Virus record (IMG/VR): IMGVR_UViG_3300035698_015386
Location: 1-56,637 of that record
Source: a virus
Direction: 5' to 3' (one strand)
Length of the DNA stretch: 56,637 bases
The stretch's first letter is position 1; each line of letters starts with the position of its first letter. Below, one piece after another: positions 1-56,637 of the stretch. A program made the translations under genes and the position numbers. The notes below the pieces were generated by a model, which was not told where the DNA came from, made no database searches, and saw only the letters and a list, made by a program, of their open reading frames with translations.

Positions 1-127
1 GAGGGGGATGATTATGAAACGATTAATACCAATTATATTACTATGTGTGATGACGACAAGTGCTTGGGCTGAAGTGCTCATCAAGAAAGACTCTTTTTTT
101 GAAAATAAAAAAGAGTACAATGTTGAC
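1..127. repeat. terminal direct repeat, left copy (circular closure)
   Basis: These 127 bases are repeated without change at 56511-56637. A 127-base exact overlap is what assemblers using a 127-mer leave on a closed circle. The gene order also reads sensibly across the join. I read this as a circular map of 56,510 bp rather than a physical terminal repeat, though circular permutation by headful packaging would look the same. Confidence 0.9.
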
Positions 128-307
128 TATAGGATGACTGAAAATACCAGGAGTCAATTAAAAGAGATTCTTGGGGTTGAAAACGTAAACATGTTTAATT
201 ATAAGGTTTGGATATGGAAGGGCGAGTTGTTTACATGGACCGAAACAGAACCAAGAGTTTTAAAAGTGTTGAATAATCCACCTATTATTGCAGATGTTGG
301 AGAATAA
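8..307 (+). CDS. exported or membrane-anchored hypothetical protein; 3' part of a gene crossing the circular join
   Basis: I do not recognise the family. Read alone, the protein starts MIMKRLIPI with a hydrophobic stretch ending SAWA, a classic signal peptide, followed by about 75 polar residues. The ATG at 14 sits behind GAGGGGG and may be the true internal start. Across the circular join the frame stays open upstream to an ATG at 56362, which adds 52 residues with a CPTC...CPDC zinc ribbon. The product may therefore be a 151-aa zinc-ribbon protein with one membrane segment, or two products from two starts. It is followed at once by a membrane-protein gene at 308, so it belongs to a plus-strand accessory operon. 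Confidence 0.7.
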   Translation: MIMKRLIPIILLCVMTTSAWAEVLIKKDSFFENKKEYNVDYRMTENTRSQLKEILGVENVNMFNYKVWIWKGELFTWTETEPRVLKVLNNPPIIADVGE

Positions 308-574
308 ATGAATTTTCTAATCTACACCCTGTTTCTATCCTGGCCCATGTTCACGGCTTTAATGAAGATAAACTTCTTTTTTACACTGCTGCCGGGATTG
401 ATAATTACCGTGATATCGATTGTTATTGACTTAATCAAAATGGATGATGTGAACCTGAAAAGGACTGTTGGCGGATGGGCGGTGCTATACGTCGTCGCTG
501 GAATAATTTACGTGATTGCAGGAGGAACTATCTCGGGCGGTCCTGATCCGATGATGATGGAGGGGGGGTTTTGA
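308..574 (+). CDS. small integral membrane protein
   Basis: This 88-residue protein has three apparent membrane-spanning stretches: about residues 2-20, 24-42 and 56-73. It ends in a glycine- and methionine-rich tail. Its ATG follows directly after the stop of the upstream gene, so the two are probably translationally coupled. No family is recognised. Small multi-spanning proteins in phage accessory operons can be holins or superinfection-exclusion factors, but nothing here decides between these. Confidence 0.6.
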   Translation: MNFLIYTLFLSWPMFTALMKINFFFTLLPGLIITVISIVIDLIKMDDVNLKRTVGGWAVLYVVAGIIYVIAGGTISGGPDPMMMEGGF

Positions 575-575
575 T

Positions 576-854
576 ATGACACCGTTTCAATTTCTTTGCA
601 TCGGAATTATCATTGTCTGCCTGTGGTATAGTCTTTCGGTTTTAAGGGCTCGCACAAAACACGGCCCGAAAAGGCTGTCAAGGAAAGAGCGCAGGGAATA
701 CAACAAGAAACTAAAGGCTATACATGAAGCGCAAATAAAACAGTCCGGTGATTTGTACGATCTTTTTATCAACGGAGTGAAATACGGAGACGAGTCTATT
801 GGTGGAGATTTTGAACCGGGGCTTTTGTCTGATAAATGGTCAAGGGAGGAATGA
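576..854 (+). CDS. small protein with N-terminal membrane anchor
   Basis: The 92-residue product has one N-terminal hydrophobic helix (about residues 4-22), then a very basic stretch rich in Lys and Arg (about 25-50) and an acidic C-terminus. The positive charge after the helix predicts an outside-in topology with the soluble part in the cytoplasm. It starts one base after the preceding stop, behind GGAGGGGGG, so it is co-translated with its neighbours. No homologous family is recognised. Confidence 0.55.
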   Translation: MTPFQFLCIGIIIVCLWYSLSVLRARTKHGPKRLSRKERREYNKKLKAIHEAQIKQSGDLYDLFINGVKYGDESIGGDFEPGLLSDKWSREE

Positions 855-856
855 TT

Positions 857-1288
857 ATGTCAAGAACACACTGTGAAATAGAAGAGTGCGAGTCTTGGGA
901 AAAAGGAATATGCAACAGATACGATATAAAATTAAAAGAATCTGTGGACAGGTTGGGGTTGTATTGTAATGATTATAAAAAGAAAGAAAGCCCCCTGGCA
1001 GCATTTGTGCGCCTGCAGGGTGAGTTTATGGAAAAACAAAAAGAAACGTTCATGGAGATAGCCAAAGAATCCGGCAATATAAAAGACGATCCTGTCAATG
1101 ATGTACGGTTTGAATATTCCGAATACCAGGCAATCGAAAAACTTCAAGAGGCTGTTCGTTTTTTAGCCGAAGCATTGAAAGAAGGCGAGGCTACCCGAAA
1201 AAACGACCGGCTTGTGGGGGCTCTTAATTGTGCAGCTGCGGCCTATAACATGCTACAATTTATAAGCGGCAGGCCCGTTACACTTTAA
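857..1288 (+). CDS. hypothetical protein with Cys-rich N-terminus
   Basis: I chose the ATG at 857 because GGGAGGA lies a proper distance upstream; ATGs at 836 and 851 are also in frame. The product is about 143 residues. The first 36 residues hold five cysteines (CEIEEC, GICN, LYCND), which could bind a metal. The rest looks helical and polar. It is the last gene of the rightward operon. Its stop codon overlaps the stop of the convergent 2,721-aa gene within TTTAAA, so there is no room for a terminator between the two transcripts. Confidence 0.6.
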   Translation: MSRTHCEIEECESWEKGICNRYDIKLKESVDRLGLYCNDYKKKESPLAAFVRLQGEFMEKQKETFMEIAKESGNIKDDPVNDVRFEYSEYQAIEKLQEAVRFLAEALKEGEATRKNDRLVGALNCAAAAYNMLQFISGRPVTL

Positions 1289-4200
1289 ATCTTCCCCGCC
1301 GTCAACTCATAAATCCTCTTAACCAAAGAATTCCTTTTCCGGGTCAATCCGTCCAGCTTTTCCCTCTTCTTCTCCGGTGATAATCCAGACCGATATACAA
1401 ACTTAATGCCTTTGTTTATTGTTGTAAGTTCCTTCCGAACAGCACTGAACGCTTTTCTGACTTTTAATTTATTGACGTTATCTTTTGCCAGTTCAACCGC
1501 TTTTAAATGATCACCGGTCTGCTGATAATGCTTGATGCCTCTCACAAGTTTATTGATTTCCTCATGGGTATCATAAAACCATGTCATTTGTTTTATATTC
1601 CTGACAGGTTCGGCCCTTCTGACAAACGATCCAACCCCGATAACATCATCGATGGTACTCTCCGGGTTATCCGGAAACTCCCAAAGATAGTGAGTGATAA
1701 CGTCAGTCGATCCCAGTAAGAACATCCCCAGTGTGGAGAAATATCCTCTCACAAGCGATTCTGCGCGTTTTGGTGAAATTCCCATAGTATCGCCCAAGAC
1801 TTGCATTGTTTCACTCGTCCATGGGTCAGCCTGTTGCCCAGCAGGTAGATTTTGAAGCCCCATTCCAACAATAGGTCTTCCGGTAAAGAAAGACTTATTC
1901 GCCCATTGCTCGGCTATTGGTTTGACAGCCTGAGGCATGTCGATTGCAAACACATCCCTGAAAGCATGACCTGCAAACTCAATAATATGCTGTCCGTCCT
2001 CGGTCCCGTTCATTACGTTGCTGAAAGCCTCGGGAAGAGTGGAAAAAAGAACACCTGTTTCAAACGGTTTCGGAATTCTGTAATGCTCATCGCCTATCCA
2101 AAAATGATAATATGTGAACTTCTCCCAGTTTTCCAGCTCCTTGTATCTATCATCATCTTTAAATAACGACCACAAGGCAAGAGAGGCAACTGTCAGCATG
2201 CTGCCCTTTAACATAAACGCCCTCTTGTCTTCCTTGAACCCTCGGCCCATTCGATACAAACCCTGCATTCTGGCATTTAAGAAAGGTGTCGTCTGAGTTA
2301 AGAACTGAACCGCACCGGAACCGCCCCTCATGGAGAAATCCATAATGTCCCGGGCTTCGAATGCAGCATCTAAGTTTGACTCACCGGCATCCAACTTGTT
2401 CTTATACAGCATTATTCTTGCCGCATTTTCAGAAGCGGAGCCGATCTTTTCCCAAAAATCCAGCATTTTCTTAGGCGTATTCAGAATGATGTTTTTCGGT
2501 CCCTCAGACCTTAATATTTTCTTGATGTATCTGGCCCCGGCTTCAGGATCGTCATTCACATACGAACCGCCGAAAGAAGCCCCGGAGCTTGCGAATTCAA
2601 TATAATCAGTATCCTCTCGCATGGACTTTATAAAGCCATTAAATGAATCGTAAAACGGTTTAAAGTTCTTAGCGACAATAGAGGTATGAAGGGTATCTCT
2701 TAATGCGTTCCGGATCTTAAACCCTGGCCCGAATGTAGCTCCATAGGATAACCATCGTTTTGTTTTTCCCATGAAGTTAACGAGTATATTATCCATGCGG
2801 TTAACATTTACATTTGATAAAGCCTGAAATAAATCAGGATCATGGACCTTGAAATAGACCGGTTTTCCGTCTCTTCTGAAGGTAAGGACGTTATCGGCCT
2901 GTCTCATTTTGTTTGTTATGTATTTAGAGACACCTTCTTTATATTCAACCTCTTCAATGACCTCGTTTCCTATCTCTTGAGACGTGTCAAATGCAGAAGA
3001 CCTTGCCTGGTTTCTGATACTCTCATGTATCAGGTGCATCCAGTTATGAAGATAATTCTCTGTCAGGTCGCCTATTTTCTGATCAGCGCCCTTTAGTTTT
3101 TTAATCTGTGCGGAAATATGTTTCTTGCTCATCCTGGGACCGGATAAGAATTCTTCCCGGGATTCTTCGCTCTCGAATATTCTGTAAAAAGGAACATAGA
3201 AATCAGACATCCATTCTTTTCTTGCCATGGGATCTACAAGACCTGCGTCAACTGCGATATCCATAATGTTTGAATTAAACTCCTGTAATTTCTCGGAGGC
3301 TTTTAACATCTTGGCATCGTTCGGATCTCCAGCCCATTCAAATATTTGTTTTCTCGCGTCCTCATCAAGCCATCGTTCCCGGCCTTGACCTTCGAGAATT
3401 TCAGCCCTCTTTGCCGCGGTCCAGTATAGAAGTTTCTCCCAGTCTTTCCCCAGCGATCTCAGGAAAGGCAAAACTCCCTCATCTTTGGTATCGACATTTA
3501 AAAGACCGTCTTTCCATTTTAGCTTACCGTTCTCAAGGAACATCTGAAACGGCATCATAAAACCGGTTTCCATCCTGTGAAGTTTGTAAGGAATTTCACC
3601 GATCATGGTTTTGATAGGCCGTAATCGGTCAAGACCTTTCGTGATTATCTTATCTTTCAGTTCGTCTCGTTTCTCTTTGGTTTTTATCGTATCAACGGCA
3701 TCGGACACTTTCGTAGCAAAAGATTTTACCGACTTGCCGAACTTTTGATCTATGATGTCGGGTTTTTTCACCGAATAAAGCTCACCGCCCTCTCCTGCAG
3801 GCTCACCCTCTCTCTCATAAACCTTCCCCGATTCAACATCCCTTGTGATTCCCCTCGATGTTCTCTTGAAAAGATTAACCAGGCTGTCAATAAAGTCGGC
3901 TATCTTTTGGAGCACTCGGCCTGCAGGAGTGTTTCGATGGTTCTCTCTGTTCTCAAGTTCTTCCTGAATGAAAGTCGCTCTCTTTTCCTTGTCGCCAAGT
4001 TTAGAAGGGCCGTGTTTTTTATCGTATGCGTTTTTAAGTACGTTCAGTTCGAGGCTGTTAAGTAGTCCTGCCGACTCAACAAAATGTGTCGATTCGTGGG
4101 CAAGTGTGAATTTATCACCAATGCCTTTTACAATCTTTATTATTCCTTTGTGCTCTCCTGATTCAAACTCAAAACCCTGATAAGAACCAACTATCTTTTC

Positions 4201-7200
4201 ACCTGTGCGCCTACCCCTGCCATACGCCACATTGAACCCGACTTCATCTGAAGCAATTTCATCAACTTCTGTAATAACTAAGCCATGGCCTGTTTTAGTC
4301 TTGACCCAAATGTCACCATCAGAATTCAAACCTACGGCTTGACCTTTGAATATGGATTGGATGTCTTTTAGAGATAGTCCGGAATCTGATATTTTTGTGG
4401 AGTAGCTTGTCTTATTGACCGGCCTGCGATACATTTTCCCTGCGCCAAGCCTAAAATCTTTATTCCTGCCTTTATTCTCAACAAATCCGAATCGCTTATA
4501 AAATTTAACAAGCCTCCCTCTCGAGGTGGCTCCGTGATAATCGTCTTTGGCGGCAGGGGTCAGTTCAATTCGCTTTCCTACAGTGTCGGCATATTTAATA
4601 ACGTCCTCGACTATTTGTGACCCGACACCTTGCTTGCGCTGATCTTTCGGAACAATTATTGTCTGAATGTCAATGGCGTTCTTGCCTTCATATAGACCAA
4701 TGGTAACGCCTTTATTTTCCCATTTTTTACTGATGGTTTTTAAAGAGACTTTTTTAACAGAGTACTGTTCCGGCTTTCCTGGCTTATCGATCACAACCAT
4801 CTTTGAAGTAACACCTGTCTGCCTGAACGCCTTTGCGCCTTTAAAAGCTTGCCCAAGATCGCTCTGTTCTCCGCCGACCTCATCAAACCACTCTCTGAAC
4901 GCCGTTGATTTTTTGGTACTTTTAAAAAATGGAGAAGTGGACATTATCGATACAAGCCGACCACCTGGATTTAAAAGATTATATGCGTGTTTTACATGGT
5001 CAACGTCCTGCTCTTTCTCAAATGGAGGGTTTTGAAGTATTCTGTCATATTTTTTTGTATGCTCAAGGAAATCGTCACCGACAATGTTATACCCTTTTAC
5101 ATCCAATATGTTTGACAATGACGGAACGGTTTCAATAACATCAGCCTCGTATCCGGCTTGCTTTAATTCATCAGCTATGTCTCCCTTCCCGGCTGAAGGT
5201 TCAAGGACCGTCATGCCTTCTTCTAAATCGGCAAGATCAATCATTTGCTCAATGGCGGCCTTTGGTGTCGGGAAAAAGCCCGGTATTTGAGAGAACCTTA
5301 CTCTTTCTTCCAGTTTGGTTATGTTTTTAAGGCGCTCTCTTTCTTCTTTTGCCTCAAGCTGATCGCCTGTTAATGCTTTTTCAATAAGGCCCTGTAATGC
5401 CTTGCCCTCTTTAGATGTATTTGAATAATCATTGGACGGAATCACATCATAATATCCGCCGATGGACTCAAGACCTTTACGAACAAGAGGTTCTATATCT
5501 TTTTTTGATTTAACGTCTCTGAGAACGCCGGGAAGCGTACCGGATTCAAGATGGTCAGCGATTGCATTTAAAGCCTGCTGAGTTCTTTCTAAATTATCAG
5601 CATCGTGAAGCCTGCTATAATATTCCTTCATCCTTTTTGGAGTTGGGTTCTGTGTCATTTCTCCGCGCTTGTCGTCAATTTGTTTTTGAAGATTTGTGGC
5701 AAGCGTTTTAAATCGTTCGGCTTTTTTTAAGTCTTTGGGATCGATTTTTGAAGGTTGTTTTTGCGCTTTCTTTGCAACTACTGGCCTTGTTTCAACCTTC
5801 TCCACTTTCGGCTGTTTGGATTGGTCCTGATAATCTTTAATGATTGAATCAAGGTCGGCACCTTCGGGAAGGTCTTTTATATATTTATCATAGGTTTGGA
5901 AATCGTTTTCAAGCTCCATCGCCATTGTTTCGGGCGAACCGTCAAAGAAGTCAGAGCTTTTATCATAAGAGGCCTTATTGTTATTATAGAAGAATTCAAG
6001 CATCTGCTTAACTTTATCAGGTGGCATGATGCTTTTAGAAACAGGCTCTTTGGCTGCGGCTTTTTTGGGCAAGTCCTCTTTCAACACCTGAACCGTATCG
6101 TTAGGGCTCAGAGTTATGGTCACGCCGTCTTGAAGTATTACCTCAAAAGGATCGCTCTCCAAAACAGTGTACGTGTCCCATCCATCGGTGCTTTTGTTTT
6201 CAATAAGCGTTAATTCTTTTCCCTCTGGCAAGTCCTCCGCTTTCATCGTAATATACTGGCCTTCTGGCGGAGAATCGGGCTCATGCTCCATGCCCTCTTT
6301 GAGCTGTTTCTCCTTGTCGGTCAGTTCCTTCTCTGGTTTTGTGGTAACATCTTCGCTTAGTGGTCCTCGTTTCAAGAACGCAGCATCGTTCAAGAGTTCA
6401 AGAAGAGTTTCGTTTTCCGTCAACCACCCCTCTTCCTTGAGAGATTTTTCAACCGAATCAAGAGGCGTTCCTGTTTTCTTGGAAAGGAATTTAACGGCGG
6501 CCGGCATGTTTTTCAGTTCGCCTTTGAAGTTGCCGAAATTGATACCGCCCATTTCTTTTATTCTGCCCCGGATAGTGCGAACACCCTGCGAAGATTTGGG
6601 CTTGGCTGGTTTTTGTTTCCGCTTGTTTGTTTCTTTTATTGCTTCGTCTAAGGCGGTTCTTAAATTTGCAGCCATCCACATATCTTTAGGCCAAACACCT
6701 GAAGACGCTTGAGACGCAGCCCCTTTAAAATAACCGCCCTTTATTAACCTGTCCATATTGGAACCGGTATCGTTAGTGTATCGCTCAAAGTCTCTTAATG
6801 TTACAAAGTCTTTTTGTAATTTAGCATCAGATAGCTTTGAAAAATCTTCGGCAATTAATCGTTTCGCTTTCTCAAAGGTGAAATAGCCTTCTGTAAAACC
6901 AACCTTCTCCTTCAACCTCGCCTTAATCTTCAAAACCTGGCCTGCAGGTCTGTCCGGTTCGCCCTCAATCAGATCACCGGCTTTGGTTTTTTCTTCATCG
7001 GAAAGTGTTGAAACATATTCATTGTATTCTTGGACAGCTTTCTGCTTTTTGGTGGGTTTTTCCTGAATTTCCTCGGTCGCGCCCAGGGTCTTTTCGGGCT
7101 TCTGGACAATAGAAACCATTTTATCATATTCGGCCTCTGCCTGTTCGTATGTGGGATATGTCTTAATTGTAACCAATTCACCCGAATCAGCATCAACAAC

Positions 7201-9450
7201 CCGAACTACACCGCGCTTATCTTTCAACTTGTTGGCATTATACAGTTCGTAATCAACGCCATCCACACGTTCTGTTTTTGCCACTATCGCATCTATGCCT
7301 GAAATACGTTGGGCATCGCCTATCTTTTTTGGCTTTTCTGGCTGAACATCGCCCTTCTCATTCGCCTCAGAATCGACGTTCTCCTGGTCCGGAATAGTAT
7401 CCTCTGCCTGTTTCGCCCATGGTAAATCACTCACAGGCTTAGTTTTCCGCTTTCCGTCATACGCCCACCTCTTAAACTCATCCATGGACATTTCAGTTAT
7501 TCCGCCGCCGCCTTTCCAGCCTTCTTCATAATTACTCTGATAAAATGCAGCCGCTTCTTTCTCGGACTCCATTCCAATCAAGATTTTATGTTCATCCAGT
7601 TTTCCGGTTTCCGGATCAACCTGATCAACTATGAAGACTTTCGGGCTTGATTCGGTTCCGGGCTTTATGAATACGTCAAGATGGTCCTTGTCTTTTCCTT
7701 TAGCGATACCCTCTCCAACTATATAACCATAATGCGCTGTCAGGTCAGACTCCCATTCTTTACCGTCCTCTGACTTGCCTTTTCGTGTAGATCCCTGCGG
7801 ATTTTCAATAGAGATTTTCAGACCGTCTATTTCGACATGTCCTTTTTTATAGTTTCCATAAGAAATTTGTTTTTCTGACGGCTCTGGAATTTCATTCGTC
7901 GGTGAAGTAGCCGCCTCGTTTGCCTTGATATCGGTTTCCGTTTCCTCAATACCCATCTGTGAAACATTCGACATGTCCAGGGCAGCTTCTTGAGGTTCTC
8001 CCATTTCAAGTGCAGGCTGATAAACGTCCTCTTGAGGCAATGCCCTTAAATCAGGCACACCGTCAGGAGTTGTAAATATAGCCTCTTTTCTCGCAGCCTC
8101 TTCCTGCAATGCAGACTGTCTGTCCATTTCGAGAGCGTTCTGGGTGTTTATGTCAGCTTCCCATTCCTGCCCGACACGTTCCTCTTCCTGCATGTTCAAT
8201 GCAGACTGTTCTTGGGCATCCATAGATTCCAGAAGGTCAGAATTCCTATCGGCAAGACCGGTCGCGGTATCTAAAAGATTTATGGCTTGCTGGTTCTCTT
8301 TTTGTAAATCTGTCGGGCCTGGTCCCATAGCTTGCGATGTAGGAGCCGTTTCCCCTTCCGGAGTTGTCTGTTGCGCTGGTTGTTCCGTTTGCTCATTTAA
8401 TAAATCCGATGGTTTGTCTTTGGTTATTGCCGGTTTATGTGCTACTCCGCCAAGGCCAAGGCCCATGACCGCACCGGACACGCCACCCTCTGCCATAGCC
8501 TCATCGACATCTTGCATAGGGTCAACATTCGGGTCCGCGAATCTCTGAGTATCCACATTTGATCTGTATTTTTCATATCCACTCTGAGGCATTTCCTGCA
8601 ATGCTTCGTGTCGCGCCTGCCTGAAAGCCGTCCCTGTAAAGGACTTTCCGCCCTCCTTGATTACAGTTCCAAGAGCCGCCCCGGAAGGAGCGCCCAGCAC
8701 TCCGGTTGAAGCCCCGACCGCCATACCTGTCTTTAATGCTGCGTCCGAAGCTACCTGTTTTCTTGCAAGGTCAACGCTTGCGGTTTCCTGATATGCGGCC
8801 TGAAACTCGGGAGACTGAGATAAATAATCAATCGGAGCGCCCATAACAGTATCATAAGCCTGTTTTGACGCCTCAGCGCCCGCGACTCCACCTTCACCGA
8901 TAGCCCCACCGATAACACCGGCAAGGGGGCCGGAAACCCCCAATTTTATAAGACTTTGGGTAATTCCGAATCCAGTACCCATCCCCAGTGCAGTTTGGCC
9001 GGCAGACTCTAAAACGGTTCCGGCGATCTTTGCCGGGCTTGTCCATGCTGGCCCCATGTGGGTTGCGCCACTCGGATCTTTCTCAAGAAAGCGTTTCTCC
9101 TGTGCGACCTTGTATCCACCAGATTGAGCCTCCCTGCTTTCGGCTTCTCTTTCCTTATAAAGGTTCTCGATGGATTGTCCGGTTTCCTTGAAGCCGATTG
9201 CACTGACCCCCCGGCCTAAAAGTTGCCCTGTTCTATCCAGTCCGGTCGCAACTGCTCTCGGGAAATCGCTCGCACGTACCGGGTCTGCTTGGGCGATATC
9301 CTCATCTATCCCGACTTGCTGGGTAAATTCCTCATAAGAAACAACATTGTGTAGTTCCGGGTTTGACTGATAAATTTTTGAAGCCAGTTCGTGAGAATCC
9401 ATCCCGGCCATTGTAGGGTTTTGCTGTCTGAATTCTGCGAGTGTGAACAT
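1285..9450 (-). CDS. giant polyvalent protein (methylase, GNAT, zinc peptidase-like and LPD38-like domains)
   Basis: This 2,721-residue protein matches the phage and plasmid polyvalent proteins thought to enter the host with the DNA and protect it. In order I see: a Gln- and Glu-rich N-terminal region; an inorganic-pyrophosphatase-like domain near residues 530-680 (KGHVEIDGLKISIENP); an N6-adenine methylase near 1400-1540 with motif I EPSAGKGD at about 1417 and NPPF at about 1474; a GNAT acetyltransferase near 1565-1670 (RKQGVGSQI); an HExxH zinc-peptidase motif HESTH at about 1785; and a long C-terminal region resembling LPD38 (about 1950-2560). The start is backed by GAGGT upstream. It closes the leftward structural operon, after the ejection proteins. 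Domain names are from motif reading, so borders are rough. Confidence 0.85.
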   Translation of the reverse strand: MFTLAEFRQQNPTMAGMDSHELASKIYQSNPELHNVVSYEEFTQQVGIDEDIAQADPVRASDFPRAVATGLDRTGQLLGRGVSAIGFKETGQSIENLYKEREAESREAQSGGYKVAQEKRFLEKDPSGATHMGPAWTSPAKIAGTVLESAGQTALGMGTGFGITQSLIKLGVSGPLAGVIGGAIGEGGVAGAEASKQAYDTVMGAPIDYLSQSPEFQAAYQETASVDLARKQVASDAALKTGMAVGASTGVLGAPSGAALGTVIKEGGKSFTGTAFRQARHEALQEMPQSGYEKYRSNVDTQRFADPNVDPMQDVDEAMAEGGVSGAVMGLGLGGVAHKPAITKDKPSDLLNEQTEQPAQQTTPEGETAPTSQAMGPGPTDLQKENQQAINLLDTATGLADRNSDLLESMDAQEQSALNMQEEERVGQEWEADINTQNALEMDRQSALQEEAARKEAIFTTPDGVPDLRALPQEDVYQPALEMGEPQEAALDMSNVSQMGIEETETDIKANEAATSPTNEIPEPSEKQISYGNYKKGHVEIDGLKISIENPQGSTRKGKSEDGKEWESDLTAHYGYIVGEGIAKGKDKDHLDVFIKPGTESSPKVFIVDQVDPETGKLDEHKILIGMESEKEAAAFYQSNYEEGWKGGGGITEMSMDEFKRWAYDGKRKTKPVSDLPWAKQAEDTIPDQENVDSEANEKGDVQPEKPKKIGDAQRISGIDAIVAKTERVDGVDYELYNANKLKDKRGVVRVVDADSGELVTIKTYPTYEQAEAEYDKMVSIVQKPEKTLGATEEIQEKPTKKQKAVQEYNEYVSTLSDEEKTKAGDLIEGEPDRPAGQVLKIKARLKEKVGFTEGYFTFEKAKRLIAEDFSKLSDAKLQKDFVTLRDFERYTNDTGSNMDRLIKGGYFKGAASQASSGVWPKDMWMAANLRTALDEAIKETNKRKQKPAKPKSSQGVRTIRGRIKEMGGINFGNFKGELKNMPAAVKFLSKKTGTPLDSVEKSLKEEGWLTENETLLELLNDAAFLKRGPLSEDVTTKPEKELTDKEKQLKEGMEHEPDSPPEGQYITMKAEDLPEGKELTLIENKSTDGWDTYTVLESDPFEVILQDGVTITLSPNDTVQVLKEDLPKKAAAKEPVSKSIMPPDKVKQMLEFFYNNNKASYDKSSDFFDGSPETMAMELENDFQTYDKYIKDLPEGADLDSIIKDYQDQSKQPKVEKVETRPVVAKKAQKQPSKIDPKDLKKAERFKTLATNLQKQIDDKRGEMTQNPTPKRMKEYYSRLHDADNLERTQQALNAIADHLESGTLPGVLRDVKSKKDIEPLVRKGLESIGGYYDVIPSNDYSNTSKEGKALQGLIEKALTGDQLEAKEERERLKNITKLEERVRFSQIPGFFPTPKAAIEQMIDLADLEEGMTVLEPSAGKGDIADELKQAGYEADVIETVPSLSNILDVKGYNIVGDDFLEHTKKYDRILQNPPFEKEQDVDHVKHAYNLLNPGGRLVSIMSTSPFFKSTKKSTAFREWFDEVGGEQSDLGQAFKGAKAFRQTGVTSKMVVIDKPGKPEQYSVKKVSLKTISKKWENKGVTIGLYEGKNAIDIQTIIVPKDQRKQGVGSQIVEDVIKYADTVGKRIELTPAAKDDYHGATSRGRLVKFYKRFGFVENKGRNKDFRLGAGKMYRRPVNKTSYSTKISDSGLSLKDIQSIFKGQAVGLNSDGDIWVKTKTGHGLVITEVDEIASDEVGFNVAYGRGRRTGEKIVGSYQGFEFESGEHKGIIKIVKGIGDKFTLAHESTHFVESAGLLNSLELNVLKNAYDKKHGPSKLGDKEKRATFIQEELENRENHRNTPAGRVLQKIADFIDSLVNLFKRTSRGITRDVESGKVYEREGEPAGEGGELYSVKKPDIIDQKFGKSVKSFATKVSDAVDTIKTKEKRDELKDKIITKGLDRLRPIKTMIGEIPYKLHRMETGFMMPFQMFLENGKLKWKDGLLNVDTKDEGVLPFLRSLGKDWEKLLYWTAAKRAEILEGQGRERWLDEDARKQIFEWAGDPNDAKMLKASEKLQEFNSNIMDIAVDAGLVDPMARKEWMSDFYVPFYRIFESEESREEFLSGPRMSKKHISAQIKKLKGADQKIGDLTENYLHNWMHLIHESIRNQARSSAFDTSQEIGNEVIEEVEYKEGVSKYITNKMRQADNVLTFRRDGKPVYFKVHDPDLFQALSNVNVNRMDNILVNFMGKTKRWLSYGATFGPGFKIRNALRDTLHTSIVAKNFKPFYDSFNGFIKSMREDTDYIEFASSGASFGGSYVNDDPEAGARYIKKILRSEGPKNIILNTPKKMLDFWEKIGSASENAARIMLYKNKLDAGESNLDAAFEARDIMDFSMRGGSGAVQFLTQTTPFLNARMQGLYRMGRGFKEDKRAFMLKGSMLTVASLALWSLFKDDDRYKELENWEKFTYYHFWIGDEHYRIPKPFETGVLFSTLPEAFSNVMNGTEDGQHIIEFAGHAFRDVFAIDMPQAVKPIAEQWANKSFFTGRPIVGMGLQNLPAGQQADPWTSETMQVLGDTMGISPKRAESLVRGYFSTLGMFLLGSTDVITHYLWEFPDNPESTIDDVIGVGSFVRRAEPVRNIKQMTWFYDTHEEINKLVRGIKHYQQTGDHLKAVELAKDNVNKLKVRKAFSAVRKELTTINKGIKFVYRSGLSPEKKREKLDGLTRKRNSLVKRIYELTAGKI

Positions 9451-9453
9451 TTA

Positions 9454-11124
9454 TTACCTCGATGCTTGTATCATAGATAGGTCCGGCAATGCCTGTTGTG
9501 ACTGTTGAGTTCCGCCCGTCATGGTTGCTGCCACCTGACTCCCCCCGGCCAAAAACTCTTTAGGTACGATTGCCCTAAATACGCCCGGAGACACTTCATA
9601 AACCTGAGTGTTTGGAAACTGTGATTTTATATACTGTGCGGTTTTTGCATCGACATCTACGGCCTCTGTTCCCGGTGGTAAAGCTTCTTGTGTCGGGTCA
9701 TTTGTCGGAGCGTTTGGAGCGCCCTCTGACATATATTTACCAGCTATCTCGGAAGAAAGTGCGGAAGCGTCGCCTATCATTTCCTCCGAAGGCATTCCTT
9801 CTGGTTGCTGTTCGGGTTTAATGCCTGCGATCTGATCCTGATTCAACTTAAACGGATTTTCTTCCTGTCCATCGCCCCCCACTCCGGGTTCGGCTCCCGG
9901 GTTCGTTTCTGCGGCCTGCAGTTCTTTCATGCTGGGAAACATCGAATCCATTAATGCAAGATACTGATTCGCAAGGTTCTGTTCAACTTCTGTGCCTGTT
10001 TTTGCAAGGTTTTCGATATAGGCCACGCTGGATTGTACCGCTTCGGGATTTGCCTTATCGTCCTTCCCGAGCTCGCTGAGCAAGGTGTCCGCTGCAGATC
10101 CGGCTTTTTCGTCCATCTTTTTTAGCTGTGAAGAGATAAACTTCATGGTGTCCACGGCTGCTTTTGCATCCTTTGACGGATCAACCTTCTGATATCCCTT
10201 GGCAAGCCACTCGTCTATGTCTGTGTTCACGGCGTTTATACCGTCTTCCCCTCGCATTATATAATCGATCTCATGGGTTTTAGGATTAAGCATTGACAAT
10301 AACAGCTTGGTATCCCCCTGTTCGTTTCTTAATAAAACAGACCTGCCATCAACGTCCGTGTTGAATTTATTTATCCGCATTTTTTGAACAAACGAGGCAT
10401 CGTCAAGATTTATGCCTGCAGCTTTCTGTTTCAGCTTTGACGTTTCAAGGTCCACCGCTGATTTTTGGTCTTTCGGGTCCTGGCTGGCGAAGCTCGGATT
10501 TAGGTATTCCCCTATTGCGGCAATATATTCTTCGTTTGATTTATCCGGCATCTGCAACTCTTCTCCGGTAACGATGTCCTTGAGCATGTGGTTTTTTCCA
10601 TCAAAGCCAGTATGCTTTAAACCGTCGTAAACATGCTTGTCATAATACGCTATTAATTTTTTCTTTATATATTCAGGGTTTGCGCCCTCGTTTTTTAGCT
10701 TGACAATGTTTTGATATTCTTTCACAGCCTCGGCTTTGCCCTCTGCGATTTCACCCTGCCATTTTTCCTTGCGTTCCTTCATAGAATTATGATCAAGGGA
10801 GTTAAGGCTGTACTGTGCGGAAAGAGCTCTCGCCCACTGTGTATCGGTTAACTCTTCCGGTTTTTCTATTTGGCCGAGAGGAACTTCCTTCTGAGACGTT
10901 CTGTGTTGAGGCGTAGCTCTGCCGGGAGTACCTTCTGTGGTCACATCTTCAAAGACCGGCTGTGTCTTGTTTTCGTTTATGTGAGACAGTCCCGTATTAA
11001 GAGCCTGTTTGTCCTGTTGAACCGCCCGCCGGTCCTGGTCGTAATCCATTTGCCTTTTTACGCCGGTCATTGTTCGGGCAACCCCAGTTCCCATATTGTA
11101 TATATCCAACGCTGTCTGATCCAT
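9454..11124 (-). CDS. putative internal virion (ejection) protein
   Basis: The 556-residue protein is hydrophilic, rich in Gln, Lys, Asp and Ala, and largely helical, with no signal peptide. It lies between a glycine-zipper protein and the giant polyvalent protein, where podoviruses place their internal core or ejection proteins. The C-terminal half is rich in Pro, Gly and Gln. I do not recognise a specific family, so the role rests on position and composition. Its stop is immediately before the RBS and start of the giant gene, so the two are coupled. Confidence 0.6.
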   Translation of the reverse strand: MDQTALDIYNMGTGVARTMTGVKRQMDYDQDRRAVQQDKQALNTGLSHINENKTQPVFEDVTTEGTPGRATPQHRTSQKEVPLGQIEKPEELTDTQWARALSAQYSLNSLDHNSMKERKEKWQGEIAEGKAEAVKEYQNIVKLKNEGANPEYIKKKLIAYYDKHVYDGLKHTGFDGKNHMLKDIVTGEELQMPDKSNEEYIAAIGEYLNPSFASQDPKDQKSAVDLETSKLKQKAAGINLDDASFVQKMRINKFNTDVDGRSVLLRNEQGDTKLLLSMLNPKTHEIDYIMRGEDGINAVNTDIDEWLAKGYQKVDPSKDAKAAVDTMKFISSQLKKMDEKAGSAADTLLSELGKDDKANPEAVQSSVAYIENLAKTGTEVEQNLANQYLALMDSMFPSMKELQAAETNPGAEPGVGGDGQEENPFKLNQDQIAGIKPEQQPEGMPSEEMIGDASALSSEIAGKYMSEGAPNAPTNDPTQEALPPGTEAVDVDAKTAQYIKSQFPNTQVYEVSPGVFRAIVPKEFLAGGSQVAATMTGGTQQSQQALPDLSMIQASR

Positions 11125-11133
11125 AATAGCTCC

Positions 11134-11451
11134 TTATGACATGTAATATGCTGCCACTCCGCCGACAAGCCCGACTATTCCGCCGATCACGGTTCCGTAG
11201 CCTGGGGCAGTCGAGGACCCGGCTGTCGCTCCGGCTTTCATCCCGGCAATGCCAGAGCCTATCGCGCTGCCTGTGGCAACCCCTGCCGCGAGTCCGCCCA
11301 TACCAGACAGAATTCCGCCCCCTGCGGTTTTTTCCGCCTCTTTTTCTTCCCTGGCTTGCCGCTGTTTACTGAAAGAGCTCGCGCCATGGTCGGTCATTTG
11401 AAGCGCCCTGTCTCTCGGATTTTCAATCATGTGTAGTCCAGCCATAGCCAT
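11134..11451 (-). CDS. glycine-zipper protein, probable ejection or membrane-inserting virion protein
   Basis: This 105-residue protein has a polar, charged first half (SKQRQAREEKEAEKT) and a second half full of Gly-xxx-Gly and Ala-xxx-Gly spacing (GGILSGMGGLAAGVATG, then GGIVGLVGG). Such glycine zippers pack helices in membranes and are common in phage proteins that help DNA cross the envelope. It sits in the internal-protein block. No catalytic motif is visible. Confidence 0.6.
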   Translation of the reverse strand: MAMAGLHMIENPRDRALQMTDHGASSFSKQRQAREEKEAEKTAGGGILSGMGGLAAGVATGSAIGSGIAGMKAGATAGSSTAPGYGTVIGGIVGLVGGVAAYYMS

Positions 11452-11456
11452 GTCTC

Positions 11457-12467
11457 CTAATTAACGTTAATCGCCGGTCCGCTTGTTGCTGCCGTTGCCA
11501 GTCGTGCGAACTGTTCCCTCTCGCCGTCGCTTCTTGCCTGAGTTCTCGACCCGGCCAGCGATCTGCCGAAATTCAAGCCCTCTTTTGAGAATTCGTTCCT
11601 GCCCCTTCCGGACAAAGGATCTCCACCGTACCTGCTCATGTTTAATGCCACCCGTTCGCCTCCGCCCTTAAATGAGCTTGCGACATCTCCCGTAGCCTTG
11701 GCAACTCTGTCTTCAGGATCAAACTCTAATGCAGATTTAAAAAACTTCTCATTGACCGGCATTCTCAATGCGACATTCTGTTGCTGTTCTTTCAGAAGGT
11801 TCCTTGTCAGGTCTTCCCTTGGAGAAATAAGGCCCCGTTCGGATTTCATCTTATCCGCCGCATAATCGTAACCCGCGCCGGTTGCTTTTTCAAAACCTGG
11901 CAAAAGCCTTGTGTCGGTTTCCAGTTTTCCCCTGGTATATTTCTCATACGGACTGACTAACCGCTTTTCCGCCCCTGCTTTTTCTGTAGCAAAGTTCGAT
12001 TCCGCGATGGTCTGGTCTGTCAAGTGGGGTAGCATTTCCATGTTGTCGGATAGTTGGGCCTGTTCGAACTGGCGATACGATGCTTGTCCGTTCGGGTCGT
12101 AACCCCTGCGCTGTTCATAGTCGCCCCTTAATATCACTTCCGCGTTGGGATCTGTTGTTGACAAAAATTCAGGCTCTCCGTTACCGGGAATCCATGTCTT
12201 TTCCGTCACTCCAGTGTTTGGGTCTTTTACTTGTTTGTAATGCCCTGCCTGAAAGTCTGGATTTTCTGTCTGCGTCTCTCCTCTGCCGGGAACCCAAGAA
12301 CCCTCACTGTCGATATGCCCAGCCTCGGTTGGGTCAAAGTCCACACCGTATTTATAAAAGTTCATGAACTCGCTACCCCAGCCCAGTTCGGTTTCTGCGA
12401 TACCGGCCATTCTCGAATTGTAAGCTGCGTCTTGGGAATTTATACTTGTTCCGCCTCCGCCACCCAT
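11457..12467 (-). CDS. putative internal or tail-associated virion protein
   Basis: The 336-residue protein begins MGGGGGTS and contains a Pro-, Gly- and Trp-rich segment (WVPGRGETQ and later WIPGNGEPE, an imperfect internal repeat near residues 58-95) followed by helical, Gln-rich sequence. It shares its first base region with the end of the GNAT-like gene, which indicates coupling. Phage proteins of this build usually lie next to the ejection proteins. No family name can be given from the sequence alone. Confidence 0.55.
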   Translation of the reverse strand: MGGGGGTSINSQDAAYNSRMAGIAETELGWGSEFMNFYKYGVDFDPTEAGHIDSEGSWVPGRGETQTENPDFQAGHYKQVKDPNTGVTEKTWIPGNGEPEFLSTTDPNAEVILRGDYEQRRGYDPNGQASYRQFEQAQLSDNMEMLPHLTDQTIAESNFATEKAGAEKRLVSPYEKYTRGKLETDTRLLPGFEKATGAGYDYAADKMKSERGLISPREDLTRNLLKEQQQNVALRMPVNEKFFKSALEFDPEDRVAKATGDVASSFKGGGERVALNMSRYGGDPLSGRGRNEFSKEGLNFGRSLAGSRTQARSDGEREQFARLATAATSGPAINVN

Positions 12468-12997
12468 TAGAACACCCCTCTTTCAGCGCAAAACATTACG
12501 CCTTTAATATGCTGACCGTCTTTTTTGAAACGCTTTGGAATAATAGCCAGTTCTTCCAGTCCGGTTTTTTTGCAAAACTGAATTGCGAATTTATTGTCTT
12601 CGGGAACTATCCCGGTTATGACAGAAAATTGACCCGCCAAAAGCCGTTTATAAACTTCTCTTGTGGCAAATATGGAGGCCTCGTGATTCCAATATTCAGA
12701 GAAAACACAAAAATGTCCCTGTCCAGTATCGTCCCGAATATCATCCACCAGACCAAATCCGGCAATGTCGCCCTTGTAAAGAATGGTAAAAAACATCAGT
12801 CTTGATTCATACTTAACCCTTGAGAGAAAGACCTTCTTGTCTGGATTCGTATCCCCGAAAAAAAACATGTCCATCGTGCCGTCCCTTTCCGACCTGTCCA
12901 ACAAGCCAATAATAAAGCTATCGGTCATGTTTCTTACGCCATCGTCTTCATTATAAACGTCCATATAGACATCTTCTGTCTTAAATTCCGTACTCAT
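12467..12997 (-). CDS. GNAT-like acyltransferase in the virion gene block
   Basis: The 176-residue protein has the look of a GNAT fold. A strand-rich centre (LMFFTILYKGDIAGFGLVDDI) is followed by a helix and the C-terminal pattern DNKFAIQFCKKTGLEEL, which matches the usual Asn-x-Ala-x-x-Phe-x-x-Lys-x-Gly ending of GNAT enzymes. Short-tailed phages such as T7 have a GNAT-like protein (gp13) at the matching place beside the internal core genes. The pyrophosphate loop is not obvious, so catalytic activity is uncertain and an assembly role is possible. Confidence 0.6.
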   Translation of the reverse strand: MSTEFKTEDVYMDVYNEDDGVRNMTDSFIIGLLDRSERDGTMDMFFFGDTNPDKKVFLSRVKYESRLMFFTILYKGDIAGFGLVDDIRDDTGQGHFCVFSEYWNHEASIFATREVYKRLLAGQFSVITGIVPEDNKFAIQFCKKTGLEELAIIPKRFKKDGQHIKGVMFCAERGVF

Positions 12998-13238
12998 AAG
13001 GATTCACCTGATTAAAGTTTCCGTCAGAATCGATCACTCCCAAATCAATCAAATCCTGATATGTGATCACCCTGTTGTTTGTGCTCCCGGTCCAAACATC
13101 GATGGTCTTCTTTACCTTGGAACAAAAAAGATATAACGCTTTCGGCTGGAGGTTTCCCGGGACATCCGGTAATTTCGTTGCCGCATATCCGGCTGTTGCA
13201 ATCGCAATTATTATCAATGTAATAAGCAGTTTCTTCAT
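12981..13238 (-). CDS. small exported protein
   Basis: This 85-residue protein opens MKKLLITLIIIAIATAGYA, a textbook Sec signal with an AxA-type cleavage site after residue 19, leaving a mature part of about 66 residues with one Cys. It overlaps the start of the GNAT-like gene by 17 bases and the end of the hub gene by 4, so it is part of the tail block. The function is unknown. It is one of eleven genes here with this kind of N-terminus. Confidence 0.65.
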   Translation of the reverse strand: MKKLLITLIIIAIATAGYAATKLPDVPGNLQPKALYLFCSKVKKTIDVWTGSTNNRVITYQDLIDLGVIDSDGNFNQVNPYEYGI

Positions 13239-15259
13239 TGTCCGAGTTCCCTCATTGATGTAGCAAGGTCAACCTGTCGGATAGGAACATACCCGGAAAT
13301 ACCGATTTCATATACTCGGCCTTTATATCCTGCAGGCAGCTTAAAAGGATCGGAAGAGGTCACAGTCCTTGTCACTTTCGGGGTAGAATTCCCGTTCACG
13401 TAAAGATAAAACGTGACGGTATCGTTTAGTGTCGTAGACTCAAGGTCATATAGATAGTCATCGTTGATAGCCAGTTCGTTTATAGCAGCACAACCTATAC
13501 AGCCGTACAGTGTATGGTTGGATATCATGTCAGCGTTTAGTGTGGCTAAATACGCACTGTCGGCCATGCCCGAGATTAAATCATCATACCAATACTCATC
13601 CCTTGTAACTCTCGCGCATGAGAAATTTACCAGGGAGTTCAACTGAAACTTTTTCGACTTCCAGATATACCGCTTGAAATTATACGTCTCCCCTTCCCAT
13701 TCTTTTATTTTGTAAACATACGAAGATGTCGGGTCCTCGGGGTCTTCAAGTTCGTTCGCGATAACGTAGAACTTTCCATCGGCTATCGAAACATATCCAG
13801 CATAAACCGTGTCTTTCAGGGTTGAATAAGTGCTTAGTTCAAGGTCTAATACAAAGCTGGTTCCGGAAGAGGAAGAATTAAAGGCAAAGTATTTACTCGC
13901 ATAAACAAACCCCTGAATGTACGTCGGTAAAATATCAATCCAGTCGTCTCGGGTTAAGATATTTGATGTTAATGTCCTGATTCCGTCCTGGTCTATAATT
14001 TTCAAGCCGTCTCTTTTAGAGGCGAAGATAACCGCGTTTTGCACCCTTGCGATTGACTTCTTGGCAGCGCAGGGACAGAAATCGTTCAACTGGATAAACG
14101 TCATTGTCTCCGGATCGTCGCCATACCCGACCGAATGATAACCCTCTGTTAAAACAACGACTGTTGAACCGAAAAAGGAAATCCCAACAATGTCATGTTC
14201 AAAGGAGATTGTATCAGATCCCCATGCGTGAGGCAGGAAAGGTTCGGAAAAATAAAGTTCGTTCCCCTTGAACCCCATCATTCTTCCGGAAGGAAGTACC
14301 TGTAAATGAGTTAGTCCGGCAACCGGAGGCCCCCAGTCGGAAGAAGGACACACAGAACCGGTATCAAGGTCTGCCGTGTCGATGTTGTCTAAGAGAGTGT
14401 AATATTCCCAGTAATCAGTTCCGGACCCGCCTACGCCATTTGTGGCATCGTCCGGGTCACAGCTTGTACTATCATGAACGCATTTATAGATTATATCATC
14501 AGAGCCGTCGTCAAACTGCCAGTATTCGCCATCATCGCCGCTTGAAACTCCGGTTGCCCAGTCTCCCTCGATTGTAGGAAGAGTATAGTCTTTGACAAAT
14601 ACAAACTCTGCCGTATCTTCTGAGCCTGCGACGGTCCTATATACTCGTAATGTTTCAATTTCCCTGTCCGCAGGAATGGCCTCGATTTTTGTAATGTCAA
14701 CCGTGTCGTCGGCCAGAAAAGCACTTCCCGGCAAATCAGTTATCGGGCAAGGAGGACCTTCCTCACCGTAAGCCGTCACTCGGCAATAAGCATAGATTCT
14801 TTCTTCTTCATTTGAAGATCCGCCGGTATTGACAGCAACCTCGGGCTTGAGTGTAGGTGCAGGAACACCAACCTTGTAATATGCCGGATATACCAAATCG
14901 TTCGCGTATGCCCGAACTTCTGTCTCTCCTGAAAAATACGTTCTCGCATAAGCGTCTTGAGCAATAGGTGATATGGCATAGTCCAGATCGTCAGCGTCCG
15001 TGATATAATCACCGTCATACTCAAAAAGAGATTCAAAATCGCTCCCTGAAAGAACCTCCGTCTCAGAAGTATCCCGAAAGGACCGTAAGTCTCCCCTTTC
15101 GAGCTTGCAGTTTTCAGCCGTCTTCGCCTGGGTGACATCTAAAAGGTTATCAGCAAGGCGAGGATTTTCACCCTCAAATGCCTTTATGGATATGCTTCCG
15201 GCAAAAGACTGGGAGGCTACAAAAAGCGTAAGAAATAGTATGTATAAGAGTTTTTTCAT
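13235..15259 (-). CDS. tail hub or stabilisation protein (beta-propeller-like) with signal peptide
   Basis: The 674-residue product has repeated beta-strand segments such as LPSGRMMGFKGNELYFSEP and VQNAVIFASKRDGLKIID, the pattern of propeller proteins that build short tails (compare P22 gp10-type stabilisation proteins). It lies after the adaptor and fibre genes, as expected for a hub. Its N-terminus MKKLLYILFLTLFVASQSFA is a clean signal peptide, which is odd for a protein assembled in the cytoplasm. A CPC motif and other cysteines near residues 390-395 and 610-620 would suit disulphides outside the cytoplasm. Tail role is inferred from position and build. Confidence 0.65.
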   Translation of the reverse strand: MKKLLYILFLTLFVASQSFAGSISIKAFEGENPRLADNLLDVTQAKTAENCKLERGDLRSFRDTSETEVLSGSDFESLFEYDGDYITDADDLDYAISPIAQDAYARTYFSGETEVRAYANDLVYPAYYKVGVPAPTLKPEVAVNTGGSSNEEERIYAYCRVTAYGEEGPPCPITDLPGSAFLADDTVDITKIEAIPADREIETLRVYRTVAGSEDTAEFVFVKDYTLPTIEGDWATGVSSGDDGEYWQFDDGSDDIIYKCVHDSTSCDPDDATNGVGGSGTDYWEYYTLLDNIDTADLDTGSVCPSSDWGPPVAGLTHLQVLPSGRMMGFKGNELYFSEPFLPHAWGSDTISFEHDIVGISFFGSTVVVLTEGYHSVGYGDDPETMTFIQLNDFCPCAAKKSIARVQNAVIFASKRDGLKIIDQDGIRTLTSNILTRDDWIDILPTYIQGFVYASKYFAFNSSSSGTSFVLDLELSTYSTLKDTVYAGYVSIADGKFYVIANELEDPEDPTSSYVYKIKEWEGETYNFKRYIWKSKKFQLNSLVNFSCARVTRDEYWYDDLISGMADSAYLATLNADMISNHTLYGCIGCAAINELAINDDYLYDLESTTLNDTVTFYLYVNGNSTPKVTRTVTSSDPFKLPAGYKGRVYEIGISGYVPIRQVDLATSMRELGQ

Positions 15260-15265
15260 AAGTTC

Positions 15266-16279
15266 CTAATGAAGCATTGTCACACACATAAAAGATGCGG
15301 ACACGCCAGATTGTACCGAATCGTCATTGTCGTCATTTAAGACCTCTGTGGCGATTACGTCTGCCGCAGTTAGGTATTCCGTGGTAGACTGGCTTATGGT
15401 CTGGTTTCCGGTTCCAACCGCATCCTTTCCCTTGGTCGCCACACTGGTTCCGTTCACCTTGATTCTGAGCGAAAGCCTGTCACCATCAGCGGTCACTCCA
15501 AACTTAGCCTGTGCGATTATAAGATAAAGACCTGTTGTGGGCACCGTAAAATTATCAGAGGCTTGGCTTCCGTGGCTTCCAATATTATGAGAATTCGCGC
15601 CGAAATCCATGTCCTCAACAACGCCATCCGCAATAGCCTGTCCCGAACTGACATACAGTTTACAGCTCGGCTGAACCGCAAGCGTCATATGGCCGTCATC
15701 ATCAACTAAAAGCCCTTTGGTTCCGCCGTCGTCATAAATCTTAACACCGGCAGCACCGGCAGCATTGATTTGGGCTACTGTCGGAGTGGTAAGCGCAGGA
15801 CTCGCGAATGTTCCGGTTGTGACTACGGGAGCCGTTATGGTCTTATTGGTAAGCGTCTGAGTGCCGTCAATCGTTACGATATCCCCGGCATCCGTACCCG
15901 CGACCTTTTCAAGATCCGCCTCAAACCTGTCCAATGTTTCTGCGGTCAATCGACATGCAACGATAGTGGTCGGAGAGGCCGTACAAGACAAACCGGTTGT
16001 TCCCTCCTGGGCTCTCAAGACCGTCAAGGTAGTTCCCGACCGGGTAGTGACCTTAATAATCTCCATGTCACCGTCGGCCTGAATCAGCGTTGCCATAAAC
16101 CAGTCCGTACCGTTCGCAGTGGGCCAGCCGGTAGCATCGTCAATCGTTACGGTAGTCGCAATATTGGTAATATCCCCAGCAAGATCAGCAACCGCCTCGT
16201 TTGCATACTGCTGTTCGGCTGCGAACCCGTAAGACGCCAGGAGTATTAAGGAAAATAAGGTTAAAAATAGCTTTTTCAT
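15266..16279 (-). CDS. tail fibre or appendage protein with C1q/TNF-like C-terminal domain and signal peptide
   Basis: The 337-residue protein carries the repeated fibre motif DGTQTLTNKTITAP near residue 137. Its C-terminus (about residues 225-335: NFTVPTTGLYLIIAQAKF, then LRIKVNGTS) looks like the C1q/TNF-type trimeric domain found at the tips of phage fibres. The first 20 residues, MKKLFLTLFSLILLASYGFA, form a signal peptide. It sits between the adaptor gene and the hub gene. Receptor or surface binding is likely. Confidence 0.65.
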   Translation of the reverse strand: MKKLFLTLFSLILLASYGFAAEQQYANEAVADLAGDITNIATTVTIDDATGWPTANGTDWFMATLIQADGDMEIIKVTTRSGTTLTVLRAQEGTTGLSCTASPTTIVACRLTAETLDRFEADLEKVAGTDAGDIVTIDGTQTLTNKTITAPVVTTGTFASPALTTPTVAQINAAGAAGVKIYDDGGTKGLLVDDDGHMTLAVQPSCKLYVSSGQAIADGVVEDMDFGANSHNIGSHGSQASDNFTVPTTGLYLIIAQAKFGVTADGDRLSLRIKVNGTSVATKGKDAVGTGNQTISQSTTEYLTAADVIATEVLNDDNDDSVQSGVSASFMCVTMLH

Positions 16280-16287
16280 GGTTCCTC

Positions 16288-16938
16288 CTAAAACATTGTA
16301 CTGCCTGCGTATGTCGCAACGCCTTGAAGATTCTCGCCCTTTCCGTCCGCGATTGCCTTTGCAAATTCATACCCGTACTTATCCGCACGTTTCGGATCGT
16401 ACCAATCCTGCCCCTTCATATTTAGAAGTTCGGCAAGGGCTCCGTTTCGAATGTCGAGAATGTGGTTGTTATAAACGAAGTCCTCGATTGAGGCCCCGGT
16501 CAGAGTAGGCTTAACTGCGACATCTTTCAGGTACAGATTGTCGTCAATATCACTATCCGGAATGGGATAAACTCGAACCTTCCCGTTTTTCATCAAACAG
16601 CAGGCGTATGGATCACCAGTTGTCGTCCTGATATTCCAGTCCACACAATACATATCCAGTTCGCGCTTATTATAGACCCTGATCTTGGTGTCGTCGTCAG
16701 AACCGTCTCCGAGATACGCAGCGCCGATTTCAACCGGAGAATAGTAAGCAACCGCAAAAGGTATGTCGAATTCTGCCGTGGCGGTTACATCAATCACCGT
16801 GGCATCCAATCTAACAGACCGAACCTGTTCGCAAAACTCGATAACCGCAAAGCGGATTGCGCCAACAACCATATCTTTCGGAATATTGGATACGTCATGG
16901 GCAAAATACTGCCTGCACTCTTCAAATGTCTTAGCCAT
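16288..16938 (-). CDS. head-to-tail adaptor or tail tubular-like protein
   Basis: This 216-residue protein has a helical N-terminus followed by beta segments with DIPFAVAYYSPVEI and VRVYPIPDSD, typical of short-tail adaptor and tubular proteins (T7 gp11 type). It follows a second adaptor-like gene, with which it overlaps by 8 bases. No signal peptide is present, unlike the flanking fibre gene. The assignment is by pattern and place. Confidence 0.55.
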   Translation of the reverse strand: MAKTFEECRQYFAHDVSNIPKDMVVGAIRFAVIEFCEQVRSVRLDATVIDVTATAEFDIPFAVAYYSPVEIGAAYLGDGSDDDTKIRVYNKRELDMYCVDWNIRTTTGDPYACCLMKNGKVRVYPIPDSDIDDNLYLKDVAVKPTLTGASIEDFVYNNHILDIRNGALAELLNMKGQDWYDPKRADKYGYEFAKAIADGKGENLQGVATYAGSTMF

Positions 16939-17629
16939 TTCCGGGCTCCTTCGCTGGCGCTATGGCCGCACCTGTTTTGAATTCAATGCCGAGTAGGGAA
17001 AAGAACGACTTTTCGTACCGAATAGACACGTTCCAGTTAGGGAGAGCGTCAAAGTCTACCGAGAAAGCCAGGTTCAGCATCCACGCCTTTAAAGCCGGAT
17101 GGAACTTAACCCCTGCCTCAATGTCCGTTGTGGCGATATCGGCTTCTACGGCATCGGTGAACGCATAAGAATAAGCAATTTCGGCACATACTTTAGTCGA
17201 GGCATGCGCTCTCGGATATGTCCACACGTACCCGGAAGTCTGCTGGTCATAACAAAAAAACTCTATCCCGGTTACACCGGTTTCGGAGTGCCAGTCGGAA
17301 AACATGGCTTCTATGTCTTTTTTAGACTTCGGCCCCTTGATCGGTTCTCCGGGGGTTGCTCCATCGACACCCATGTTTCGAGGCATGTCAATTAACTGTA
17401 AGCACTCCGCAGGCAGGGCGTGTAGAGTCTCGTCTGCCGTTAACTCGAACGTTTTGACAAACTTCATGCGAGAGTCGGGCCTTGCAATCACAAGGGCTTT
17501 TTGGGCTTCATTGTAGAAATTCACCCACTTATCAACCGTGAGCCTTTCATATCTTTGCCCAGCTTCCGCATCAGCGTTATAATCATTGTACTGCTGTGCG
17601 GCCTCTATTATGAGCGCGGAAACTTTCAT
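16931..17629 (-). CDS. head completion or adaptor protein
   Basis: The 232-residue protein contains the helical opening, LTVDKWVNFYNEAQKALV, and a beta-rich centre (LHALPAECLQLIDMP, SGYVWTYPRA) typical of the phage adaptor family that caps the portal in podoviruses. It overlaps the genes on both sides by 4-8 bases, showing tight coupling in the head-tail block. I call it an adaptor from order: coat, decoration, small protein, adaptor, adaptor, fibre, hub. Confidence 0.55.
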   Translation of the reverse strand: MKVSALIIEAAQQYNDYNADAEAGQRYERLTVDKWVNFYNEAQKALVIARPDSRMKFVKTFELTADETLHALPAECLQLIDMPRNMGVDGATPGEPIKGPKSKKDIEAMFSDWHSETGVTGIEFFCYDQQTSGYVWTYPRAHASTKVCAEIAYSYAFTDAVEADIATTDIEAGVKFHPALKAWMLNLAFSVDFDALPNWNVSIRYEKSFFSLLGIEFKTGAAIAPAKEPGNG

Positions 17630-18144
17630 GCTGCGGCCTTTTCGAGCTCGTCAATTTTGGACCTAATTGCATCGTTGGTCGGCTCTTCAGACAAATCGGC
17701 CCCGAGTTCCAGCATGGCGTGTGCCAGAAGTTCCGCCTTGTTCATCTTGGCAACGGGCTTGTCAAGACTGCCGATCACATTCTCCGGTTTGTCTTTTTCC
17801 TGGGGAACACCGGTGTTTTTTATTTCTCCGACTTCGCCCTGGTCAAGCTGTGGCGGTCCTGCCGTCGGCACATCAAGCATCGGCAATGCCTGTTTTTTTT
17901 GCAGGTACAGGGCCAGTTCTTCCTGCTCGTTAACGTCCAGATTCCTTAACTTGCCCAACAGTTTCGTTGAAAGGTTTTGAAGATCGTTAACGTCCTGCGG
18001 CTTGGGACCTGTTCCAAGTTTCCAAAGAGCCGTAGCCTCTGAAACCTCTTCCATGTCCCTGCGTTTTTTCATGGTCAATGCTGAGTAGGTAAAAATCTGC
18101 TCAGTATCGACTTTCATCATGTATCGTTTTTTTGGTTTTCCCAT
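17626..18144 (-). CDS. virion-block protein with C-terminal HeH-like helices
   Basis: This 172-residue protein is hydrophilic with a charged, helical middle (NVNEQ-type stretch around 95-105) and a Pro-rich linker. The last 40 residues (MNKAELLAHAMLELG...NDAIRSKIDELE) resemble the small helix-extension-helix motif found in phage and nucleic-acid-binding proteins. It is likely a minor head protein. The specific role is unknown. Confidence 0.5.
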   Translation of the reverse strand: MGKPKKRYMMKVDTEQIFTYSALTMKKRRDMEEVSEATALWKLGTGPKPQDVNDLQNLSTKLLGKLRNLDVNEQEELALYLQKKQALPMLDVPTAGPPQLDQGEVGEIKNTGVPQEKDKPENVIGSLDKPVAKMNKAELLAHAMLELGADLSEEPTNDAIRSKIDELEKAAA

Positions 18145-18165
18145 TTGTCGGGTTCCTTTTTAATG

Positions 18166-18185
18166 CCGGGGGCCGAAACCCCCGG
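18166..18185 (-). other. GC-rich intercistronic hairpin
   Basis: CCGGGGG and CCCCCGG form a perfect 7-bp stem around a 6-base loop between the decoration-like gene and the next gene. It has no following T-run, so it is more likely to protect or process the abundant capsid mRNA, or to weaken passage of polymerase, than to be a full terminator. Confidence 0.5.
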
Positions 18186-18205
18186 GATATTAATGAACGA
18201 AAATG

Positions 18206-18730
18206 CTACTCTCGCATATCGAACAGGAGCACCGTCACAGTAACCTTACCACTGCTCAACGTCCCTGTAAGTTCAGCGATTTCCATATCCAATGTTGTAG
18301 CTGTTGTTACGTACCCCTGAACAGCGAAGATGGGAACGCCGTCTGTGGTACATGTTACGGCATTATACCCATCGACAAAGTTGTCAGGGTCAGCTTCCGG
18401 ATGCGATGTCCACCCAAGGTCCAGCTTACACACGGTCGCACCTGAATTAATCGCGGTATGAGCGTGAATATTGGCAGCAATAACCGCTGTTTGCGGTGGG
18501 ATATCAAATACACTTATGATATCGTTTGCGGCCAATGCGGACCCTTTTTCGGTAAGAGCCGTCGCAAAGTTAATGGTTCTTGTAAGCCGTCTTGCCCCGA
18601 CGCCCCATGCATCGGACACGGTAGTCCCTGCGGTGTTTGAACCGGAAGGGGTCATTACGATAGTGCTTGCAAAACCAATAGACGTAAATGCAAACACAAG
18701 AAAAATCAGTATAGCTATGGTCTTTTTCAT
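18206..18730 (-). CDS. putative capsid decoration protein with signal peptide
   Basis: The 174-residue protein follows the coat gene directly, the usual place of a decoration or head-stabilising protein, and its mature part is beta-rich (DIIVSVFDIPP-like and VTVTVLLFDMRE strands). It begins MKKTIAILIFLVFAFTSIGFA, a signal peptide with cleavage expected after residue 21. A decoration protein with a Sec signal is unexpected. The alternative is an exported host-surface protein that happens to sit here. Confidence 0.6.
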   Translation of the reverse strand: MKKTIAILIFLVFAFTSIGFASTIVMTPSGSNTAGTTVSDAWGVGARRLTRTINFATALTEKGSALAANDIISVFDIPPQTAVIAANIHAHTAINSGATVCKLDLGWTSHPEADPDNFVDGYNAVTCTTDGVPIFAVQGYVTTATTLDMEIAELTGTLSSGKVTVTVLLFDMRE

Positions 18731-18742
18731 GGCTGCACCTCC

Positions 18743-20562
18743 TTACGCCTTATAGACGTAGCCGACTACAAGAGCCTGCTCTTTAATGGTTTTGTAGTCA
18801 TGGACATTCAAACCCCTTATCAGCTGACCGAAAGTTCTCTCGGATTTCAGAGAGTCCATTTCGTTCATTTGAGCCGCAAACGTAATCGCGGCCTTGTTGC
18901 CGGCCATCGGGTAGTAACAGGTGTTGTCACCGTCAGTTACCTTATGGATCTGGTTGGATTTGAGTATCGGGTTATTGTCGATGTTGCCGATTCTGCCGTG
19001 TCGAATGGGCGACTTGCTGTCACCTGTCATGGAAACGTCCTTAATCTCAGACTTCTTGATCAGGTTAGCCATCCATGAAGGAATCGCATACCACCGACTC
19101 GTTTCGGGAACGTTCTGTTCGTCCAGCACACTGGTCATGTCGGACATGAAATCAAGAACATTGTCCTTTGTGACCGCATACGGTGTGCCGGAAACGCCCA
19201 TGTTGTAACTTGAAGAATCCAAACCGGCTGTCAGTCCAACATTGCTGGCGTGACCATCGGCATAAACCGTAGCAAGCCCCTCAGAGTCAATCTTGACTTT
19301 CATCTGTTGCCCTGCGTCCTGGGACCATTCACTCATAAGCTGAACGTCGGCCTGGTGAGCATCGATGTCGTCGCAAATGAAATTGAAGTACTTGGCTCTC
19401 TCAATCGGAAATTCGACGAGAGGATTGTCCGGATGCTGAATGTCAAGAGTCTGCCCTTTCTCGTAATCGAGTATATTGATATCGGGCCGGGTACGAATCT
19501 TGACCACATCGCCCTGGTTTTTTATCTCCGTTGTGTTTACGTCCGGGGCTCTTTATCCCCAGCTCCTACGTGTTTCCACGCAGACCAGACTATATCTTCG
19601 GTTTGTTCGGGCCTCTGCCCTTTTTTCCGGTGTGGTGCAGTTTCACATGATGCCCAACGAGCATCAGTTCTAAATTTTCAATGCGGTTGTCTGCCTTATC
19701 GCCGTTTACATGATGAACACACTCACCATTTTCCAAGTATCTGCCGAGATACTTTTCCATAACAAGGCGATGCTCTCTAACGTACCCCTTGCTGTCAGCG
19801 AGAGGATGTCCGGCAACCTGAACCAAAACATAGCCTGAATCGGTCTTTATAAATCCCTTGTGGAATTTAGACCGTTCAATCTCAATCCCATATCGCTTCG
19901 CCTGTTGGCGAATATGTATGGGCGTGAAATTCAGCTTTTTGGCTATTTCTGAGGCGGTCATTCCCCTTTTTGCCAAACGTCTAATTTTGGCGGCAACGTC
20001 CTTCGGATTGTTGCGCTGATTTCTTTCTATCCCGTACTTTTTCATATAGTTAAGTATGAGTTTTTTAGAAACGCCAAACCTGCTGGCAACCCTTTCCATT
20101 GATCCCAGTTCCCTGTATGCACTCTCAAGTTCCCTGTGATCCGCATTGAATTTTTTTACAACCATGACAAACCCTTTCCTTATTGTGTTTATGCCAATTT
20201 GGATTAGGCTTATCATATCACCGTAATTATTAATTTCCAAGTCTTTTTTTAATAAAAACAAACCGCTCCGCGCTCGTGTCGCTTTACCGCCATACCCAAA
20301 ATATGGGATTAGGCTCCATGCGTTAGTCGTTGAACCTTCACTCTGTTTCCAGAGAGCTTGGCTGCTGATTGCCCTCGGCTTTACGTTAGGGTGTCCCAGC
20401 AATTCACGGAGTTTAAAGAGAGCCATATTAACCCTCGTAGTCCGTATTGCACATAGCTGGAAAAATGCTGCTATGGTAATACTTGACGAGAAGATTAGTG
20501 GTCCACACCTCCGGAATAAAATTTCCGGAATACTGTGGAACACCCGCTGATGCTGTTATCAT
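18743..20562 (-). CDS. major capsid protein, split gene: exon 1 20562-20431, exon 2 19528-18743
   Basis: Joining the two exons gives a 305-residue coat protein. Exon 1 (44 codons) starts MITASAGVPQYSG behind AAGGAGAGAAATT and ends ...NTDYEG. Exon 2 (261 codons) starts EIKNQGDVVKIRTRP and ends GYVYKA. The joined sequence reads smoothly in frame and has the look of HK97-fold coat proteins of short-tailed phages. Scaffold lies upstream and a decoration-like gene downstream. Exon 2 alone would be mis-called as a 254-aa protein starting at GTG 19507. The splice points come from the intron's P1 helix and terminal G. Confidence 0.85.
19529..20430 (-). ncRNA. group I self-splicing intron in the coat gene (902 nt)
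   Basis: The last exon bases GAGGGT pair with GCTCTC just inside the intron (loop TAATATG), giving a P1 helix with the required U-G wobble at the 5' splice site. Core elements follow: P (AATTGCTGGGA), Q (AATCAGCAGCC), R (GTTCAACGACTAA at about 20321-20336) and, after the endonuclease, S (GAAGATATAGTCT at about 19587-19599). The intron ends in G at 19529 before GAG. R and S pair as P7. The layout is close to group IA introns such as T4 td. It contains the HNH gene and would be removed from coat mRNA without proteins. Confidence 0.9.
19590..20165 (-). CDS. intron-encoded HNH homing endonuclease
   Basis: I start this 191-residue protein at the ATG at 20165 behind AAGGAAAGGG; the open frame continues further up only through intron and exon sequence. 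The N-terminal half holds two helix-turn-helix-like stretches (VASRFGVSKKLILNYM; ASEIAKKLNFTPIHIR) for target recognition. The HNH nuclease lies at the C-terminus: EHRLVMEKYLG, then HHVNGDKADNRIENLEL around residues 151-167. It would cut intronless coat genes and spread the intron. The TAG stop lies within the intron's S element, so gene and ribozyme core overlap. Confidence 0.88.
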   Translation of the reverse strand: MVVKKFNADHRELESAYRELGSMERVASRFGVSKKLILNYMKKYGIERNQRNNPKDVAAKIRRLAKRGMTASEIAKKLNFTPIHIRQQAKRYGIEIERSKFHKGFIKTDSGYVLVQVAGHPLADSKGYVREHRLVMEKYLGRYLENGECVHHVNGDKADNRIENLELMLVGHHVKLHHTGKKGRGPNKPKI

Positions 20563-20592
20563 AATTTCTCTCCTTCTCCATGGCTGATTTGC

Positions 20593-20612
20593 AGCACCTT
20601 AGAGAAGGTGCT
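20593..20612 (-). other. hairpin between scaffold and coat genes
   Basis: AGCACCTT and AAGGTGCT form a perfect 8-bp stem with a 4-base loop, between the scaffold stop and the coat ribosome site. There is no T-run, so it is probably an mRNA stability or processing element that lets coat be made in excess over scaffold. Confidence 0.5.
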
Positions 20613-20616
20613 TGAA

Positions 20617-21699
20617 TCAACCCATTATTCGCCCATCAATTCGGGCTTGCTGAATGTCCTGAAAAATTGCCTCTGCGTTTTCTCGTAGGTTCAACGGCAA
20701 ACTCCCCGTCGCATAGTCCCTTACGAACTTATCCGCCCATGCCTTTTGGTACTGCTGTCCCTGTGCCTTTGTAACTGGCTGGTTCGGAGCGCCTTGGGCT
20801 GGTGACGGAGACACATTGGTTAAATCTTTTACAGGATCGCTATTGTCAGTTTTTACAGGAACCTCTTTTTGTTTGTTGATAAAGTCCCGAAAGACCTTTT
20901 CAACCGCCGGGAGATTCATATCTTTGTGAGCCGTCTTAAAAGGGGCCATTCTGGATTGAGTCCCGCCGAGTGGAATTTCATTCAGGTACTTGACGAAATC
21001 AGGGTTCCCCGGCACATTGCGTTCCGGAACTCCGTTTAGCGCCACAAAGTCGCCAAGAGAGCCACCATCTTCCGCAATTAGCCGATTAACAGCTGCTACA
21101 AGGTTGTTCTGATAGGTGCGCTCATCATTGTTCTTGGTTGTCTGCTGCACCTCTCCTACCGTGTTTTGCACCGTACTTACCTTGCCGAGTATCTTCTGAA
21201 GACCCTGCTTAAAAGCATTGCCAAGGTCCACAAACTCGCTTCCGTACCCACTGAGGGTTTGAGGATCGAAATCCATCAAATCCTCGACGGTTTCCAGTTT
21301 CGGTTGTTCCGGTGCTGCCGGGACTGTCTCAAGCTCCTCAACCCTTTTTTGCAGAACAAAATTCTGACTGTTCAGGTATCGTTCGCTTTCTTCCAGCTCG
21401 GCTATTCTGGTTCGCAGGGGAGGCAATTCCGCTTTGTATTTGCCTTCCATTACATTAAATCTCTGCTGCCACGTCTCTTCCCCTGCTGCCAGGTTGGGTT
21501 CGGTCGGACTTCCTTCGGGAGTTGGTTCAAGAGGATTGCCGTCAGGGTCGAGAGCTTCCGTCGAAGGGTTCTCAATTCCGTCTCCTGCAGTTCCTTCACC
21601 AGTATTCGCCATGTTTTCGGCTAAATCAGCCGGTAATCCGGGCATCCTTCCTTCTTCCAAGTCTTTTTCTGCTTGCTGTAACTGTTTCGGTAATGTCAT
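20617..21699 (-). CDS. capsid scaffolding protein
   Basis: The 360-residue protein is acidic and polar, with Pro- and Glu-rich N-terminal sequence, a coiled coil near residues 90-125 (LRTRIAELEESERYLNSQN, LQKRVEELE), a helical middle, and a Gln/Pro linker before a basic-acidic C-terminus. This build and its place between portal and coat are those of scaffolding proteins, which shape the procapsid and then leave. It starts behind AAGGAGGAAAG. Confidence 0.75.
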   Translation of the reverse strand: MTLPKQLQQAEKDLEEGRMPGLPADLAENMANTGEGTAGDGIENPSTEALDPDGNPLEPTPEGSPTEPNLAAGEETWQQRFNVMEGKYKAELPPLRTRIAELEESERYLNSQNFVLQKRVEELETVPAAPEQPKLETVEDLMDFDPQTLSGYGSEFVDLGNAFKQGLQKILGKVSTVQNTVGEVQQTTKNNDERTYQNNLVAAVNRLIAEDGGSLGDFVALNGVPERNVPGNPDFVKYLNEIPLGGTQSRMAPFKTAHKDMNLPAVEKVFRDFINKQKEVPVKTDNSDPVKDLTNVSPSPAQGAPNQPVTKAQGQQYQKAWADKFVRDYATGSLPLNLRENAEAIFQDIQQARIDGRIMG

Positions 21700-21769
21700 T
21701 CTTTCCTCCTTGAGCCTGTTCTCAGGGATTCCTAAGAGCCTGAGTGCAGGGATTCATTAGGGTTTAGGG

Positions 21770-21964
21770 TTAACTGTCTGCAACTATCCCCACTCCTTCC
21801 AATGCCGCGAGGATCGCATTTATCGCTGTTTCGATAGGTGTATCATCGGTGGCATAAGTGCCTGTTACTGCGACATCTGCGATGTGATCTGCCTGGGACC
21901 CGTTTTTGGGCCGCATCTTGCTTGTGGCAAGATTCTCAACAACAAGTTTGTTAATCTGTCTCAT
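21770..21964 (-). CDS. small protein upstream of scaffold
   Basis: This 64-residue protein has no recognised family. It starts behind a perfect AAGGAGGTG site and has a C-terminal helix (IETAINAILAALEGVGI). It is the first gene after a strong terminator-like hairpin at 21990-22036, and so the first gene of the capsid group to be affected by any control there. Confidence 0.6.
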   Translation of the reverse strand: MRQINKLVVENLATSKMRPKNGSQADHIADVAVTGTYATDDTPIETAINAILAALEGVGIVADS

Positions 21965-21989
21965 TTTGATTCACCTCCTTTTGTGAAAT

Positions 21990-22036
21990 AAAAAAAGCCC
22001 CACGGATTCCTGTCTTTCTCTGGAACCCAGTGAGGC
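21990..22036 (-). terminator. rho-independent terminator, possibly an attenuator
   Basis: On the minus strand GCCTCAC...GTGGGGC closes a long stem that also pairs GGGTTCC with GGAATCC, followed by TTTTTTTATTT. It lies only about 25 bases before the start codon of the 64-aa gene. No promoter fits in between, so capsid transcription must read through it or be made from a promoter further up. Confidence 0.75.
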
Positions 22037-22047
22037 GTTAGCGTGAC

Positions 22048-22084
22048 CGGCTTGACTGATACGTGCTTTCGGAGGTATCAGCCG
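22048..22084 (-). promoter_or_regulatory. leader hairpin just before the terminator
   Basis: CGGCT pairs with AGCCG and TGATAC with GTATCA around the loop CTCCGAAAGCAC (minus strand). With the terminator that follows it makes a two-stem leader in front of the capsid genes. I do not recognise a known riboswitch class. Confidence 0.45.
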
Positions 22085-22097
22085 TTATGTATTTAGT

Positions 22098-22421
22098 TTA
22101 TGTGGTTTTTCTCCTTCTCCTTCTTCCGCACCATCCCGTTGTCCAGTACTCCATTAAGGTGTTTTTAATATCTACAAGGTCACTGTGTCTTTTTTCTGTG
22201 TTGCGAAAATCATCCTCTATAATATTTTTAAAAATGAAATATTTTTCCCGGTTTCCAACAGTGCTTTTTAGCCGAAAAGTCCGCCCATATTGTCCTTCCC
22301 GTATTATAAACCCAGCATCGGTTACAGATCGGAGGATGTGTCCGCATGGATAATTATCAAAAATTTTATTTAAATCCGCAGGGGCTTGGAACACATTTAT
22401 AGGGGTTTGGAACATGTTCAT
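22098..22421 (-). CDS. small paralogue family protein (PxGHxLRS motif), copy 3
   Basis: This 107-residue protein shares the motif YPCGHILRSV (about residue 24) with two neighbours at 22788-23102 (RPGGHVLRSV) and 23150-23443 (YPEGHVLKSL). The remaining sequences are only loosely alike: a motif, then a beta-rich part with LRLKS-type residues, then a basic end. The start overlaps the stop of a 33-aa gene (ATGA). The function is unknown. The position between portal and scaffold suggests a late-stage role. Confidence 0.6.
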   Translation of the reverse strand: MNMFQTPINVFQAPADLNKIFDNYPCGHILRSVTDAGFIIREGQYGRTFRLKSTVGNREKYFIFKNIIEDDFRNTEKRHSDLVDIKNTLMEYWTTGWCGRRRRRKTT

Positions 22422-22519
22422 ATAGTCTCTCCCTTTAAAATCTTTTCAAACAACGAAACAAGCTGTTTTAGAGATCGTGTTATTGCCTTTAATACCTGCC
22501 TGCCGTCGAGTGGTTTCAT
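22418..22519 (-). CDS. 33-aa coupled small protein
   Basis: A tiny gene with ATG overlapping the previous stop (TGATG) and its own stop overlapping the next start (ATGA). The product MKPLDGRQVLKAITRSLKQL continues as one amphipathic, basic helix. The tight coupling at both ends and its Leu/Lys pattern argue for a real gene. No function is known. Confidence 0.6.
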   Translation of the reverse strand: MKPLDGRQVLKAITRSLKQLVSLFEKILKGETI

Positions 22520-22791
22520 CAAAACTCCGTACTTCCAGCCAGAGGGGGAGTGTTAACCCTTTCGGATGTCTTCCCGGCCTGTCCAATGTTTTCAATAAAC
22601 TGCCTTAAAAACTGACAAACTCCCTGGTTCATTACCCTTTGTTCTCCGTCTGTCGTGTCGTTTGCCTTTCTGTAAATATCAAGCAGCTCTTCAAAGAGGA
22701 CCACTGGCACTTTTCCATATTCTGCAAACCTCATATGGTTCAGGCATACAAGAGATTGATTGTCCGTTATGTTTAAGGGGGTTATTTTCAT
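22519..22791 (-). CDS. small hypothetical protein
   Basis: I place the start at the ATG at 22791, which overlaps the stop of the paralogue upstream (ATGA), giving 90 residues beginning MKITPLNITDNQS. The open frame continues upstream but only through the neighbour's coding region. The sequence is mixed helix and strand with no recognised motif. Confidence 0.55.
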   Translation of the reverse strand: MKITPLNITDNQSLVCLNHMRFAEYGKVPVVLFEELLDIYRKANDTTDGEQRVMNQGVCQFLRQFIENIGQAGKTSERVNTPPLAGSTEF

Positions 22792-23102
22792 GCGACACCC
22801 CACTTTCTTTTTCGGGACCGCCATCCTTTTTTTAACTCGACCGCAGCCTCTTTTAACAGCCACTCTCTAATAAGAATTGGCTGGACACAGGAATCTTTCT
22901 CGCCACGGCAAGCTCCATACAGAATATTCTTTCCGTCACGAGAAACGCTTTTTAGCCGTATAAGAATCGGTTCCTTTTCTTCAAAAGAGCGCAGTTCCGT
23001 TTTAAAAACTTCAACATCATAGACAGACCGTAAAACATGACCGCCTGGACGCTGGCGGCAAAACTCTACAATATTGTTCTTTATAATGTTTTCTGGAGTC
23101 AT
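22788..23102 (-). CDS. small paralogue family protein (PxGHxLRS motif), copy 2
   Basis: I chose the ATG at 23102 because GGGGA lies just upstream; an ATG at 23114 has no ribosome site. The 104-residue product has RPGGHVLRSVYDVEVF near its N-terminus and a basic C-terminus (KKGWRSRKRKW). It belongs with the genes at 22098 and 23150, which share the motif. Confidence 0.6.
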   Translation of the reverse strand: MTPENIIKNNIVEFCRQRPGGHVLRSVYDVEVFKTELRSFEEKEPILIRLKSVSRDGKNILYGACRGEKDSCVQPILIREWLLKEAAVELKKGWRSRKRKWGVA

Positions 23103-23149
23103 GCTGTTCCCCATTTTCTGTTTCTTTTTTTGTATGCCCTTTTCAGTTT

Positions 23150-23443
23150 TTATCCAATGGAGCCATAAAACCGCCTGCGGTAATAATAAAGAAATTCGTT
23201 TATTTTACCGGCCCAGGTTAAATCTTTTAAAAAGAGATCGTCGTCAACGAGCGTGCTGCAATATAAGCCGTTTTCTCCATCGGCGTCGATGCTCAACCCT
23301 CTCAGCAAAGTGCCATAGGTCCTTTCGCTGCGGCAGGCATCCACCTTTAAGGATTTCAAAACGTGCCCTTCTGGATAATATTTTTTTATTTCCATTGACA
23401 TAAGATTGGCCATGTCAGCCGCTTTTTCATCAAAAGGATTCAA
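23150..23443 (-). CDS. small paralogue family protein (PxGHxLRS motif), copy 1
   Basis: I place the start at the TTG at 23443, which overlaps the stop of the gene before it (TTGA) with AAAGGG eight bases upstream, giving 97 residues. The motif YYPEGHVLKSLKVD is followed by beta-rich sequence and an aromatic, basic tail (LYYYRRRFYGSIG). It is the least alike of the three paralogues but has the same order of parts. Confidence 0.5.
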   Translation of the reverse strand: MNPFDEKAADMANLMSMEIKKYYPEGHVLKSLKVDACRSERTYGTLLRGLSIDADGENGLYCSTLVDDDLFLKDLTWAGKINEFLYYYRRRFYGSIG

Positions 23444-24000
23444 TGAATCGTCCCTTTCGCCCCGGGCAAGATAACGTTCGTTCGGACCAGCCAAAACTCA
23501 GGACCTAAAACACGTTCATACTTCATTTTTTCCGGGTGGCTGATAAAGTAAGCCAGCTCCTTGTCAAGATAGATATAAAGCCCTGCTTTCCAATTCTCGT
23601 CCACCTGAGAAGTCAGATGCCTTGAAAGCCGTATCCTGTTTTCCTGATATAGCTTATTGGCTGCATCCTTCCTCGCCAGGACAGTATCTGTAAAAAAACG
23701 GTCAAAGAGAAAACCGGGTGCTCCCATTACGCCTAAATTTCTCATGACGTGGTTGATGAGTTTGTCGATGAGAAAAGAGGCTTCCCTTTTAGAAGCTAAC
23801 TCATGGTCGTGCAGTATCTTATGTGTCTGGTTCCACTGTTCTTCCTCATCCCTGACAACCTCTCCCAGCGTCCGATGATCAGTAATATTATCAAGCTCCT
23901 GCGTGTAAGCCTTTTCACCGCCCACCTCAACGACATTCTCTTCGTCGTGTGACTTTTCGCCTATCTCATTCAACACTTCCTTAATTGAAGGTTCTGGCAT
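23440..24000 (-). CDS. hypothetical protein downstream of portal
   Basis: This 186-residue protein is acidic at its N-terminus and helical in the middle (LASKREASFLIDKLINHVM). It overlaps the portal gene's end by 20 bases and the next gene's start by 4. Small proteins in this place can be portal or maturation accessory factors, but no family is recognised. Confidence 0.55.
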   Translation of the reverse strand: MPEPSIKEVLNEIGEKSHDEENVVEVGGEKAYTQELDNITDHRTLGEVVRDEEEQWNQTHKILHDHELASKREASFLIDKLINHVMRNLGVMGAPGFLFDRFFTDTVLARKDAANKLYQENRIRLSRHLTSQVDENWKAGLYIYLDKELAYFISHPEKMKYERVLGPEFWLVRTNVILPGAKGTIH

Positions 24001-25996
24001 CTGCGCCTCCCTGTTTTCCTCCCGCCTGGTTTGTTTCGGTCCCCTTGGTCACTTGTGGCTGACCAGCGACCGGCTGCATCTGCGAAATTAAAGTTTGTAA
24101 TAAAACATCCTCTTTAGACGGTACAATGTCTGCGGTAGAACTATCGAGCCCTCTAAAGAACTGCCTCAAAAATTCTGAAAGGCCTTCTCTGCCGATTATC
24201 TCAAGTATGGCCGGATGGAGAAGGACCTGCAATGCCTCCTGTCGTCTCACTTGAGCCTGTTCTTTCTGAATCAGGCTTCTTGAGCCAATGGCCTGTAGAT
24301 TAACATCACCCATTCTTAGAATCGGATCAGGATCGTACAGCAATAAATGGGTGTGGGTTGCCTTAATCGACTTGGATATAACCTTCGTGTCAATGTTCCG
24401 AACAGACTTCTTTACGCCCCTGGAGGCGTTTGACATCATCATTGAAAACTGTGTCGCATTGTTAATCGATGCCCCACCCTGTCCGTAAGTATATTTCGGA
24501 ATTCCAGACTTATTGTCCGCCTCTTCTGAAAACTTATCCCAAACCGCTATCAGGTCTGTCACCATCGACTTCGGCTGGAAAAACCACATGGGAGCGCGTG
24601 TGCCGTTCTGGATATCCTTCATTTGAAACTGCCATATCTTGTTCGGTTCCAGCGTCGTTATCTTTTCCCCTGGAGGCATGGCATCTGTGTCTACTCCGAT
24701 TTGAACGCCACTGGCCATACCGATGTTGTTCACAACATTCCTTGCGGCTGCATTACACATTCTTGAACAGTCTTCGATAGTGTCCGGTAATCCATCGCCC
24801 CAAAACTGGCCTTTCTTTTCCCTGAAAGAAACTTTATAATACGGTACCTCCCCGAGAGGGTTTCCGTTCAGTTCGCATTTAATGACATAGTTTCCTATCA
24901 GCCATATTTCAGCATCATAAGAGGTAAACAGATCCGGAAGCCTGTCCGGAGACACGCCATGTTCCACCAGGGACAAACCTTGAATCTTTCCCCACAACTG
25001 CAAGGCATCGATAGTTCCTTCCGGATCCTCTTCGACATTTTTTCTGTACGAAAGTGTGTCCAGGGTGTTTTGATTTGTCTCATAAATCCACTTCCTTAAA
25101 CCGCCCGAACCGTATTCTTGCAAAACAAGCTCAATGGCTGCGTCGTCATATCCTTTCACGCCTCTCAGGGCCTCGATATCTCGAACTCGTAATGTGTGTT
25201 TTTCTATCAGTCCGTCATTAACCGTCCTTGACGCAGGGAAAGGATAAATATCAAACGGGCTTGGAGCTTCCCATGCCATTGATAGCTTTGTCGTCGGTAC
25301 CGGCTCCCCTTGCTGATCCCAGTCCATGACTTTCTTTTGCCTTACGAGCGGGCCTTTTAAAAAGCCTGCCTTGTAATCCACAAAGTCAGATATGAAGTCG
25401 TCAAGTGCGTCTTTCCATCCGGATTCTGCTATAACATCTTTGATTTTGGTTTCAACAGCGGCCTCAACCTCGTTGGCCTTTTCCTGCATTTTCTTCTGAA
25501 TGTGTGCGGATACCATCTTGATTCGCTGGTCTATGTCGGCAGGGGTCACGCCAGCCGCCCCCATCTGAATTGCCATTTCTGTCTCTGCCCTGACTTCTTC
25601 AGCGATCATTTGCGTTTGCTGTGGAGGAAGTGTCGGGACAGGGCTCTTTTGCGCAGAGAAGGGGTCTTCTTCGCCTATAAGAAGGTCGGTAAACCATGCT
25701 TTCGCTGCCTCGGACTTTTCATCATCCAGCCTCATAAAAATAGAAGATCCGCCCTGGGCTTCTATCTTTTGCAAAACATCGGGTTCATAGTCGCCCTTAA
25801 TCCTGCGTTTCACTTTCAGCATTGCGGTTTCAACGTCATTCTTGGCCTTCTTCGCAGACTCCCAACACCGTTGAACGTAACTTGCCAGAGAAGTTATTAC
25901 CTCGTTGGCCTGCCGTTGCTGGGCCTGTGCGGTTCTTTCCTGGTTTTCCGCCTCCGCTATTTGGTCGTTGCTTTGAAATCCTGTTTCAAGTTGCAT
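23981..25996 (-). CDS. portal protein
   Basis: I take the ATG at 25996, behind GCGAGGC, giving 671 residues; an upstream ATG at 26035 lacks a ribosome site. The sequence matches the portal type of short-tailed phages: long N-terminal helices, then VPYYKVSFREKKGQFWGDG with the following helix of ARNVVNNIG, and a Gln-rich C-terminus (QMQPVAGQPQVTKG). The portal forms the dodecameric ring through which DNA enters and leaves. The lysis genes lie upstream and scaffold and coat downstream. Confidence 0.85.
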   Translation of the reverse strand: MQLETGFQSNDQIAEAENQERTAQAQQRQANEVITSLASYVQRCWESAKKAKNDVETAMLKVKRRIKGDYEPDVLQKIEAQGGSSIFMRLDDEKSEAAKAWFTDLLIGEEDPFSAQKSPVPTLPPQQTQMIAEEVRAETEMAIQMGAAGVTPADIDQRIKMVSAHIQKKMQEKANEVEAAVETKIKDVIAESGWKDALDDFISDFVDYKAGFLKGPLVRQKKVMDWDQQGEPVPTTKLSMAWEAPSPFDIYPFPASRTVNDGLIEKHTLRVRDIEALRGVKGYDDAAIELVLQEYGSGGLRKWIYETNQNTLDTLSYRKNVEEDPEGTIDALQLWGKIQGLSLVEHGVSPDRLPDLFTSYDAEIWLIGNYVIKCELNGNPLGEVPYYKVSFREKKGQFWGDGLPDTIEDCSRMCNAAARNVVNNIGMASGVQIGVDTDAMPPGEKITTLEPNKIWQFQMKDIQNGTRAPMWFFQPKSMVTDLIAVWDKFSEEADNKSGIPKYTYGQGGASINNATQFSMMMSNASRGVKKSVRNIDTKVISKSIKATHTHLLLYDPDPILRMGDVNLQAIGSRSLIQKEQAQVRRQEALQVLLHPAILEIIGREGLSEFLRQFFRGLDSSTADIVPSKEDVLLQTLISQMQPVAGQPQVTKGTETNQAGGKQGGADARTFN

Positions 25997-26084
25997 TTTC
26001 GCCTCGCTTTTTCTGTATCCAGAGAAAGAACACAACGATCATTCCCAATAAAACCAGACCGATCTTTTTAAGTTTTTGGGTCAT
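25986..26084 (-). CDS. 32-aa single-span membrane protein
   Basis: MTQKLKKIGLVLLGMIVVFF begins a single hydrophobic helix with basic ends. The ATG overlaps the end of the endolysin-like gene in another frame, and the stop overlaps the portal start. The ribosome site is weak. Its place beside endolysin and holin-like genes suggests a lysis role, but this is uncertain. Confidence 0.45.
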   Translation of the reverse strand: MTQKLKKIGLVLLGMIVVFFLWIQKKRGENAT

Positions 26085-26376
26085 ATTCAACATGAAAGTG
26101 ATCCCCTTCTAAAACAACGTCATAATCCGGCCCGAGAGACTCTTTCAGGTCCTTCAATAAGTCTTTCAAGGTAAGAGTTGGTCTTTCTTGTGGCCTTCCA
26201 AAATCAACAGCCAGGTCAGCATAGTGGAGACTCCCCGGACTATGATTGCCCTCGAATGTCGATGTTATGACAGCCTCGCCATATCCGTTTCTTTGGAATA
26301 TGTTCTCAATCAGGGTAAGTTCCTTCCTGATCGGAGGCTTTAGCCTTGATATGTCTACGCCGAGTTTTAAAAGCAT
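26068..26376 (-). CDS. M15-type peptidase, probable endolysin
   Basis: The 102-residue protein shows the zinc-peptidase signature of the M15 (VanY / L-Ala-D-Glu endopeptidase) group: SLHYADLAVDF with H51 and D58, and GDHFHVEYD with H95, the expected zinc ligands. It lacks a signal peptide and a cell-wall-binding domain, so it is a minimal lytic enzyme that needs a holin. The neighbouring gene encodes a C-terminally anchored holin-like protein, so this forms a lysis cassette. It starts behind AGGTGAATAA. Confidence 0.8.
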   Translation of the reverse strand: MLLKLGVDISRLKPPIRKELTLIENIFQRNGYGEAVITSTFEGNHSPGSLHYADLAVDFGRPQERPTLTLKDLLKDLKESLGPDYDVVLEGDHFHVEYDPKT

Positions 26377-26384
26377 TTATTCAC

Positions 26385-26645
26385 CTATGCAAAAAACACC
26401 ATCTTGACTGCTACGCCAACGATACAGCTGCCGACGAATATTTTCTCATGCCACTTAACGCGATCCCAAAGAGCCTTGAACGATTCAACGCCATTTTTCA
26501 GTTGCTCTTCGTGAATAGCGCACTTCACGCCACCTTTTTCCTTAAAGTCCTCAAGGGACTTCGTAAGCCCCTCTATTGTCTTTGTCTGTGTGCCGACTGC
26601 TTGTGTTAATAGCGCAAGTTCGGTCTTTCCGTTCATGTCCGTCAT
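26385..26645 (-). CDS. holin-like protein with C-terminal membrane helix
   Basis: I place the start at the ATG at 26645, behind GGGGGGAG, for an 86-residue product. A coiled-coil N-terminal half (VGTQTKTIEGLTKSLEDF) leads to WHEKIFVGSCIVGVAVKMVFFA, one C-terminal membrane span. This is the layout of XhlA-type holins or phage lysis accessory proteins. It lies directly upstream of the M15 peptidase gene. Confidence 0.6.
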   Translation of the reverse strand: MTDMNGKTELALLTQAVGTQTKTIEGLTKSLEDFKEKGGVKCAIHEEQLKNGVESFKALWDRVKWHEKIFVGSCIVGVAVKMVFFA

Positions 26646-26723
26646 AATCTCCCCCCTTGACTTCGGGGTTCTTTCTCTGCTATCCGTTCCATGTGCTGTA
26701 ACCTCCCACAAGGTTATGGTGCA

Positions 26724-26752
26724 TGGGGCTATTGGCGCAATGCCTTTAGCCC
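26724..26752 (-). other. hairpin upstream of the lysis genes
   Basis: GGGGCTA and TAGCCCC make a 7-bp stem with an inner GGC/GCC pair, in the 119-base gap between the adhesin block and the holin-like gene. No T-run follows on the minus strand, so its effect (terminator, processing or stability) is unclear. Confidence 0.45.
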
Positions 26753-26764
26753 CGACTCATTTTA

Positions 26765-27090
26765 TTACTCCGAAGTAGCATGGATGCCTGTCTGGTCCGG
26801 TATGCACTTTCCCGGCAAAATCACAGGGTCGCTATGCCCCCCTTCACCAGAAATAGGCATGACAGCCGTAACCGTTAAAGAAATATCATTGTCCATTGAC
26901 GGTAGGTTTTCTATCTCGGATATTTCAATCGCGTAAACATTCCCCGGTACGCTCTGGCAAAGAACTCCATCAGCGTAAATGTTGTACGATGTCGCAGCAC
27001 AATTATTTCCCCAATAAAATTCTTCCGCACTTACAGATGTTACCATTGCCAAGCTTACCAAAACTGCCAATATGATCAGTAATCGTTTCA

Positions 27091-27091
<1 letters not shown>
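26765..27091 (-). CDS. small exported protein, fibronectin-III-like
   Basis: This 108-residue protein begins MKRLLIILAVLVSLAMVTSVSA, a signal peptide. The mature part has the strand pattern of a single Ig-like or fibronectin-III fold (SYNIYADGVLCQSVPG, ISLTVTAVM) with three cysteines. It overlaps the end of the poly-Asp adhesin gene. A surface or tail-associated role is likely. Confidence 0.6.
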
Positions 27092-28542
<1,451 letters not shown>

Positions 28543-28550
28543 GTCATATC

Positions 28551-31500
28551 CTAAAACATTAATATTACCGCACCGCCTGTATACACTCCAGTGATCGTTT
28601 CTGTTTCTCCGTCACTTAGAATCACTTCCTGATTTGCCGGGGTTATTTTTCCAGACACATCGTTAAATTCAACCGTGTAAGTTCCCGGTGTAATGTCTTC
28701 TTCGGTTCCTTCGTTCAACCATGATCCTGTACCAACTCGCCTCCACTGCCCTGATCCACCATCTCCAGTGATATTGACGGTTAGGTTTGAAAGAATACCA
28801 GAATTAAATGCAAAAACTCCGGCAGTACCAGACATGGTAGTCCAGTATATTTTATCTGCATCCGGCCCTTGGAGCGCATGACCGTTGCCAACTCGTTTAT
28901 AGCAACCATAGTCGAAAAAAGGTGAAACTCCCGGCGTGCCTACTGAGAACACGTACCCATTCAAAAGTTCTGACAAATCGCTTGGATCAATCTGATATAT
29001 TGCATCCCTCATCCTATCGCCCGAAGGCTGTCGAATGAAAGACACCCACAAAAGCTGATCTCCCACAGCAATAAAGTTCCCCACTGCGCCATGATAGTGC
29101 GACCAATCGTCACGCAAGGAAACCGATGCAGCCCAATTGCCAGAAGTATAAACACTCCCTGTAGCAATTCTATAAGCAATAAACTCTTCGTATGCGTCGC
29201 CTGACATGTTTGTCCAGCGACAAGTAAAAATAGTTTTATTGCTATCCTGTGGGTTAAGGGTTAGAGACACCTCGCTCGGCTTTAGATCATTTCCAAGATA
29301 TGTATAATCGCCCACTACAGCAAGAGACACCCAACTGCCAGAACCATTCCAAGCCGGGGGCGAACTGTCAGTGTCGAAAGAAGCCAGTTTAATTTCATGT
29401 GTGGCTTCTACAAGCCAGTTGATACGTAAAGTAACAAGTATTTTAGTGGCATCGTTCGGGTCTATCATTACCCCTGCGTCAGGGTACACGTCTCTTAAAA
29501 CAATGGGAGTGCCAGAGTCTTCAAGAATAACGGGTGAACCAAGTACGCCGCCACTTACAGACATTTTATACACATATGTTGAATACTCATCCGTAAGGTC
29601 AACATCGTAATCATATAAAGCATTGGCAACAATATAAATATCATCACCTATTGTAATGGTTCCTTGAAATCTTGCGGAGGTTACGGTTTCACCTATGTCG
29701 GCACCAATGTCTATCGTTTCGTATGTCCACGTAGCACCATTGTCAGTGGTTTTAAAAAGGATAAACGCATCAACGCCACCGAAAAGAGTGCCAAGATTAC
29801 AACCCACTATCATATCGCCATTTGATGCAAAGGCTGAAGTCCCCGGGCTATAAAAGAATTGATGCGACATTATATGAAGATCATCACCATACCACTCGGC
29901 ATTAGCAGTATAATTTGTTTCATCCACTGCCCCGAATTGTACTTCATCTATGGTAAAATCAGAATAGGCATTGCCATTTAGAGTATTGACAGCCGTATTA
30001 CCGTCAACTATTACAGACAAATTAGCTGTATTCCCTGTGCCTGATTGAGCGTTTGCCATTAACTGTATTGTATAGTATGTATCTAACTCCAATTTTATAT
30101 TAGAATCGTATTTTGTAGTATTCCATTGACAGCTCCAATAATAAAAACCACCCCTTTCAACTGCCAAACCTGTAAAGACGTTAGCACCGTCTTTTATAGA
30201 TATAATATGCGCCGCATCACCGGCACCGATTGATGTTATTTTCACTTTTTTTAATTGGCTAACAGACTCAGAATCAACAGCACCGTTTGGCACTGCTTTG
30301 TGCGCTTCTCCGTCACCTGTGATGTGTAGTTCACCGCCTGTAGTTTCAACCGTTCCAGTACCCGAAGTTGTAAACCCTGCGGTTGCCAAATCGGTAGTGA
30401 ATGGCTCTTCAAGATCACCGGGATATGCCACGCCAGGATTTGAATAACTCGAAAACACCATGTCAAAATTGTTGACATCTTCGATATATAATTCAAAAGG
30501 ATCAGCGGTGCCAGAACCGACATTGAGATAATCAACCCAAAATGAAATAGCGACATCGTTAGAAGCTGCATACAGAAAAATATCTGTATTGGCGTTTGCC
30601 GATACATTCATTGTTCCTATATATTCCCATTGCTTGCCATCTTCTTTTCTGTAATAATATGCCCCTGTTGAGTTATGATATACTCTAAAATCATACCATG
30701 TTCCATTGTCGTGTGTTATCGCAAAATTGGTGCCATCCCTGCCATAGTAAGAATTTGCGTATATATCCAACATGGATTGATATGCACCATCACGAATCTG
30801 CATTCTTATATTATTAGCACTTCCGTAATTGCCGACACCCGAAGTTTTTAAACCGAACTCCGAAAAACAAGGATTTGGCAATGCGCCGGGAGAAGTCTGT
30901 TGTATGGTTTCAGGATCCCCACCGGTGGCGTCTGTAACTAAAATGCAAGACCTTCCATCTTCAGTAACAGACGAATAAGTTCCACCGGAATTGATTTCTG
31001 TCCATGACGCGACCGAACTTCCATCATCAGAATAAACGGGCGTATCCATTGAAGGGAAAAAAGCTAACCCGTTTGCAGGCTTTGAAATTAAAGTAATATC
31101 AGAAAATGAAAAAAGTGGTTCAAAATCGTTCAATTCAATTAATTCGACAAGTGAAGAAAACGCACTATCATCATAAATGTAACAGCGCAACTGATTTACG
31201 TTCCGCTTTATATCAAGATAGTAATCTGTGCTGTAGCTTAGTGCTGCACTTTCATCTTCTGTACCTTCATCAATATTTCTCAGTGTAATCTTATTATCGT
31301 TAACAATAATAACTAAACCAGTTGTCCACTCCTTCCAATTATTGTTTGCGCCTTCATCTGACAGTCCAAAAATGCACGTTTCCAAGATAGGTTCAGAACC
31401 TAAATTAAGAATGTATCTTCTCTTTAGTCCATTAAGACCTTGACCTTTTATGTATTTCGATAGACGAACAGCCGCCGTGCCACTGTTCAATGTGGCTTTG

Positions 31501-31694
31501 GTTGAAGTAGCGGTAAGATTACCGCCCGTGTCAACCTCTGTATAAGTGGTCAGGTCTTCAACAGCACCAAAACAGGTAACAGTAATGCAAAGGAATAATA
31601 TTATATATTGAAAAATCTTTAAGAATCTGTTCAAACTAAAACGCTCCTTAAATGCCCCAAAGTGTTTATTGAGCAAGCCCTTCTCGGTATTCAT
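28551..31694 (-). CDS. large exported adhesin or tail-spike-like protein
   Basis: The 1,047-residue protein is mostly beta structure. The first 45 residues contain a long basic N-region and a hydrophobic core (IILFLCITVTCFG), resembling a signal peptide with an extended start. Later segments look like concanavalin-type lectin folds (LYIEDVNNFDMVF) and BNR/sialidase-type repeats (FKTTDNGATWTYETI, a typical Asp-box). The C-terminus (PGTYTVEFNDVSGKITP) is PEGA-like. I read it as a glycan-binding or glycan-cleaving tail spike. Confidence 0.65.
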   Translation of the reverse strand: MNTEKGLLNKHFGAFKERFSLNRFLKIFQYIILFLCITVTCFGAVEDLTTYTEVDTGGNLTATSTKATLNSGTAAVRLSKYIKGQGLNGLKRRYILNLGSEPILETCIFGLSDEGANNNWKEWTTGLVIIVNDNKITLRNIDEGTEDESAALSYSTDYYLDIKRNVNQLRCYIYDDSAFSSLVELIELNDFEPLFSFSDITLISKPANGLAFFPSMDTPVYSDDGSSVASWTEINSGGTYSSVTEDGRSCILVTDATGGDPETIQQTSPGALPNPCFSEFGLKTSGVGNYGSANNIRMQIRDGAYQSMLDIYANSYYGRDGTNFAITHDNGTWYDFRVYHNSTGAYYYRKEDGKQWEYIGTMNVSANANTDIFLYAASNDVAISFWVDYLNVGSGTADPFELYIEDVNNFDMVFSSYSNPGVAYPGDLEEPFTTDLATAGFTTSGTGTVETTGGELHITGDGEAHKAVPNGAVDSESVSQLKKVKITSIGAGDAAHIISIKDGANVFTGLAVERGGFYYWSCQWNTTKYDSNIKLELDTYYTIQLMANAQSGTGNTANLSVIVDGNTAVNTLNGNAYSDFTIDEVQFGAVDETNYTANAEWYGDDLHIMSHQFFYSPGTSAFASNGDMIVGCNLGTLFGGVDAFILFKTTDNGATWTYETIDIGADIGETVTSARFQGTITIGDDIYIVANALYDYDVDLTDEYSTYVYKMSVSGGVLGSPVILEDSGTPIVLRDVYPDAGVMIDPNDATKILVTLRINWLVEATHEIKLASFDTDSSPPAWNGSGSWVSLAVVGDYTYLGNDLKPSEVSLTLNPQDSNKTIFTCRWTNMSGDAYEEFIAYRIATGSVYTSGNWAASVSLRDDWSHYHGAVGNFIAVGDQLLWVSFIRQPSGDRMRDAIYQIDPSDLSELLNGYVFSVGTPGVSPFFDYGCYKRVGNGHALQGPDADKIYWTTMSGTAGVFAFNSGILSNLTVNITGDGGSGQWRRVGTGSWLNEGTEEDITPGTYTVEFNDVSGKITPANQEVILSDGETETITGVYTGGAVILMF

Positions 31695-31717
31695 AGTACC
31701 GGGAGGGGCAACTTTAA

Positions 31718-32425
31718 TTAAGCTCCGCCATCAGTAAATGTTCCATAGATTGTCTGTGCCTGCCAATCATAGGCGCCTGCACCTGTTTGGAAAGTAAAAA
31801 ACATAATCATGTCACCAACGGCACTCGACCCTGCGTTATTACTTACCTTATCTGCATCATCTAAAGCCGTACCGTCAAAGTATATTTTATCACCAGCACC
31901 AGCTTTAATATGCCATGTCTGCGCTGCTGCGCCATGTACGGCTAAGAATTTCAACCCCTTGGTTGCCGCTGGAAGGGTAGTTGTTGTTGGTGCAGCCATG
32001 CCGTAGTTGTTAAGCAATGTCCCTTTGCATTCTGCGGCTGTTAATGTATCTGTTGAAGTTGTTACTACTTCTTGAAAAGCAACTGACCAAAAACCTGTGA
32101 CCACTTCGTTGTCTCCAAGGCTTGCTTTGCCCTCAAACTCGTCCCTGATAGCTCCTTTGGTTGCTCCATGTGCGCTGAGGTTCCACGTAGATTCATCGTA
32201 GGCCGTGTCATCAACTATATATGTCATTACTTGCAAAACTGTTGAATACTCACTGGTTCCATCAGCCCCATCAGTTGTGTTGGAAATATTTTGAAGCATC
32301 AATATATCAGCCCCATCAGGAGACGAATTGTTAGAGTACGTTGTTTGCCAACCGTCAGCAGCGTAGGCGAATGTTGCCATCAATAAAACATAGGTGATTA
32401 TAATAAACCTGTCTAACTTTTTCAT
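31718..32425 (-). CDS. exported fibre-like protein
   Basis: The 235-residue protein begins with a signal peptide (MKKLDRFIIITYVLLMATFAYA) and continues with Thr-, Gly- and Asp-rich beta sequence (PTTTTLPAATKGLKFLAVHG), as in phage fibre tips and structural appendages. It lies between the large adhesin and the next small exported protein. No specific family is recognised. Confidence 0.55.
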   Translation of the reverse strand: MKKLDRFIIITYVLLMATFAYAADGWQTTYSNNSSPDGADILMLQNISNTTDGADGTSEYSTVLQVMTYIVDDTAYDESTWNLSAHGATKGAIRDEFEGKASLGDNEVVTGFWSVAFQEVVTTSTDTLTAAECKGTLLNNYGMAAPTTTTLPAATKGLKFLAVHGAAAQTWHIKAGAGDKIYFDGTALDDADKVSNNAGSSAVGDMIMFFTFQTGAGAYDWQAQTIYGTFTDGGA

Positions 32426-32427
32426 AT

Positions 32428-32637
32428 TTACCTCGTATCTGTCATACAGTTTCCCTGAGTGCCAGCAATACAGGCCCCTTTGGTATCAAGCCATGCATTA
32501 GCAGGCACACCACCGCCCCCTGTATTGAAATATCCAAAACTCCAAAACGCAGCCGAAGCGGTGCCGGCCAGCAAAAGAATAAAAACTATTGACGGTATTA
32601 AAAGTAATATTGGCTGAATTTTAAGTATCTTTTTCAT
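32428..32637 (-). CDS. small exported protein
   Basis: I place the start at the ATG at 32637, behind AAAGGT, giving 69 residues. A signal peptide (MKKILKIQPILLLIPSIVFI, then LLLAGTASA) is followed by a 40-residue Gly-rich mature part with two cysteines. The start overlaps the 56-aa gene upstream. Confidence 0.5.
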   Translation of the reverse strand: MKKILKIQPILLLIPSIVFILLLAGTASAAFWSFGYFNTGGGGVPANAWLDTKGACIAGTQGNCMTDTR

Positions 32638-32791
32638 TTTTCTTACCTTTCTTGGCCCCGAACAATTTATCAAAGCCCTCAAGAACAAGACCCGCATTAA
32701 TCATAGCGTAATCTACTCTTGCTTCAGCATTTGGATCACGCCTTAAACACGATTCAACCACCCTGATCCATACTTTTTCTCTTGTTTTCAT
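32621..32791 (-). CDS. 56-aa protein paralogous to the N-terminus of the gene at 36252
   Basis: The ATG at 32791 follows AAGGAGG, giving MKTREKVWIRVVESCLRRDP and ending ...KDT. It resembles the first 45 residues of the zinc-ribbon protein at 36252 (SREEVWMRAVEATL ... VLDEFDKRF against VLEGFDKLF). A duplicated small helical domain is likely. The function is unknown. Confidence 0.6.
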   Translation of the reverse strand: MKTREKVWIRVVESCLRRDPNAEARVDYAMINAGLVLEGFDKLFGAKKGKKNEKDT

Positions 32792-32823
32792 TCTCTTCTA
32801 ATCCTCCTTAAACAAGGAATCGC

Positions 32824-33204
32824 TTAATAATCACACTTTCCGTCCGACTGAATATAGCCAACGTCAATATGAGCGCCGGCAACGGTTGATGTATAAAAAA
32901 GATTGCCCTCGAACCATCTAAAGTTTTCAAACGGCCTGCCGGTTGATTCAGGGTTGGCCGAACCTTTTGCGGTCCACCTTCCGACCTCTCTTCCGGCTGC
33001 GGATGCCTCGAAAAGAATAACCGTCACATCGCTTGCTGTCGGAGTGACCTGTAATGAGGTGGCATACCCAGAGCCGGTATATAATGTTCCGGACGTTGAC
33101 CCTGTAGCCGAAGCTGAACACCCTCGGTCCCTGCCTGCAAAAGAAGGTGCGGCCATCAGTAAAATTATCAGTATGATTGTCAGTACAAGTTCAAATCGTT
33201 TCAT
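32824..33204 (-). CDS. exported protein in the adhesin block
   Basis: The 126-residue product has a signal peptide (MKRFELVLTIILIILLMAAP then SFAG) and a mature part with Ser/Thr/Gly-rich beta sequence, two cysteines near the ends (GCSAS and KCDY) that could form a disulphide. Its start overlaps the upstream stop. It may be a small fibre or head-fibre protein. Confidence 0.55.
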   Translation of the reverse strand: MKRFELVLTIILIILLMAAPSFAGRDRGCSASATGSTSGTLYTGSGYATSLQVTPTASDVTVILFEASAAGREVGRWTAKGSANPESTGRPFENFRWFEGNLFYTSTVAGAHIDVGYIQSDGKCDY

Positions 33205-33434
33205 TTTTTCACCTGTCTCATTGATATTGTTTGACTTCCTGTTTCTATATTTCTAACCACGCTTAATGCTTTGTTTTTATCAAGGTGGGTATCAAAGAGA
33301 GCGTGCTCTTTGACGGAAAGAGCGCAATACATATCAACCCCAAGTTCATCACATTTTGATGAAAGAAGAGCGACCAGCCACTCAATTTCTCTATTTTCTT
33401 CGCCCAAAAACATGACTAGGTCTTTTCCCATCAT
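33201..33434 (-). CDS. small hypothetical protein
   Basis: I place the start at the ATG at 33434, behind AGGAGAG, giving 77 residues. It has alternating strand and helix (KDLVMFLGEENREIEWLVALL). No family is recognised. It links terminase-associated genes to the adhesin block. Confidence 0.5.
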   Translation of the reverse strand: MMGKDLVMFLGEENREIEWLVALLSSKCDELGVDMYCALSVKEHALFDTHLDKNKALSVVRNIETGSQTISMRQVKK

Positions 33435-33441
33435 CTCTCTC

Positions 33442-34074
33442 CTATGCCCAGTGATGACCGGCGGCAACAACCTCTCTTCTGCCACCGACCGCCCGAACCG
33501 TATCGTCAGTTAAAAACCCGCCCACAATCTGCCTTACGGCATGAAACCCAGGCGGCAACGTCTCTTCTGTTGTCTTGGTTAAATGATCACTTAAAATAGT
33601 ATCTTTTGGTATTTCAAGGCTTTCGTCTGCAAGCCATTCTCTCGTAAGAATCTTTCCATATGCCTCATCATCATCAAACGGCAAGTGAGACGGAGAGTGA
33701 AGTGTCGGAACTCGTTTTTTAAGCCCGAACAAGAACCCTGTTTCCTTTTGATCACAGTAAACTATCCGACATTTTAGCCTGATCGCGTCATCGGAAAACT
33801 TCTCAAGGAGCTCGGCATATCCTTTCTGCTCACCTTCTATTAAAAACAATAACGGATTTTTATTAACCTTGTTTCGCTCCCTTTTCTCGGCCATGAATAA
33901 ATAATAACCTGGCACAGAGGGAGTCGGGAAGATAACGGATGCTCTCACGCCATTAACGGGAATGGACAATGTTTTGGGTTCGGATGGTGTCCGTTTATAA
34001 TACACAAAATAGCCGCCCTCTCCCATGCCTGAGTCTCCAACGTGTGATACTTCTTGTTTTAGTTCTTCGTTCAT
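33442..34074 (-). CDS. hypothetical protein next to large terminase
   Basis: This 210-residue protein overlaps the end of the large terminase by 4 bases. It has a Pro-rich centre and a C-terminus rich in Gly, His and Arg (GGRREVVAAGHHWA). I cannot name the family. Its position suggests a packaging or virion-associated role. Confidence 0.5.
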   Translation of the reverse strand: MNEELKQEVSHVGDSGMGEGGYFVYYKRTPSEPKTLSIPVNGVRASVIFPTPSVPGYYLFMAEKRERNKVNKNPLLFLIEGEQKGYAELLEKFSDDAIRLKCRIVYCDQKETGFLFGLKKRVPTLHSPSHLPFDDDEAYGKILTREWLADESLEIPKDTILSDHLTKTTEETLPPGFHAVRQIVGGFLTDDTVRAVGGRREVVAAGHHWA

Positions 34075-35687
34075 AACAAATCCGCAAATATCAGGTTAGA
34101 TCCTGTCTGAAACGCCATGGTGAAATAATTAGCAGCATGGCGATAATGATCAGGACCAGTCTTGAGATACACATATCTTGAGGCACCAGTCTCCGGATCG
34201 GTCTGTAAAACCCTGGCTATATTACTGCATTGGGTAGCAACCTCCTGAATCGTCTCGCATTCTCTTGGTAGTACGACACGACCTTGTCTTAATTCCTCAT
34301 GGGAAGCGTCCAGCGATTCAGTCCTGTTCACAGTGACAGTCAGTTCCTTTTCATTCCACCCATATGAGCCTTTTTGATGCTCGTTATAAAAACAGCAATA
34401 TATTTTACCCTGATTGTTTTTTGCGAACTCCCTGGAAAGTCTGGTTTCCGGAAGACCGTCAATAACACCCCTGACAACATTAAATCTCTTAACCAGGCTA
34501 TTGAGTTGCGACCAATCCGGAAATGCGCCGGCATAGACAACCTGACAGCCCTTGTCGTGTTTCTTTCCTATAACGCAATGAACCAGAGTGCCAACGTCCG
34601 CGCCAAGATAGCAGGGACCAGGATCACTCTCTTGAATCGATTCAGTACCACAAAGCCCGATCACCTCTTGATAGGTCAATCGATTCTCTGCAGCGATATG
34701 AGCCTGTGCAAGTTTTGAGTTATATACTTCTGATATATTTCCATTCGGAGGATCAAGATACAGCTTTAATATCTGTCCCGGCTCAACGAACATGGAATTC
34801 AACTGGCTGATTCGCCAGCCGACAAGCTCATCTGCCCTGTCTGGATGTTTTGGAACCCAAGCGCCGTCCTTTGGATGAATCTCGTTACTTTTACACCTGA
34901 GACAAATCCGAATGACTTCACCGTTTCGTTTTTCATACAGACAGTCTGGAAATTCTGTCTCAAGGCAGGTAAGCCCACCGCATTTTGAACACTTTATGAG
35001 CCAGTGACGTTGATCTGACTCCTGAAATAGTTTATCGACTCCATAATCCGGAATAGTCGGAGTGGAAAGATGGACCTCTTCCTTAACCTCTGAATGAGCC
35101 ATCCTTTCAAGGGCAAGGTCAACCATATCGTTTGCCATCTCGTCTCGTTCATCAAACACAACCCGATCAGCCGGGACCGATTTCAAGGCCGTCGAACTTC
35201 TTTTCATGCCGTGTACTTTGGTTGTAGCTCTCGCACCACGCATGTAAAGCATGGCGTTCCCGATTCTTTTAATGTTTTTACGGTCTGTGCTCTTAATATA
35301 TTTGGCCATTTCCTCATTGTCGTTGATAAGAGGATCGAACCGACCACTGGAGAAGTCGTTTACATCGTCCCTGGATGGGAATAAGTACAAAGCTCCCTGT
35401 TGATACTTGCCTGAAATAAGACCATAAAGAGTCTTGAGCATGACAATTGAAGTGACACCGACTTGAGCCCCCTTTAGGAAAACCTGTCTTATGGCCATTT
35501 CTTTTAATATGTCTCTTTGATATTCGTGATTGTGGAGGCTGAACTGGCGACCATCTAAAAGCAGGGACTCGGCCCATGGGACAACTTCGCCAAGATCCTC
35601 AATGCTCCCCAAAAGACTAAGGCTGGCAAATAGCTTGTCGTACTGCTCGTTTTTTGCCGAGTCTATGAATAATTCTGTCCCTAACAT
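34071..35687 (-). CDS. terminase large subunit (GpA type)
   Basis: The 538-residue protein is the packaging motor and nuclease. It has the lambda GpA-like Walker A KGAQVGVTS (about 72-80, with the Lys placed early as in GpA), Walker B VVFDE (about 176-180), four cysteines in two pairs (CSKC and CLRC near 232-265), and the nuclease Asp in YLGADVG (about 358). The length is normal. The gene overlaps the small subunit by 71 bases. It drives ATP-dependent filling of the procapsid through the portal. Confidence 0.9.
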   Translation of the reverse strand: MLGTELFIDSAKNEQYDKLFASLSLLGSIEDLGEVVPWAESLLLDGRQFSLHNHEYQRDILKEMAIRQVFLKGAQVGVTSIVMLKTLYGLISGKYQQGALYLFPSRDDVNDFSSGRFDPLINDNEEMAKYIKSTDRKNIKRIGNAMLYMRGARATTKVHGMKRSSTALKSVPADRVVFDERDEMANDMVDLALERMAHSEVKEEVHLSTPTIPDYGVDKLFQESDQRHWLIKCSKCGGLTCLETEFPDCLYEKRNGEVIRICLRCKSNEIHPKDGAWVPKHPDRADELVGWRISQLNSMFVEPGQILKLYLDPPNGNISEVYNSKLAQAHIAAENRLTYQEVIGLCGTESIQESDPGPCYLGADVGTLVHCVIGKKHDKGCQVVYAGAFPDWSQLNSLVKRFNVVRGVIDGLPETRLSREFAKNNQGKIYCCFYNEHQKGSYGWNEKELTVTVNRTESLDASHEELRQGRVVLPRECETIQEVATQCSNIARVLQTDPETGASRYVYLKTGPDHYRHAANYFTMAFQTGSNLIFADLL

Positions 35688-36207
35688 CCTTGTCCACTTC
35701 TCCGATTTCCGTTAAAACCTCACGTTGAAACTCTTCTGCTGCCTGAATATCATAAAGTGCCTGAAATAACTCCAGTTGTAATTTAAGTTGAGATCGAATT
35801 TCCGCAGCCGCCTTGAGTGCAAGTTCGCGAGGATCTTTAAACTTGACCTCTTTAACCCCGAGTTCTTCATCCTTGCCCTTTTCATCGTTTCGCCAAACAA
35901 ACCTTTTAACCTGGGACTCAAGAATCCGGATGCATTTATCATCGCCCCTGATCCAGCCCATAAGTAAATCAAGTATTTCGTTTGTGCTCTCATTGATTTT
36001 ACTAAGCTGACCGAGAGTGTCCAAATTCTTCTGGACAATAACAGGGGCCGTTTCTTTTGATGCTGCCTTAATGGTAATGCTTTTATTAAGTCGTTTTTTA
36101 GCCTGCCCAACGGCTGCGTCTGACACTCCAAACAGCTTCGCACATGCTCTATTGCTCTTTCCGTCTGAAATATATTTTGCCAGTTTCTTAACATCTATTT
36201 TTGCCAT
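35617..36207 (-). CDS. terminase small subunit
   Basis: The 196-residue protein lies directly upstream of the large subunit, which it overlaps by 71 bases. Its first 40 residues form a helix-turn-helix (ISDGKSNRACAKLFGVSDAAV), as expected for the DNA-recognising subunit, followed by a long coiled-coil region (AALKAAAEIRSQLKLQ) for oligomer formation. There is no clear Shine-Dalgarno before its ATG. Instead two copies of a 16-bp repeat occupy the leader. Confidence 0.75.
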   Translation of the reverse strand: MAKIDVKKLAKYISDGKSNRACAKLFGVSDAAVGQAKKRLNKSITIKAASKETAPVIVQKNLDTLGQLSKINESTNEILDLLMGWIRGDDKCIRILESQVKRFVWRNDEKGKDEELGVKEVKFKDPRELALKAAAEIRSQLKLQLELFQALYDIQAAEEFQREVLTEIGEVDKDVRDRIIHRLGKKRAVRQAICQP

Positions 36208-36208
36208 G

Positions 36209-36255
36209 TTTAACTTTAGTTTAATTAAACGTTTTTAAATTTAACTTTAGTTTAA
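36209..36255 (-). repeat. paired 16-bp repeat before small terminase
   Basis: TTTAACTTTAGTTTAA occurs at 36209-36224 and 36240-36255, exactly 31 bp (three turns) apart. A 15-of-16 copy lies in inverted orientation at 40363-40377 inside the O-antigen-ligase-like gene. Each copy is an imperfect palindrome. The sequences could be an operator or part of the packaging site. Confidence 0.6.
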
Positions 36256-36848
36256 GTTTTTTTACCATTCCATCTTTGACAACTATAAACCTTTCCACAA
36301 TCAAGGCAGGTCATTGTTTTTTTGTCAGCACTAAGTCGATATTGTTGTTCCGGATAATCTTTTTTAAGCGGCGTGTAGGCCTTCCCTTTTAAAAGCTCTG
36401 CTCCGCACTCGCAAATATCTGGGGGATCGACAATTTTTGTGTGTGGAAACAAACAAGCTGGCCTGAACTTTTCAGTTATAAGCTCTAACGGGTGTCCACA
36501 ATCACCACAGACCTTCCATCCAGTTTCTATATCGGCGAGATATGTTTTATGCTCACATTTTGTTGCTGCTTTTGCCGGGAATATCCATTCCCCTCTATCA
36601 TAAATTTTATGGCACTCAGGACAATAGTGCTTGTTGAAATTTAAATTAAACATGGCGCGAGAGTGTTCACATCTTGGTTCCGAAATAATTTCAGGGTCAT
36701 CTTTTGTTGTTTTATTAAACCGCTTGTCGAACTCGTCGAGAACTTTATCAGCTGCTTCGTAAATTGCGGACAGGTAGACAAAACCATAATTTTTTGGTAA
36801 TGTTGCCTCAACAGCCCTCATCCAAACTTCTTCTCTTGATGGTTTCAT
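36252..36848 (-). CDS. multi-zinc-ribbon protein
   Basis: The 198-residue protein has an N-terminal helical part like the 56-aa gene at 32621, then several Cys pairs (CPEC near 78, CGDC near 120, CECG, CLDC near 187) and isolated Cys/His residues (CEH twice) that would bind two or three zinc ions. It ends just before the terminase genes. The function is unknown. Such proteins in phages often bind host proteins or nucleic acid. Confidence 0.6.
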   Translation of the reverse strand: MKPSREEVWMRAVEATLPKNYGFVYLSAIYEAADKVLDEFDKRFNKTTKDDPEIISEPRCEHSRAMFNLNFNKHYCPECHKIYDRGEWIFPAKAATKCEHKTYLADIETGWKVCGDCGHPLELITEKFRPACLFPHTKIVDPPDICECGAELLKGKAYTPLKKDYPEQQYRLSADKKTMTCLDCGKVYSCQRWNGKKT

Positions 36849-36852
36849 ACAA

Positions 36853-37056
36853 TTAATAACCTAACGCCCCCGCCTGTAAATATTCATAGTTATTAAGGTC
36901 GTTGCGTGGATGATCATAATATCCAGTATCGGAGATCGTTATATTGTTCCTTTTCGCTGTAGATAGATATTCCCTGTATTCGATCCAACACTTTAGGCAA
37001 TAAAGATGCTCCGGGTTTTTCACTTCTTCGCCGCAGTTGTTTTTACATTTTCTCAA
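36853..37056 (-). CDS. small zinc-binding protein
   Basis: I prefer the TTG at 37056, which overlaps the stop of the gene before it (TTGA) with GGGGA upstream, for 67 residues; a GTG at 37089 has no good ribosome site. The product carries CKNNC and CLKC, a probable zinc ribbon, and a Tyr-rich C-terminus. No family is recognised. Confidence 0.5.
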   Translation of the reverse strand: MRKCKNNCGEEVKNPEHLYCLKCWIEYREYLSTAKRNNITISDTGYYDHPRNDLNNYEYLQAGALGY

Positions 37057-37268
37057 GGGACATTCCCCGACCGTCCACAACTCAAACACTCGCTTTCTTT
37101 TTTATATTTAACGACCGTAAAAAAGCTTCTGCAATATTTACAGTCACCGTTTCTCCACTTGTACTTATCTGGCTGTTCATAATCTTCGTAAATTCTTGAG
37201 AACTTTGCCCTGTTTAATTGTCGCTCTGTCTGTTGAAGCTGCGATACAAGGTCAAGCATTTTCCACAT
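37053..37268 (-). CDS. small zinc-ribbon protein
   Basis: A start at 37268 (or the ATG at 37259, which nearly overlaps the stop of the 54-aa gene before it) gives about 71 residues with a helical, Gln-rich N-terminus and CKYC ... CLSCG, a four-cysteine zinc ribbon. It is one of a series of small zinc-ribbon genes in this operon. Confidence 0.5.
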   Translation of the reverse strand: MWKMLDLVSQLQQTERQLNRAKFSRIYEDYEQPDKYKWRNGDCKYCRSFFTVVKYKKESECLSCGRSGNVP

Positions 37269-37416
37269 CTTTACTTGAAAAAGAGATGTCGCATTCACTC
37301 CCATCTGTGTGTGTTCCACCGCCATGAATGTCATATCCCAGACTCTTTAATACATCCTGGATTTTGTGCCGTTCTTCTGGTTCGATTGCCGGCGTTATCT
37401 TTAGTTTATAGTCCAT
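37252..37416 (-). CDS. 54-aa small protein
   Basis: MDYKLKITPAIEPEERHKIQ starts a small protein with a Gly/His-rich middle (GYDIHGGGTHTDGSE). The ATG follows AAAGGG. It overlaps the next gene, so it is probably coupled. The Pro-Glu-Glu-Arg helix and Gly-rich turn look like a small phage family, but I cannot name it. Confidence 0.55.
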   Translation of the reverse strand: MDYKLKITPAIEPEERHKIQDVLKSLGYDIHGGGTHTDGSECDISFSSKDVENA

Positions 37417-37433
37417 TTTTCAACCCTTTGTTT

Positions 37434-37877
37434 TTATTGCGTTTGATTATCTCTCTCCATGGGCGGGAGACTTGCTTTATAACTCTTGTCGTTACATTCC
37501 CAAAAAAACCGTGTTGTTTTAAGATAGCTATCCATTTCTTTGCGACAAAACTCGATCCCATGATGCGCATGTTCGCTACGTGGCTTGATATCCATCATTA
37601 AAAATCCATAAGCCCATTTTTCAAGCTGCTTCCGCCTCACCTTCTTGCACATAGTAAAATCATTGCCGCACTCTTCACACTTGTCACTCAATCCGTTAGG
37701 ATCGCATTCGCTACATGAAATCAAGGCGTATTGGTTTGCGGTGTTTGTCTCGCCACAGTTAGGACACTTTATTTCGGTGATTTGTTTTATGAAAGCCAGA
37801 TCACCACGTTGATTAAACACATTATGGCAAGAGCCGCACATTAGGTCAGCCCATCTCGCAAATAAAAACATACTCAT
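37434..37877 (-). CDS. double zinc-ribbon protein
   Basis: The 147-residue protein has at least four cysteine pairs: CGSC, CPNC, CSEC and CEEC, with a later CKK and a C-terminal helix. This resembles DnaJ-type or ribbon-repeat zinc modules. Its ATG overlaps the stop of the small membrane-protein gene. The role is unknown. Confidence 0.55.
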   Translation of the reverse strand: MSMFLFARWADLMCGSCHNVFNQRGDLAFIKQITEIKCPNCGETNTANQYALISCSECDPNGLSDKCEECGNDFTMCKKVRRKQLEKWAYGFLMMDIKPRSEHAHHGIEFCRKEMDSYLKTTRFFWECNDKSYKASLPPMERDNQTQ

Positions 37878-38104
37878 CGCACAACACCCCCAAACCGCTT
37901 TATTGCTTTATGAACGACAATCAACACAGGTATTCCGACCATGAATATCAAAATCGTGAAGCCAGGACCAATCCCGACCAGGCATGTTGTAAAATCAAAA
38001 ACTTTCTTTACTGAAATGCCGGAGAAAGCATACAAGCCAAAACCTACTGAAACACATACTAATATTGCTAAAAATGAAAGTATGGCTGCTTTGGCTTCGG
38101 TCAC
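37874..38104 (-). CDS. two-span membrane protein
   Basis: This 76-residue protein has two clear hydrophobic spans (about residues 7-30 and 41-66) and a basic C-terminal end. Both its start and stop overlap neighbours, so it is an integral member of the operon. It could be a holin-like or exclusion protein. No motif decides this. Confidence 0.55.
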   Translation of the reverse strand: MTEAKAAILSFLAILVCVSVGFGLYAFSGISVKKVFDFTTCLVGIGPGFTILIFMVGIPVLIVVHKAIKRFGGVVR

Positions 38105-38385
38105 GATATGTCGTTTCCCCTCTTTGACAACAGGAGTTTAAAATCTACTTTGCCGGCTGAAATTCGGTCCCTTATTTTGTCAGGATCAAGGTTTAAAAAC
38201 CTGCATATTCCAACAAAGGCGTTGAAGCCTGTTTGTTTCGAGTTGAACCACGCTTTCGCGCTTCGCTTACATCTTTTGATGTTTGCCGGCTTGTGCATAC
38301 CCACTGGCCTTTTTAAGTCCCTTAATGCGTTTTCGAGAACGGCCACATATAGTTTTCTGTATGGGAGCATGTCTTCTATAATCAC
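38101..38385 (-). CDS. hypothetical phage protein
   Basis: The 94-residue protein contains a helical pattern (AKAWFNSKQTGFNAFVGICR) followed by LNLDPDKIRDRI, which recurs in small phage and mobile-element proteins of unknown function. It overlaps both neighbours. It is probably a DNA- or regulator-related helical protein, but this is a guess. Confidence 0.5.
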   Translation of the reverse strand: MIIEDMLPYRKLYVAVLENALRDLKRPVGMHKPANIKRCKRSAKAWFNSKQTGFNAFVGICRFLNLDPDKIRDRISAGKVDFKLLLSKRGNDIS

Positions 38386-38948
38386 TCCATGCCCTCCTTG
38401 AACGCCTGGACAGCGACCCTTGCCAGTGTCATGTCAAAATCAGGCTGAACCGATACCTCGATTTTAAGTTTTTGCATTAACCGGTTTATGACTTTCTCTG
38501 TGTCGGGATCGTCTATGAGTTTTCCGAGCTCTACCAGGCCGGTCTTGATTTGAGTGCCGACATATTCAGAATCGTCGGAGTTTAAGATAATGTCACAGGA
38601 TCTTATGGCCTGGGGTACTTTGTCGGGATGCTGCCGAGCGAACTTCATGCCGAGTGTGAAAGCGATAAGGTCGGTTGTGAGGACTTTTGCCTCTGGATCA
38701 ACACTGATATTTGCGCCCTTGAGCATTCCGCAGCCGGAAAAAATAAAGGTGGATGCTATAATGAGTGCCAAGCAGGACAGACCGTTTTTCTTTTTTACAA
38801 CCGCCTTACCACCTGTGACAACGCCCCTAACGACCGTCAAAAGGAGATCCGCGTCTTTGCCTCCGAACGGCAGGTATTTCCAGAATGAATTAAGAATTAA
38901 AATAGAAATTTCCGGATTGGCTAATATCCATGCAAGAACTGCTTCCAT
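38382..38948 (-). CDS. membrane-linked protein with internal lipobox
   Basis: The 188-residue protein starts with a hydrophobic helix (about 5-22) and later holds LALIIASTFIFSGC (about 59-73), a strong lipoprotein signal ending in Cys. No in-frame ATG, GTG or TTG near the lipobox has a good ribosome site. The C-terminal half is soluble. Either the whole is a membrane protein or a lipoprotein is fused behind a small helix. It starts behind CAGGAGG downstream of a promoter. Confidence 0.5.
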   Translation of the reverse strand: MEAVLAWILANPEISILILNSFWKYLPFGGKDADLLLTVVRGVVTGGKAVVKKKNGLSCLALIIASTFIFSGCGMLKGANISVDPEAKVLTTDLIAFTLGMKFARQHPDKVPQAIRSCDIILNSDDSEYVGTQIKTGLVELGKLIDDPDTEKVINRLMQKLKIEVSVQPDFDMTLARVAVQAFKEGME

Positions 38949-39044
38949 AACGTTTCCTCCTGTGTTACTCCCTGTTGTATAAGGCCGAGAGCCCCATCAT
39001 TGAAGCCCCCGGCCCCAAACAGGAAGATAGATATGTAATGTGTT

Positions 39045-39074
39045 ATTCTATTGGGATATGTTGTTGATTATCAA
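39045..39074 (-). promoter_or_regulatory. predicted sigma-70-type promoter
   Basis: On the minus strand TTGATA (39074-39069) and TAGAAT (39050-39045) are separated by 18 bases, in front of the gene at 38948. The -10 box is the same as in the promoter at 46512. This would start a transcript for the genes toward the terminase. Confidence 0.55.
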
Positions 39075-39081
39075 GGGCGTG

Positions 39082-39097
39082 TGTCTATATATAGACA
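39082..39097. promoter_or_regulatory. 16-bp perfect palindrome, operator candidate
   Basis: TGTCTATATATAGACA is a perfect inverted repeat followed by another GTCTA half-site. It lies just upstream of the predicted minus-strand promoter at 39045-39074, where an activator or repressor dimer would bind. Confidence 0.5.
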
Positions 39098-39102
39098 TTT
39101 GT

Positions 39103-39303
39103 CTATTGTGCTTGCATGGCTGGATGGAATTTAGAAAAGACAGGCATGGTTTCATCGTTGGTAAATTCAAAACCGCACTTGTCACACTTCCGATGTCGCT
39201 CAACAATAGCCGGGAATTCGTCAGTTGTTCTATTGCCGAGCGCATCATACTGTCTGGAGTTTTTAACGTACAGTGTTCCGGGTTTACATTGAGGGCATTT
39301 CAT
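39103..39303 (-). CDS. small zinc-ribbon protein
   Basis: The 66-residue protein has CPQC at its start and CDKCG later, a four-cysteine ribbon like that of NrdR-type and other DNA-binding zinc proteins, without the following ATP-cone. It is one of the cluster of small zinc-binding genes. Confidence 0.6.
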   Translation of the reverse strand: MKCPQCKPGTLYVKNSRQYDALGNRTTDEFPAIVERHRKCDKCGFEFTNDETMPVFSKFHPAMQAQ

Positions 39304-39728
39304 TTCTTCCTCTTTGTCTTCGGCCTGTTGATTTTTACTTTCACCGGCTTATTGTCTACAATCTCGAACGACTTTTCCTTTTCGGGAATAGCCCGGACAG
39401 CCAAGTTGAGGTGTTTGAGGATTATATCAATAACCTCGATTGTGGGAACCTCTTCAACAACCGGAATTAAACTGCTGAAAAAATTCTGGCCTATACTGAA
39501 AGCCCTGTGCGTGGTCGCCTCTTTGATTTTTTGTTCCAGTTCAAGCTTTACCATTCCCATTTCACCAAGAATGTGACTGGGCGACCGGTCTCCGCCTACA
39601 ATGAACCCTGTGTCCAACTGTTCAACAATCTCATGGCTTTCAAGGGTTTTAATAAGGGCTTGTCTGTCGTTTTCAACGGACTCAAGCCTTTTCTCTATCA
39701 ATTCAAGCCTTTTTTTCCATATCCACAT
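39300..39728 (-). CDS. coiled-coil hypothetical protein
   Basis: The 142-residue protein begins with a long coiled coil (LELIEKRLESVENDRQALIK) and ends in a basic tail (KVKINRPKTKRKK), which may bind nucleic acid. It overlaps the zinc-ribbon gene's start by 4 bases. No family is recognised. Confidence 0.5.
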   Translation of the reverse strand: MWIWKKRLELIEKRLESVENDRQALIKTLESHEIVEQLDTGFIVGGDRSPSHILGEMGMVKLELEQKIKEATTHRAFSIGQNFFSSLIPVVEEVPTIEVIDIILKHLNLAVRAIPEKEKSFEIVDNKPVKVKINRPKTKRKK

Positions 39729-39732
39729 AATA

Positions 39733-40092
39733 TTATTTCCCCTTTGTAAAAAACTCCTTTAAAAATCTTATATGCCTGACCCATGTAACAAACTCGACAT
39801 ATAGTCGGCGGAAGTCTTGAATGTTGTTATTGATTCTTTTAATCAGGGTGGGTTCGTCTCTTTCTTTGAAATAAGACTTGAGCACATCATAAAAGAGCTC
39901 CACCGTCTTCCCATCCAAACTTAAAAAGGTTTCGTTTGGGTCAAGCGGTTTACCCTTCTCGACAAGCTTGATCGCCGGTTTCCCAAAGCTTAAAAACTCA
40001 TATCCATCCTCTGTTTTGCGAAAAATCCTAAAGATTATATCGAACGTGCTTTCCTTTTTTAAAATATCAACCTGCCATTCACCTTTCATCAT
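39733..40092 (-). CDS. hypothetical protein
   Basis: I place the start at the ATG at 40092 (the second of ATGATG is also possible) behind GGAGGGAGGGG. The product of about 119 residues has a strand-rich first half (DIIFRIFRKTEDGYEFLSFG) and a helical second half. No motif is recognised. Confidence 0.5.
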   Translation of the reverse strand: MMKGEWQVDILKKESTFDIIFRIFRKTEDGYEFLSFGKPAIKLVEKGKPLDPNETFLSLDGKTVELFYDVLKSYFKERDEPTLIKRINNNIQDFRRLYVEFVTWVRHIRFLKEFFTKGK

Positions 40093-40307
40093 CCCCTCCC
40101 TCCATTCTTTGGTTTGCCGCACCCTGGACACTCATCGCCATCAATCCCATCAGCGCATTTTTCACAGCCAACAACCTTAAACTCGCGTTTTCCACACTTG
40201 GAACATGGATCTTGGATGCTCGTAAAGAAACCGTTCCAAAACGCAGTGCCTATAAACCCATGGCCACAATCAGCGCATTTTAATTTCAGTTGTCTGTCCT
40301 GCATCAT
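40089..40307 (-). CDS. small zinc-ribbon protein
   Basis: I place the start at the ATG at 40307 behind GGAGGGG, for 72 residues. It has three cysteine pairs (CADCG, CSKCG, CEKC with CPGCG). It overlaps the C-terminal end of the O-antigen-ligase-like gene by 38 bases. It likely binds two zinc ions. Confidence 0.5.
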   Translation of the reverse strand: MMQDRQLKLKCADCGHGFIGTAFWNGFFTSIQDPCSKCGKREFKVVGCEKCADGIDGDECPGCGKPKNGGRG

Positions 40308-41364
40308 CCCCTCCAACCATCGCAGCATACGCCATAAATAAAATAACGATAGGCCCGATGTGTAAACTAAAGTTAAATATACAGTTCGTTGCTATGATTA
40401 TAATTCCGGCTACTTGCCTGGAATTCTCATAGTACGCTTTCTTGGCTGTTGAATATAAAAACCCGAATATAGGTACCAGGACGAACACGCCAAGGTTTAC
40501 CATGGCCTCGATGTACTCATTGTGAACGTGATCGGTCCAGTTCTTCGGATGCGCCGGTTCGAGGTGAGCGTGAAGGTCGCTGAACCCGTTTAGTCCATGA
40601 CCGAACCAGGGAGCTTCCAGCCATCTTTCAATGCCGTAAAACCAGAGGGAGATCCTTCCGACTATGGTAAAATCATCGACATGAAAATAATATCCTGTGA
40701 GACATGCTGCGGACAGTACGAGTGTGGATATAAAAACATACCTTCCAACCATGGCCGTCATAAACAATAACCCTACAGCCAGGGAAACGGGTCCGCCCAT
40801 GCTGTGAGCGATTACCAAGCCCCATATTAAAAACGGGATATATTTAAGGCTTTTCCAGTCCATGAACGCAGGGAAGCAGGCCGCAATCAAAATTGACTGC
40901 ATGTTCGGGTTTCCCATCAGACCGACACGGCCATCAAGATTTATGAAAAATGTCCAGCCGGAACCTTTCAGAAGCCATGGAACGACATAGAAGAGAAAGA
41001 GGGATACGCCTATCGATGTAAGACAGCCGATCCGGATCCATTTAAATACTTTTTCCGGGTCCGGTTTGTAATGACGGATAGCACAGTATGAAAATATGGC
41101 CCCGGTGACAAAGAATAGGGATATGAGATTTTCATTGCTGAACCGGTTAAATATCGACAATGCCGAGAGTCCTAAAAACATCGACATGTATTTATTGTAT
41201 TTCCAGACAATTCCGCAGGCTGGAATATAAAAGCACAAAAGATACATGATCATCTTACATTGTCTAAAGTCCGCATAGAACCAAGTAATATCATAACCGT
41301 ACTTTGAGAACGGAAGACAGAAAACTATAATAATGAATATGAGAATAGGGATTAGTTTTTTCAT
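40270..41364 (-). CDS. O-antigen ligase/polymerase-like membrane protein
   Basis: The 364-residue protein has about ten membrane spans and, in the late periplasmic loop, GHGLNGFSDLHAH and HVHNEYIEAMVNLGV (about 275-310), the Wzy_C signature of O-antigen ligases and polymerases. Phages carry such enzymes to change the host's surface polysaccharide and exclude competing phages. This copy sits in the leftward operon, not beside the integrase. Substrate and direction of change cannot be told from sequence. Confidence 0.75.
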   Translation of the reverse strand: MKKLIPILIFIIIVFCLPFSKYGYDITWFYADFRQCKMIMYLLCFYIPACGIVWKYNKYMSMFLGLSALSIFNRFSNENLISLFFVTGAIFSYCAIRHYKPDPEKVFKWIRIGCLTSIGVSLFLFYVVPWLLKGSGWTFFINLDGRVGLMGNPNMQSILIAACFPAFMDWKSLKYIPFLIWGLVIAHSMGGPVSLAVGLLFMTAMVGRYVFISTLVLSAACLTGYYFHVDDFTIVGRISLWFYGIERWLEAPWFGHGLNGFSDLHAHLEPAHPKNWTDHVHNEYIEAMVNLGVFVLVPIFGFLYSTAKKAYYENSRQVAGIIIIATNCIFNFSLHIGPIVILFMAYAAMVGGDDAGQTTEIKMR

Positions 41365-41807
41365 TTAATGTCCTCATAAAGCCTCTTGTTCCACAAAAAG
41401 TTTTCCACATCTCCAGAAACATATTCATGCTCTTCCCAGTGTTTGTTTTTATATTTAACGTATAACTCCCCTTTATTGTTTCGTTTTAAATCTAAAATTA
41501 TATACTTTGAATTTAACCAGGACATATCTCCGTGAAAGGGGTTGTCGTCTCTTATTTCAACCTCTTCCCAAACCTGGCCTATTTTAATATCAATCGCTAT
41601 ATGATTATCTAAACTCTTTTGGTCGCAACCAGAGACAATAATAATTCCAATAAGGAAAAGCCTTCTCCATAACCGAGCATACCAAGGCTTCTCTGGCCAA
41701 ATGATTGTGGTTGCCATTTCTCCATTTAGTTTCGCCTCAAGATGCTCCTCGTTAAAAGCAATCTCCCAAAATGGTGAAGACGGTCTTTTAAACCGAATGA
41801 CCCTCAT
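41361..41807 (-). CDS. putative lipoprotein with internal lipobox
   Basis: The 148-residue protein has ~50 residues ahead of LFLIGIIIVSGC, a lipobox. An internal ATG 31 (MATTIIWP) may be the true start, giving a signal of normal size. The rest is soluble with basic and acidic residues. It lies just before the O-antigen-ligase-like gene. A surface-exclusion or spanin role is possible. Confidence 0.5.
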   Translation of the reverse strand: MRVIRFKRPSSPFWEIAFNEEHLEAKLNGEMATTIIWPEKPWYARLWRRLFLIGIIIVSGCDQKSLDNHIAIDIKIGQVWEEVEIRDDNPFHGDMSWLNSKYIILDLKRNNKGELYVKYKNKHWEEHEYVSGDVENFLWNKRLYEDIK

Positions 41808-41989
41808 TTCCCCTCCTCGTCCGGTATGTTCTTGTTATATTTATAAATATAAGTATCACCATTTGTAAATGTTATCTCACAGTTCTCCCTTTTATCTCTA
41901 TGCATTGCCCGGTGTCGCGCAATTCCTAAACAATGAAAGTCCTTATCGCAGGTATGGCAATAACAACGCTTTTCCCTGGTGCTGCTCAT
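41804..41989 (-). CDS. small C2H2 zinc-finger protein
   Basis: The start at 41989 gives 61 residues with CHTCDKDFHCLGIARHRAMH, a classic C-x2-C-x11-H-x3-H zinc finger near the N-terminus, followed by a basic linker and a strand (YIYKYNK). C2H2 fingers are unusual in bacteria but recur in phages. A DNA- or protein-binding role is expected. Confidence 0.6.
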   Translation of the reverse strand: MSSTREKRCYCHTCDKDFHCLGIARHRAMHRDKRENCEITFTNGDTYIYKYNKNIPDEEGK

Positions 41990-42008
41990 TTTTTCCTTTC
42001 GTAATGCA

Positions 42009-42341
42009 TCAATTCTTCTGCCACAAACTCGCCGGCGTTCGATGCGCACGCGGATTTGATACCTTCTCGTATTTCAAATGTTTAATTATTCCCATCTTTC
42101 TTGCCCTGACTATCACAGCACCCCAGGCCCGATTGTTTGGAGGTTTTGTTAATCCGTTCTCATATGCGTATTCTCGGACCTGTTCGGCCATAAAAGTATT
42201 TCCCGGGTATCGAATAAGAAAATCTAATGCTTTATCTCCCCATGATTCTTCCTTGGCTTCTGCGTTGTTGAGAGCCGTGGACATACCTTCATCACGGAGC
42301 TTTGCTGATTTAATATGATCTATAAGTGAAAGCTGTTCCAC
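42009..42341 (-). CDS. hypothetical phage protein (GTG start)
   Basis: The product of 110 residues contains LTKPPNNRAWGAVIVRARKMG, a pattern often seen in proteins near phage replication genes, with unknown function. It probably starts at the GTG at 42341, which overlaps the stop of a possible 16-aa ORF. A winged-helix-like DNA-binding role is plausible. Confidence 0.5.
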   Translation of the reverse strand: MEQLSLIDHIKSAKLRDEGMSTALNNAEAKEESWGDKALDFLIRYPGNTFMAEQVREYAYENGLTKPPNNRAWGAVIVRARKMGIIKHLKYEKVSNPRAHRTPASLWQKN

Positions 42342-42391
42342 TACACCAGCCCTTTCTTTTCAGCCAGCCATACAGGGATTGTGATTGTCAT
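42341..42391 (-). CDS. possible 16-aa coupled ORF
   Basis: MTITIPVWLAEKKGLV is encoded by an ATG that overlaps the DnaB stop (ATGA) and a TAG that overlaps the GTG of the next gene (TAGTG). This one-base linkage is the reason to list it. It may only serve coupling. Confidence 0.3.
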   Translation of the reverse strand: MTITIPVWLAEKKGLV

Positions 42392-43779
42392 ATCTTCACA
42401 CTGTAAAATCTTGTTTGCTTTTTCTGCCACGCCAGCCGAATCATTCCGGTTGGACCGCTTCTGTGTTTTGATAAATTTAATTCAGCAGACTGTCCGAAAA
42501 CCGTTAATAAATCGTTTTCGATATGGTCCGGCTCTGATTTATAAACAACGTCTTGAAATTTAAAATTATACCAATCTTTATAAGGTTCTCTCCGGTAGAG
42601 AAACATTACTATATCTGCGTCTTGTTCGATGGTCCCTGAATCACGAAGGTCTGAAAGTATCGGTCTTTTATTCGGCCTCTGTTCAAGTGAACGGTTGAGT
42701 TGAGATATTAAAACAACCGGAAGATTCAACTCTTTCGCCATGCCCTTTAATCCGGCAGTAATGCTTGAAACTTCCTCATTTCTTGTCCGCTTATCGTCGC
42801 CTTTAACAAGCTGAAGGTGATCTATAAAGAAAACCTTGCAACCATATTTTTTCACCATACGCCTTGCCCTTCTGCGTATTTCCATAACGGAAAGACCTTC
42901 TGAATCGTCAATATATACAGGCCATTCATGGAGTCTGGATTGAGCATGGTGTATCTTTTCCCAATCACTCTGTGAAAAATTACCGTCCCTGAAACGTAAA
43001 GAGTTTACTCCCGACTCGCCGGCAACTATCCTATCGTTAATTTGATCTTTTGACATTTCCAGGGAAAACCAGCCTGTCGGAGTCCCGGTTTTTCCGATCT
43101 CTGATGTTATATTTAGGGCTATTGAGGTTTTGCCCATTGACGGCCTTGCGGCCAGGACAATAAGGTCAGAGTTTTGTAATCCGCTTGTGAGTATATCCAG
43201 AGACATAAACCCAGTACGTAAGCCACTCATCTTTCCTTTATTCTTGTATAATTCTTCGTACCGGTCCGATGATGTGTCTGTTAATTCGCTCAGGCTTATG
43301 GCCTCAACCCTGGTGTCAATCTCGATGTCGAGAATGTCTTTTTGGGCCTGGTTTATGATTTCTTCCGTGGTTCCGGTTTCTTCATACCCGGCATTGATAA
43401 TTCCTTGAGCTTTTTCGATCATTCTCCGGAGTGCGGCTTTTTCTTTTATCTTCCGGCAATATGTGTCTGGTTTTGTGGCAAGTGGAAATTCTAATAACTT
43501 TCCGATGTATGTAACACCGCCTATTTGTTCAAGTTTATTATTGTCTCTTAGATTCTGGACTACCGTTGCAGCCTGGACAGCCTCAGACTTGGCAACTTCC
43601 TGTATGGCTTGGAATATGATTTGATGTGCTGTTCGGTAAAAATGGTCTGGTTTAAGTGAGTCTAAAATATCCGGTAAGTTTTTACTGTCAAAAAAGCATG
43701 CTACCAGTATAGATTCTTCATATTCAAGAGAATGTGGTGGAAGTTTCTGTAAAGATACATCAGTTTGTAGCGATCTCAT
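42388..43779 (-). CDS. dnaB: replicative DNA helicase (DnaB family)
   Basis: The 463-residue protein has the two-domain layout of DnaB: an N-terminal primase-interaction region and a RecA-like C-terminal region with Walker A ARPSMGKT (about 212-219), KVFFIDHLQ (Walker B), and the ISQLNR segment. It unwinds DNA at the phage fork. Its start overlaps the end of the upstream replication initiator, which probably loads it. The length is normal. Confidence 0.9.
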   Translation of the reverse strand: MRSLQTDVSLQKLPPHSLEYEESILVACFFDSKNLPDILDSLKPDHFYRTAHQIIFQAIQEVAKSEAVQAATVVQNLRDNNKLEQIGGVTYIGKLLEFPLATKPDTYCRKIKEKAALRRMIEKAQGIINAGYEETGTTEEIINQAQKDILDIEIDTRVEAISLSELTDTSSDRYEELYKNKGKMSGLRTGFMSLDILTSGLQNSDLIVLAARPSMGKTSIALNITSEIGKTGTPTGWFSLEMSKDQINDRIVAGESGVNSLRFRDGNFSQSDWEKIHHAQSRLHEWPVYIDDSEGLSVMEIRRRARRMVKKYGCKVFFIDHLQLVKGDDKRTRNEEVSSITAGLKGMAKELNLPVVLISQLNRSLEQRPNKRPILSDLRDSGTIEQDADIVMFLYRREPYKDWYNFKFQDVVYKSEPDHIENDLLTVFGQSAELNLSKHRSGPTGMIRLAWQKKQTRFYSVKI

Positions 43780-44506
43780 TTAAATCAACCTCTTGTGGTG
43801 TTTTTATTTGTTTTTGCTCCGGCGCTACATGGCCTTTGTCCTGTTCCTTCCCAAGCCATACGCTTATATGTTTCCTTATTCCGGCTCTGGTTTTTCGCCT
43901 TTTCGGGGTGTCGATGTTCCACTGTTTAATTTTTTTGAGCTGATATTCTATATTGACGGCTGGAAAAGTATCTTTCCATTGGTCAACGTCTTCTTGGAAA
44001 ACAGAAAACATTTCAGGCTCTTTGTTTCCGTTTTTATGAACTAAAGGGATTTGTAAAACTACTTCTGGTTTGGAGGTATCGCTTACCTCCGAGCTATCTC
44101 TTATCTCTTCTTCTACTTCTTCTTCTACTTCTTCTTCTACTTCTTCTTCTTGTGACGGACCTACTTTTGAGCAACTCCGTAGTTGTCTCTTTGTCCACTC
44201 ATCGCACATATCTTTTAATTTCGGACAGTTTAGTTTAAAATTACGGCCTTCCTCTTTGACGAGAATCTTACCCCTTTTATCGCAGAAATTTAGAATCTTC
44301 ACCGTTTTTTGACGGGAAAGTAACAACTTTTTGGTCAAAAAACGGCTGGAAACTGTGCAGATTCCTGGTGAATCTATATTAAACTCCCTTGCCATAATCT
44401 CTAAAACCCCGAAAAATACCAAATATCCATCACCACCGAATTGATCTATTAAATCAAAAATAAACGGATCGTCTAGGCTGTCAGATATATGCTTAAACCA
44501 CTTAAT
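43760..44506 (-). CDS. replication initiator / helicase-loader-like protein, apparent AUU start
   Basis: The N-terminus from the ATT at 44506 (IKWFKHISDSLDDPF...GGDGYLVFFGVLE) is the common opening of phage replication proteins and continues in frame into the rest. Only rare or late starts are otherwise available (TTG at 44422 loses the opening). AAGGGA lies upstream at the right distance. A winged-helix region follows, then a run of EEEV repeats (about 118-134), and a C-terminal segment (DTPKRRKTRAGIRKHISVWL) typical of DnaD-like replisome organisers. It would bind the origin and recruit DnaB. Confidence 0.7.
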   Translation of the reverse strand: MKWFKHISDSLDDPFIFDLIDQFGGDGYLVFFGVLEIMAREFNIDSPGICTVSSRFLTKKLLLSRQKTVKILNFCDKRGKILVKEEGRNFKLNCPKLKDMCDEWTKRQLRSCSKVGPSQEEEVEEEVEEEVEEEIRDSSEVSDTSKPEVVLQIPLVHKNGNKEPEMFSVFQEDVDQWKDTFPAVNIEYQLKKIKQWNIDTPKRRKTRAGIRKHISVWLGKEQDKGHVAPEQKQIKTPQEVDLNEIATN

Positions 44507-44507
44507 T

Positions 44508-44870
44508 TTAAAATCCCTTCATTTGTTCGGTGTTTTTAACTATTTCGCTTGAAAACGCTTTAAGGCATTCCTTTAAGGAGAATTTATATTTTGGGTTGTT
44601 TTTATATTTCAGCTTCATTTTGTTAGAGTATTCTTTAATAAATTTATTCCGGCTTTTTAATTTTTCAACCCCTACGTGACATTCTTCACACAGGGAAATT
44701 AAAGCCTTGTCTGGATATTCCCATGGATCACATTTAAGATAATGTTTATGGTGAACGTGTAAGGTTTTCTTGGTTGATAAACATTTTTGGCAGGTCCAGT
44801 TATCACGTTCTAATATTTTTAATCGCTTTTTTTGCCACTTTGGATCTTTGAGTTTTTCTGAATATTTCAT
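44508..44870 (-). CDS. HNH endonuclease
   Basis: The 120-residue protein shows CQKC, HVHHKHYL and LCEECHVGVE, the zinc-bound HNH nuclease fold with both cysteine pairs and the catalytic histidines. It may be a free-standing homing enzyme or a recombination/packaging helper. It starts directly after a 26-aa gene and ends one base before the AUU start of the initiator. Confidence 0.75.
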   Translation of the reverse strand: MKYSEKLKDPKWQKKRLKILERDNWTCQKCLSTKKTLHVHHKHYLKCDPWEYPDKALISLCEECHVGVEKLKSRNKFIKEYSNKMKLKYKNNPKYKFSLKECLKAFSSEIVKNTEQMKGF

Positions 44871-44951
44871 TTATTTTTCACCCCCGGCAGTCTTCCTATC
44901 CTCAATTTCCTTTAGACGGATATATAGATCTTCGATTTCTTCCGGTGTCAT
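44871..44951 (-). CDS. 26-aa coupled small protein
   Basis: MTPEEIEDLYIRLKEIEDRK and a short Gly-rich end are encoded between two linked genes. The ATG overlaps the upstream stop (ATGA), and the stop is adjacent to the HNH start. It is highly charged and would be one helix. Confidence 0.45.
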   Translation of the reverse strand: MTPEEIEDLYIRLKEIEDRKTAGGEK

Positions 44952-45118
44952 TTTTTTTGGCCGTCTTTTTCTATTTGTTTTAGTCTTTTTCGAGCGTCAC
45001 TTTCAGCCCAATCCTCACCTACGTTCCAATCAGGCGAATCTAATTTTCCTGTTTCGGCTCCTGCTTTCCAGCCCTCAAGATATGCCGCCTCAATTAAATC
45101 TGATATTTTATTATCCAT
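44948..45118 (-). CDS. small hypothetical protein
   Basis: The ATG at 45118 follows GGAGGAAG, giving 56 residues (MDNKISDLIEAAYLEGWKAG). It is acidic and helical. The DLIEAAYLEGWKAGAE pattern resembles small phage proteins that act with single-strand binding or nuclease systems, but this is a guess. Confidence 0.5.
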   Translation of the reverse strand: MDNKISDLIEAAYLEGWKAGAETGKLDSPDWNVGEDWAESDARKRLKQIEKDGQKK

Positions 45119-45119
45119 A

Positions 45120-45308
45120 TCAACTTCCTCCATCTTTAAAAACATCACGGACAGTTAAAACCTTGTGAAGATAGCCGTCCATTCTAAAATAGCCTGTCCC
45201 GTAAATCTGCAACTGGCATGACACCGCCCTGAATAATAACCTCGCGGCTATAAATCCGTTGCTCTCTTCAACCCTTCGCAGGGGCCATATGTCCGGTTCT
45301 CTGTTCAT
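45120..45308 (-). CDS. small hypothetical protein
   Basis: The ATG at 45308 overlaps the stop of the 25-aa membrane peptide upstream (ATGA), so I prefer it to the GTG at 45347. The 62-residue product has an alternating strand pattern (LLFRAVSCQLQIYGTGYFRM). No family is recognised. Confidence 0.5.
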   Translation of the reverse strand: MNREPDIWPLRRVEESNGFIAARLLFRAVSCQLQIYGTGYFRMDGYLHKVLTVRDVFKDGGS

Positions 45309-45382
45309 GTCCCAATCACATAAAGATAATTGCTGAGCCTCCAGCACATGTAAGCCAGAGATATAAGAAACGGTATTGTCAT
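45305..45382 (-). CDS. 25-aa membrane peptide
   Basis: MTIPFLISLAYMCWRLSNYL continues a few residues to a stop that overlaps the next start. GCGAGG lies before the ATG. It is a single short hydrophobic segment, plausibly a membrane peptide such as a host-directed leader product. Confidence 0.45.
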   Translation of the reverse strand: MTIPFLISLAYMCWRLSNYLYVIGT

Positions 45383-45405
45383 TTTATCCTCGCCTTCCAC
45401 AACAT

Positions 45406-45455
45406 ATTGTATTTTTACTCAAGTAATCACACACTTATTACCTTCCTATTACCTT
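45406..45455 (-). promoter_or_regulatory. possible activator-dependent promoter with direct repeats
   Basis: AAGGTAATA occurs twice 11 bp apart (45455-45447 and 45444-45436 on the minus strand), upstream of a good -10 box TACAAT (45411-45406) that lacks a -35 box. This layout resembles an activator-dependent promoter. It would drive the genes from 45382 leftward, including replication. Confidence 0.4.
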
Positions 45456-45480
45456 TTCGGCGAAAAAAAATACCTTAATT

Positions 45481-45681
45481 TCATTGCAGCTTCCTGTCCT
45501 TGAATTGTATTCTATTAACCAAACAAGGATTTGCCTTTATGGCATCCAGGGACAACAGAAGGGAGCAACGAATGATTTTTGAAGCAGACTCATCTATTTC
45601 AGTGACAGACTTATCGATCCAGTTTGCGAATTCTTCTTCCGTAACTTTAAACGTAAAGGTTCGCTCGGTTCCGTTAGCCAT
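45481..45681 (-). CDS. small protein, possible ribbon-helix-helix regulator
   Basis: The ATG at 45681 sits behind GAGGAGG, giving 66 residues: a beta strand (TFTFKVTEEEFANWI) then two helices (ASKIIRCSLLLSLDAIKANP), the order of ribbon-helix-helix DNA-binding proteins. It lies just after the Cro-like gene. Confidence 0.5.
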   Translation of the reverse strand: MANGTERTFTFKVTEEEFANWIDKSVTEIDESASKIIRCSLLLSLDAIKANPCLVNRIQFKDRKLQ

Positions 45682-45780
45682 GTTGGATAACCTCCTCAAA
45701 AGGAATTGTTGTGATATATTTCAGATTGATAATTTTAATAGGTTTGGTCATATGCGCTTTTTAAGGATAGAGAATGTTTC

Positions 45781-45993
45781 TTATTGCAAATAACATTTAT
45801 CGTTTGTATGGTTTTCAAGGCGCACTTTATAATTTGCAGCCTTGGCGATCTTTAAAAAATTCTCATACGAGATGTCTTTTCCTTTTAACATGCGACATAC
45901 TACAGCCGGAGCGATACAATGCCGTTTTGCCCAAGGAGTGTAACTAATGTTGTTTTTTTGAAAGTACCGTTTAAAAACACTTTTAATATCCAT
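45781..45993 (-). CDS. Cro-like HTH regulator
   Basis: The ATG at 45993 gives 70 residues with helix-turn-helix sequence (ISYTPWAKRHCIAPAVVCRM, then LKGKDISYENFLKIAKA), the XRE/Cro layout. It is divergent from the repressor gene, separated by only 18 bases. This is the standard lysogeny switch arrangement, with Cro shutting off the repressor. Confidence 0.6.
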   Translation of the reverse strand: MDIKSVFKRYFQKNNISYTPWAKRHCIAPAVVCRMLKGKDISYENFLKIAKAANYKVRLENHTNDKCYLQ

Positions 45994-46011
45994 AAAAGGA
46001 CTGTAACACAA

Positions 46012-46425
46012 ATGGAATTTAGATGCAAGGATAAAAACTCACTAACGGAATTAATCGAGGAGAGAGTTCAAAGGCTTGGTTGGAACCAGGCCACCCTCGC
46101 AAGAAAAGCTGGAATAAGCAGGGCCGTTGTCCACAGGCTAACCCAAGGAAAAAATATCTCTCTAAGGAATACTTCTAAGATTTTAGAGGCATTAAACCTT
46201 TTCCAGAAAGAAAAACGCTCTGATTTTACTGGAATAACTACACTAAAGAAGGGTATTAAAAAATATCCATTTATTAACCGTTGCATAAAGGAATTAGCCG
46301 AAGCGCTTGAAAAAAATCGCTCCCCAATATCCCTTGTTCGCATTTTGTTAAATGATTTATCCTCAGAAAAAGAAAAACTTCAAGACGACCTCAAGAAGAA
46401 TAACTCTAACATTACAAACATTTAA
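46012..46425 (+). CDS. HTH repressor (XRE family), probable lysogeny repressor
   Basis: The ATG at 46012 gives 137 residues. The HTH at about residues 22-50 (WNQATLARKAGISRAVVHRL) is typical of XRE repressors, followed by a helical region with no obvious LexA-type peptidase domain. It is divergent from a Cro-like gene. It would hold the lysogenic state. No Ser/Lys dyad is visible, so it may not self-cleave. Confidence 0.65.
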   Translation: MEFRCKDKNSLTELIEERVQRLGWNQATLARKAGISRAVVHRLTQGKNISLRNTSKILEALNLFQKEKRSDFTGITTLKKGIKKYPFINRCIKELAEALEKNRSPISLVRILLNDLSSEKEKLQDDLKKNNSNITNI

Positions 46426-46488
46426 AACTCTCGTTCATTTATAACCACATTTATTTCCTACTTATTCCACATCTGTTCTTTTTTCTCC

Positions 46489-46517
46489 TTGACATTGTTC
46501 CACTTTCGGAATAGAAT
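46489..46517 (+). promoter_or_regulatory. near-consensus sigma-70 promoter
   Basis: TTGACA (46489-46494), a 17-bp spacer, and TAGAAT (46512-46517) stand upstream of the repeat-protein gene at 46581. The -35 box is perfect, and the -10 box differs at two positions. This is the strongest promoter I find in the window and should be active in the lysogen. Confidence 0.75.
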
Positions 46518-46580
46518 GCATCTATCGTAGCATTTTAATTTCGACTTACTTTCAACGCTATGTAAGCAATGGAGGCTGAA

Positions 46581-47378
46581 ATGTATGAATCGGTGGAAGA
46601 GTTAGCAAAACAACGAAAAGGATATAAGTATCTCAACAAAGACAGAACGTCTCCATACCAATATTATAAATATGACTTCCGTAAAAAAACATTCAAGACC
46701 GGCAACCTTGACACCGATACGAGCAGTGAGTGCGGTGCTGGATGGAGCCTTGCTACTCTCGATTGGATATTAAACGACACAAACGTTATCGACAAAATTA
46801 TTGTTGAGTTTTCCATCCCAGAAGAAGCAAAAATCATTATTCCTAAAAACTCATCGGGTAAATTCAGAACTGATATTATAAAATATGAGAAAGTTCATTC
46901 TTTAAAAAACATCTTCCCGGAAGTCTATGATTTATTGAACCGATGTAAAAAATATAAACCGATAAACCCCATCACAGCGACACAGCTCCCTCCGGAAAAA
47001 GACGTTAAAAAGATTCTTAAAAAGGTCAGGAATCAGGTCAGGAATCAGGTCAGGGATCAGGTCGGGAATCAGGTCAGGGATCAGGTCGGGGATCAGGTCA
47101 GGGATCAGGTCTGGGATCAGGTCAGGGACCAGGTCGGGGATCAGGTCAGGGACCAGGTCGGGGATCAGGTCAGGAATCAGGTCAGGGATCAGGTCTGGAA
47201 TCAGGTCTGGGATCAGGTTTGTACAATTTCTTACTGGGCCGTAAAAAAGTTTTGCAATTTAAAATACGAACACCCCGTTTTCGATTTAATCCGCATGGGC
47301 GTAATCGTGGTTCATTTAAACGGGAAAATAAAAATATACGGCAAGAATGGTAAATTTCTTGGTGAATACGATGAATAA
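46581..47378 (+). CDS. tetrapeptide-repeat protein of unknown function
   Basis: I take the ATG at 46581, behind GGAGG, giving 265 residues. An N-terminal domain (about 1-150; SSECGAGWSLATLDWIL and IPKNSSGKFRTDII are notable) leads to 16 copies of a four-residue repeat, [RGW][ND]QV, then a C-terminal beta domain (VIVVHLNGKIKIYGKNG). The repeats are encoded by a 12-bp DNA repeat. It stands alone behind a strong promoter next to the repressor, where lysogenic conversion genes often lie. I do not recognise a function. Confidence 0.75.
   Translation: MYESVEELAKQRKGYKYLNKDRTSPYQYYKYDFRKKTFKTGNLDTDTSSECGAGWSLATLDWILNDTNVIDKIIVEFSIPEEAKIIIPKNSSGKFRTDIIKYEKVHSLKNIFPEVYDLLNRCKKYKPINPITATQLPPEKDVKKILKKVRNQVRNQVRDQVGNQVRDQVGDQVRDQVWDQVRDQVGDQVRDQVGDQVRNQVRDQVWNQVWDQVCTISYWAVKKFCNLKYEHPVFDLIRMGVIVVHLNGKIKIYGKNGKFLGEYDE
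47028..47219 (+). repeat. 16 tandem 12-bp repeats within coding sequence
   Basis: The unit is [A/G/T]GG [A/G]AT CAG GTC with nearly all variation at the first base of two codons. Gain or loss of units keeps frame. This could let the repeat length vary by recombination or slippage. Confidence 0.9.
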
Positions 47379-48254
47379 GAGTTTCAAGACGCTTGTCGTC
47401 TTTAACTATATCGCCCTGCTACTTTAGATGTTCGTGCATCTGCATAGCATAACGGCAACAAGGTAGCGTAAAGGGCAACGGCACTGCTCACAACTCGTTT
47501 TTCCTAAATGGACTAAGCAAATGTGAAGGGCCGGGATTGATTAAAGTTTTTATTTGATGGTCATTTGATAGACGGTATTTATTGGTAATTATTTCAGGTA
47601 GTTTTTATTGTTCTTTGACAGTTTGAATCGATGGGAGATTGTCAACCGGCAACCCTACCGGATGAGGGATGATGACACCCACACCGACCATTAGTATGAG
47701 TGCGGGTCGCTCAGGGTTACAGCATGCCAAGGCTGTATTTGCGGTAATTTGGGAGGACTTCTCCAGCGAGAACCTTTAAACCTGTGTCTGGCTCGATTCA
47801 ATTTATTTTGGGCGTGTCGAGAAAGCTATTCAGCGACCCATTAGATTGTAACCTTGGAAAAATCAAGTGTCTATGACTCTTTTGGGTGGTAACTTTTTTC
47901 GGTTGTGGTTGACAACAGACAACAATGGCGAAACCGGTCAATTTGCTATTTGGACAAAACAAACAAGCTGTGTGTACGAGTATTGACTTACGCCCAATTA
48001 CACTTGTGCCGGGAAGAAACCTTTGGGTATGCATGCTCTCGGCACATTTTAACAAGTTAGTTTCTTCACATTGGGGTTGATGGGGAAAGATTCGCATGAG
48101 CGTTTCTTTGGTAATTACTCCTATCGGTGTGAGAGGCCAGATTTGTTAGCGGTGGACGTAAAAGAATGAAGCCGCTTCCTACAGTCTCACAGATATCAGC
48201 CGTAAACATTGACCCCAATGTAAAGGGACTAAATATAAAGGAGGGGTTTTTATC
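47379..48254 (+). other. 876-nt non-coding stretch with several stems
   Basis: No convincing gene is found. It holds pairing segments: GCCCTGCTAC (47413-47422) with GTAGC and AGGGC (to 47476) around an AGATG/CATCT hairpin; AACCCT near 47655 with AGGGTT near 47722; and TGTGAGA/TCTCACA (48128-48191) around AGCGG/CCGCT, just ahead of the ribosome site of the next gene. I propose a structured leader or small RNAs controlling the recombination operon. No known RNA family is recognised. Promoters inside were not clear. Confidence 0.45.
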
Positions 48255-48497
48255 ATGGAACGACATGCGCTGGATGGCTTAAAGACAATGGCTAACCTCA
48301 CAATGGCAATAAACACAAGGCCGAGTTATCATGGCGACAGAAACGACAAGAGGGTTTGCCACGCCAAGCCTGGAGAATGCAGGGGAAATAAGAATCATTA
48401 TGCATCTATGGGTTTAAGTGATGACAAGTCGTGGACGTTGCCAATTGCAACTGTGGATTGTGATGATGATTGTCCCTATTTATTGCTCAGAGATTAA
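48255..48497 (+). CDS. small Cys-rich protein
   Basis: The 80-residue product starts behind AAAGGAGGGG and contains CHAKPGECRGNK and a later CDDDC, four cysteines that may bind zinc. It is the first gene of the recombination operon. No family is recognised. Confidence 0.5.
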   Translation: MERHALDGLKTMANLTMAINTRPSYHGDRNDKRVCHAKPGECRGNKNHYASMGLSDDKSWTLPIATVDCDDDCPYLLLRD

Positions 48498-48517
48498 CCC
48501 ACAACAAAGGAGGGATC

Positions 48518-48727
48518 ATGCTGTATCAGGGCGGTACTACTAAGGCGAACAACCCCGTTCAAATTAAGTCTAACAATTGGCTATCCGCCCTGACAACGGC
48601 AAGATCATACGGCACATTTCAGGAAGCTGACAGGAAGATATCGAGGATGGTTTTAGAAGGTCTTGGAATGGCCTGTATTGTGGGCGTTCCTGTATTAATG
48701 GCTGTGGCTAACGGATTTGGAGGATAA
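48518..48727 (+). CDS. small protein with C-terminal hydrophobic segment
   Basis: The ATG at 48518 follows AAAGGAGG, giving 69 residues. The end (LGMACIVGVPVLMAVANGFGG) is hydrophobic and may insert in a membrane. The function is unknown. Confidence 0.5.
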   Translation: MLYQGGTTKANNPVQIKSNNWLSALTTARSYGTFQEADRKISRMVLEGLGMACIVGVPVLMAVANGFGG

Positions 48728-48847
48728 AAATAATAAAATCCTCTGTCGTAATGGGCATGGGGCTGTCTGATCAAGCCATGTAAGCGTGGTGAGTAAGTAT
48801 CTCTTGGAGATAGGAAGACAGGCGGCAGAGGGAAAGGAGCAGGACGG

Positions 48848-49387
48848 TTGGCTTACGAGAACAAAACAGGATTGCCAAGCTCAACAGAAATATTACGCCC
48901 TTGGGTTCCGACTGAATGGTTTAAGCCGGAGCACTCCGAAAGGGGAGCGATTGTTCATAATGCTATTCACTGTGATTTGTTGGGATTGTGGGCAATGCCG
49001 TTAGAGCCTGAATACCGGGGGTATTTTGATTCGTATAAAAGATGGGCCGACTTGATGATTGATGAGGTTGTTTTTGTCGAAGAAAGGCTTGTTGATTTCG
49101 GTAATGGATATTGTGGACAACCAGACTCTTGTTTAAAATTAAAGGGTGATACCGGCAACTCTCTTCCTGATTGGAAAACAGCCATTGCAACTTCAAAGAC
49201 ATGGCCCTTACAGATCGCCAGCTACCGACACTTAGCAATTATCGACAAGGGTATAAAAACAGACCGTGGCATGAGCGTTCGTTTAAACAAGGACGGTAAA
49301 ATGCCACTGGTGGACGAATATATGGAATACGAGAACGATTTGAACAAGTTTTTTGCAGCATTAAGCCTATACAAACATTTTAATTAA
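48848..49387 (+). CDS. PD-(D/E)XK exonuclease, TTG start
   Basis: The 179-residue protein has GQPDSCLKL ... LPDWKTA (about 87-111), matching the Asp and D-x-K of the PD-(D/E)XK fold, then a QIASYRHLA helix. It lies just upstream of a coiled-coil partner and RecT, so it is the 5'-3' exonuclease of a Red-like recombination system. The start is a TTG behind AAAGGAG. The family assignment is by motif. Confidence 0.7.
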   Translation: MAYENKTGLPSSTEILRPWVPTEWFKPEHSERGAIVHNAIHCDLLGLWAMPLEPEYRGYFDSYKRWADLMIDEVVFVEERLVDFGNGYCGQPDSCLKLKGDTGNSLPDWKTAIATSKTWPLQIASYRHLAIIDKGIKTDRGMSVRLNKDGKMPLVDEYMEYENDLNKFFAALSLYKHFN

Positions 49388-49397
49388 GGAGGGTATA

Positions 49398-50417
49398 ATG
49401 GTAGATTTTTTAGCAGCAGTTAAGGAAGCTCCTGACAAAGAAGTTTTAGAGCCGGAAGTTCTTGACGAACCTACAGATATTGTCTTGGCAGAAAAGCTTG
49501 ACCCGGAAAGATACCGGCCACAGTTTGAAAAATATACAGTTGCTATAAATGACCTTGTGGCCCAGGCCGATGCTTTAGTTGTTGATTCCGATGATTCCGC
49601 AGCACAGGCAACGGGCTTGGCGAACCAAACAAAGGGATTAATTAAGGAGGTTGACGGCACTCACAAAACCATCACCGGACCTTTTAAGTTGCTCACGTCT
49701 GGGGTAGACAAACTTAGGAAAGCCTGCAAAGACCAACTTCTCCGAGTGCCAAGCGGCTTAGAGGTCAAGGTTACGGCGTGGTATAAAAAGAAGCGCATTG
49801 AGGCCGAGGCCAGGGCAGAAGAGGAAAGAAAAAAGGCTGCGGAACTACAAGCAAAACTTGACGCTGAGATTGAAGAAAAGAACCGGAGCATAAGGGAAAA
49901 AGCCGAAGCAGAGGCAAGGGCTGAAGCTGAAGAAAAGGCCCGAATCGCTGCGGAAATAGCTGCAAAAGAAGCCGAAGCGAAAGCGAAACGTGAGGCAGAG
50001 GAAGCCCGGACAAAAGCCGAGAAGGAAAAGAAATCAAAAGAGGAGGCCGAGATAGCAGCAAGGGAAGCCCGGAGGAAAGCCGAAGAAGAAGCCGAGGAAG
50101 CCCGGAGGAAAGCGGAAGCAGACGCAAAGATAGCAGCCGAGGAAGCCGCTAAAAAAGCAGCCGAGGAAGCTGAACAACTTGAAACTGTCAGGATTGCCCC
50201 TGTGATTGTAGACGAACCGGGAACGATTAAAACTGCGGCAGGGTCAGCATCCGGCAAGCTTGAATGGACGTTTGAACTTGAAGATATTAAACAGGTTGAC
50301 CCGGACTTTCTACTGCTGGATGAACAAAAAATAAAATATCTAATCAAAGGCGGCGTGAGGCAGCTTGACGGAATCAGGATATACCAACAGGACAAAGTAA
50401 CTTTTAGGAGGAAATAA
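49398..50417 (+). CDS. coiled-coil recombination-associated protein
   Basis: The 339-residue protein has a small N-terminal domain (about 1-130), then about 130 residues of Ala/Glu/Lys/Arg coiled coil, and a C-terminal beta segment (LEWTFELEDIKQVDPDFLLL). This is the typical companion of exonuclease and RecT in phage operons (DUF1351-like region at the N-terminus). It may assist annealing or hold the complex. The Ala-rich coil gives long reverse-strand open frames that are not genes. Confidence 0.65.
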   Translation: MVDFLAAVKEAPDKEVLEPEVLDEPTDIVLAEKLDPERYRPQFEKYTVAINDLVAQADALVVDSDDSAAQATGLANQTKGLIKEVDGTHKTITGPFKLLTSGVDKLRKACKDQLLRVPSGLEVKVTAWYKKKRIEAEARAEEERKKAAELQAKLDAEIEEKNRSIREKAEAEARAEAEEKARIAAEIAAKEAEAKAKREAEEARTKAEKEKKSKEEAEIAAREARRKAEEEAEEARRKAEADAKIAAEEAAKKAAEEAEQLETVRIAPVIVDEPGTIKTAAGSASGKLEWTFELEDIKQVDPDFLLLDEQKIKYLIKGGVRQLDGIRIYQQDKVTFRRK

Positions 50418-50418
50418 T

Positions 50419-51474
50419 ATGACTGACAAAACCGAAGAGAAAGCACTGGCAGCAGTTGAGCCGATACCAGCCATCGTGCCTATTGATGCAAAAACAGGCT
50501 CATTTGTACCGGGAAACCTTGACGGTCTTTATAGGCTGTCAAGCTGTATGGCAAAGTCTGGACTCATGCCGAAGGGAATAACCTCACCAGAACAAGTCTT
50601 CGTCTGTGTCCAGATGGGGCTTGAGGTTGGTCTTTCGCCAATGCAAGCAGTCCAGAACATAGCGCCTATTAATGGCAGACCTTCTATATGGGGCGATGCT
50701 CAACTTGCCCTGGTAAGATCGTCTGGTCTTCTTGATGATTTTGAAGAGTTTTATGAAGGGACATACCCGAACGAAGATTTTAAAGCGGTGTGTGTCGCGA
50801 AAAGAAAGGGACAGAAAAAACCTATTCGAGACGAGTTTACACTCGGAGACGCAAAAGCAGCAGGTCTTTTGGCAAAAGGTGGAGTGTGGAAAAGCTACCC
50901 AAAGCGCATGTTGAAAATGCGGCCTCGCTCATGGGTTTTACGTGATGGGTTTGGCGATGTTTTAAAAGGCGTGCCACAAGCAGAAGAAGCCATGGACTAC
51001 GACATGGACCTTCAGCTTGATAAAAAAAACGGTTCGTACCATCCAGTTGAGATAGATACGTCTGAGTTTGACGCCCTGCTTGCCGACACAAAAGACTTCG
51101 ATAAGGAATCTTTTGATAAGTTCCTTGAGTTAACCGCTGGTGGTAACGAGATCAGTGTGCCAAAGCTGAAACTCGAAGCGGTTAAAAACTTTGAGGAGTT
51201 TTGGGCTGGCTATGAAAATTGGCTGAAAATCAACGCCCCCACAAAAAAAGCGGAACCCAGTGAGGATGTTCAGGATGGGCCAGAACCCGAAGGGCTACCG
51301 TCAATTGCCGAAATGAGAAAAGAATTATCGGCGGCGATGGAGGCCGAAGACATTGCCCTTGTAGATGCTATGCACGAAACCGGGGATAGCAATGTCCCGG
51401 TAAAAAAGGAAAAGGTTGAAGTGCTTTATAGTGCATATTTAAAAAACAAACAGAACGAAAAAGAGGCAGCATAA
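50419..51474 (+). CDS. recT: RecT-family ssDNA annealing protein
   Basis: The 351-residue protein has the RecT core: [20 protein letters not shown] then [30 protein letters not shown] (about 170-185). It pairs single strands during recombination and repair of phage DNA. It is coupled to the coiled-coil gene upstream (one base apart) and overlaps the SSB start. C-terminal residues are acidic and likely contact SSB. Confidence 0.8.
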
Positions 51475-51891
51475 TGGCAAGTCTGAACAAAGCAATGATT
51501 ATCGGAAACCTTACGAAAGACCCCGAAATTAAATACACTCAAGATGGCAAGGCTATAGCTAATTTCAGTGTAGCGACAAGCGATAAGTGGAAAGATAAAA
51601 CATCGGGTGAGCAGAGAGAGAAAACTGAGTACCATCGGGTTGTAGCCTTTGACCGGCTTGCTGAAATTTGTGGGGAGTATCTCACAAAAGGCAAGCAGGT
51701 TTATATCGGCGGGAGTCTTCAAACTCGGTCGTGGGAAAAGGACGGTGTGACACGATACACAACAGAGGTTGTTGCCAAGGAAATGCAAATGCTTGGGCGG
51801 CAAGAATGAATCTTTCGGTTCAGCACAACAGCCGAAGCAGGAAGCGCCCAAACAGCAACCGGATGGGCCTGATGATGACATTCCTTTCTAA
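51474..51891 (+). CDS. ssb: single-stranded DNA-binding protein with frame change before its tail
   Basis: The first 111 codons (51474-51809) give a complete OB fold ([49 protein letters not shown]) and then stop at TGA. In the +1 frame, directly after CTT GGG, the sequence reads [18 protein letters not shown]... and ends PDDDIPF at TAA 51889-51891, the conserved C-terminal tail. One extra G in GGG would explain it, from a mutation, a sequencing error or a programmed frameshift. The tail is what contacts RecT and other partners. Confidence 0.75.
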
Positions 51892-51922
51892 CACATTGAA
51901 TTTATTATAAAAGGACTGCGGT

Positions 51923-52351
51923 ATGCTCAAGCATTATTTCAACCCAAAAAACGGAACCTTGTTTTATGAAAATCCTTCTGTTTTTTTAGCCGACATAAAA
52001 GCCCTTCCGGAATGTCGTCATGTAATGGAGATAAAGAAGTATTCGGATAAACGAACCAAGGGTGCAAATGCTTATTACTGGGCCGTAGTGATTGATTATT
52101 TCATGAAGGAAATGGGCATTGAAAATTCCAAATCAGGCCAAGAATATATGCACTATACTGTCCTTGCTGACGAATTGAGAAGGGAACCGGACCCCTTGCG
52201 ACCAGGAAAAACAAGAATAATTCCGACCAGCACCATGACAGGCTCAGAGTTCTGGAAATACATAAAGCAGTGCGAGTATTTATTTAACAGTCAATTTAAC
52301 GGCAGTTTTCCACCACCGAAATCATTAGGATATGATGAGACAAAGCGATAG
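51923..52351 (+). CDS. NinB/Orf-like recombination mediator (tentative)
   Basis: The 142-residue protein has KRTKGANAYYWAVVIDYFM (about 42-62), similar to the region of NinB/Orf-like proteins where a basic, aromatic helix precedes a DNA-binding surface. It sits in the recombination operon after SSB. The call rests on this pattern and position. It overlaps the HNH gene. Confidence 0.45.
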   Translation: MLKHYFNPKNGTLFYENPSVFLADIKALPECRHVMEIKKYSDKRTKGANAYYWAVVIDYFMKEMGIENSKSGQEYMHYTVLADELRREPDPLRPGKTRIIPTSTMTGSEFWKYIKQCEYLFNSQFNGSFPPPKSLGYDETKR

Positions 52352-52679
52352 TATAATAGCAGTGCCTAAGAGGTCAATCAAGTCCACGCCTCACGAATGG
52401 AGAGGCATTAAGAAAAGAGTTGCCGAGCGTGACCATTTCCAGTGCCAGGCATGCGGCAGGGGAAGGCCGATGAACATGCTTCATTTTCATCATATAATTC
52501 CAAAGGGCAGAATACGGATCGACCATGAAGATAATATTTTAACAATGTGCTTTCGGTGTCACAGGCTGTTACATGACGGTAATTTAATTTCAACAAGGCA
52601 AAAGCGTACTGAGGGCATGAGGATATCGGTAAACGATATTATAGAATTATACAGAGGCAGGATAGGGAGGTTTTTGTGA
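52332..52679 (+). CDS. HNH endonuclease
   Basis: The 115-residue protein has CQACGRGRPMNMLHFHHI and CFRCHRLLHDGNL, the two cysteine pairs and HHI/H of the HNH fold. It overlaps the preceding gene by 20 bases. In recombination operons such proteins may resolve or nick branched DNA. A homing role is also possible. Confidence 0.75.
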   Translation: MMRQSDSIIAVPKRSIKSTPHEWRGIKKRVAERDHFQCQACGRGRPMNMLHFHHIIPKGRIRIDHEDNILTMCFRCHRLLHDGNLISTRQKRTEGMRISVNDIIELYRGRIGRFL

Positions 52680-52733
52680 AGATTAATTATGATATCTATA
52701 TGGATGCGGATGTATAACCAAAGGAGGATGGTG

Positions 52734-52934
52734 ATGAATTGGAAATGTATAATCGGAGCGACAATACTAACGCCCGTGGCCTTTATGCTTATTGTGGGGC
52801 TTGCAATAGGTATTGCATATTTATTCAAACTGTTTCCGTTGGCACATTTAATAGTTGCGTGTATTGGAATGGTAATTTTTCTCGGTATAATATGGTTATG
52901 TCTTTATGCACATTGCGAAGAGCGTAAGGAATAA
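52734..52934 (+). CDS. small two-span membrane protein
   Basis: The ATG at 52734 follows GGAGG, giving 66 residues with two hydrophobic spans (about 8-32 and 38-58). It lies between recombination and integrase genes. No function is recognised. Confidence 0.5.
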   Translation: MNWKCIIGATILTPVAFMLIVGLAIGIAYLFKLFPLAHLIVACIGMVIFLGIIWLCLYAHCEERKE

Positions 52935-52989
52935 CTTGACTCTATCACTATCACATACTAACAGCCTCTTAAAACAAGGAGGCGAATAT

Positions 52990-54069
52990 ATGGGTGGTTC
53001 TACACACTGGCATGAGCCAGCAAAGCGTTGGTATATATCAATATATGTTAATGGCAAACGATTTAGATTATGGAAAGACAGGGACACGTTTCAGCCGTTT
53101 TTGACCAAAGCGAGAGTAAGGAAATGGTTATCTCATGCCCAGACCGATATCGATAATGGCGTGTTCAATCCCAAACACTGGAATCCAGACAGCCCGGTTA
53201 TCCTCAATAATTATTATAAAGAATGGATTGGAATCAAGGATGCCGGAAAGAAGTGTGTCAGAGACTATAAGGGATATTTTAAGAACCATATTCTGCCGCG
53301 AATTGGTCACTGTGATATCCGGTTTATAAGGGCGAATGATTTAATTAAACTCAAGAAGGATCTGGAACAGACCTTGAAACCAAAGACCGTATATAATGTC
53401 ATGTCTTCGTTCCGGACCATGTTTAAGGATGCCTACCGCAATGAAGATATACAGAAGATTCCACCGTTCCCAAAGATGTCAAACCCGGTCATGGCAAAAA
53501 GTATTGACTCACTCACCCTGGAACAGCAGGAAATTATGATTGATGCCATACCCGAAAGACACCGGCCTATATTTCAAATCGGCATGGAGTACGGTTTAAG
53601 GGTCGGAGAGGTTCGGGCGATTCAGAAGGCTTGTATCACGGACACTCAGATAATAATCAAGAGAGCTTTCAGCGATAACGATTTAAAAGATACCAAGACA
53701 GGGGAGGAAAGAGCTTATGACCTCACGAAATATGCAAAAGGAATTATCGGAAACATCGAACCCCATTTATCGCCCTTTTTATTTGTTCGACAAGACGGAA
53801 AGCCATACACTAATAAAAATCTCAATGCCACATGGCTTGAAGCCTCTAATAAAAGCGGGATTAAAATCAAGCTATACAACGCACTTAGGCACTCGCTCGG
53901 ATGCCAACTCTTAGATATGGGCTACAGCGAAAGGCACGTACAGGAGCAATTAGGACACAAGAATAGTGAAATGACAAGGCGATACGCCAAGCATTCAAAA
54001 CCTGTTCTCACAGAAGCATTAGAGGACAGGAGGAATATTATACCGTTTAAGAAGAAAGAGGGGCGGTAG
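52990..54069 (+). CDS. int: tyrosine recombinase integrase
   Basis: The ATG at 52990 follows GGAGG, giving 359 residues. An N-terminal arm-binding and core-binding part (about 1-165) precedes the catalytic domain with R204 (GLRVGE), R300 (NALRH), H323 (LGH) and Y332 (RRYAKHS). The usual His of the HxxR box is Asn297. It joins phage and host DNA at an attP. Two host-RNA 3' ends lie downstream (54833 and 55410), the latter flanked by arm-type repeats. Confidence 0.85.
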   Translation: MGGSTHWHEPAKRWYISIYVNGKRFRLWKDRDTFQPFLTKARVRKWLSHAQTDIDNGVFNPKHWNPDSPVILNNYYKEWIGIKDAGKKCVRDYKGYFKNHILPRIGHCDIRFIRANDLIKLKKDLEQTLKPKTVYNVMSSFRTMFKDAYRNEDIQKIPPFPKMSNPVMAKSIDSLTLEQQEIMIDAIPERHRPIFQIGMEYGLRVGEVRAIQKACITDTQIIIKRAFSDNDLKDTKTGEERAYDLTKYAKGIIGNIEPHLSPFLFVRQDGKPYTNKNLNATWLEASNKSGIKIKLYNALRHSLGCQLLDMGYSERHVQEQLGHKNSEMTRRYAKHSKPVLTEALEDRRNIIPFKKKEGR

Positions 54070-54098
54070 CCACGGACATTATGAGCATTGGAGAAAAT

Positions 54099-54341
54099 AT
54101 GAAGATACCTGATCCGGTTGCAAAATATGGCGAGGCTGTAATGGCCCATAATTATAGGTCAAAGCCTAAGGATGGTTCAGAGATGTGGGAAAGCGGAACG
54201 GTCAGTTCTCTAAGTTATGAATGTAATTTCGGCCCTGGGTTTCAGTGGTTGTATCGTGTTCGGTTAGTCAGAAAAACATCTTCTGATGGGCCGATTTTTC
54301 TGCATGTGGGTGATGATGGAATTGATAAAAACATAGGTTAA
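54099..54341 (+). CDS. small hypothetical protein
   Basis: The ATG at 54099 follows GGAG; the 80-residue product is strand-rich (SYECNFGPGFQWLYRVRLV). It starts soon after the integrase and could be an excisionase-like or accessory protein, but it has no helix-turn-helix. Confidence 0.45.
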   Translation: MKIPDPVAKYGEAVMAHNYRSKPKDGSEMWESGTVSSLSYECNFGPGFQWLYRVRLVRKTSSDGPIFLHVGDDGIDKNIG

Positions 54342-54343
54342 AA

Positions 54344-54706
54344 ATGAATTATTATTTAAAAAGATTCCTTTTAACATTTATAGCGTATCCAGTATTAATT
54401 TTCTGGCTCACAATATTTCTCATTGTACACTGGTCTGATCTCGTCCATGCGGACTGGCGTGATACCGTTGTCGCCATATACCCTATGAGTTCGGCTCATA
54501 CCACAACTGATATCTATCATAACGGATACGATTTCACAAATGGTGGAGCAGCACTAACGAGAGGTATTGAGAACGAAACAGACGGAGCTTATTACTTTGA
54601 TACTTCCGCCGATGATGAAATGACTCTTGCATATGGTGACGCAGGGTTGATTCAAAACGACACTGCGCTTGATGCACAAAGGGTCGTTAGTTACCATGAT
54701 TTCTAA
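54344..54706 (+). CDS. exported lectin-like fragment
   Basis: The 120-residue protein has an N-terminal membrane span (about 5-28), then a LamG/concanavalin-like first part (YHNGYDFTNGGAALTRGI, GAYYFDTSADDEMTLAYG). Such domains usually continue, but this one stops after an unusual end. It lies immediately before the tmRNA 3'-end copy. It may be the first piece of a larger surface protein cut by integration or recombination. Confidence 0.4.
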   Translation: MNYYLKRFLLTFIAYPVLIFWLTIFLIVHWSDLVHADWRDTVVAIYPMSSAHTTTDIYHNGYDFTNGGAALTRGIENETDGAYYFDTSADDEMTLAYGDAGLIQNDTALDAQRVVSYHDF

Positions 54707-54832
54707 CCCAAACTTAGCCGCTTTTTAGTGTACGTGAGAAACGATGATAAATCAAATGGTTAACATTTTTAAAATACGAGGATTGAAAATAAAGAATTTA
54801 AGTGATTGTTTTTATTGTGGACATGACTTACC

Positions 54833-54862
54833 GGACGCGGGTTCGACTCCCGCCGCCTCCAT
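54833..54862 (+). other. copy of the 3' end of a host tmRNA (ssrA)
   Basis: GGACGCGGGTTCGACTCCCG then CCGCCTCCA is the T-arm and acceptor end of tmRNA in many bacteria. The full tmRNA is absent, so this is a fragment such as remains at an attachment site. The terminator follows at 54878. Confidence 0.7.
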
Positions 54863-54877
54863 AACCAAACCTTTATT

Positions 54878-54915
54878 AAAGCCCTGTTATCATTCGATAG
54901 CGGGGCTTTTCTTTT
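54878..54915 (+). terminator. strong intrinsic terminator
   Basis: A 14-bp stem (AAAGCCCTGTTATC with GATAGCGGGGCTTT) around ATTC is followed by TCTTTT. The A-run on the left makes it work in both directions. It probably travelled with the tmRNA end or ends the integrase transcript. Confidence 0.8.
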
Positions 54916-55010
54916 GGTCACTAAAAAGCCTCGGATTTAATATCATAAACATAAAACAGGATGCAGTGGAGAGTTTGTAATCACAGACATTACGGTGAAA
55001 GGAGAAATAA

Positions 55011-55313
55011 ATGAGAAACCCAAAAGAACACGAATTAAAGACTGACCCAGAACCCTTTAATGACGTTTGGTGCGGATTGAAAACATTCGATATTCGCCAT
55101 AACGACAGGGGTTTTATGGAGGGCGACTTACTTATTCTAAAAGAAACAACTTACACAGGGTCCCAAATAAGAGGCGGTATGCCATTGGAATATGCGGGAC
55201 GAGAAATCATTGTTGTTGTAAGGCATATTCTTTACGGCGCTGGTAATGATTATGGCCTAGATGGAACTTGGGTGATTATGTCAATTCATGTCCAGGGAAA
55301 TTACTTTGTATAG
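55011..55313 (+). CDS. DUF3850 (ASCH/PUA-like) protein
   Basis: The 100-residue protein reads HELKTDPEPF...GLKTFDIRHNDRGFMEGDLL, the signature of the DUF3850 group in the ASCH/PUA-like RNA-binding superfamily. The function is unknown in phages, but RNA modification or sensing is suspected from the fold. It starts behind AAAGGAG. Confidence 0.7.
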   Translation: MRNPKEHELKTDPEPFNDVWCGLKTFDIRHNDRGFMEGDLLILKETTYTGSQIRGGMPLEYAGREIIVVVRHILYGAGNDYGLDGTWVIMSIHVQGNYFV

Positions 55314-55340
55314 GTTCGGTAGTTACAGTGATTACCAAAT

Positions 55341-55521
55341 GTGGATTAAAAGTGGATTAAAGAATGGATTATGGAAAACATGGAATTTTGTAAGTGCTTG
55401 ATTTTAAAGTGGGCCGTGAAGGAATCGAACCTTCAACCTACTGATTAAGAGTTATGTGGTTGGCTTGCAAGCTTCCGTATTTATTCTTTATATTTGCACT
55501 GATTTAATCCATGTGGATTAA
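55341..55521. other. probable attP with tRNA-Lys core and arm-type repeats
   Basis: The core at 55410-55455 (minus strand) is the 3' half of a tRNA-Lys (anticodon loop CTCTTAA, T-arm, CGGCCCA acceptor end) without the matching 5' half. Around it lie GTGGATTAA repeats at 55341, 55352 and a near copy at 55364, one to one-and-a-bit helical turns apart, and an inverted pair TTAATCCATGTGGATTAA at 55504-55521. Core plus arm sites is the layout bound by tyrosine integrases. The integrase gene lies 1.3 kb upstream. Confidence 0.7.
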
Positions 55522-55557
55522 CCCATTATTAGAGGCAATATTGCCGAGGAGGGTTGG

Positions 55558-55791
55558 ATGAGGGTTTTGGATTATGTTAAATATATATTAGCCGATCCTG
55601 AAATGCCGGATGATTTTGCGGATGCTGTTTTATGGGGCTGTACCGGATATCCTTCATTTTGGATAGAGGGCCCGCCGATAAAGTGCCTTACAAAACAATT
55701 AAGACATGCGAAAAGGTCACTTGCGAGGGGATTTACTATAGACCAAATACACATGGGCGAGGACAAGATATTGCCGAGGAGGACAGGGTAG
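55558..55791 (+). CDS. small hypothetical protein
   Basis: The 77-residue product starts behind GAGGAGG and contains AVLWGCTGYPSFWIEG, an aromatic segment recurrent in small phage proteins, and a basic helix (TKQLRHAKRSL). The function is unknown. It leads the accessory operon after attP. Confidence 0.5.
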   Translation: MRVLDYVKYILADPEMPDDFADAVLWGCTGYPSFWIEGPPIKCLTKQLRHAKRSLARGFTIDQIHMGEDKILPRRTG

Positions 55792-56001
55792 ATGTTACGA
55801 TTTATCATTAAACAGAAAAAGAAAGATAGTATCTCAGAAGCAACAACCGAAGAGTTTATTACTGTTAAAGAATCGTGCCCGTTGCTTGAAGAGGTTTTGG
55901 CGCATAGTATCAATACCCGATATAGATATGTAAATTTCGAACTTGTTGGCGTTGAGGTTTTACCCACGCCAAGCGTACAAGAAAAAGGAGAGGAAACATG
56001 A
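55792..56001 (+). CDS. small hypothetical protein
   Basis: The 69-residue product follows the preceding stop directly and its own stop overlaps the next start (ATGA). It has a basic N-terminus and strands (RYVNFELVGVEVL). No family is recognised. Confidence 0.45.
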   Translation: MLRFIIKQKKKDSISEATTEEFITVKESCPLLEEVLAHSINTRYRYVNFELVGVEVLPTPSVQEKGEET

Positions 56002-56045
56002 AAACCTTGAGTGAAATAATCAGTATTTGCAGGGATGGTGGATGA
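55998..56045 (+). CDS. possible 15-aa ORF, perhaps a gene remnant
   Basis: MKTLSEIISICRDGG lies behind AAAAAGGAGAGG, and both ends overlap neighbours (ATGA). The opening resembles the first residues of longer phage proteins (a helix followed by DG), so it may be the remnant of a truncated gene kept for coupling. Confidence 0.35.
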   Translation: MKTLSEIISICRDGG

Positions 56046-56365
56046 TAGAAATTGTTATGCTGGTTTGGTTACATTTTTTTGCTGATTTTGTACTGCAAAC
56101 AGATAAAGTCGCTATAAATAAAAGCAGCAGTTCTGTTTATTTGCTTTTACATTGTATGATTTATGCCGCACCATTTATATTAATTTTTGGTTTGGGGTTT
56201 TCGCTTATTGCTGGAGCCTTGCATTTTGTTGTTGATTTCGGCACTTCTCGACTAACTACTTATTTGTGGAGGAAAGAAGAGCGCCATTGGTTTTTTGTTA
56301 CCATTGGATTCGATCAGGCAATTCACTTAACCTGTTTAATCTTGGCACTTATATATTTAAAATGA
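56042..56365 (+). CDS. DUF3307-like membrane protein
   Basis: I place the start at the ATG at 56042, giving 107 residues. It has four spans and the motif WLHFFADFVLQTDKVAINKS, matching the DUF3307 family of small membrane proteins. The function is unknown. Its stop overlaps the next start (ATGA). Confidence 0.65.
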   Translation: MIEIVMLVWLHFFADFVLQTDKVAINKSSSSVYLLLHCMIYAAPFILIFGLGFSLIAGALHFVVDFGTSRLTTYLWRKEERHWFFVTIGFDQAIHLTCLILALIYLK

Positions 56366-56637
56366 CCAAGCTATGCCCAACCTGCCACAACGAACTACAA
56401 GAAGGTGAGTCGCTATGCCCTGATTGTATAGTGGACGATGCTCTCAAGGGTCTTGACGAGGATCTTGAGAGTGATATAAAGGTTGATAATAACGATGAAT
56501 CAAGGAGTGTGAGGGGGATGATTATGAAACGATTAATACCAATTATATTACTATGTGTGATGACGACAAGTGCTTGGGCTGAAGTGCTCATCAAGAAAGA
56601 CTCTTTTTTTGAAAATAAAAAAGAGTACAATGTTGAC
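56362..56637 (+). CDS. zinc-ribbon protein, 5' part, continuing at 8-307 across the join
   Basis: The ATG at 56362 overlaps the stop of the membrane-protein gene. The first 22 residues hold CPTC ... CPDC, a zinc ribbon, followed by an acidic linker (LDEDLESDIKVDNNDE) and VRG before MIMKRLIPI, the beginning of the exported protein at position 8. The frame is open across the closure, giving 151 residues. A ribosome site before the internal ATG may give a second, shorter product. Confidence 0.65.
   Translation, partial: MTKLCPTCHNELQEGESLCPDCIVDDALKGLDEDLESDIKVDNNDESRSVRGMIMKRLIPIILLCVMTTSAWAEVLIKKDSFFENKKEYNVD
56511..56637. repeat. terminal direct repeat, right copy
   Basis: Identical to bases 1-127. 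It contains the start of the gene that continues at position 8 and should be removed once when the circle is closed. Confidence 0.9.

What the first reader, a model, noticed from the sequence alone, without database searches (positions are those of the whole stretch)
12981..33204. Ten signal peptides in the leftward structural block (eleven genome-wide)
Genes at 12981, 13235, 15266, 18206, 26765, 27091, 28551, 31718, 32428 and 32824 (plus 8) begin with a basic start, hydrophobic core and AxA-type cleavage site. At least three (hub, fibre, decoration-like) sit in standard virion positions. Phage parts are normally made and assembled in the cytoplasm. This suggests exported virion parts, assembly at the envelope, or an unknown use of cleavable N-termini. 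I know of no described system like this.
Basis: partly seen in the sequence, partly recalled or inferred. Interest (0 to 1): 0.8.

Follow-up and report, generated by a model that had tools for sequence, protein, structure and literature searches.

The report
Phage coat parts carrying export signals
An uncultured bacterial virus and its closest relatives carry ready-to-cleave export signals on the proteins that make the outside of the virus particle (head cement, tail hub, tail fibres), which suggests that these parts leave the cytoplasm before the particle is finished, something I found no description of for tailed phages.

Summary
Ten leftward genes (12981-33204), plus gene 8, encode textbook Sec-type signal peptides; two need a corrected internal start (28551: TTG at 31634; 32428: ATG at 32637). 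The background is about 1% of 2,080 genes in homologous loci (10 of ~26 here: binomial 2e-13). The phage is a complete, temperate Bcep22/GP4-like podovirus.

Three signal-bearing proteins match chains of the solved Ralstonia phage GP4 virion: tail hub, tail fibre, capsid cement. In cultured phages these proteins start with Met about where the window's mature part would begin, so the signal is a precise ~20-residue addition. Capsid, portal, connector rings, scaffold, terminase and inner proteins carry none. All three known lineages of the clade keep signals on hub, fibre, cement and a small protein, in diverged letters; outside it none of ~84 hubs and ~43 cements scores as one. Some related uncultured phages have signals on fibre or accessory genes only.

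Best explanation (0.5): outer parts are Sec-exported, cleaved, and added to cytoplasmically filled heads in the periplasm or lysate. Export, cleavage and presence in virions are untested; SignalP was unavailable and the host is unknown.

The parts
12981..13238 (-). 85-aa protein after the hub, signal MKKLLITLIIIAIATAGYA/ATKLPD; fused to a longer (639 aa) protein in relative G005; place of the small protein BcepIL02 gp64 / POI1126 gp22
   Evidence: likeness to fibre N-termini only suggestive
13235..15259 (-). Tail hub/nozzle homologue (674 aa), signal MKKLLYILFLTLFVASQSFA/GSISIKAF; matches GP4 portal-tail chain 8jov_A (6 copies)
15266..16279 (-). Tail fibre homologue (337 aa), signal MKKLFLTLFSLILLASYGFA/AEQQYAN; matches GP4 fibre 8jov_1 (18 copies)
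18206..18730 (-). Capsid cement protein homologue (174 aa), signal MKKTIAILIFLVFAFTSIGFA/STIVMT; matches GP4 cement protein 8h89_J; directly after the capsid gene
26765..27091 (-). 108-aa signal-bearing protein, conserved with a signal in G001/G004; first gene of the fibre/spike cassette
27091..28542 (-). 483-aa signal-bearing protein; G001/G004 have a 592-aa signal-bearing beta-helix protein (likely spike) in the corresponding place
28551..31634 (-). Large signal-bearing protein; true start is TTG at 31634 (AAGGAG 9 nt upstream), signal MNRFLKIFQYIILFLCITVTCFG/AVEDL; G001/G004 have a 1303-aa signal-bearing, fibre-like protein in the same cassette
31718..32425 (-). 235-aa signal-bearing protein, MKKLDRFIIITYVLLMATFAYA/ADGWQ
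32428..32637 (-). Short signal-bearing protein; start is the internal ATG at 32637, MKKILKIQPILLLIPSIVFILLLAGTASA/AFWSF
32824..33204 (-). 126-aa signal-bearing protein, MKRFELVLTIILIILLMAAPSFA/GRDRG; homologue with a signal in G001/G004
8..307 (+). Eleventh signal-bearing gene (99 aa, MIMKRLIPIILLCVMTTSAWA/EVLIK), outside the structural block, function unknown
16288..17629 (-). Two connector proteins without signals; match the 12-copy GP4 chains 8jov_G and 8jov_2
18743..26035 (-). Core without signals: capsid protein (18743-19507 plus first exon near 20510-20565), scaffold-like 20617-21699, portal 23981-26035

Best explanation
The outer parts of this podovirus virion (head cement, tail hub, fibres and probably the whole fibre/spike cassette) are made as pre-proteins, exported through the host Sec system and cut by signal peptidase; the mature proteins then have about the same extent as the ordinary cytoplasmic versions in cultured relatives. 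The core (capsid shell, scaffold, portal, connector rings, inner proteins, terminase) has no signals and is built and filled in the cytoplasm. When the holin opens the inner membrane, filled heads meet the stored outer parts in the periplasm or lysate, where cement, hub and fibres bind and finish the particle. Shown here: in-frame signals with plausible start sites, precise addition in front of conserved virion domains, retention under sequence divergence, the outer/core split, restriction to certain lineages. Inferred: translocation, cleavage, presence in virions, and the late finishing step.
For: Signals on hub, fibre and cement homologues of solved GP4 virion chains. Cultured homologues start with Met about where the mature part would start. 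Signals kept with changed letters and indels on hub, fibre, cement and 12981 in all three clade lineages. In the window the outer proteins have them and the core has none (4 of 4 vs 0 of 8, Fisher p=0.002; one of the four, 12981, is a weak virion assignment). Hub and fibre have no second start that would give a signal-less form, and the hub profile or protein finds only one copy in the genome. From general knowledge, not tested here: P22 tailspike, lambda gpD and T4 Soc/Hoc can bind preformed particles in vitro, so late addition of outer parts is physically possible.
Against: No experiment: no proof of export, cleavage or virion presence. SignalP not run. A hub normally closes the filled head, so heads would have to stay sealed without it. 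No conserved cysteine pair or other clear sign of adaptation to the periplasm. Host unknown.
Confidence: 0.5

Rival explanations
1. Membrane tether: the N-terminal segments insert in or bind the inner membrane and hold the outer parts on its cytoplasmic side, so heads dock there and assembly is membrane-bound but cytoplasmic; the segment is kept, or removed late.
For: Hydrophobic, basic N-termini would target membranes; gives membrane assembly without needing heads to cross the membrane.
Against: Small-x-small cleavage sites at the right distance in nearly every case, and cultured homologues start near that site: a pure tether needs neither. By the usual topology of signal peptides the body would still be translocated.
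Confidence: 0.2
2. Dual use: part of each protein escapes export and builds the virion in the cytoplasm as usual, while exported copies serve another purpose at the envelope, such as masking receptors, excluding other phages or changing adhesion of lysogens.
For: Temperate phage with an integrase and a Wzy_C protein that may change the host surface.
Against: One copy of each gene and no alternative start for a cytoplasmic form of hub or fibre; cement and hub have no obvious envelope role.
Confidence: 0.14
3. Relics: fibre and spike genes were captured from secreted bacterial proteins with their signals, which have no present role.
For: Spike-like beta-helix proteins carry signals here and in other lineages, and fibre-type genes are the commonest bearers.
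Against: Hub, fibre and cement have ordinary phage bodies with the signal added in front; the pattern is kept while the letters diverge in three lineages.
Confidence: 0.1
4. The signals are mispredictions or chance hydrophobic N-termini.
For: The scorer is home-made and was not trained like SignalP.
Against: Background about 1% of genes, 0 of 229 internal controls, plausible start sites, conservation in relatives.
Confidence: 0.04

Closest known systems
Bcep22-like podoviruses (Lessievirus BcepIL02, Namazuvirus POI1126, Ralstonia phage GP4)
   Same: Same structural gene order and homologous portal, capsid protein, cement, connectors, fibre, hub, N-acetyltransferase and giant DarB-type protein.
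   Different: Their hub, fibre and cement begin without any signal; here each has an added signal peptide.
Uncultured relatives G407, G007 and L059 (IMG/VR 3300035698_021780, 3300035638_000003, 3300014613_000331)
   Same: Signals directly before fibre domains or on consecutive genes of the fibre region.
   Different: Where present on the contig, hub (G007, L059) and cement (G007, G407) have no signal; separate branch of the gp13 tree.
Filamentous phages (Inoviridae)
   Same: Virion proteins made with Sec signal peptides and assembly at the envelope (general knowledge; reviewed in PMC4823517, located).
   Different: Filamentous phages extrude naked DNA through the membrane while coating it; this is a tailed dsDNA phage with packaged heads and no sign of such extrusion genes among the families searched.
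Exported endolysins of tailed phages (signal-peptide Lys44 of fOg44, SAR endolysins)
   Same: Tailed-phage proteins sent out by host Sec (PMC6116005).
   Different: Those are lysis enzymes, not virion parts.

Membership tests
Bcep22-like podovirus | Homologous terminase, portal, capsid protein, connectors, hub and giant DarB-type protein in the same order | tested here: met
Bcep22-like podovirus | Short-tailed particle morphology | not testable with these tools
   no particle images; inferred from homology to the GP4 portal-tail complex
Sec signal peptide (signal peptidase I type) | Basic n-region, hydrophobic h-region, small residues at -3/-1, no lipobox | tested here: met
Sec signal peptide (signal peptidase I type) | Directs export and is removed | not testable with these tools
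   needs an experiment or N-terminal peptides
GP4 cement protein (gp1) family | Sequence match and gene position directly after the capsid gene | tested here: met
Filamentous-phage type secretion-assembly | Zonula-occludens-toxin-like ATPase (pI) and secretin-like exit genes | tested here: inconclusive
   none seen among the window proteins scanned with Pfam or PHROGs; not every small gene was scanned

The most novel reading that the evidence does not exclude
A tailed dsDNA phage that splits virion assembly between two compartments: a DNA-filled core made in the cytoplasm, and an outer coat (cement, hub, fibres) exported by Sec, matured by signal peptidase and added outside the inner membrane; present in full in this clade, with versions limited to fibre or accessory proteins on at least one other branch.
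Probability: 0.4. Interest if true: 0.93.

Novelty: new variant of a known kind. Interest (0 to 1): 0.77.

Why it matters
Tailed phages are taken to be assembled wholly in the cytoplasm. If the outside of a tailed virion is made of exported proteins, assembly would cross a membrane, and periplasmic folding or modification would become available to virions. The clean split between outer and core parts gives a direct test: the N-terminal peptides of hub, fibre and cement in virions or environmental proteomes. Even if the export model is wrong, the repeated, precise addition of signal peptides to conserved virion proteins needs an explanation.

Tried and rejected
Disulphide rationale: cysteines are about three times as frequent in the mature signal-bearing proteins as in the core (1.39% vs 0.48%), but there is no conserved pair in cement, only a modest excess in hub and fibre over their homologues, and much of the contrast comes from cysteine-free inner proteins; not supported. 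Recent copying of one signal cassette between genes: pairwise DNA similarity is only moderately above codon shuffles (z up to 4), which shared composition could give; not supported as recent duplication. Structure prediction of 27091 and 32824 failed (pLDDT 34 and 44), so no fold search was run. Desulfobacterota as host: one Desulfobacteraceae MAG contig encodes a 51% capsid protein, and 4 and 9 of 395 genomes of that phylum match the hub and capsid profiles, but none of the regions read belongs to the window's clade or shows its signals; host left open. 12981 as a fibre N-terminus: hhalign probability only 9%. Literature searches for signal peptides on tailed-phage virion proteins found none, in a library of open-licence papers only.

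Full report
What the window is. The window is an IMG/VR virus record with a 127-base terminal direct repeat, so very probably a complete genome of about 56.5 kb. The leftward block matches Bcep22-like podoviruses in families and order: terminase (34071), portal (23981), scaffold-like protein (20617), capsid protein (18743 and an upstream exon), cement (18206), two connectors (16931, 16288), fibre (15266), hub (13235), a small protein (12981), N-acetyltransferase (12467), inner proteins (11457, 9454) and a 2721-aa DarB/methyltransferase-type giant (1285). An integrase at 52906 marks it as temperate; a Wzy_C (O-antigen ligase family) protein at 40270 hints at a Gram-negative host and surface conversion.

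The signals are real features. SignalP was not at hand, so I wrote a scorer for n-, h- and c-regions and tried it on 29 E. coli-type signals (scores 4.7 to 9.3). The listed genes score 7.3 to 10.7; the other window genes, gene 8 and the Wzy_C membrane protein apart, score below 5. Two genes needed a corrected start: 28551 begins at a TTG (31634) preceded by AAGGAG, and 32428 at an ATG (32637). In homologous loci outside the clade, 24 of 2,080 called genes reach 7. Ten of about 26 genes in this block is beyond chance (binomial 2e-13). The loci are not independent samples, so this number is only a guide.

The bearers include virion parts. A hub profile matches chain A of the GP4 portal-tail complex (8jov, E=2e-203, six copies); the fibre profile matches 8jov_1 (18 copies, E=3.5e-36); the cement profile matches 8h89_J of the GP4 head (E=2e-17). 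The GP4 head paper describes 540 copies of an Ig-like cement protein on the outer capsid surface (PMC9698820). The two signal-less connectors match the 12-copy chains 8jov_2 and 8jov_G. That the six-copy chain is the tail nozzle is my reading of its copy number and complex.

The signal is a precise addition. In cultured phages the same proteins start with Met about where the window's mature protein would start: hub MPAIKLTAFTGEQPRL in POI1126 against ..SFA/GSISIKAFEGENPRL; fibre MAVVLTNNATSLLA against ..GFA/AEQQYANEAVADLA; cement MATITTLSNPTYATG in a Rhizobium phage against ..GFA/STIVMTPSGSNTAG. PHROG fibre and hub profiles built from other phages also begin to match just after the signal.

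It is kept while its letters change. Four IMG/VR records with near-identical proteins (G001-G004), plus G005, give with the window three lineages (capsid protein 70-76% identical). Wherever the gene is complete, hub, fibre, cement and 12981 carry signals with different residues and small indels. Outside the clade, 0 of 84 distinct hubs and 0 of 43 distinct cements reach a score of 6 (three cements score 5-6 and do not look like signals). Portal, terminase, gp13 and gp14 show none there either, nor does the capsid protein in that survey; one capsid protein outside the clade (L151) does have a signal-like N-terminus, found in a second scan. On a gp13 tree the full-signal clade is one group (SH-aLRT 100), with L151 and L056 as its nearest rows.

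A milder version elsewhere. On a separate branch of the same tree (SH-aLRT 83, with some signal-less rows), G407 has signals on three consecutive genes after its contig start, two of them of the fibre family; G007 has four consecutive signal-bearing genes between connector and hub; L059 has a signal before a fibre domain fused to a beta-helix. A further family with the motif NTTGNVWYV, found between portal and capsid gene in G407, carries signals in its relatives L271/L272 and L273 too, while a homologue in an environmental podovirus record (MW202647) does not. So signals on accessory virion-type proteins recur in this broad group, and the window's clade has them on hub and cement as well. Whether fibre signals came first is a guess.

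Most likely working. Outer parts have signals and core parts have none. That fits two-compartment assembly: the core is filled in the cytoplasm, and exported, matured outer parts wait in the periplasm until the membrane opens. Shown: signals, placement, conservation, outer/core split. Inferred: export, cleavage, presence in virions, late addition. Rivals are membrane tethering, a second role for exported copies, and relics of captured secreted genes.

Limits. Host unknown; no experiment. Six of the ten bearers are put in a fibre/spike cassette by position and by their counterparts in G001/G004 (a beta-helix protein and a 1303-aa fibre-like protein, both with signals). The novelty claim rests on searches of open-licence papers and on my own knowledge.

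Noticed in passing
window 19566-20440 (- strand): Group I intron (RF00028, 66 bits) with an HNH-endonuclease reading frame interrupts the capsid protein gene; the first exon begins MITASAGVPQYSGNFIPEVW.
   Followed up: partly
L186:12738-13712 (L151, IMGVR_UViG_3300002460_000706): A major capsid protein with a signal-like N-terminus (MKRIFMLALAWLIAPFVLGIGVAAA-SGHPQYSG), AAAGGA 8 nt before the ATG and no good start downstream; this phage is among the nearest rows to the window's clade on the gp13 tree.
   Followed up: partly
L269:12741-14207, L271, L273: A phage protein family (NTTGNVWYV motif) found between portal and capsid gene in G407 carries signal peptides in all three lineages read.
   Followed up: partly
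window 1285-12467 and 20617-21699: The inner and scaffold-like proteins (11457, 9454, the 2721-aa giant, 20617) contain no cysteine at all in nearly 4,000 residues.
   Followed up: no
window 40270-41364: Multi-spanning protein with a Wzy_C (O-antigen ligase) domain, a candidate for surface conversion of lysogens.
   Followed up: no
L082:16083-16644, L094:3901-4624: Signal-bearing, curlin-like proteins (DQSG..A.IDLEQLG, likeness by eye) in related uncultured phages.
   Followed up: no

Follow-up and report, generated by a model that had tools for sequence, protein, structure and literature searches.

Group I introns that interrupt major capsid protein (MCP) genes have been described in several phages. 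In the mycobacteriophage LittleE, splicing of the capsid intron was demonstrated by RT-PCR together with N-terminal protein sequence (PMC3706429). As at the locus discussed here, the probable group I intron of LittleE lies in the N-terminal part of the MCP gene. Its endonuclease-like ORF is on the opposite strand, as in two of the related introns presented below (L046 and L051); however, this ORF is LAGLIDADG-like rather than HNH, and both the MCP family and the site are different (PMC3706429). In crAss-like phages of the Delta and Zeta groups, group I introns with endonuclease ORFs are likewise found in MCP genes, and excerpts of the published account present introns as typical of the MCP and other core genes in the Delta group (PMC7886860). 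These phages belong to another order, the MCP genes of the Zeta group carry several introns each, and the same excerpts describe no single-site series (PMC7886860). The original prediction for the present locus held that introns of this kind are rare in major capsid genes. This view has to be revised given the cases on record for Tuc2009, LittleE (PMC3706429) and crAss-like phages (PMC7886860), and the four further same-site introns reported here.

The Lactococcus phage Tuc2009 (NC_002703) offers another close parallel, since an annotated group I intron with an HNH ORF in the sense orientation splits its major head protein gene mp4 after about 55 codons. The core of the mp4 intron is 93% identical over 43 nt to the core of the intron described here, but Tuc2009 is an unrelated phage and its gene is cut after GNTLKFPAWS, not at the codon-44 site. 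When the whole intron was searched as DNA against named phages, the matches were limited to the conserved core. To our knowledge, no series of introns at the same site is known for the Tuc2009 mp4 position.

The locus lies in a linear virus contig of 56,637 bases, the whole of which was analysed and is referred to as the window. Its MCP gene and the elements inside it are arranged as follows.

20431..20562, minus strand: MCP exon 1, 132 nt, codons 1-44, ending in GAGGGT; aligns to intronless MCPs
19529..20430, minus strand: group I intron, 902 nt, first base T and last base G, identified by its match to RF00028 and by covariation in five same-site introns
18743..19528, minus strand: MCP exon 2, 786 nt including the stop, codons 45-305
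20418..20436, minus strand: P1 helix, in which exon GAGGGT (20436-20431) pairs with the guide GCTCTC (20423-20418), with U.G at the splice site
19590..20165, minus strand (sense strand of the intron): homing endonuclease ORF with HTH and HNH_3, 191 aa, in the P8 loop, start at 20165

Joining the two exons with a translation script gives an MCP of 305 aa that is split after codon 44 (GAGGGT|GAG); the predicted exon and intron coordinates, including the intron length of 902 nt, proved right to the base. If the transcript is read unspliced, the exon-1 frame meets a stop at the first intron codon and many more further on, which rules out an intein. In a 21-sequence alignment, the joined MCP and 20 uninterrupted relatives (51-76% identity) show zero gaps across residues 44/45, and Y42, G44, I46, G50 and D51 are invariant near the junction. 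This places the intron within a region of the MCP that is among its most conserved. Exon 1 ends in U (GAGGGT|) and the intron in the predicted terminal G (ACAACG|GAGATA). The junction is unambiguous, because a shift by one base would destroy either this G or the U before the cut, and because a pair of relatives with and without the intron (L085 and L066, see below) gives the same codon boundary. A different junction is ruled out by the gap-free alignment together with this pair. The anatomy of the intron and its exact junction are, in other words, directly established.

The split protein is an HK97-fold major capsid protein. The joined sequence matches PHROG_267, major head protein (6.4e-45), and tblastn finds annotated phage MCPs, the best being those of Rhizobium phages with 42% identity. 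Moreover, a profile of the MCP relatives matches the solved Che8 MCP structure 8e16 (3e-33), and the L001 protein, the nearest relative lacking an interruption (76% identity), has the same fold in an AlphaFold2 model with a mean pLDDT of 75 (Foldseek 8.5e-13). In the L001 model, the first 30 residues of which are poorly modelled, codon 44 is placed just ahead of the first strand (residues 52-56). The neighbouring genes are those expected for an MCP, with a terminase (34071-35687), a portal-like gene (23981-26035; Pfam SU10_portal) and an internal virion protein (13235-15259) in the window. Immediately beside the MCP gene are two ORFs with roles suggested by position.

20617..21699, minus strand: upstream ORF, 360 aa, PHROG_13678 of unknown function, in scaffold-gene position and a putative scaffold on that basis
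18206..18730, minus strand: downstream ORF, 174 aa, in head-decoration position and a putative decoration protein on that basis, with a signal-peptide-like N-terminus and a similar neighbour in L001

The 174-aa ORF has no PHROG match. Eight ORFs of the late block, all on the minus strand, have Sec-type signal-peptide-like starts (MKKLL...), which is unusual for virion proteins (12981-13238, 13235-15259, 15266-16279, 18206-18730, 26765-27091, 27091-28542, 31718-32425 and 32824-33204). One of these matches PHROG_511, "internal virion protein", one directly follows the MCP gene, and the ORF at 27091-28542 carries a stretch of about 15 aspartates close to its C-terminus. In the intronless L001, the gene that follows the MCP (1579-2109, plus strand) likewise has a signal-peptide-like start. 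Elsewhere in the window, an ORF at 46569-47378 (plus strand) contains about 15 short repeats of the RDQV/GDQV/WDQV type in a run, and a methyltransferase-like NPPF motif is apparent by eye in an ORF of 2721 aa (1285-9450, minus strand).

RF00028 is the only Rfam family above cut-off in the whole window. The match spans 20440-19566 (minus strand) and scores 66.3 bits against a curated cut-off of 50 (E 1.2e-14 over the whole window and all Rfam families). The core blocks named in the original prediction were all found, i.e., P (AAUUGCUGG), Q (AAUCAGCAGCC), R (AGGUUCAACGACUA) and S (AAGAUAUAGUC), as was P1 (GAGGGU/GCUCUC). Alignment of the cores of the five same-site introns, with the ORFs left out, gives a common fold of 58 pairs comprising P1, P3, P4, P5, P6, P6a, P7, P8, P9 and a further P9 hairpin. 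In this group I structure, 96.6% of the cells are paired in the five cores and 26 of the 58 pairs show changes on both sides; none of 500 shuffles reached as high a value and slid controls dropped to 37-48% paired. P7 (R/S) and the U.G of P1 are kept in all five introns, as are all six P1 pairs, and the P1 helix hardly varies. For the pair counts, the pairing of the first exon bases with the S block given by RNAalifold was replaced by the standard P7. Inspection by eye of the window and L056 for P10, i.e., pairing of the guide with exon 2, revealed no convincing continuous pairing. The RNA fold is conserved, and the presence of a group I intron in the major capsid gene is borne out by the Rfam match, the covariation, the intronless relatives and the empty-site pair. 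These features suggest that the 902-nt intron would be removed by guanosine-dependent self-splicing.

The 191-aa ORF within the intron was not part of the original prediction. It belongs to the HNH family, matching Pfam HNH_3 over cut-off (2.5e-11) and PHROG_7545 (8.5e-26), with HTH_50 just under cut-off, and AGGAAAGGG just upstream of it is likely a Shine-Dalgarno sequence. The HNH ORFs of the window, L046 and L051 form one family (45-49% identical) and are all located in the P8 loop, in the sense orientation in the window and in the antisense orientation in the other two. Judged from its sequence, the protein is predicted to cleave DNA and to act in homing. The window also contains two free-standing HNH-like ORFs, one at 52332-52679 (plus strand; Pfam HNH 3.8e-9) and one at 44508-44870 (minus strand), where HNH-like residues are seen by eye and there is no Pfam match.

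To collect relatives, the MCP and its alignment were used to scan viral contigs twice and genome contigs once. The resulting 97 MCP loci were reduced to 70 sequences, window included, by dropping near-copies and short fragments. The codon-44 site is intronless in 65 of the 70 MCPs, while four alleles other than the window have, at exactly this codon boundary, group I introns that score over the Rfam cut-off.

L046/L047: 1061 nt, RF00028 64.4 bits, antisense HNH ORF
L051: 923 nt, RF00028 58.9 bits, antisense HNH ORF
L056/L057: 258 nt, RF00028 80.3 bits, without ORF
L085: 319 nt, RF00028 72.5 bits, without ORF

Each of the five same-site introns is preceded by GAGGGT and ends in G. Mis-assembly is unlikely, because the insertion recurs in separate contigs, including the pairs L046/L047 and L056/L057. 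Relative to the intronless L066, L085 carries an exact insertion of 319 nt between flanks that are 98.7% and 96.5% identical; this near-identical, natural filled/empty-site pair therefore fixes the insertion point exactly. GAGGGT precedes the cut in all five intron alleles vs 9 of 65 intronless alleles (Fisher p = 1.7e-4, with related sequences treated as independent; one of 66 scored sites, a misplaced L085 segment, was left out). A bias of this kind would be the trace expected from a splicing constraint or from homing into matching sites. Outside the ORF, the introns of the window and the ORF-less L056 are 86% identical, compared with 69% for the DNA of the coat genes. As these introns are so alike and the ORF is present only in the window, the enzyme gene was gained or lost in a closely similar intron. 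Exon 2 is also somewhat more alike beside the cut in these two (81% and 78% vs 68-69%); co-conversion of the exon flanks is not claimed, since intronless relatives show a similar rise in identity at codons 45-60.

Collectively, these data make it very probable, in our view, that the coat gene is interrupted by a mobile group I intron that splices itself and is kept by homing, with an enzyme gene that comes, goes and turns independently of the ribozyme. The ribozyme would fold in the late transcript and take an external guanosine, and splicing would join codon 44 to codon 45, restoring the 305-aa coat protein. The HNH enzyme, either the intron's own or that of a relative, would cut intronless copies of the conserved coat-gene site, and repair of the cut copy would copy the intron in, allowing it to persist. 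Related introns hold the same site in other viruses of the group, where the enzyme gene is absent or reversed; it is from these introns without an enzyme gene, or with a reversed one, that its independent coming, going or turning follows.

The homing part of this model, though not the intron itself, has a rival that we regard as possible but doubtful. The intron could be old in the MCP lineage and vertically inherited, its scatter being mostly due to loss and the HNH ORF being a remnant or inactive. The trees of introns and MCPs agree at the deepest split ({window, L056} vs the rest); the inner arrangement differs (89/92 and 87/83 support), the only conflict being the grouping of L046 with L085 (89/92). 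Since the intron relationships thus largely follow those of the MCPs, old vertical inheritance with many losses fits almost as well as repeated homing, and the absence of the intron from L001, the closest neighbour of the window in the MCP tree, is in keeping with it. Against it, the introns of the window and L056 are more alike than their exons, many precise losses would be needed to empty the site in so large a share of the MCPs, and L066 and L085, which have flanks about 97% identical but of which only L085 has the intron, indicate that it was gained or lost very recently.

Each particle requires hundreds of copies of the coat protein, so an intron in its gene has to be spliced efficiently if it is not to be a heavy burden on the phage. 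The original prediction went further, proposing that splicing efficiency sets the coat supply. This is logical if the transcript must be spliced, but there is no support for splicing that is limiting or regulated. We consider it improbable that the intron is retained because it acts as a switch on the timing or amount of coat protein made, even though it is placed in the most demanded late gene and L056 and L085 retain introns without an ORF at this position: no regulatory feature was found, most relatives (65 of 70) do without the intron, and splicing of the capsid intron in LittleE is presumed to be highly efficient (PMC3706429). Least probable of all is a degenerate ribozyme that no longer splices, in a phage that is either defective or left with a truncated piece of its coat protein, as the core is intact with U.G, terminal G and 66.3 bits, covariation extends across the relatives, and the 261 codons of exon 2 have stayed open and conserved, a state that would be lost over time if the intron were not spliced out.

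The relatives also revealed a second insertion site in the same gene. L019, L041 and L077/L078 carry insertions of 599-662 nt after MCP codon 17, with U before and G at the end.

L019, 2353-3000, plus strand: codon-17 insertion with LAGLIDADG-like ORF
L041, 2339-3000, plus strand: codon-17 insertion with LAGLIDADG-like ORF
L077, 2402-3000, plus strand: codon-17 insertion with LAGLIDADG-like ORF

LAGLIDADG_1 is matched in L041 (4.2e-7) and just under cut-off in L019 (1.9e-4), and the ORF of L077 is LAGLIDADG-like by eye. An Rfam search gave no match for the insertions in L019 and L041, even at E 1, and none for L077. P7-like R/S blocks are present in all three (GACUA/UAGUC in L019 and L041, GACUG/CAGUC in L077), and by their sequence these insertions probably belong to another group I lineage, distinct from that at codon 44, which targets this MCP gene as well. 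A wider reading, which we hold with as much doubt as confidence, is that codon 44 may have served as a homing site over a long time, with one ribozyme lineage repeatedly gaining, losing or inverting an HNH gene in its P8 loop, while a LAGLIDADG group I system attacks codon 17, so that coat genes would be the shared target of two homing systems.

A single codon boundary is hence seen empty, with the ribozyme only, with a sense HNH gene and with an antisense HNH gene, and one near-identical pair differs by the intron. Such a one-site series allows the entry and exit of homing enzymes in introns, as well as the cost of a coat-gene intron, to be tested. In practice, it also means that gene callers can miss or truncate coat genes in metagenomic viruses.

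Similar arrangements are on record outside coat genes. According to the citing text, the introns of the HMU phages are similar group I introns with divergent ORFs in related phages, as in the series here, but they lie in the DNA polymerase gene (Goodrich-Blair and Shub 1994, referenced in PMC10580990). Group I introns at the rDNA site L2066 likewise combine sense and antisense endonuclease genes at one site, although, in the excerpts of that account, the site is in eukaryotic nuclear rDNA and the enzymes are of the His-Cys type (PMC9548176). Given that MCP group I introns were already known, the novelty of the present locus is modest; what it adds is a natural series at one site in a coat gene, with the enzyme gene in either orientation or absent.
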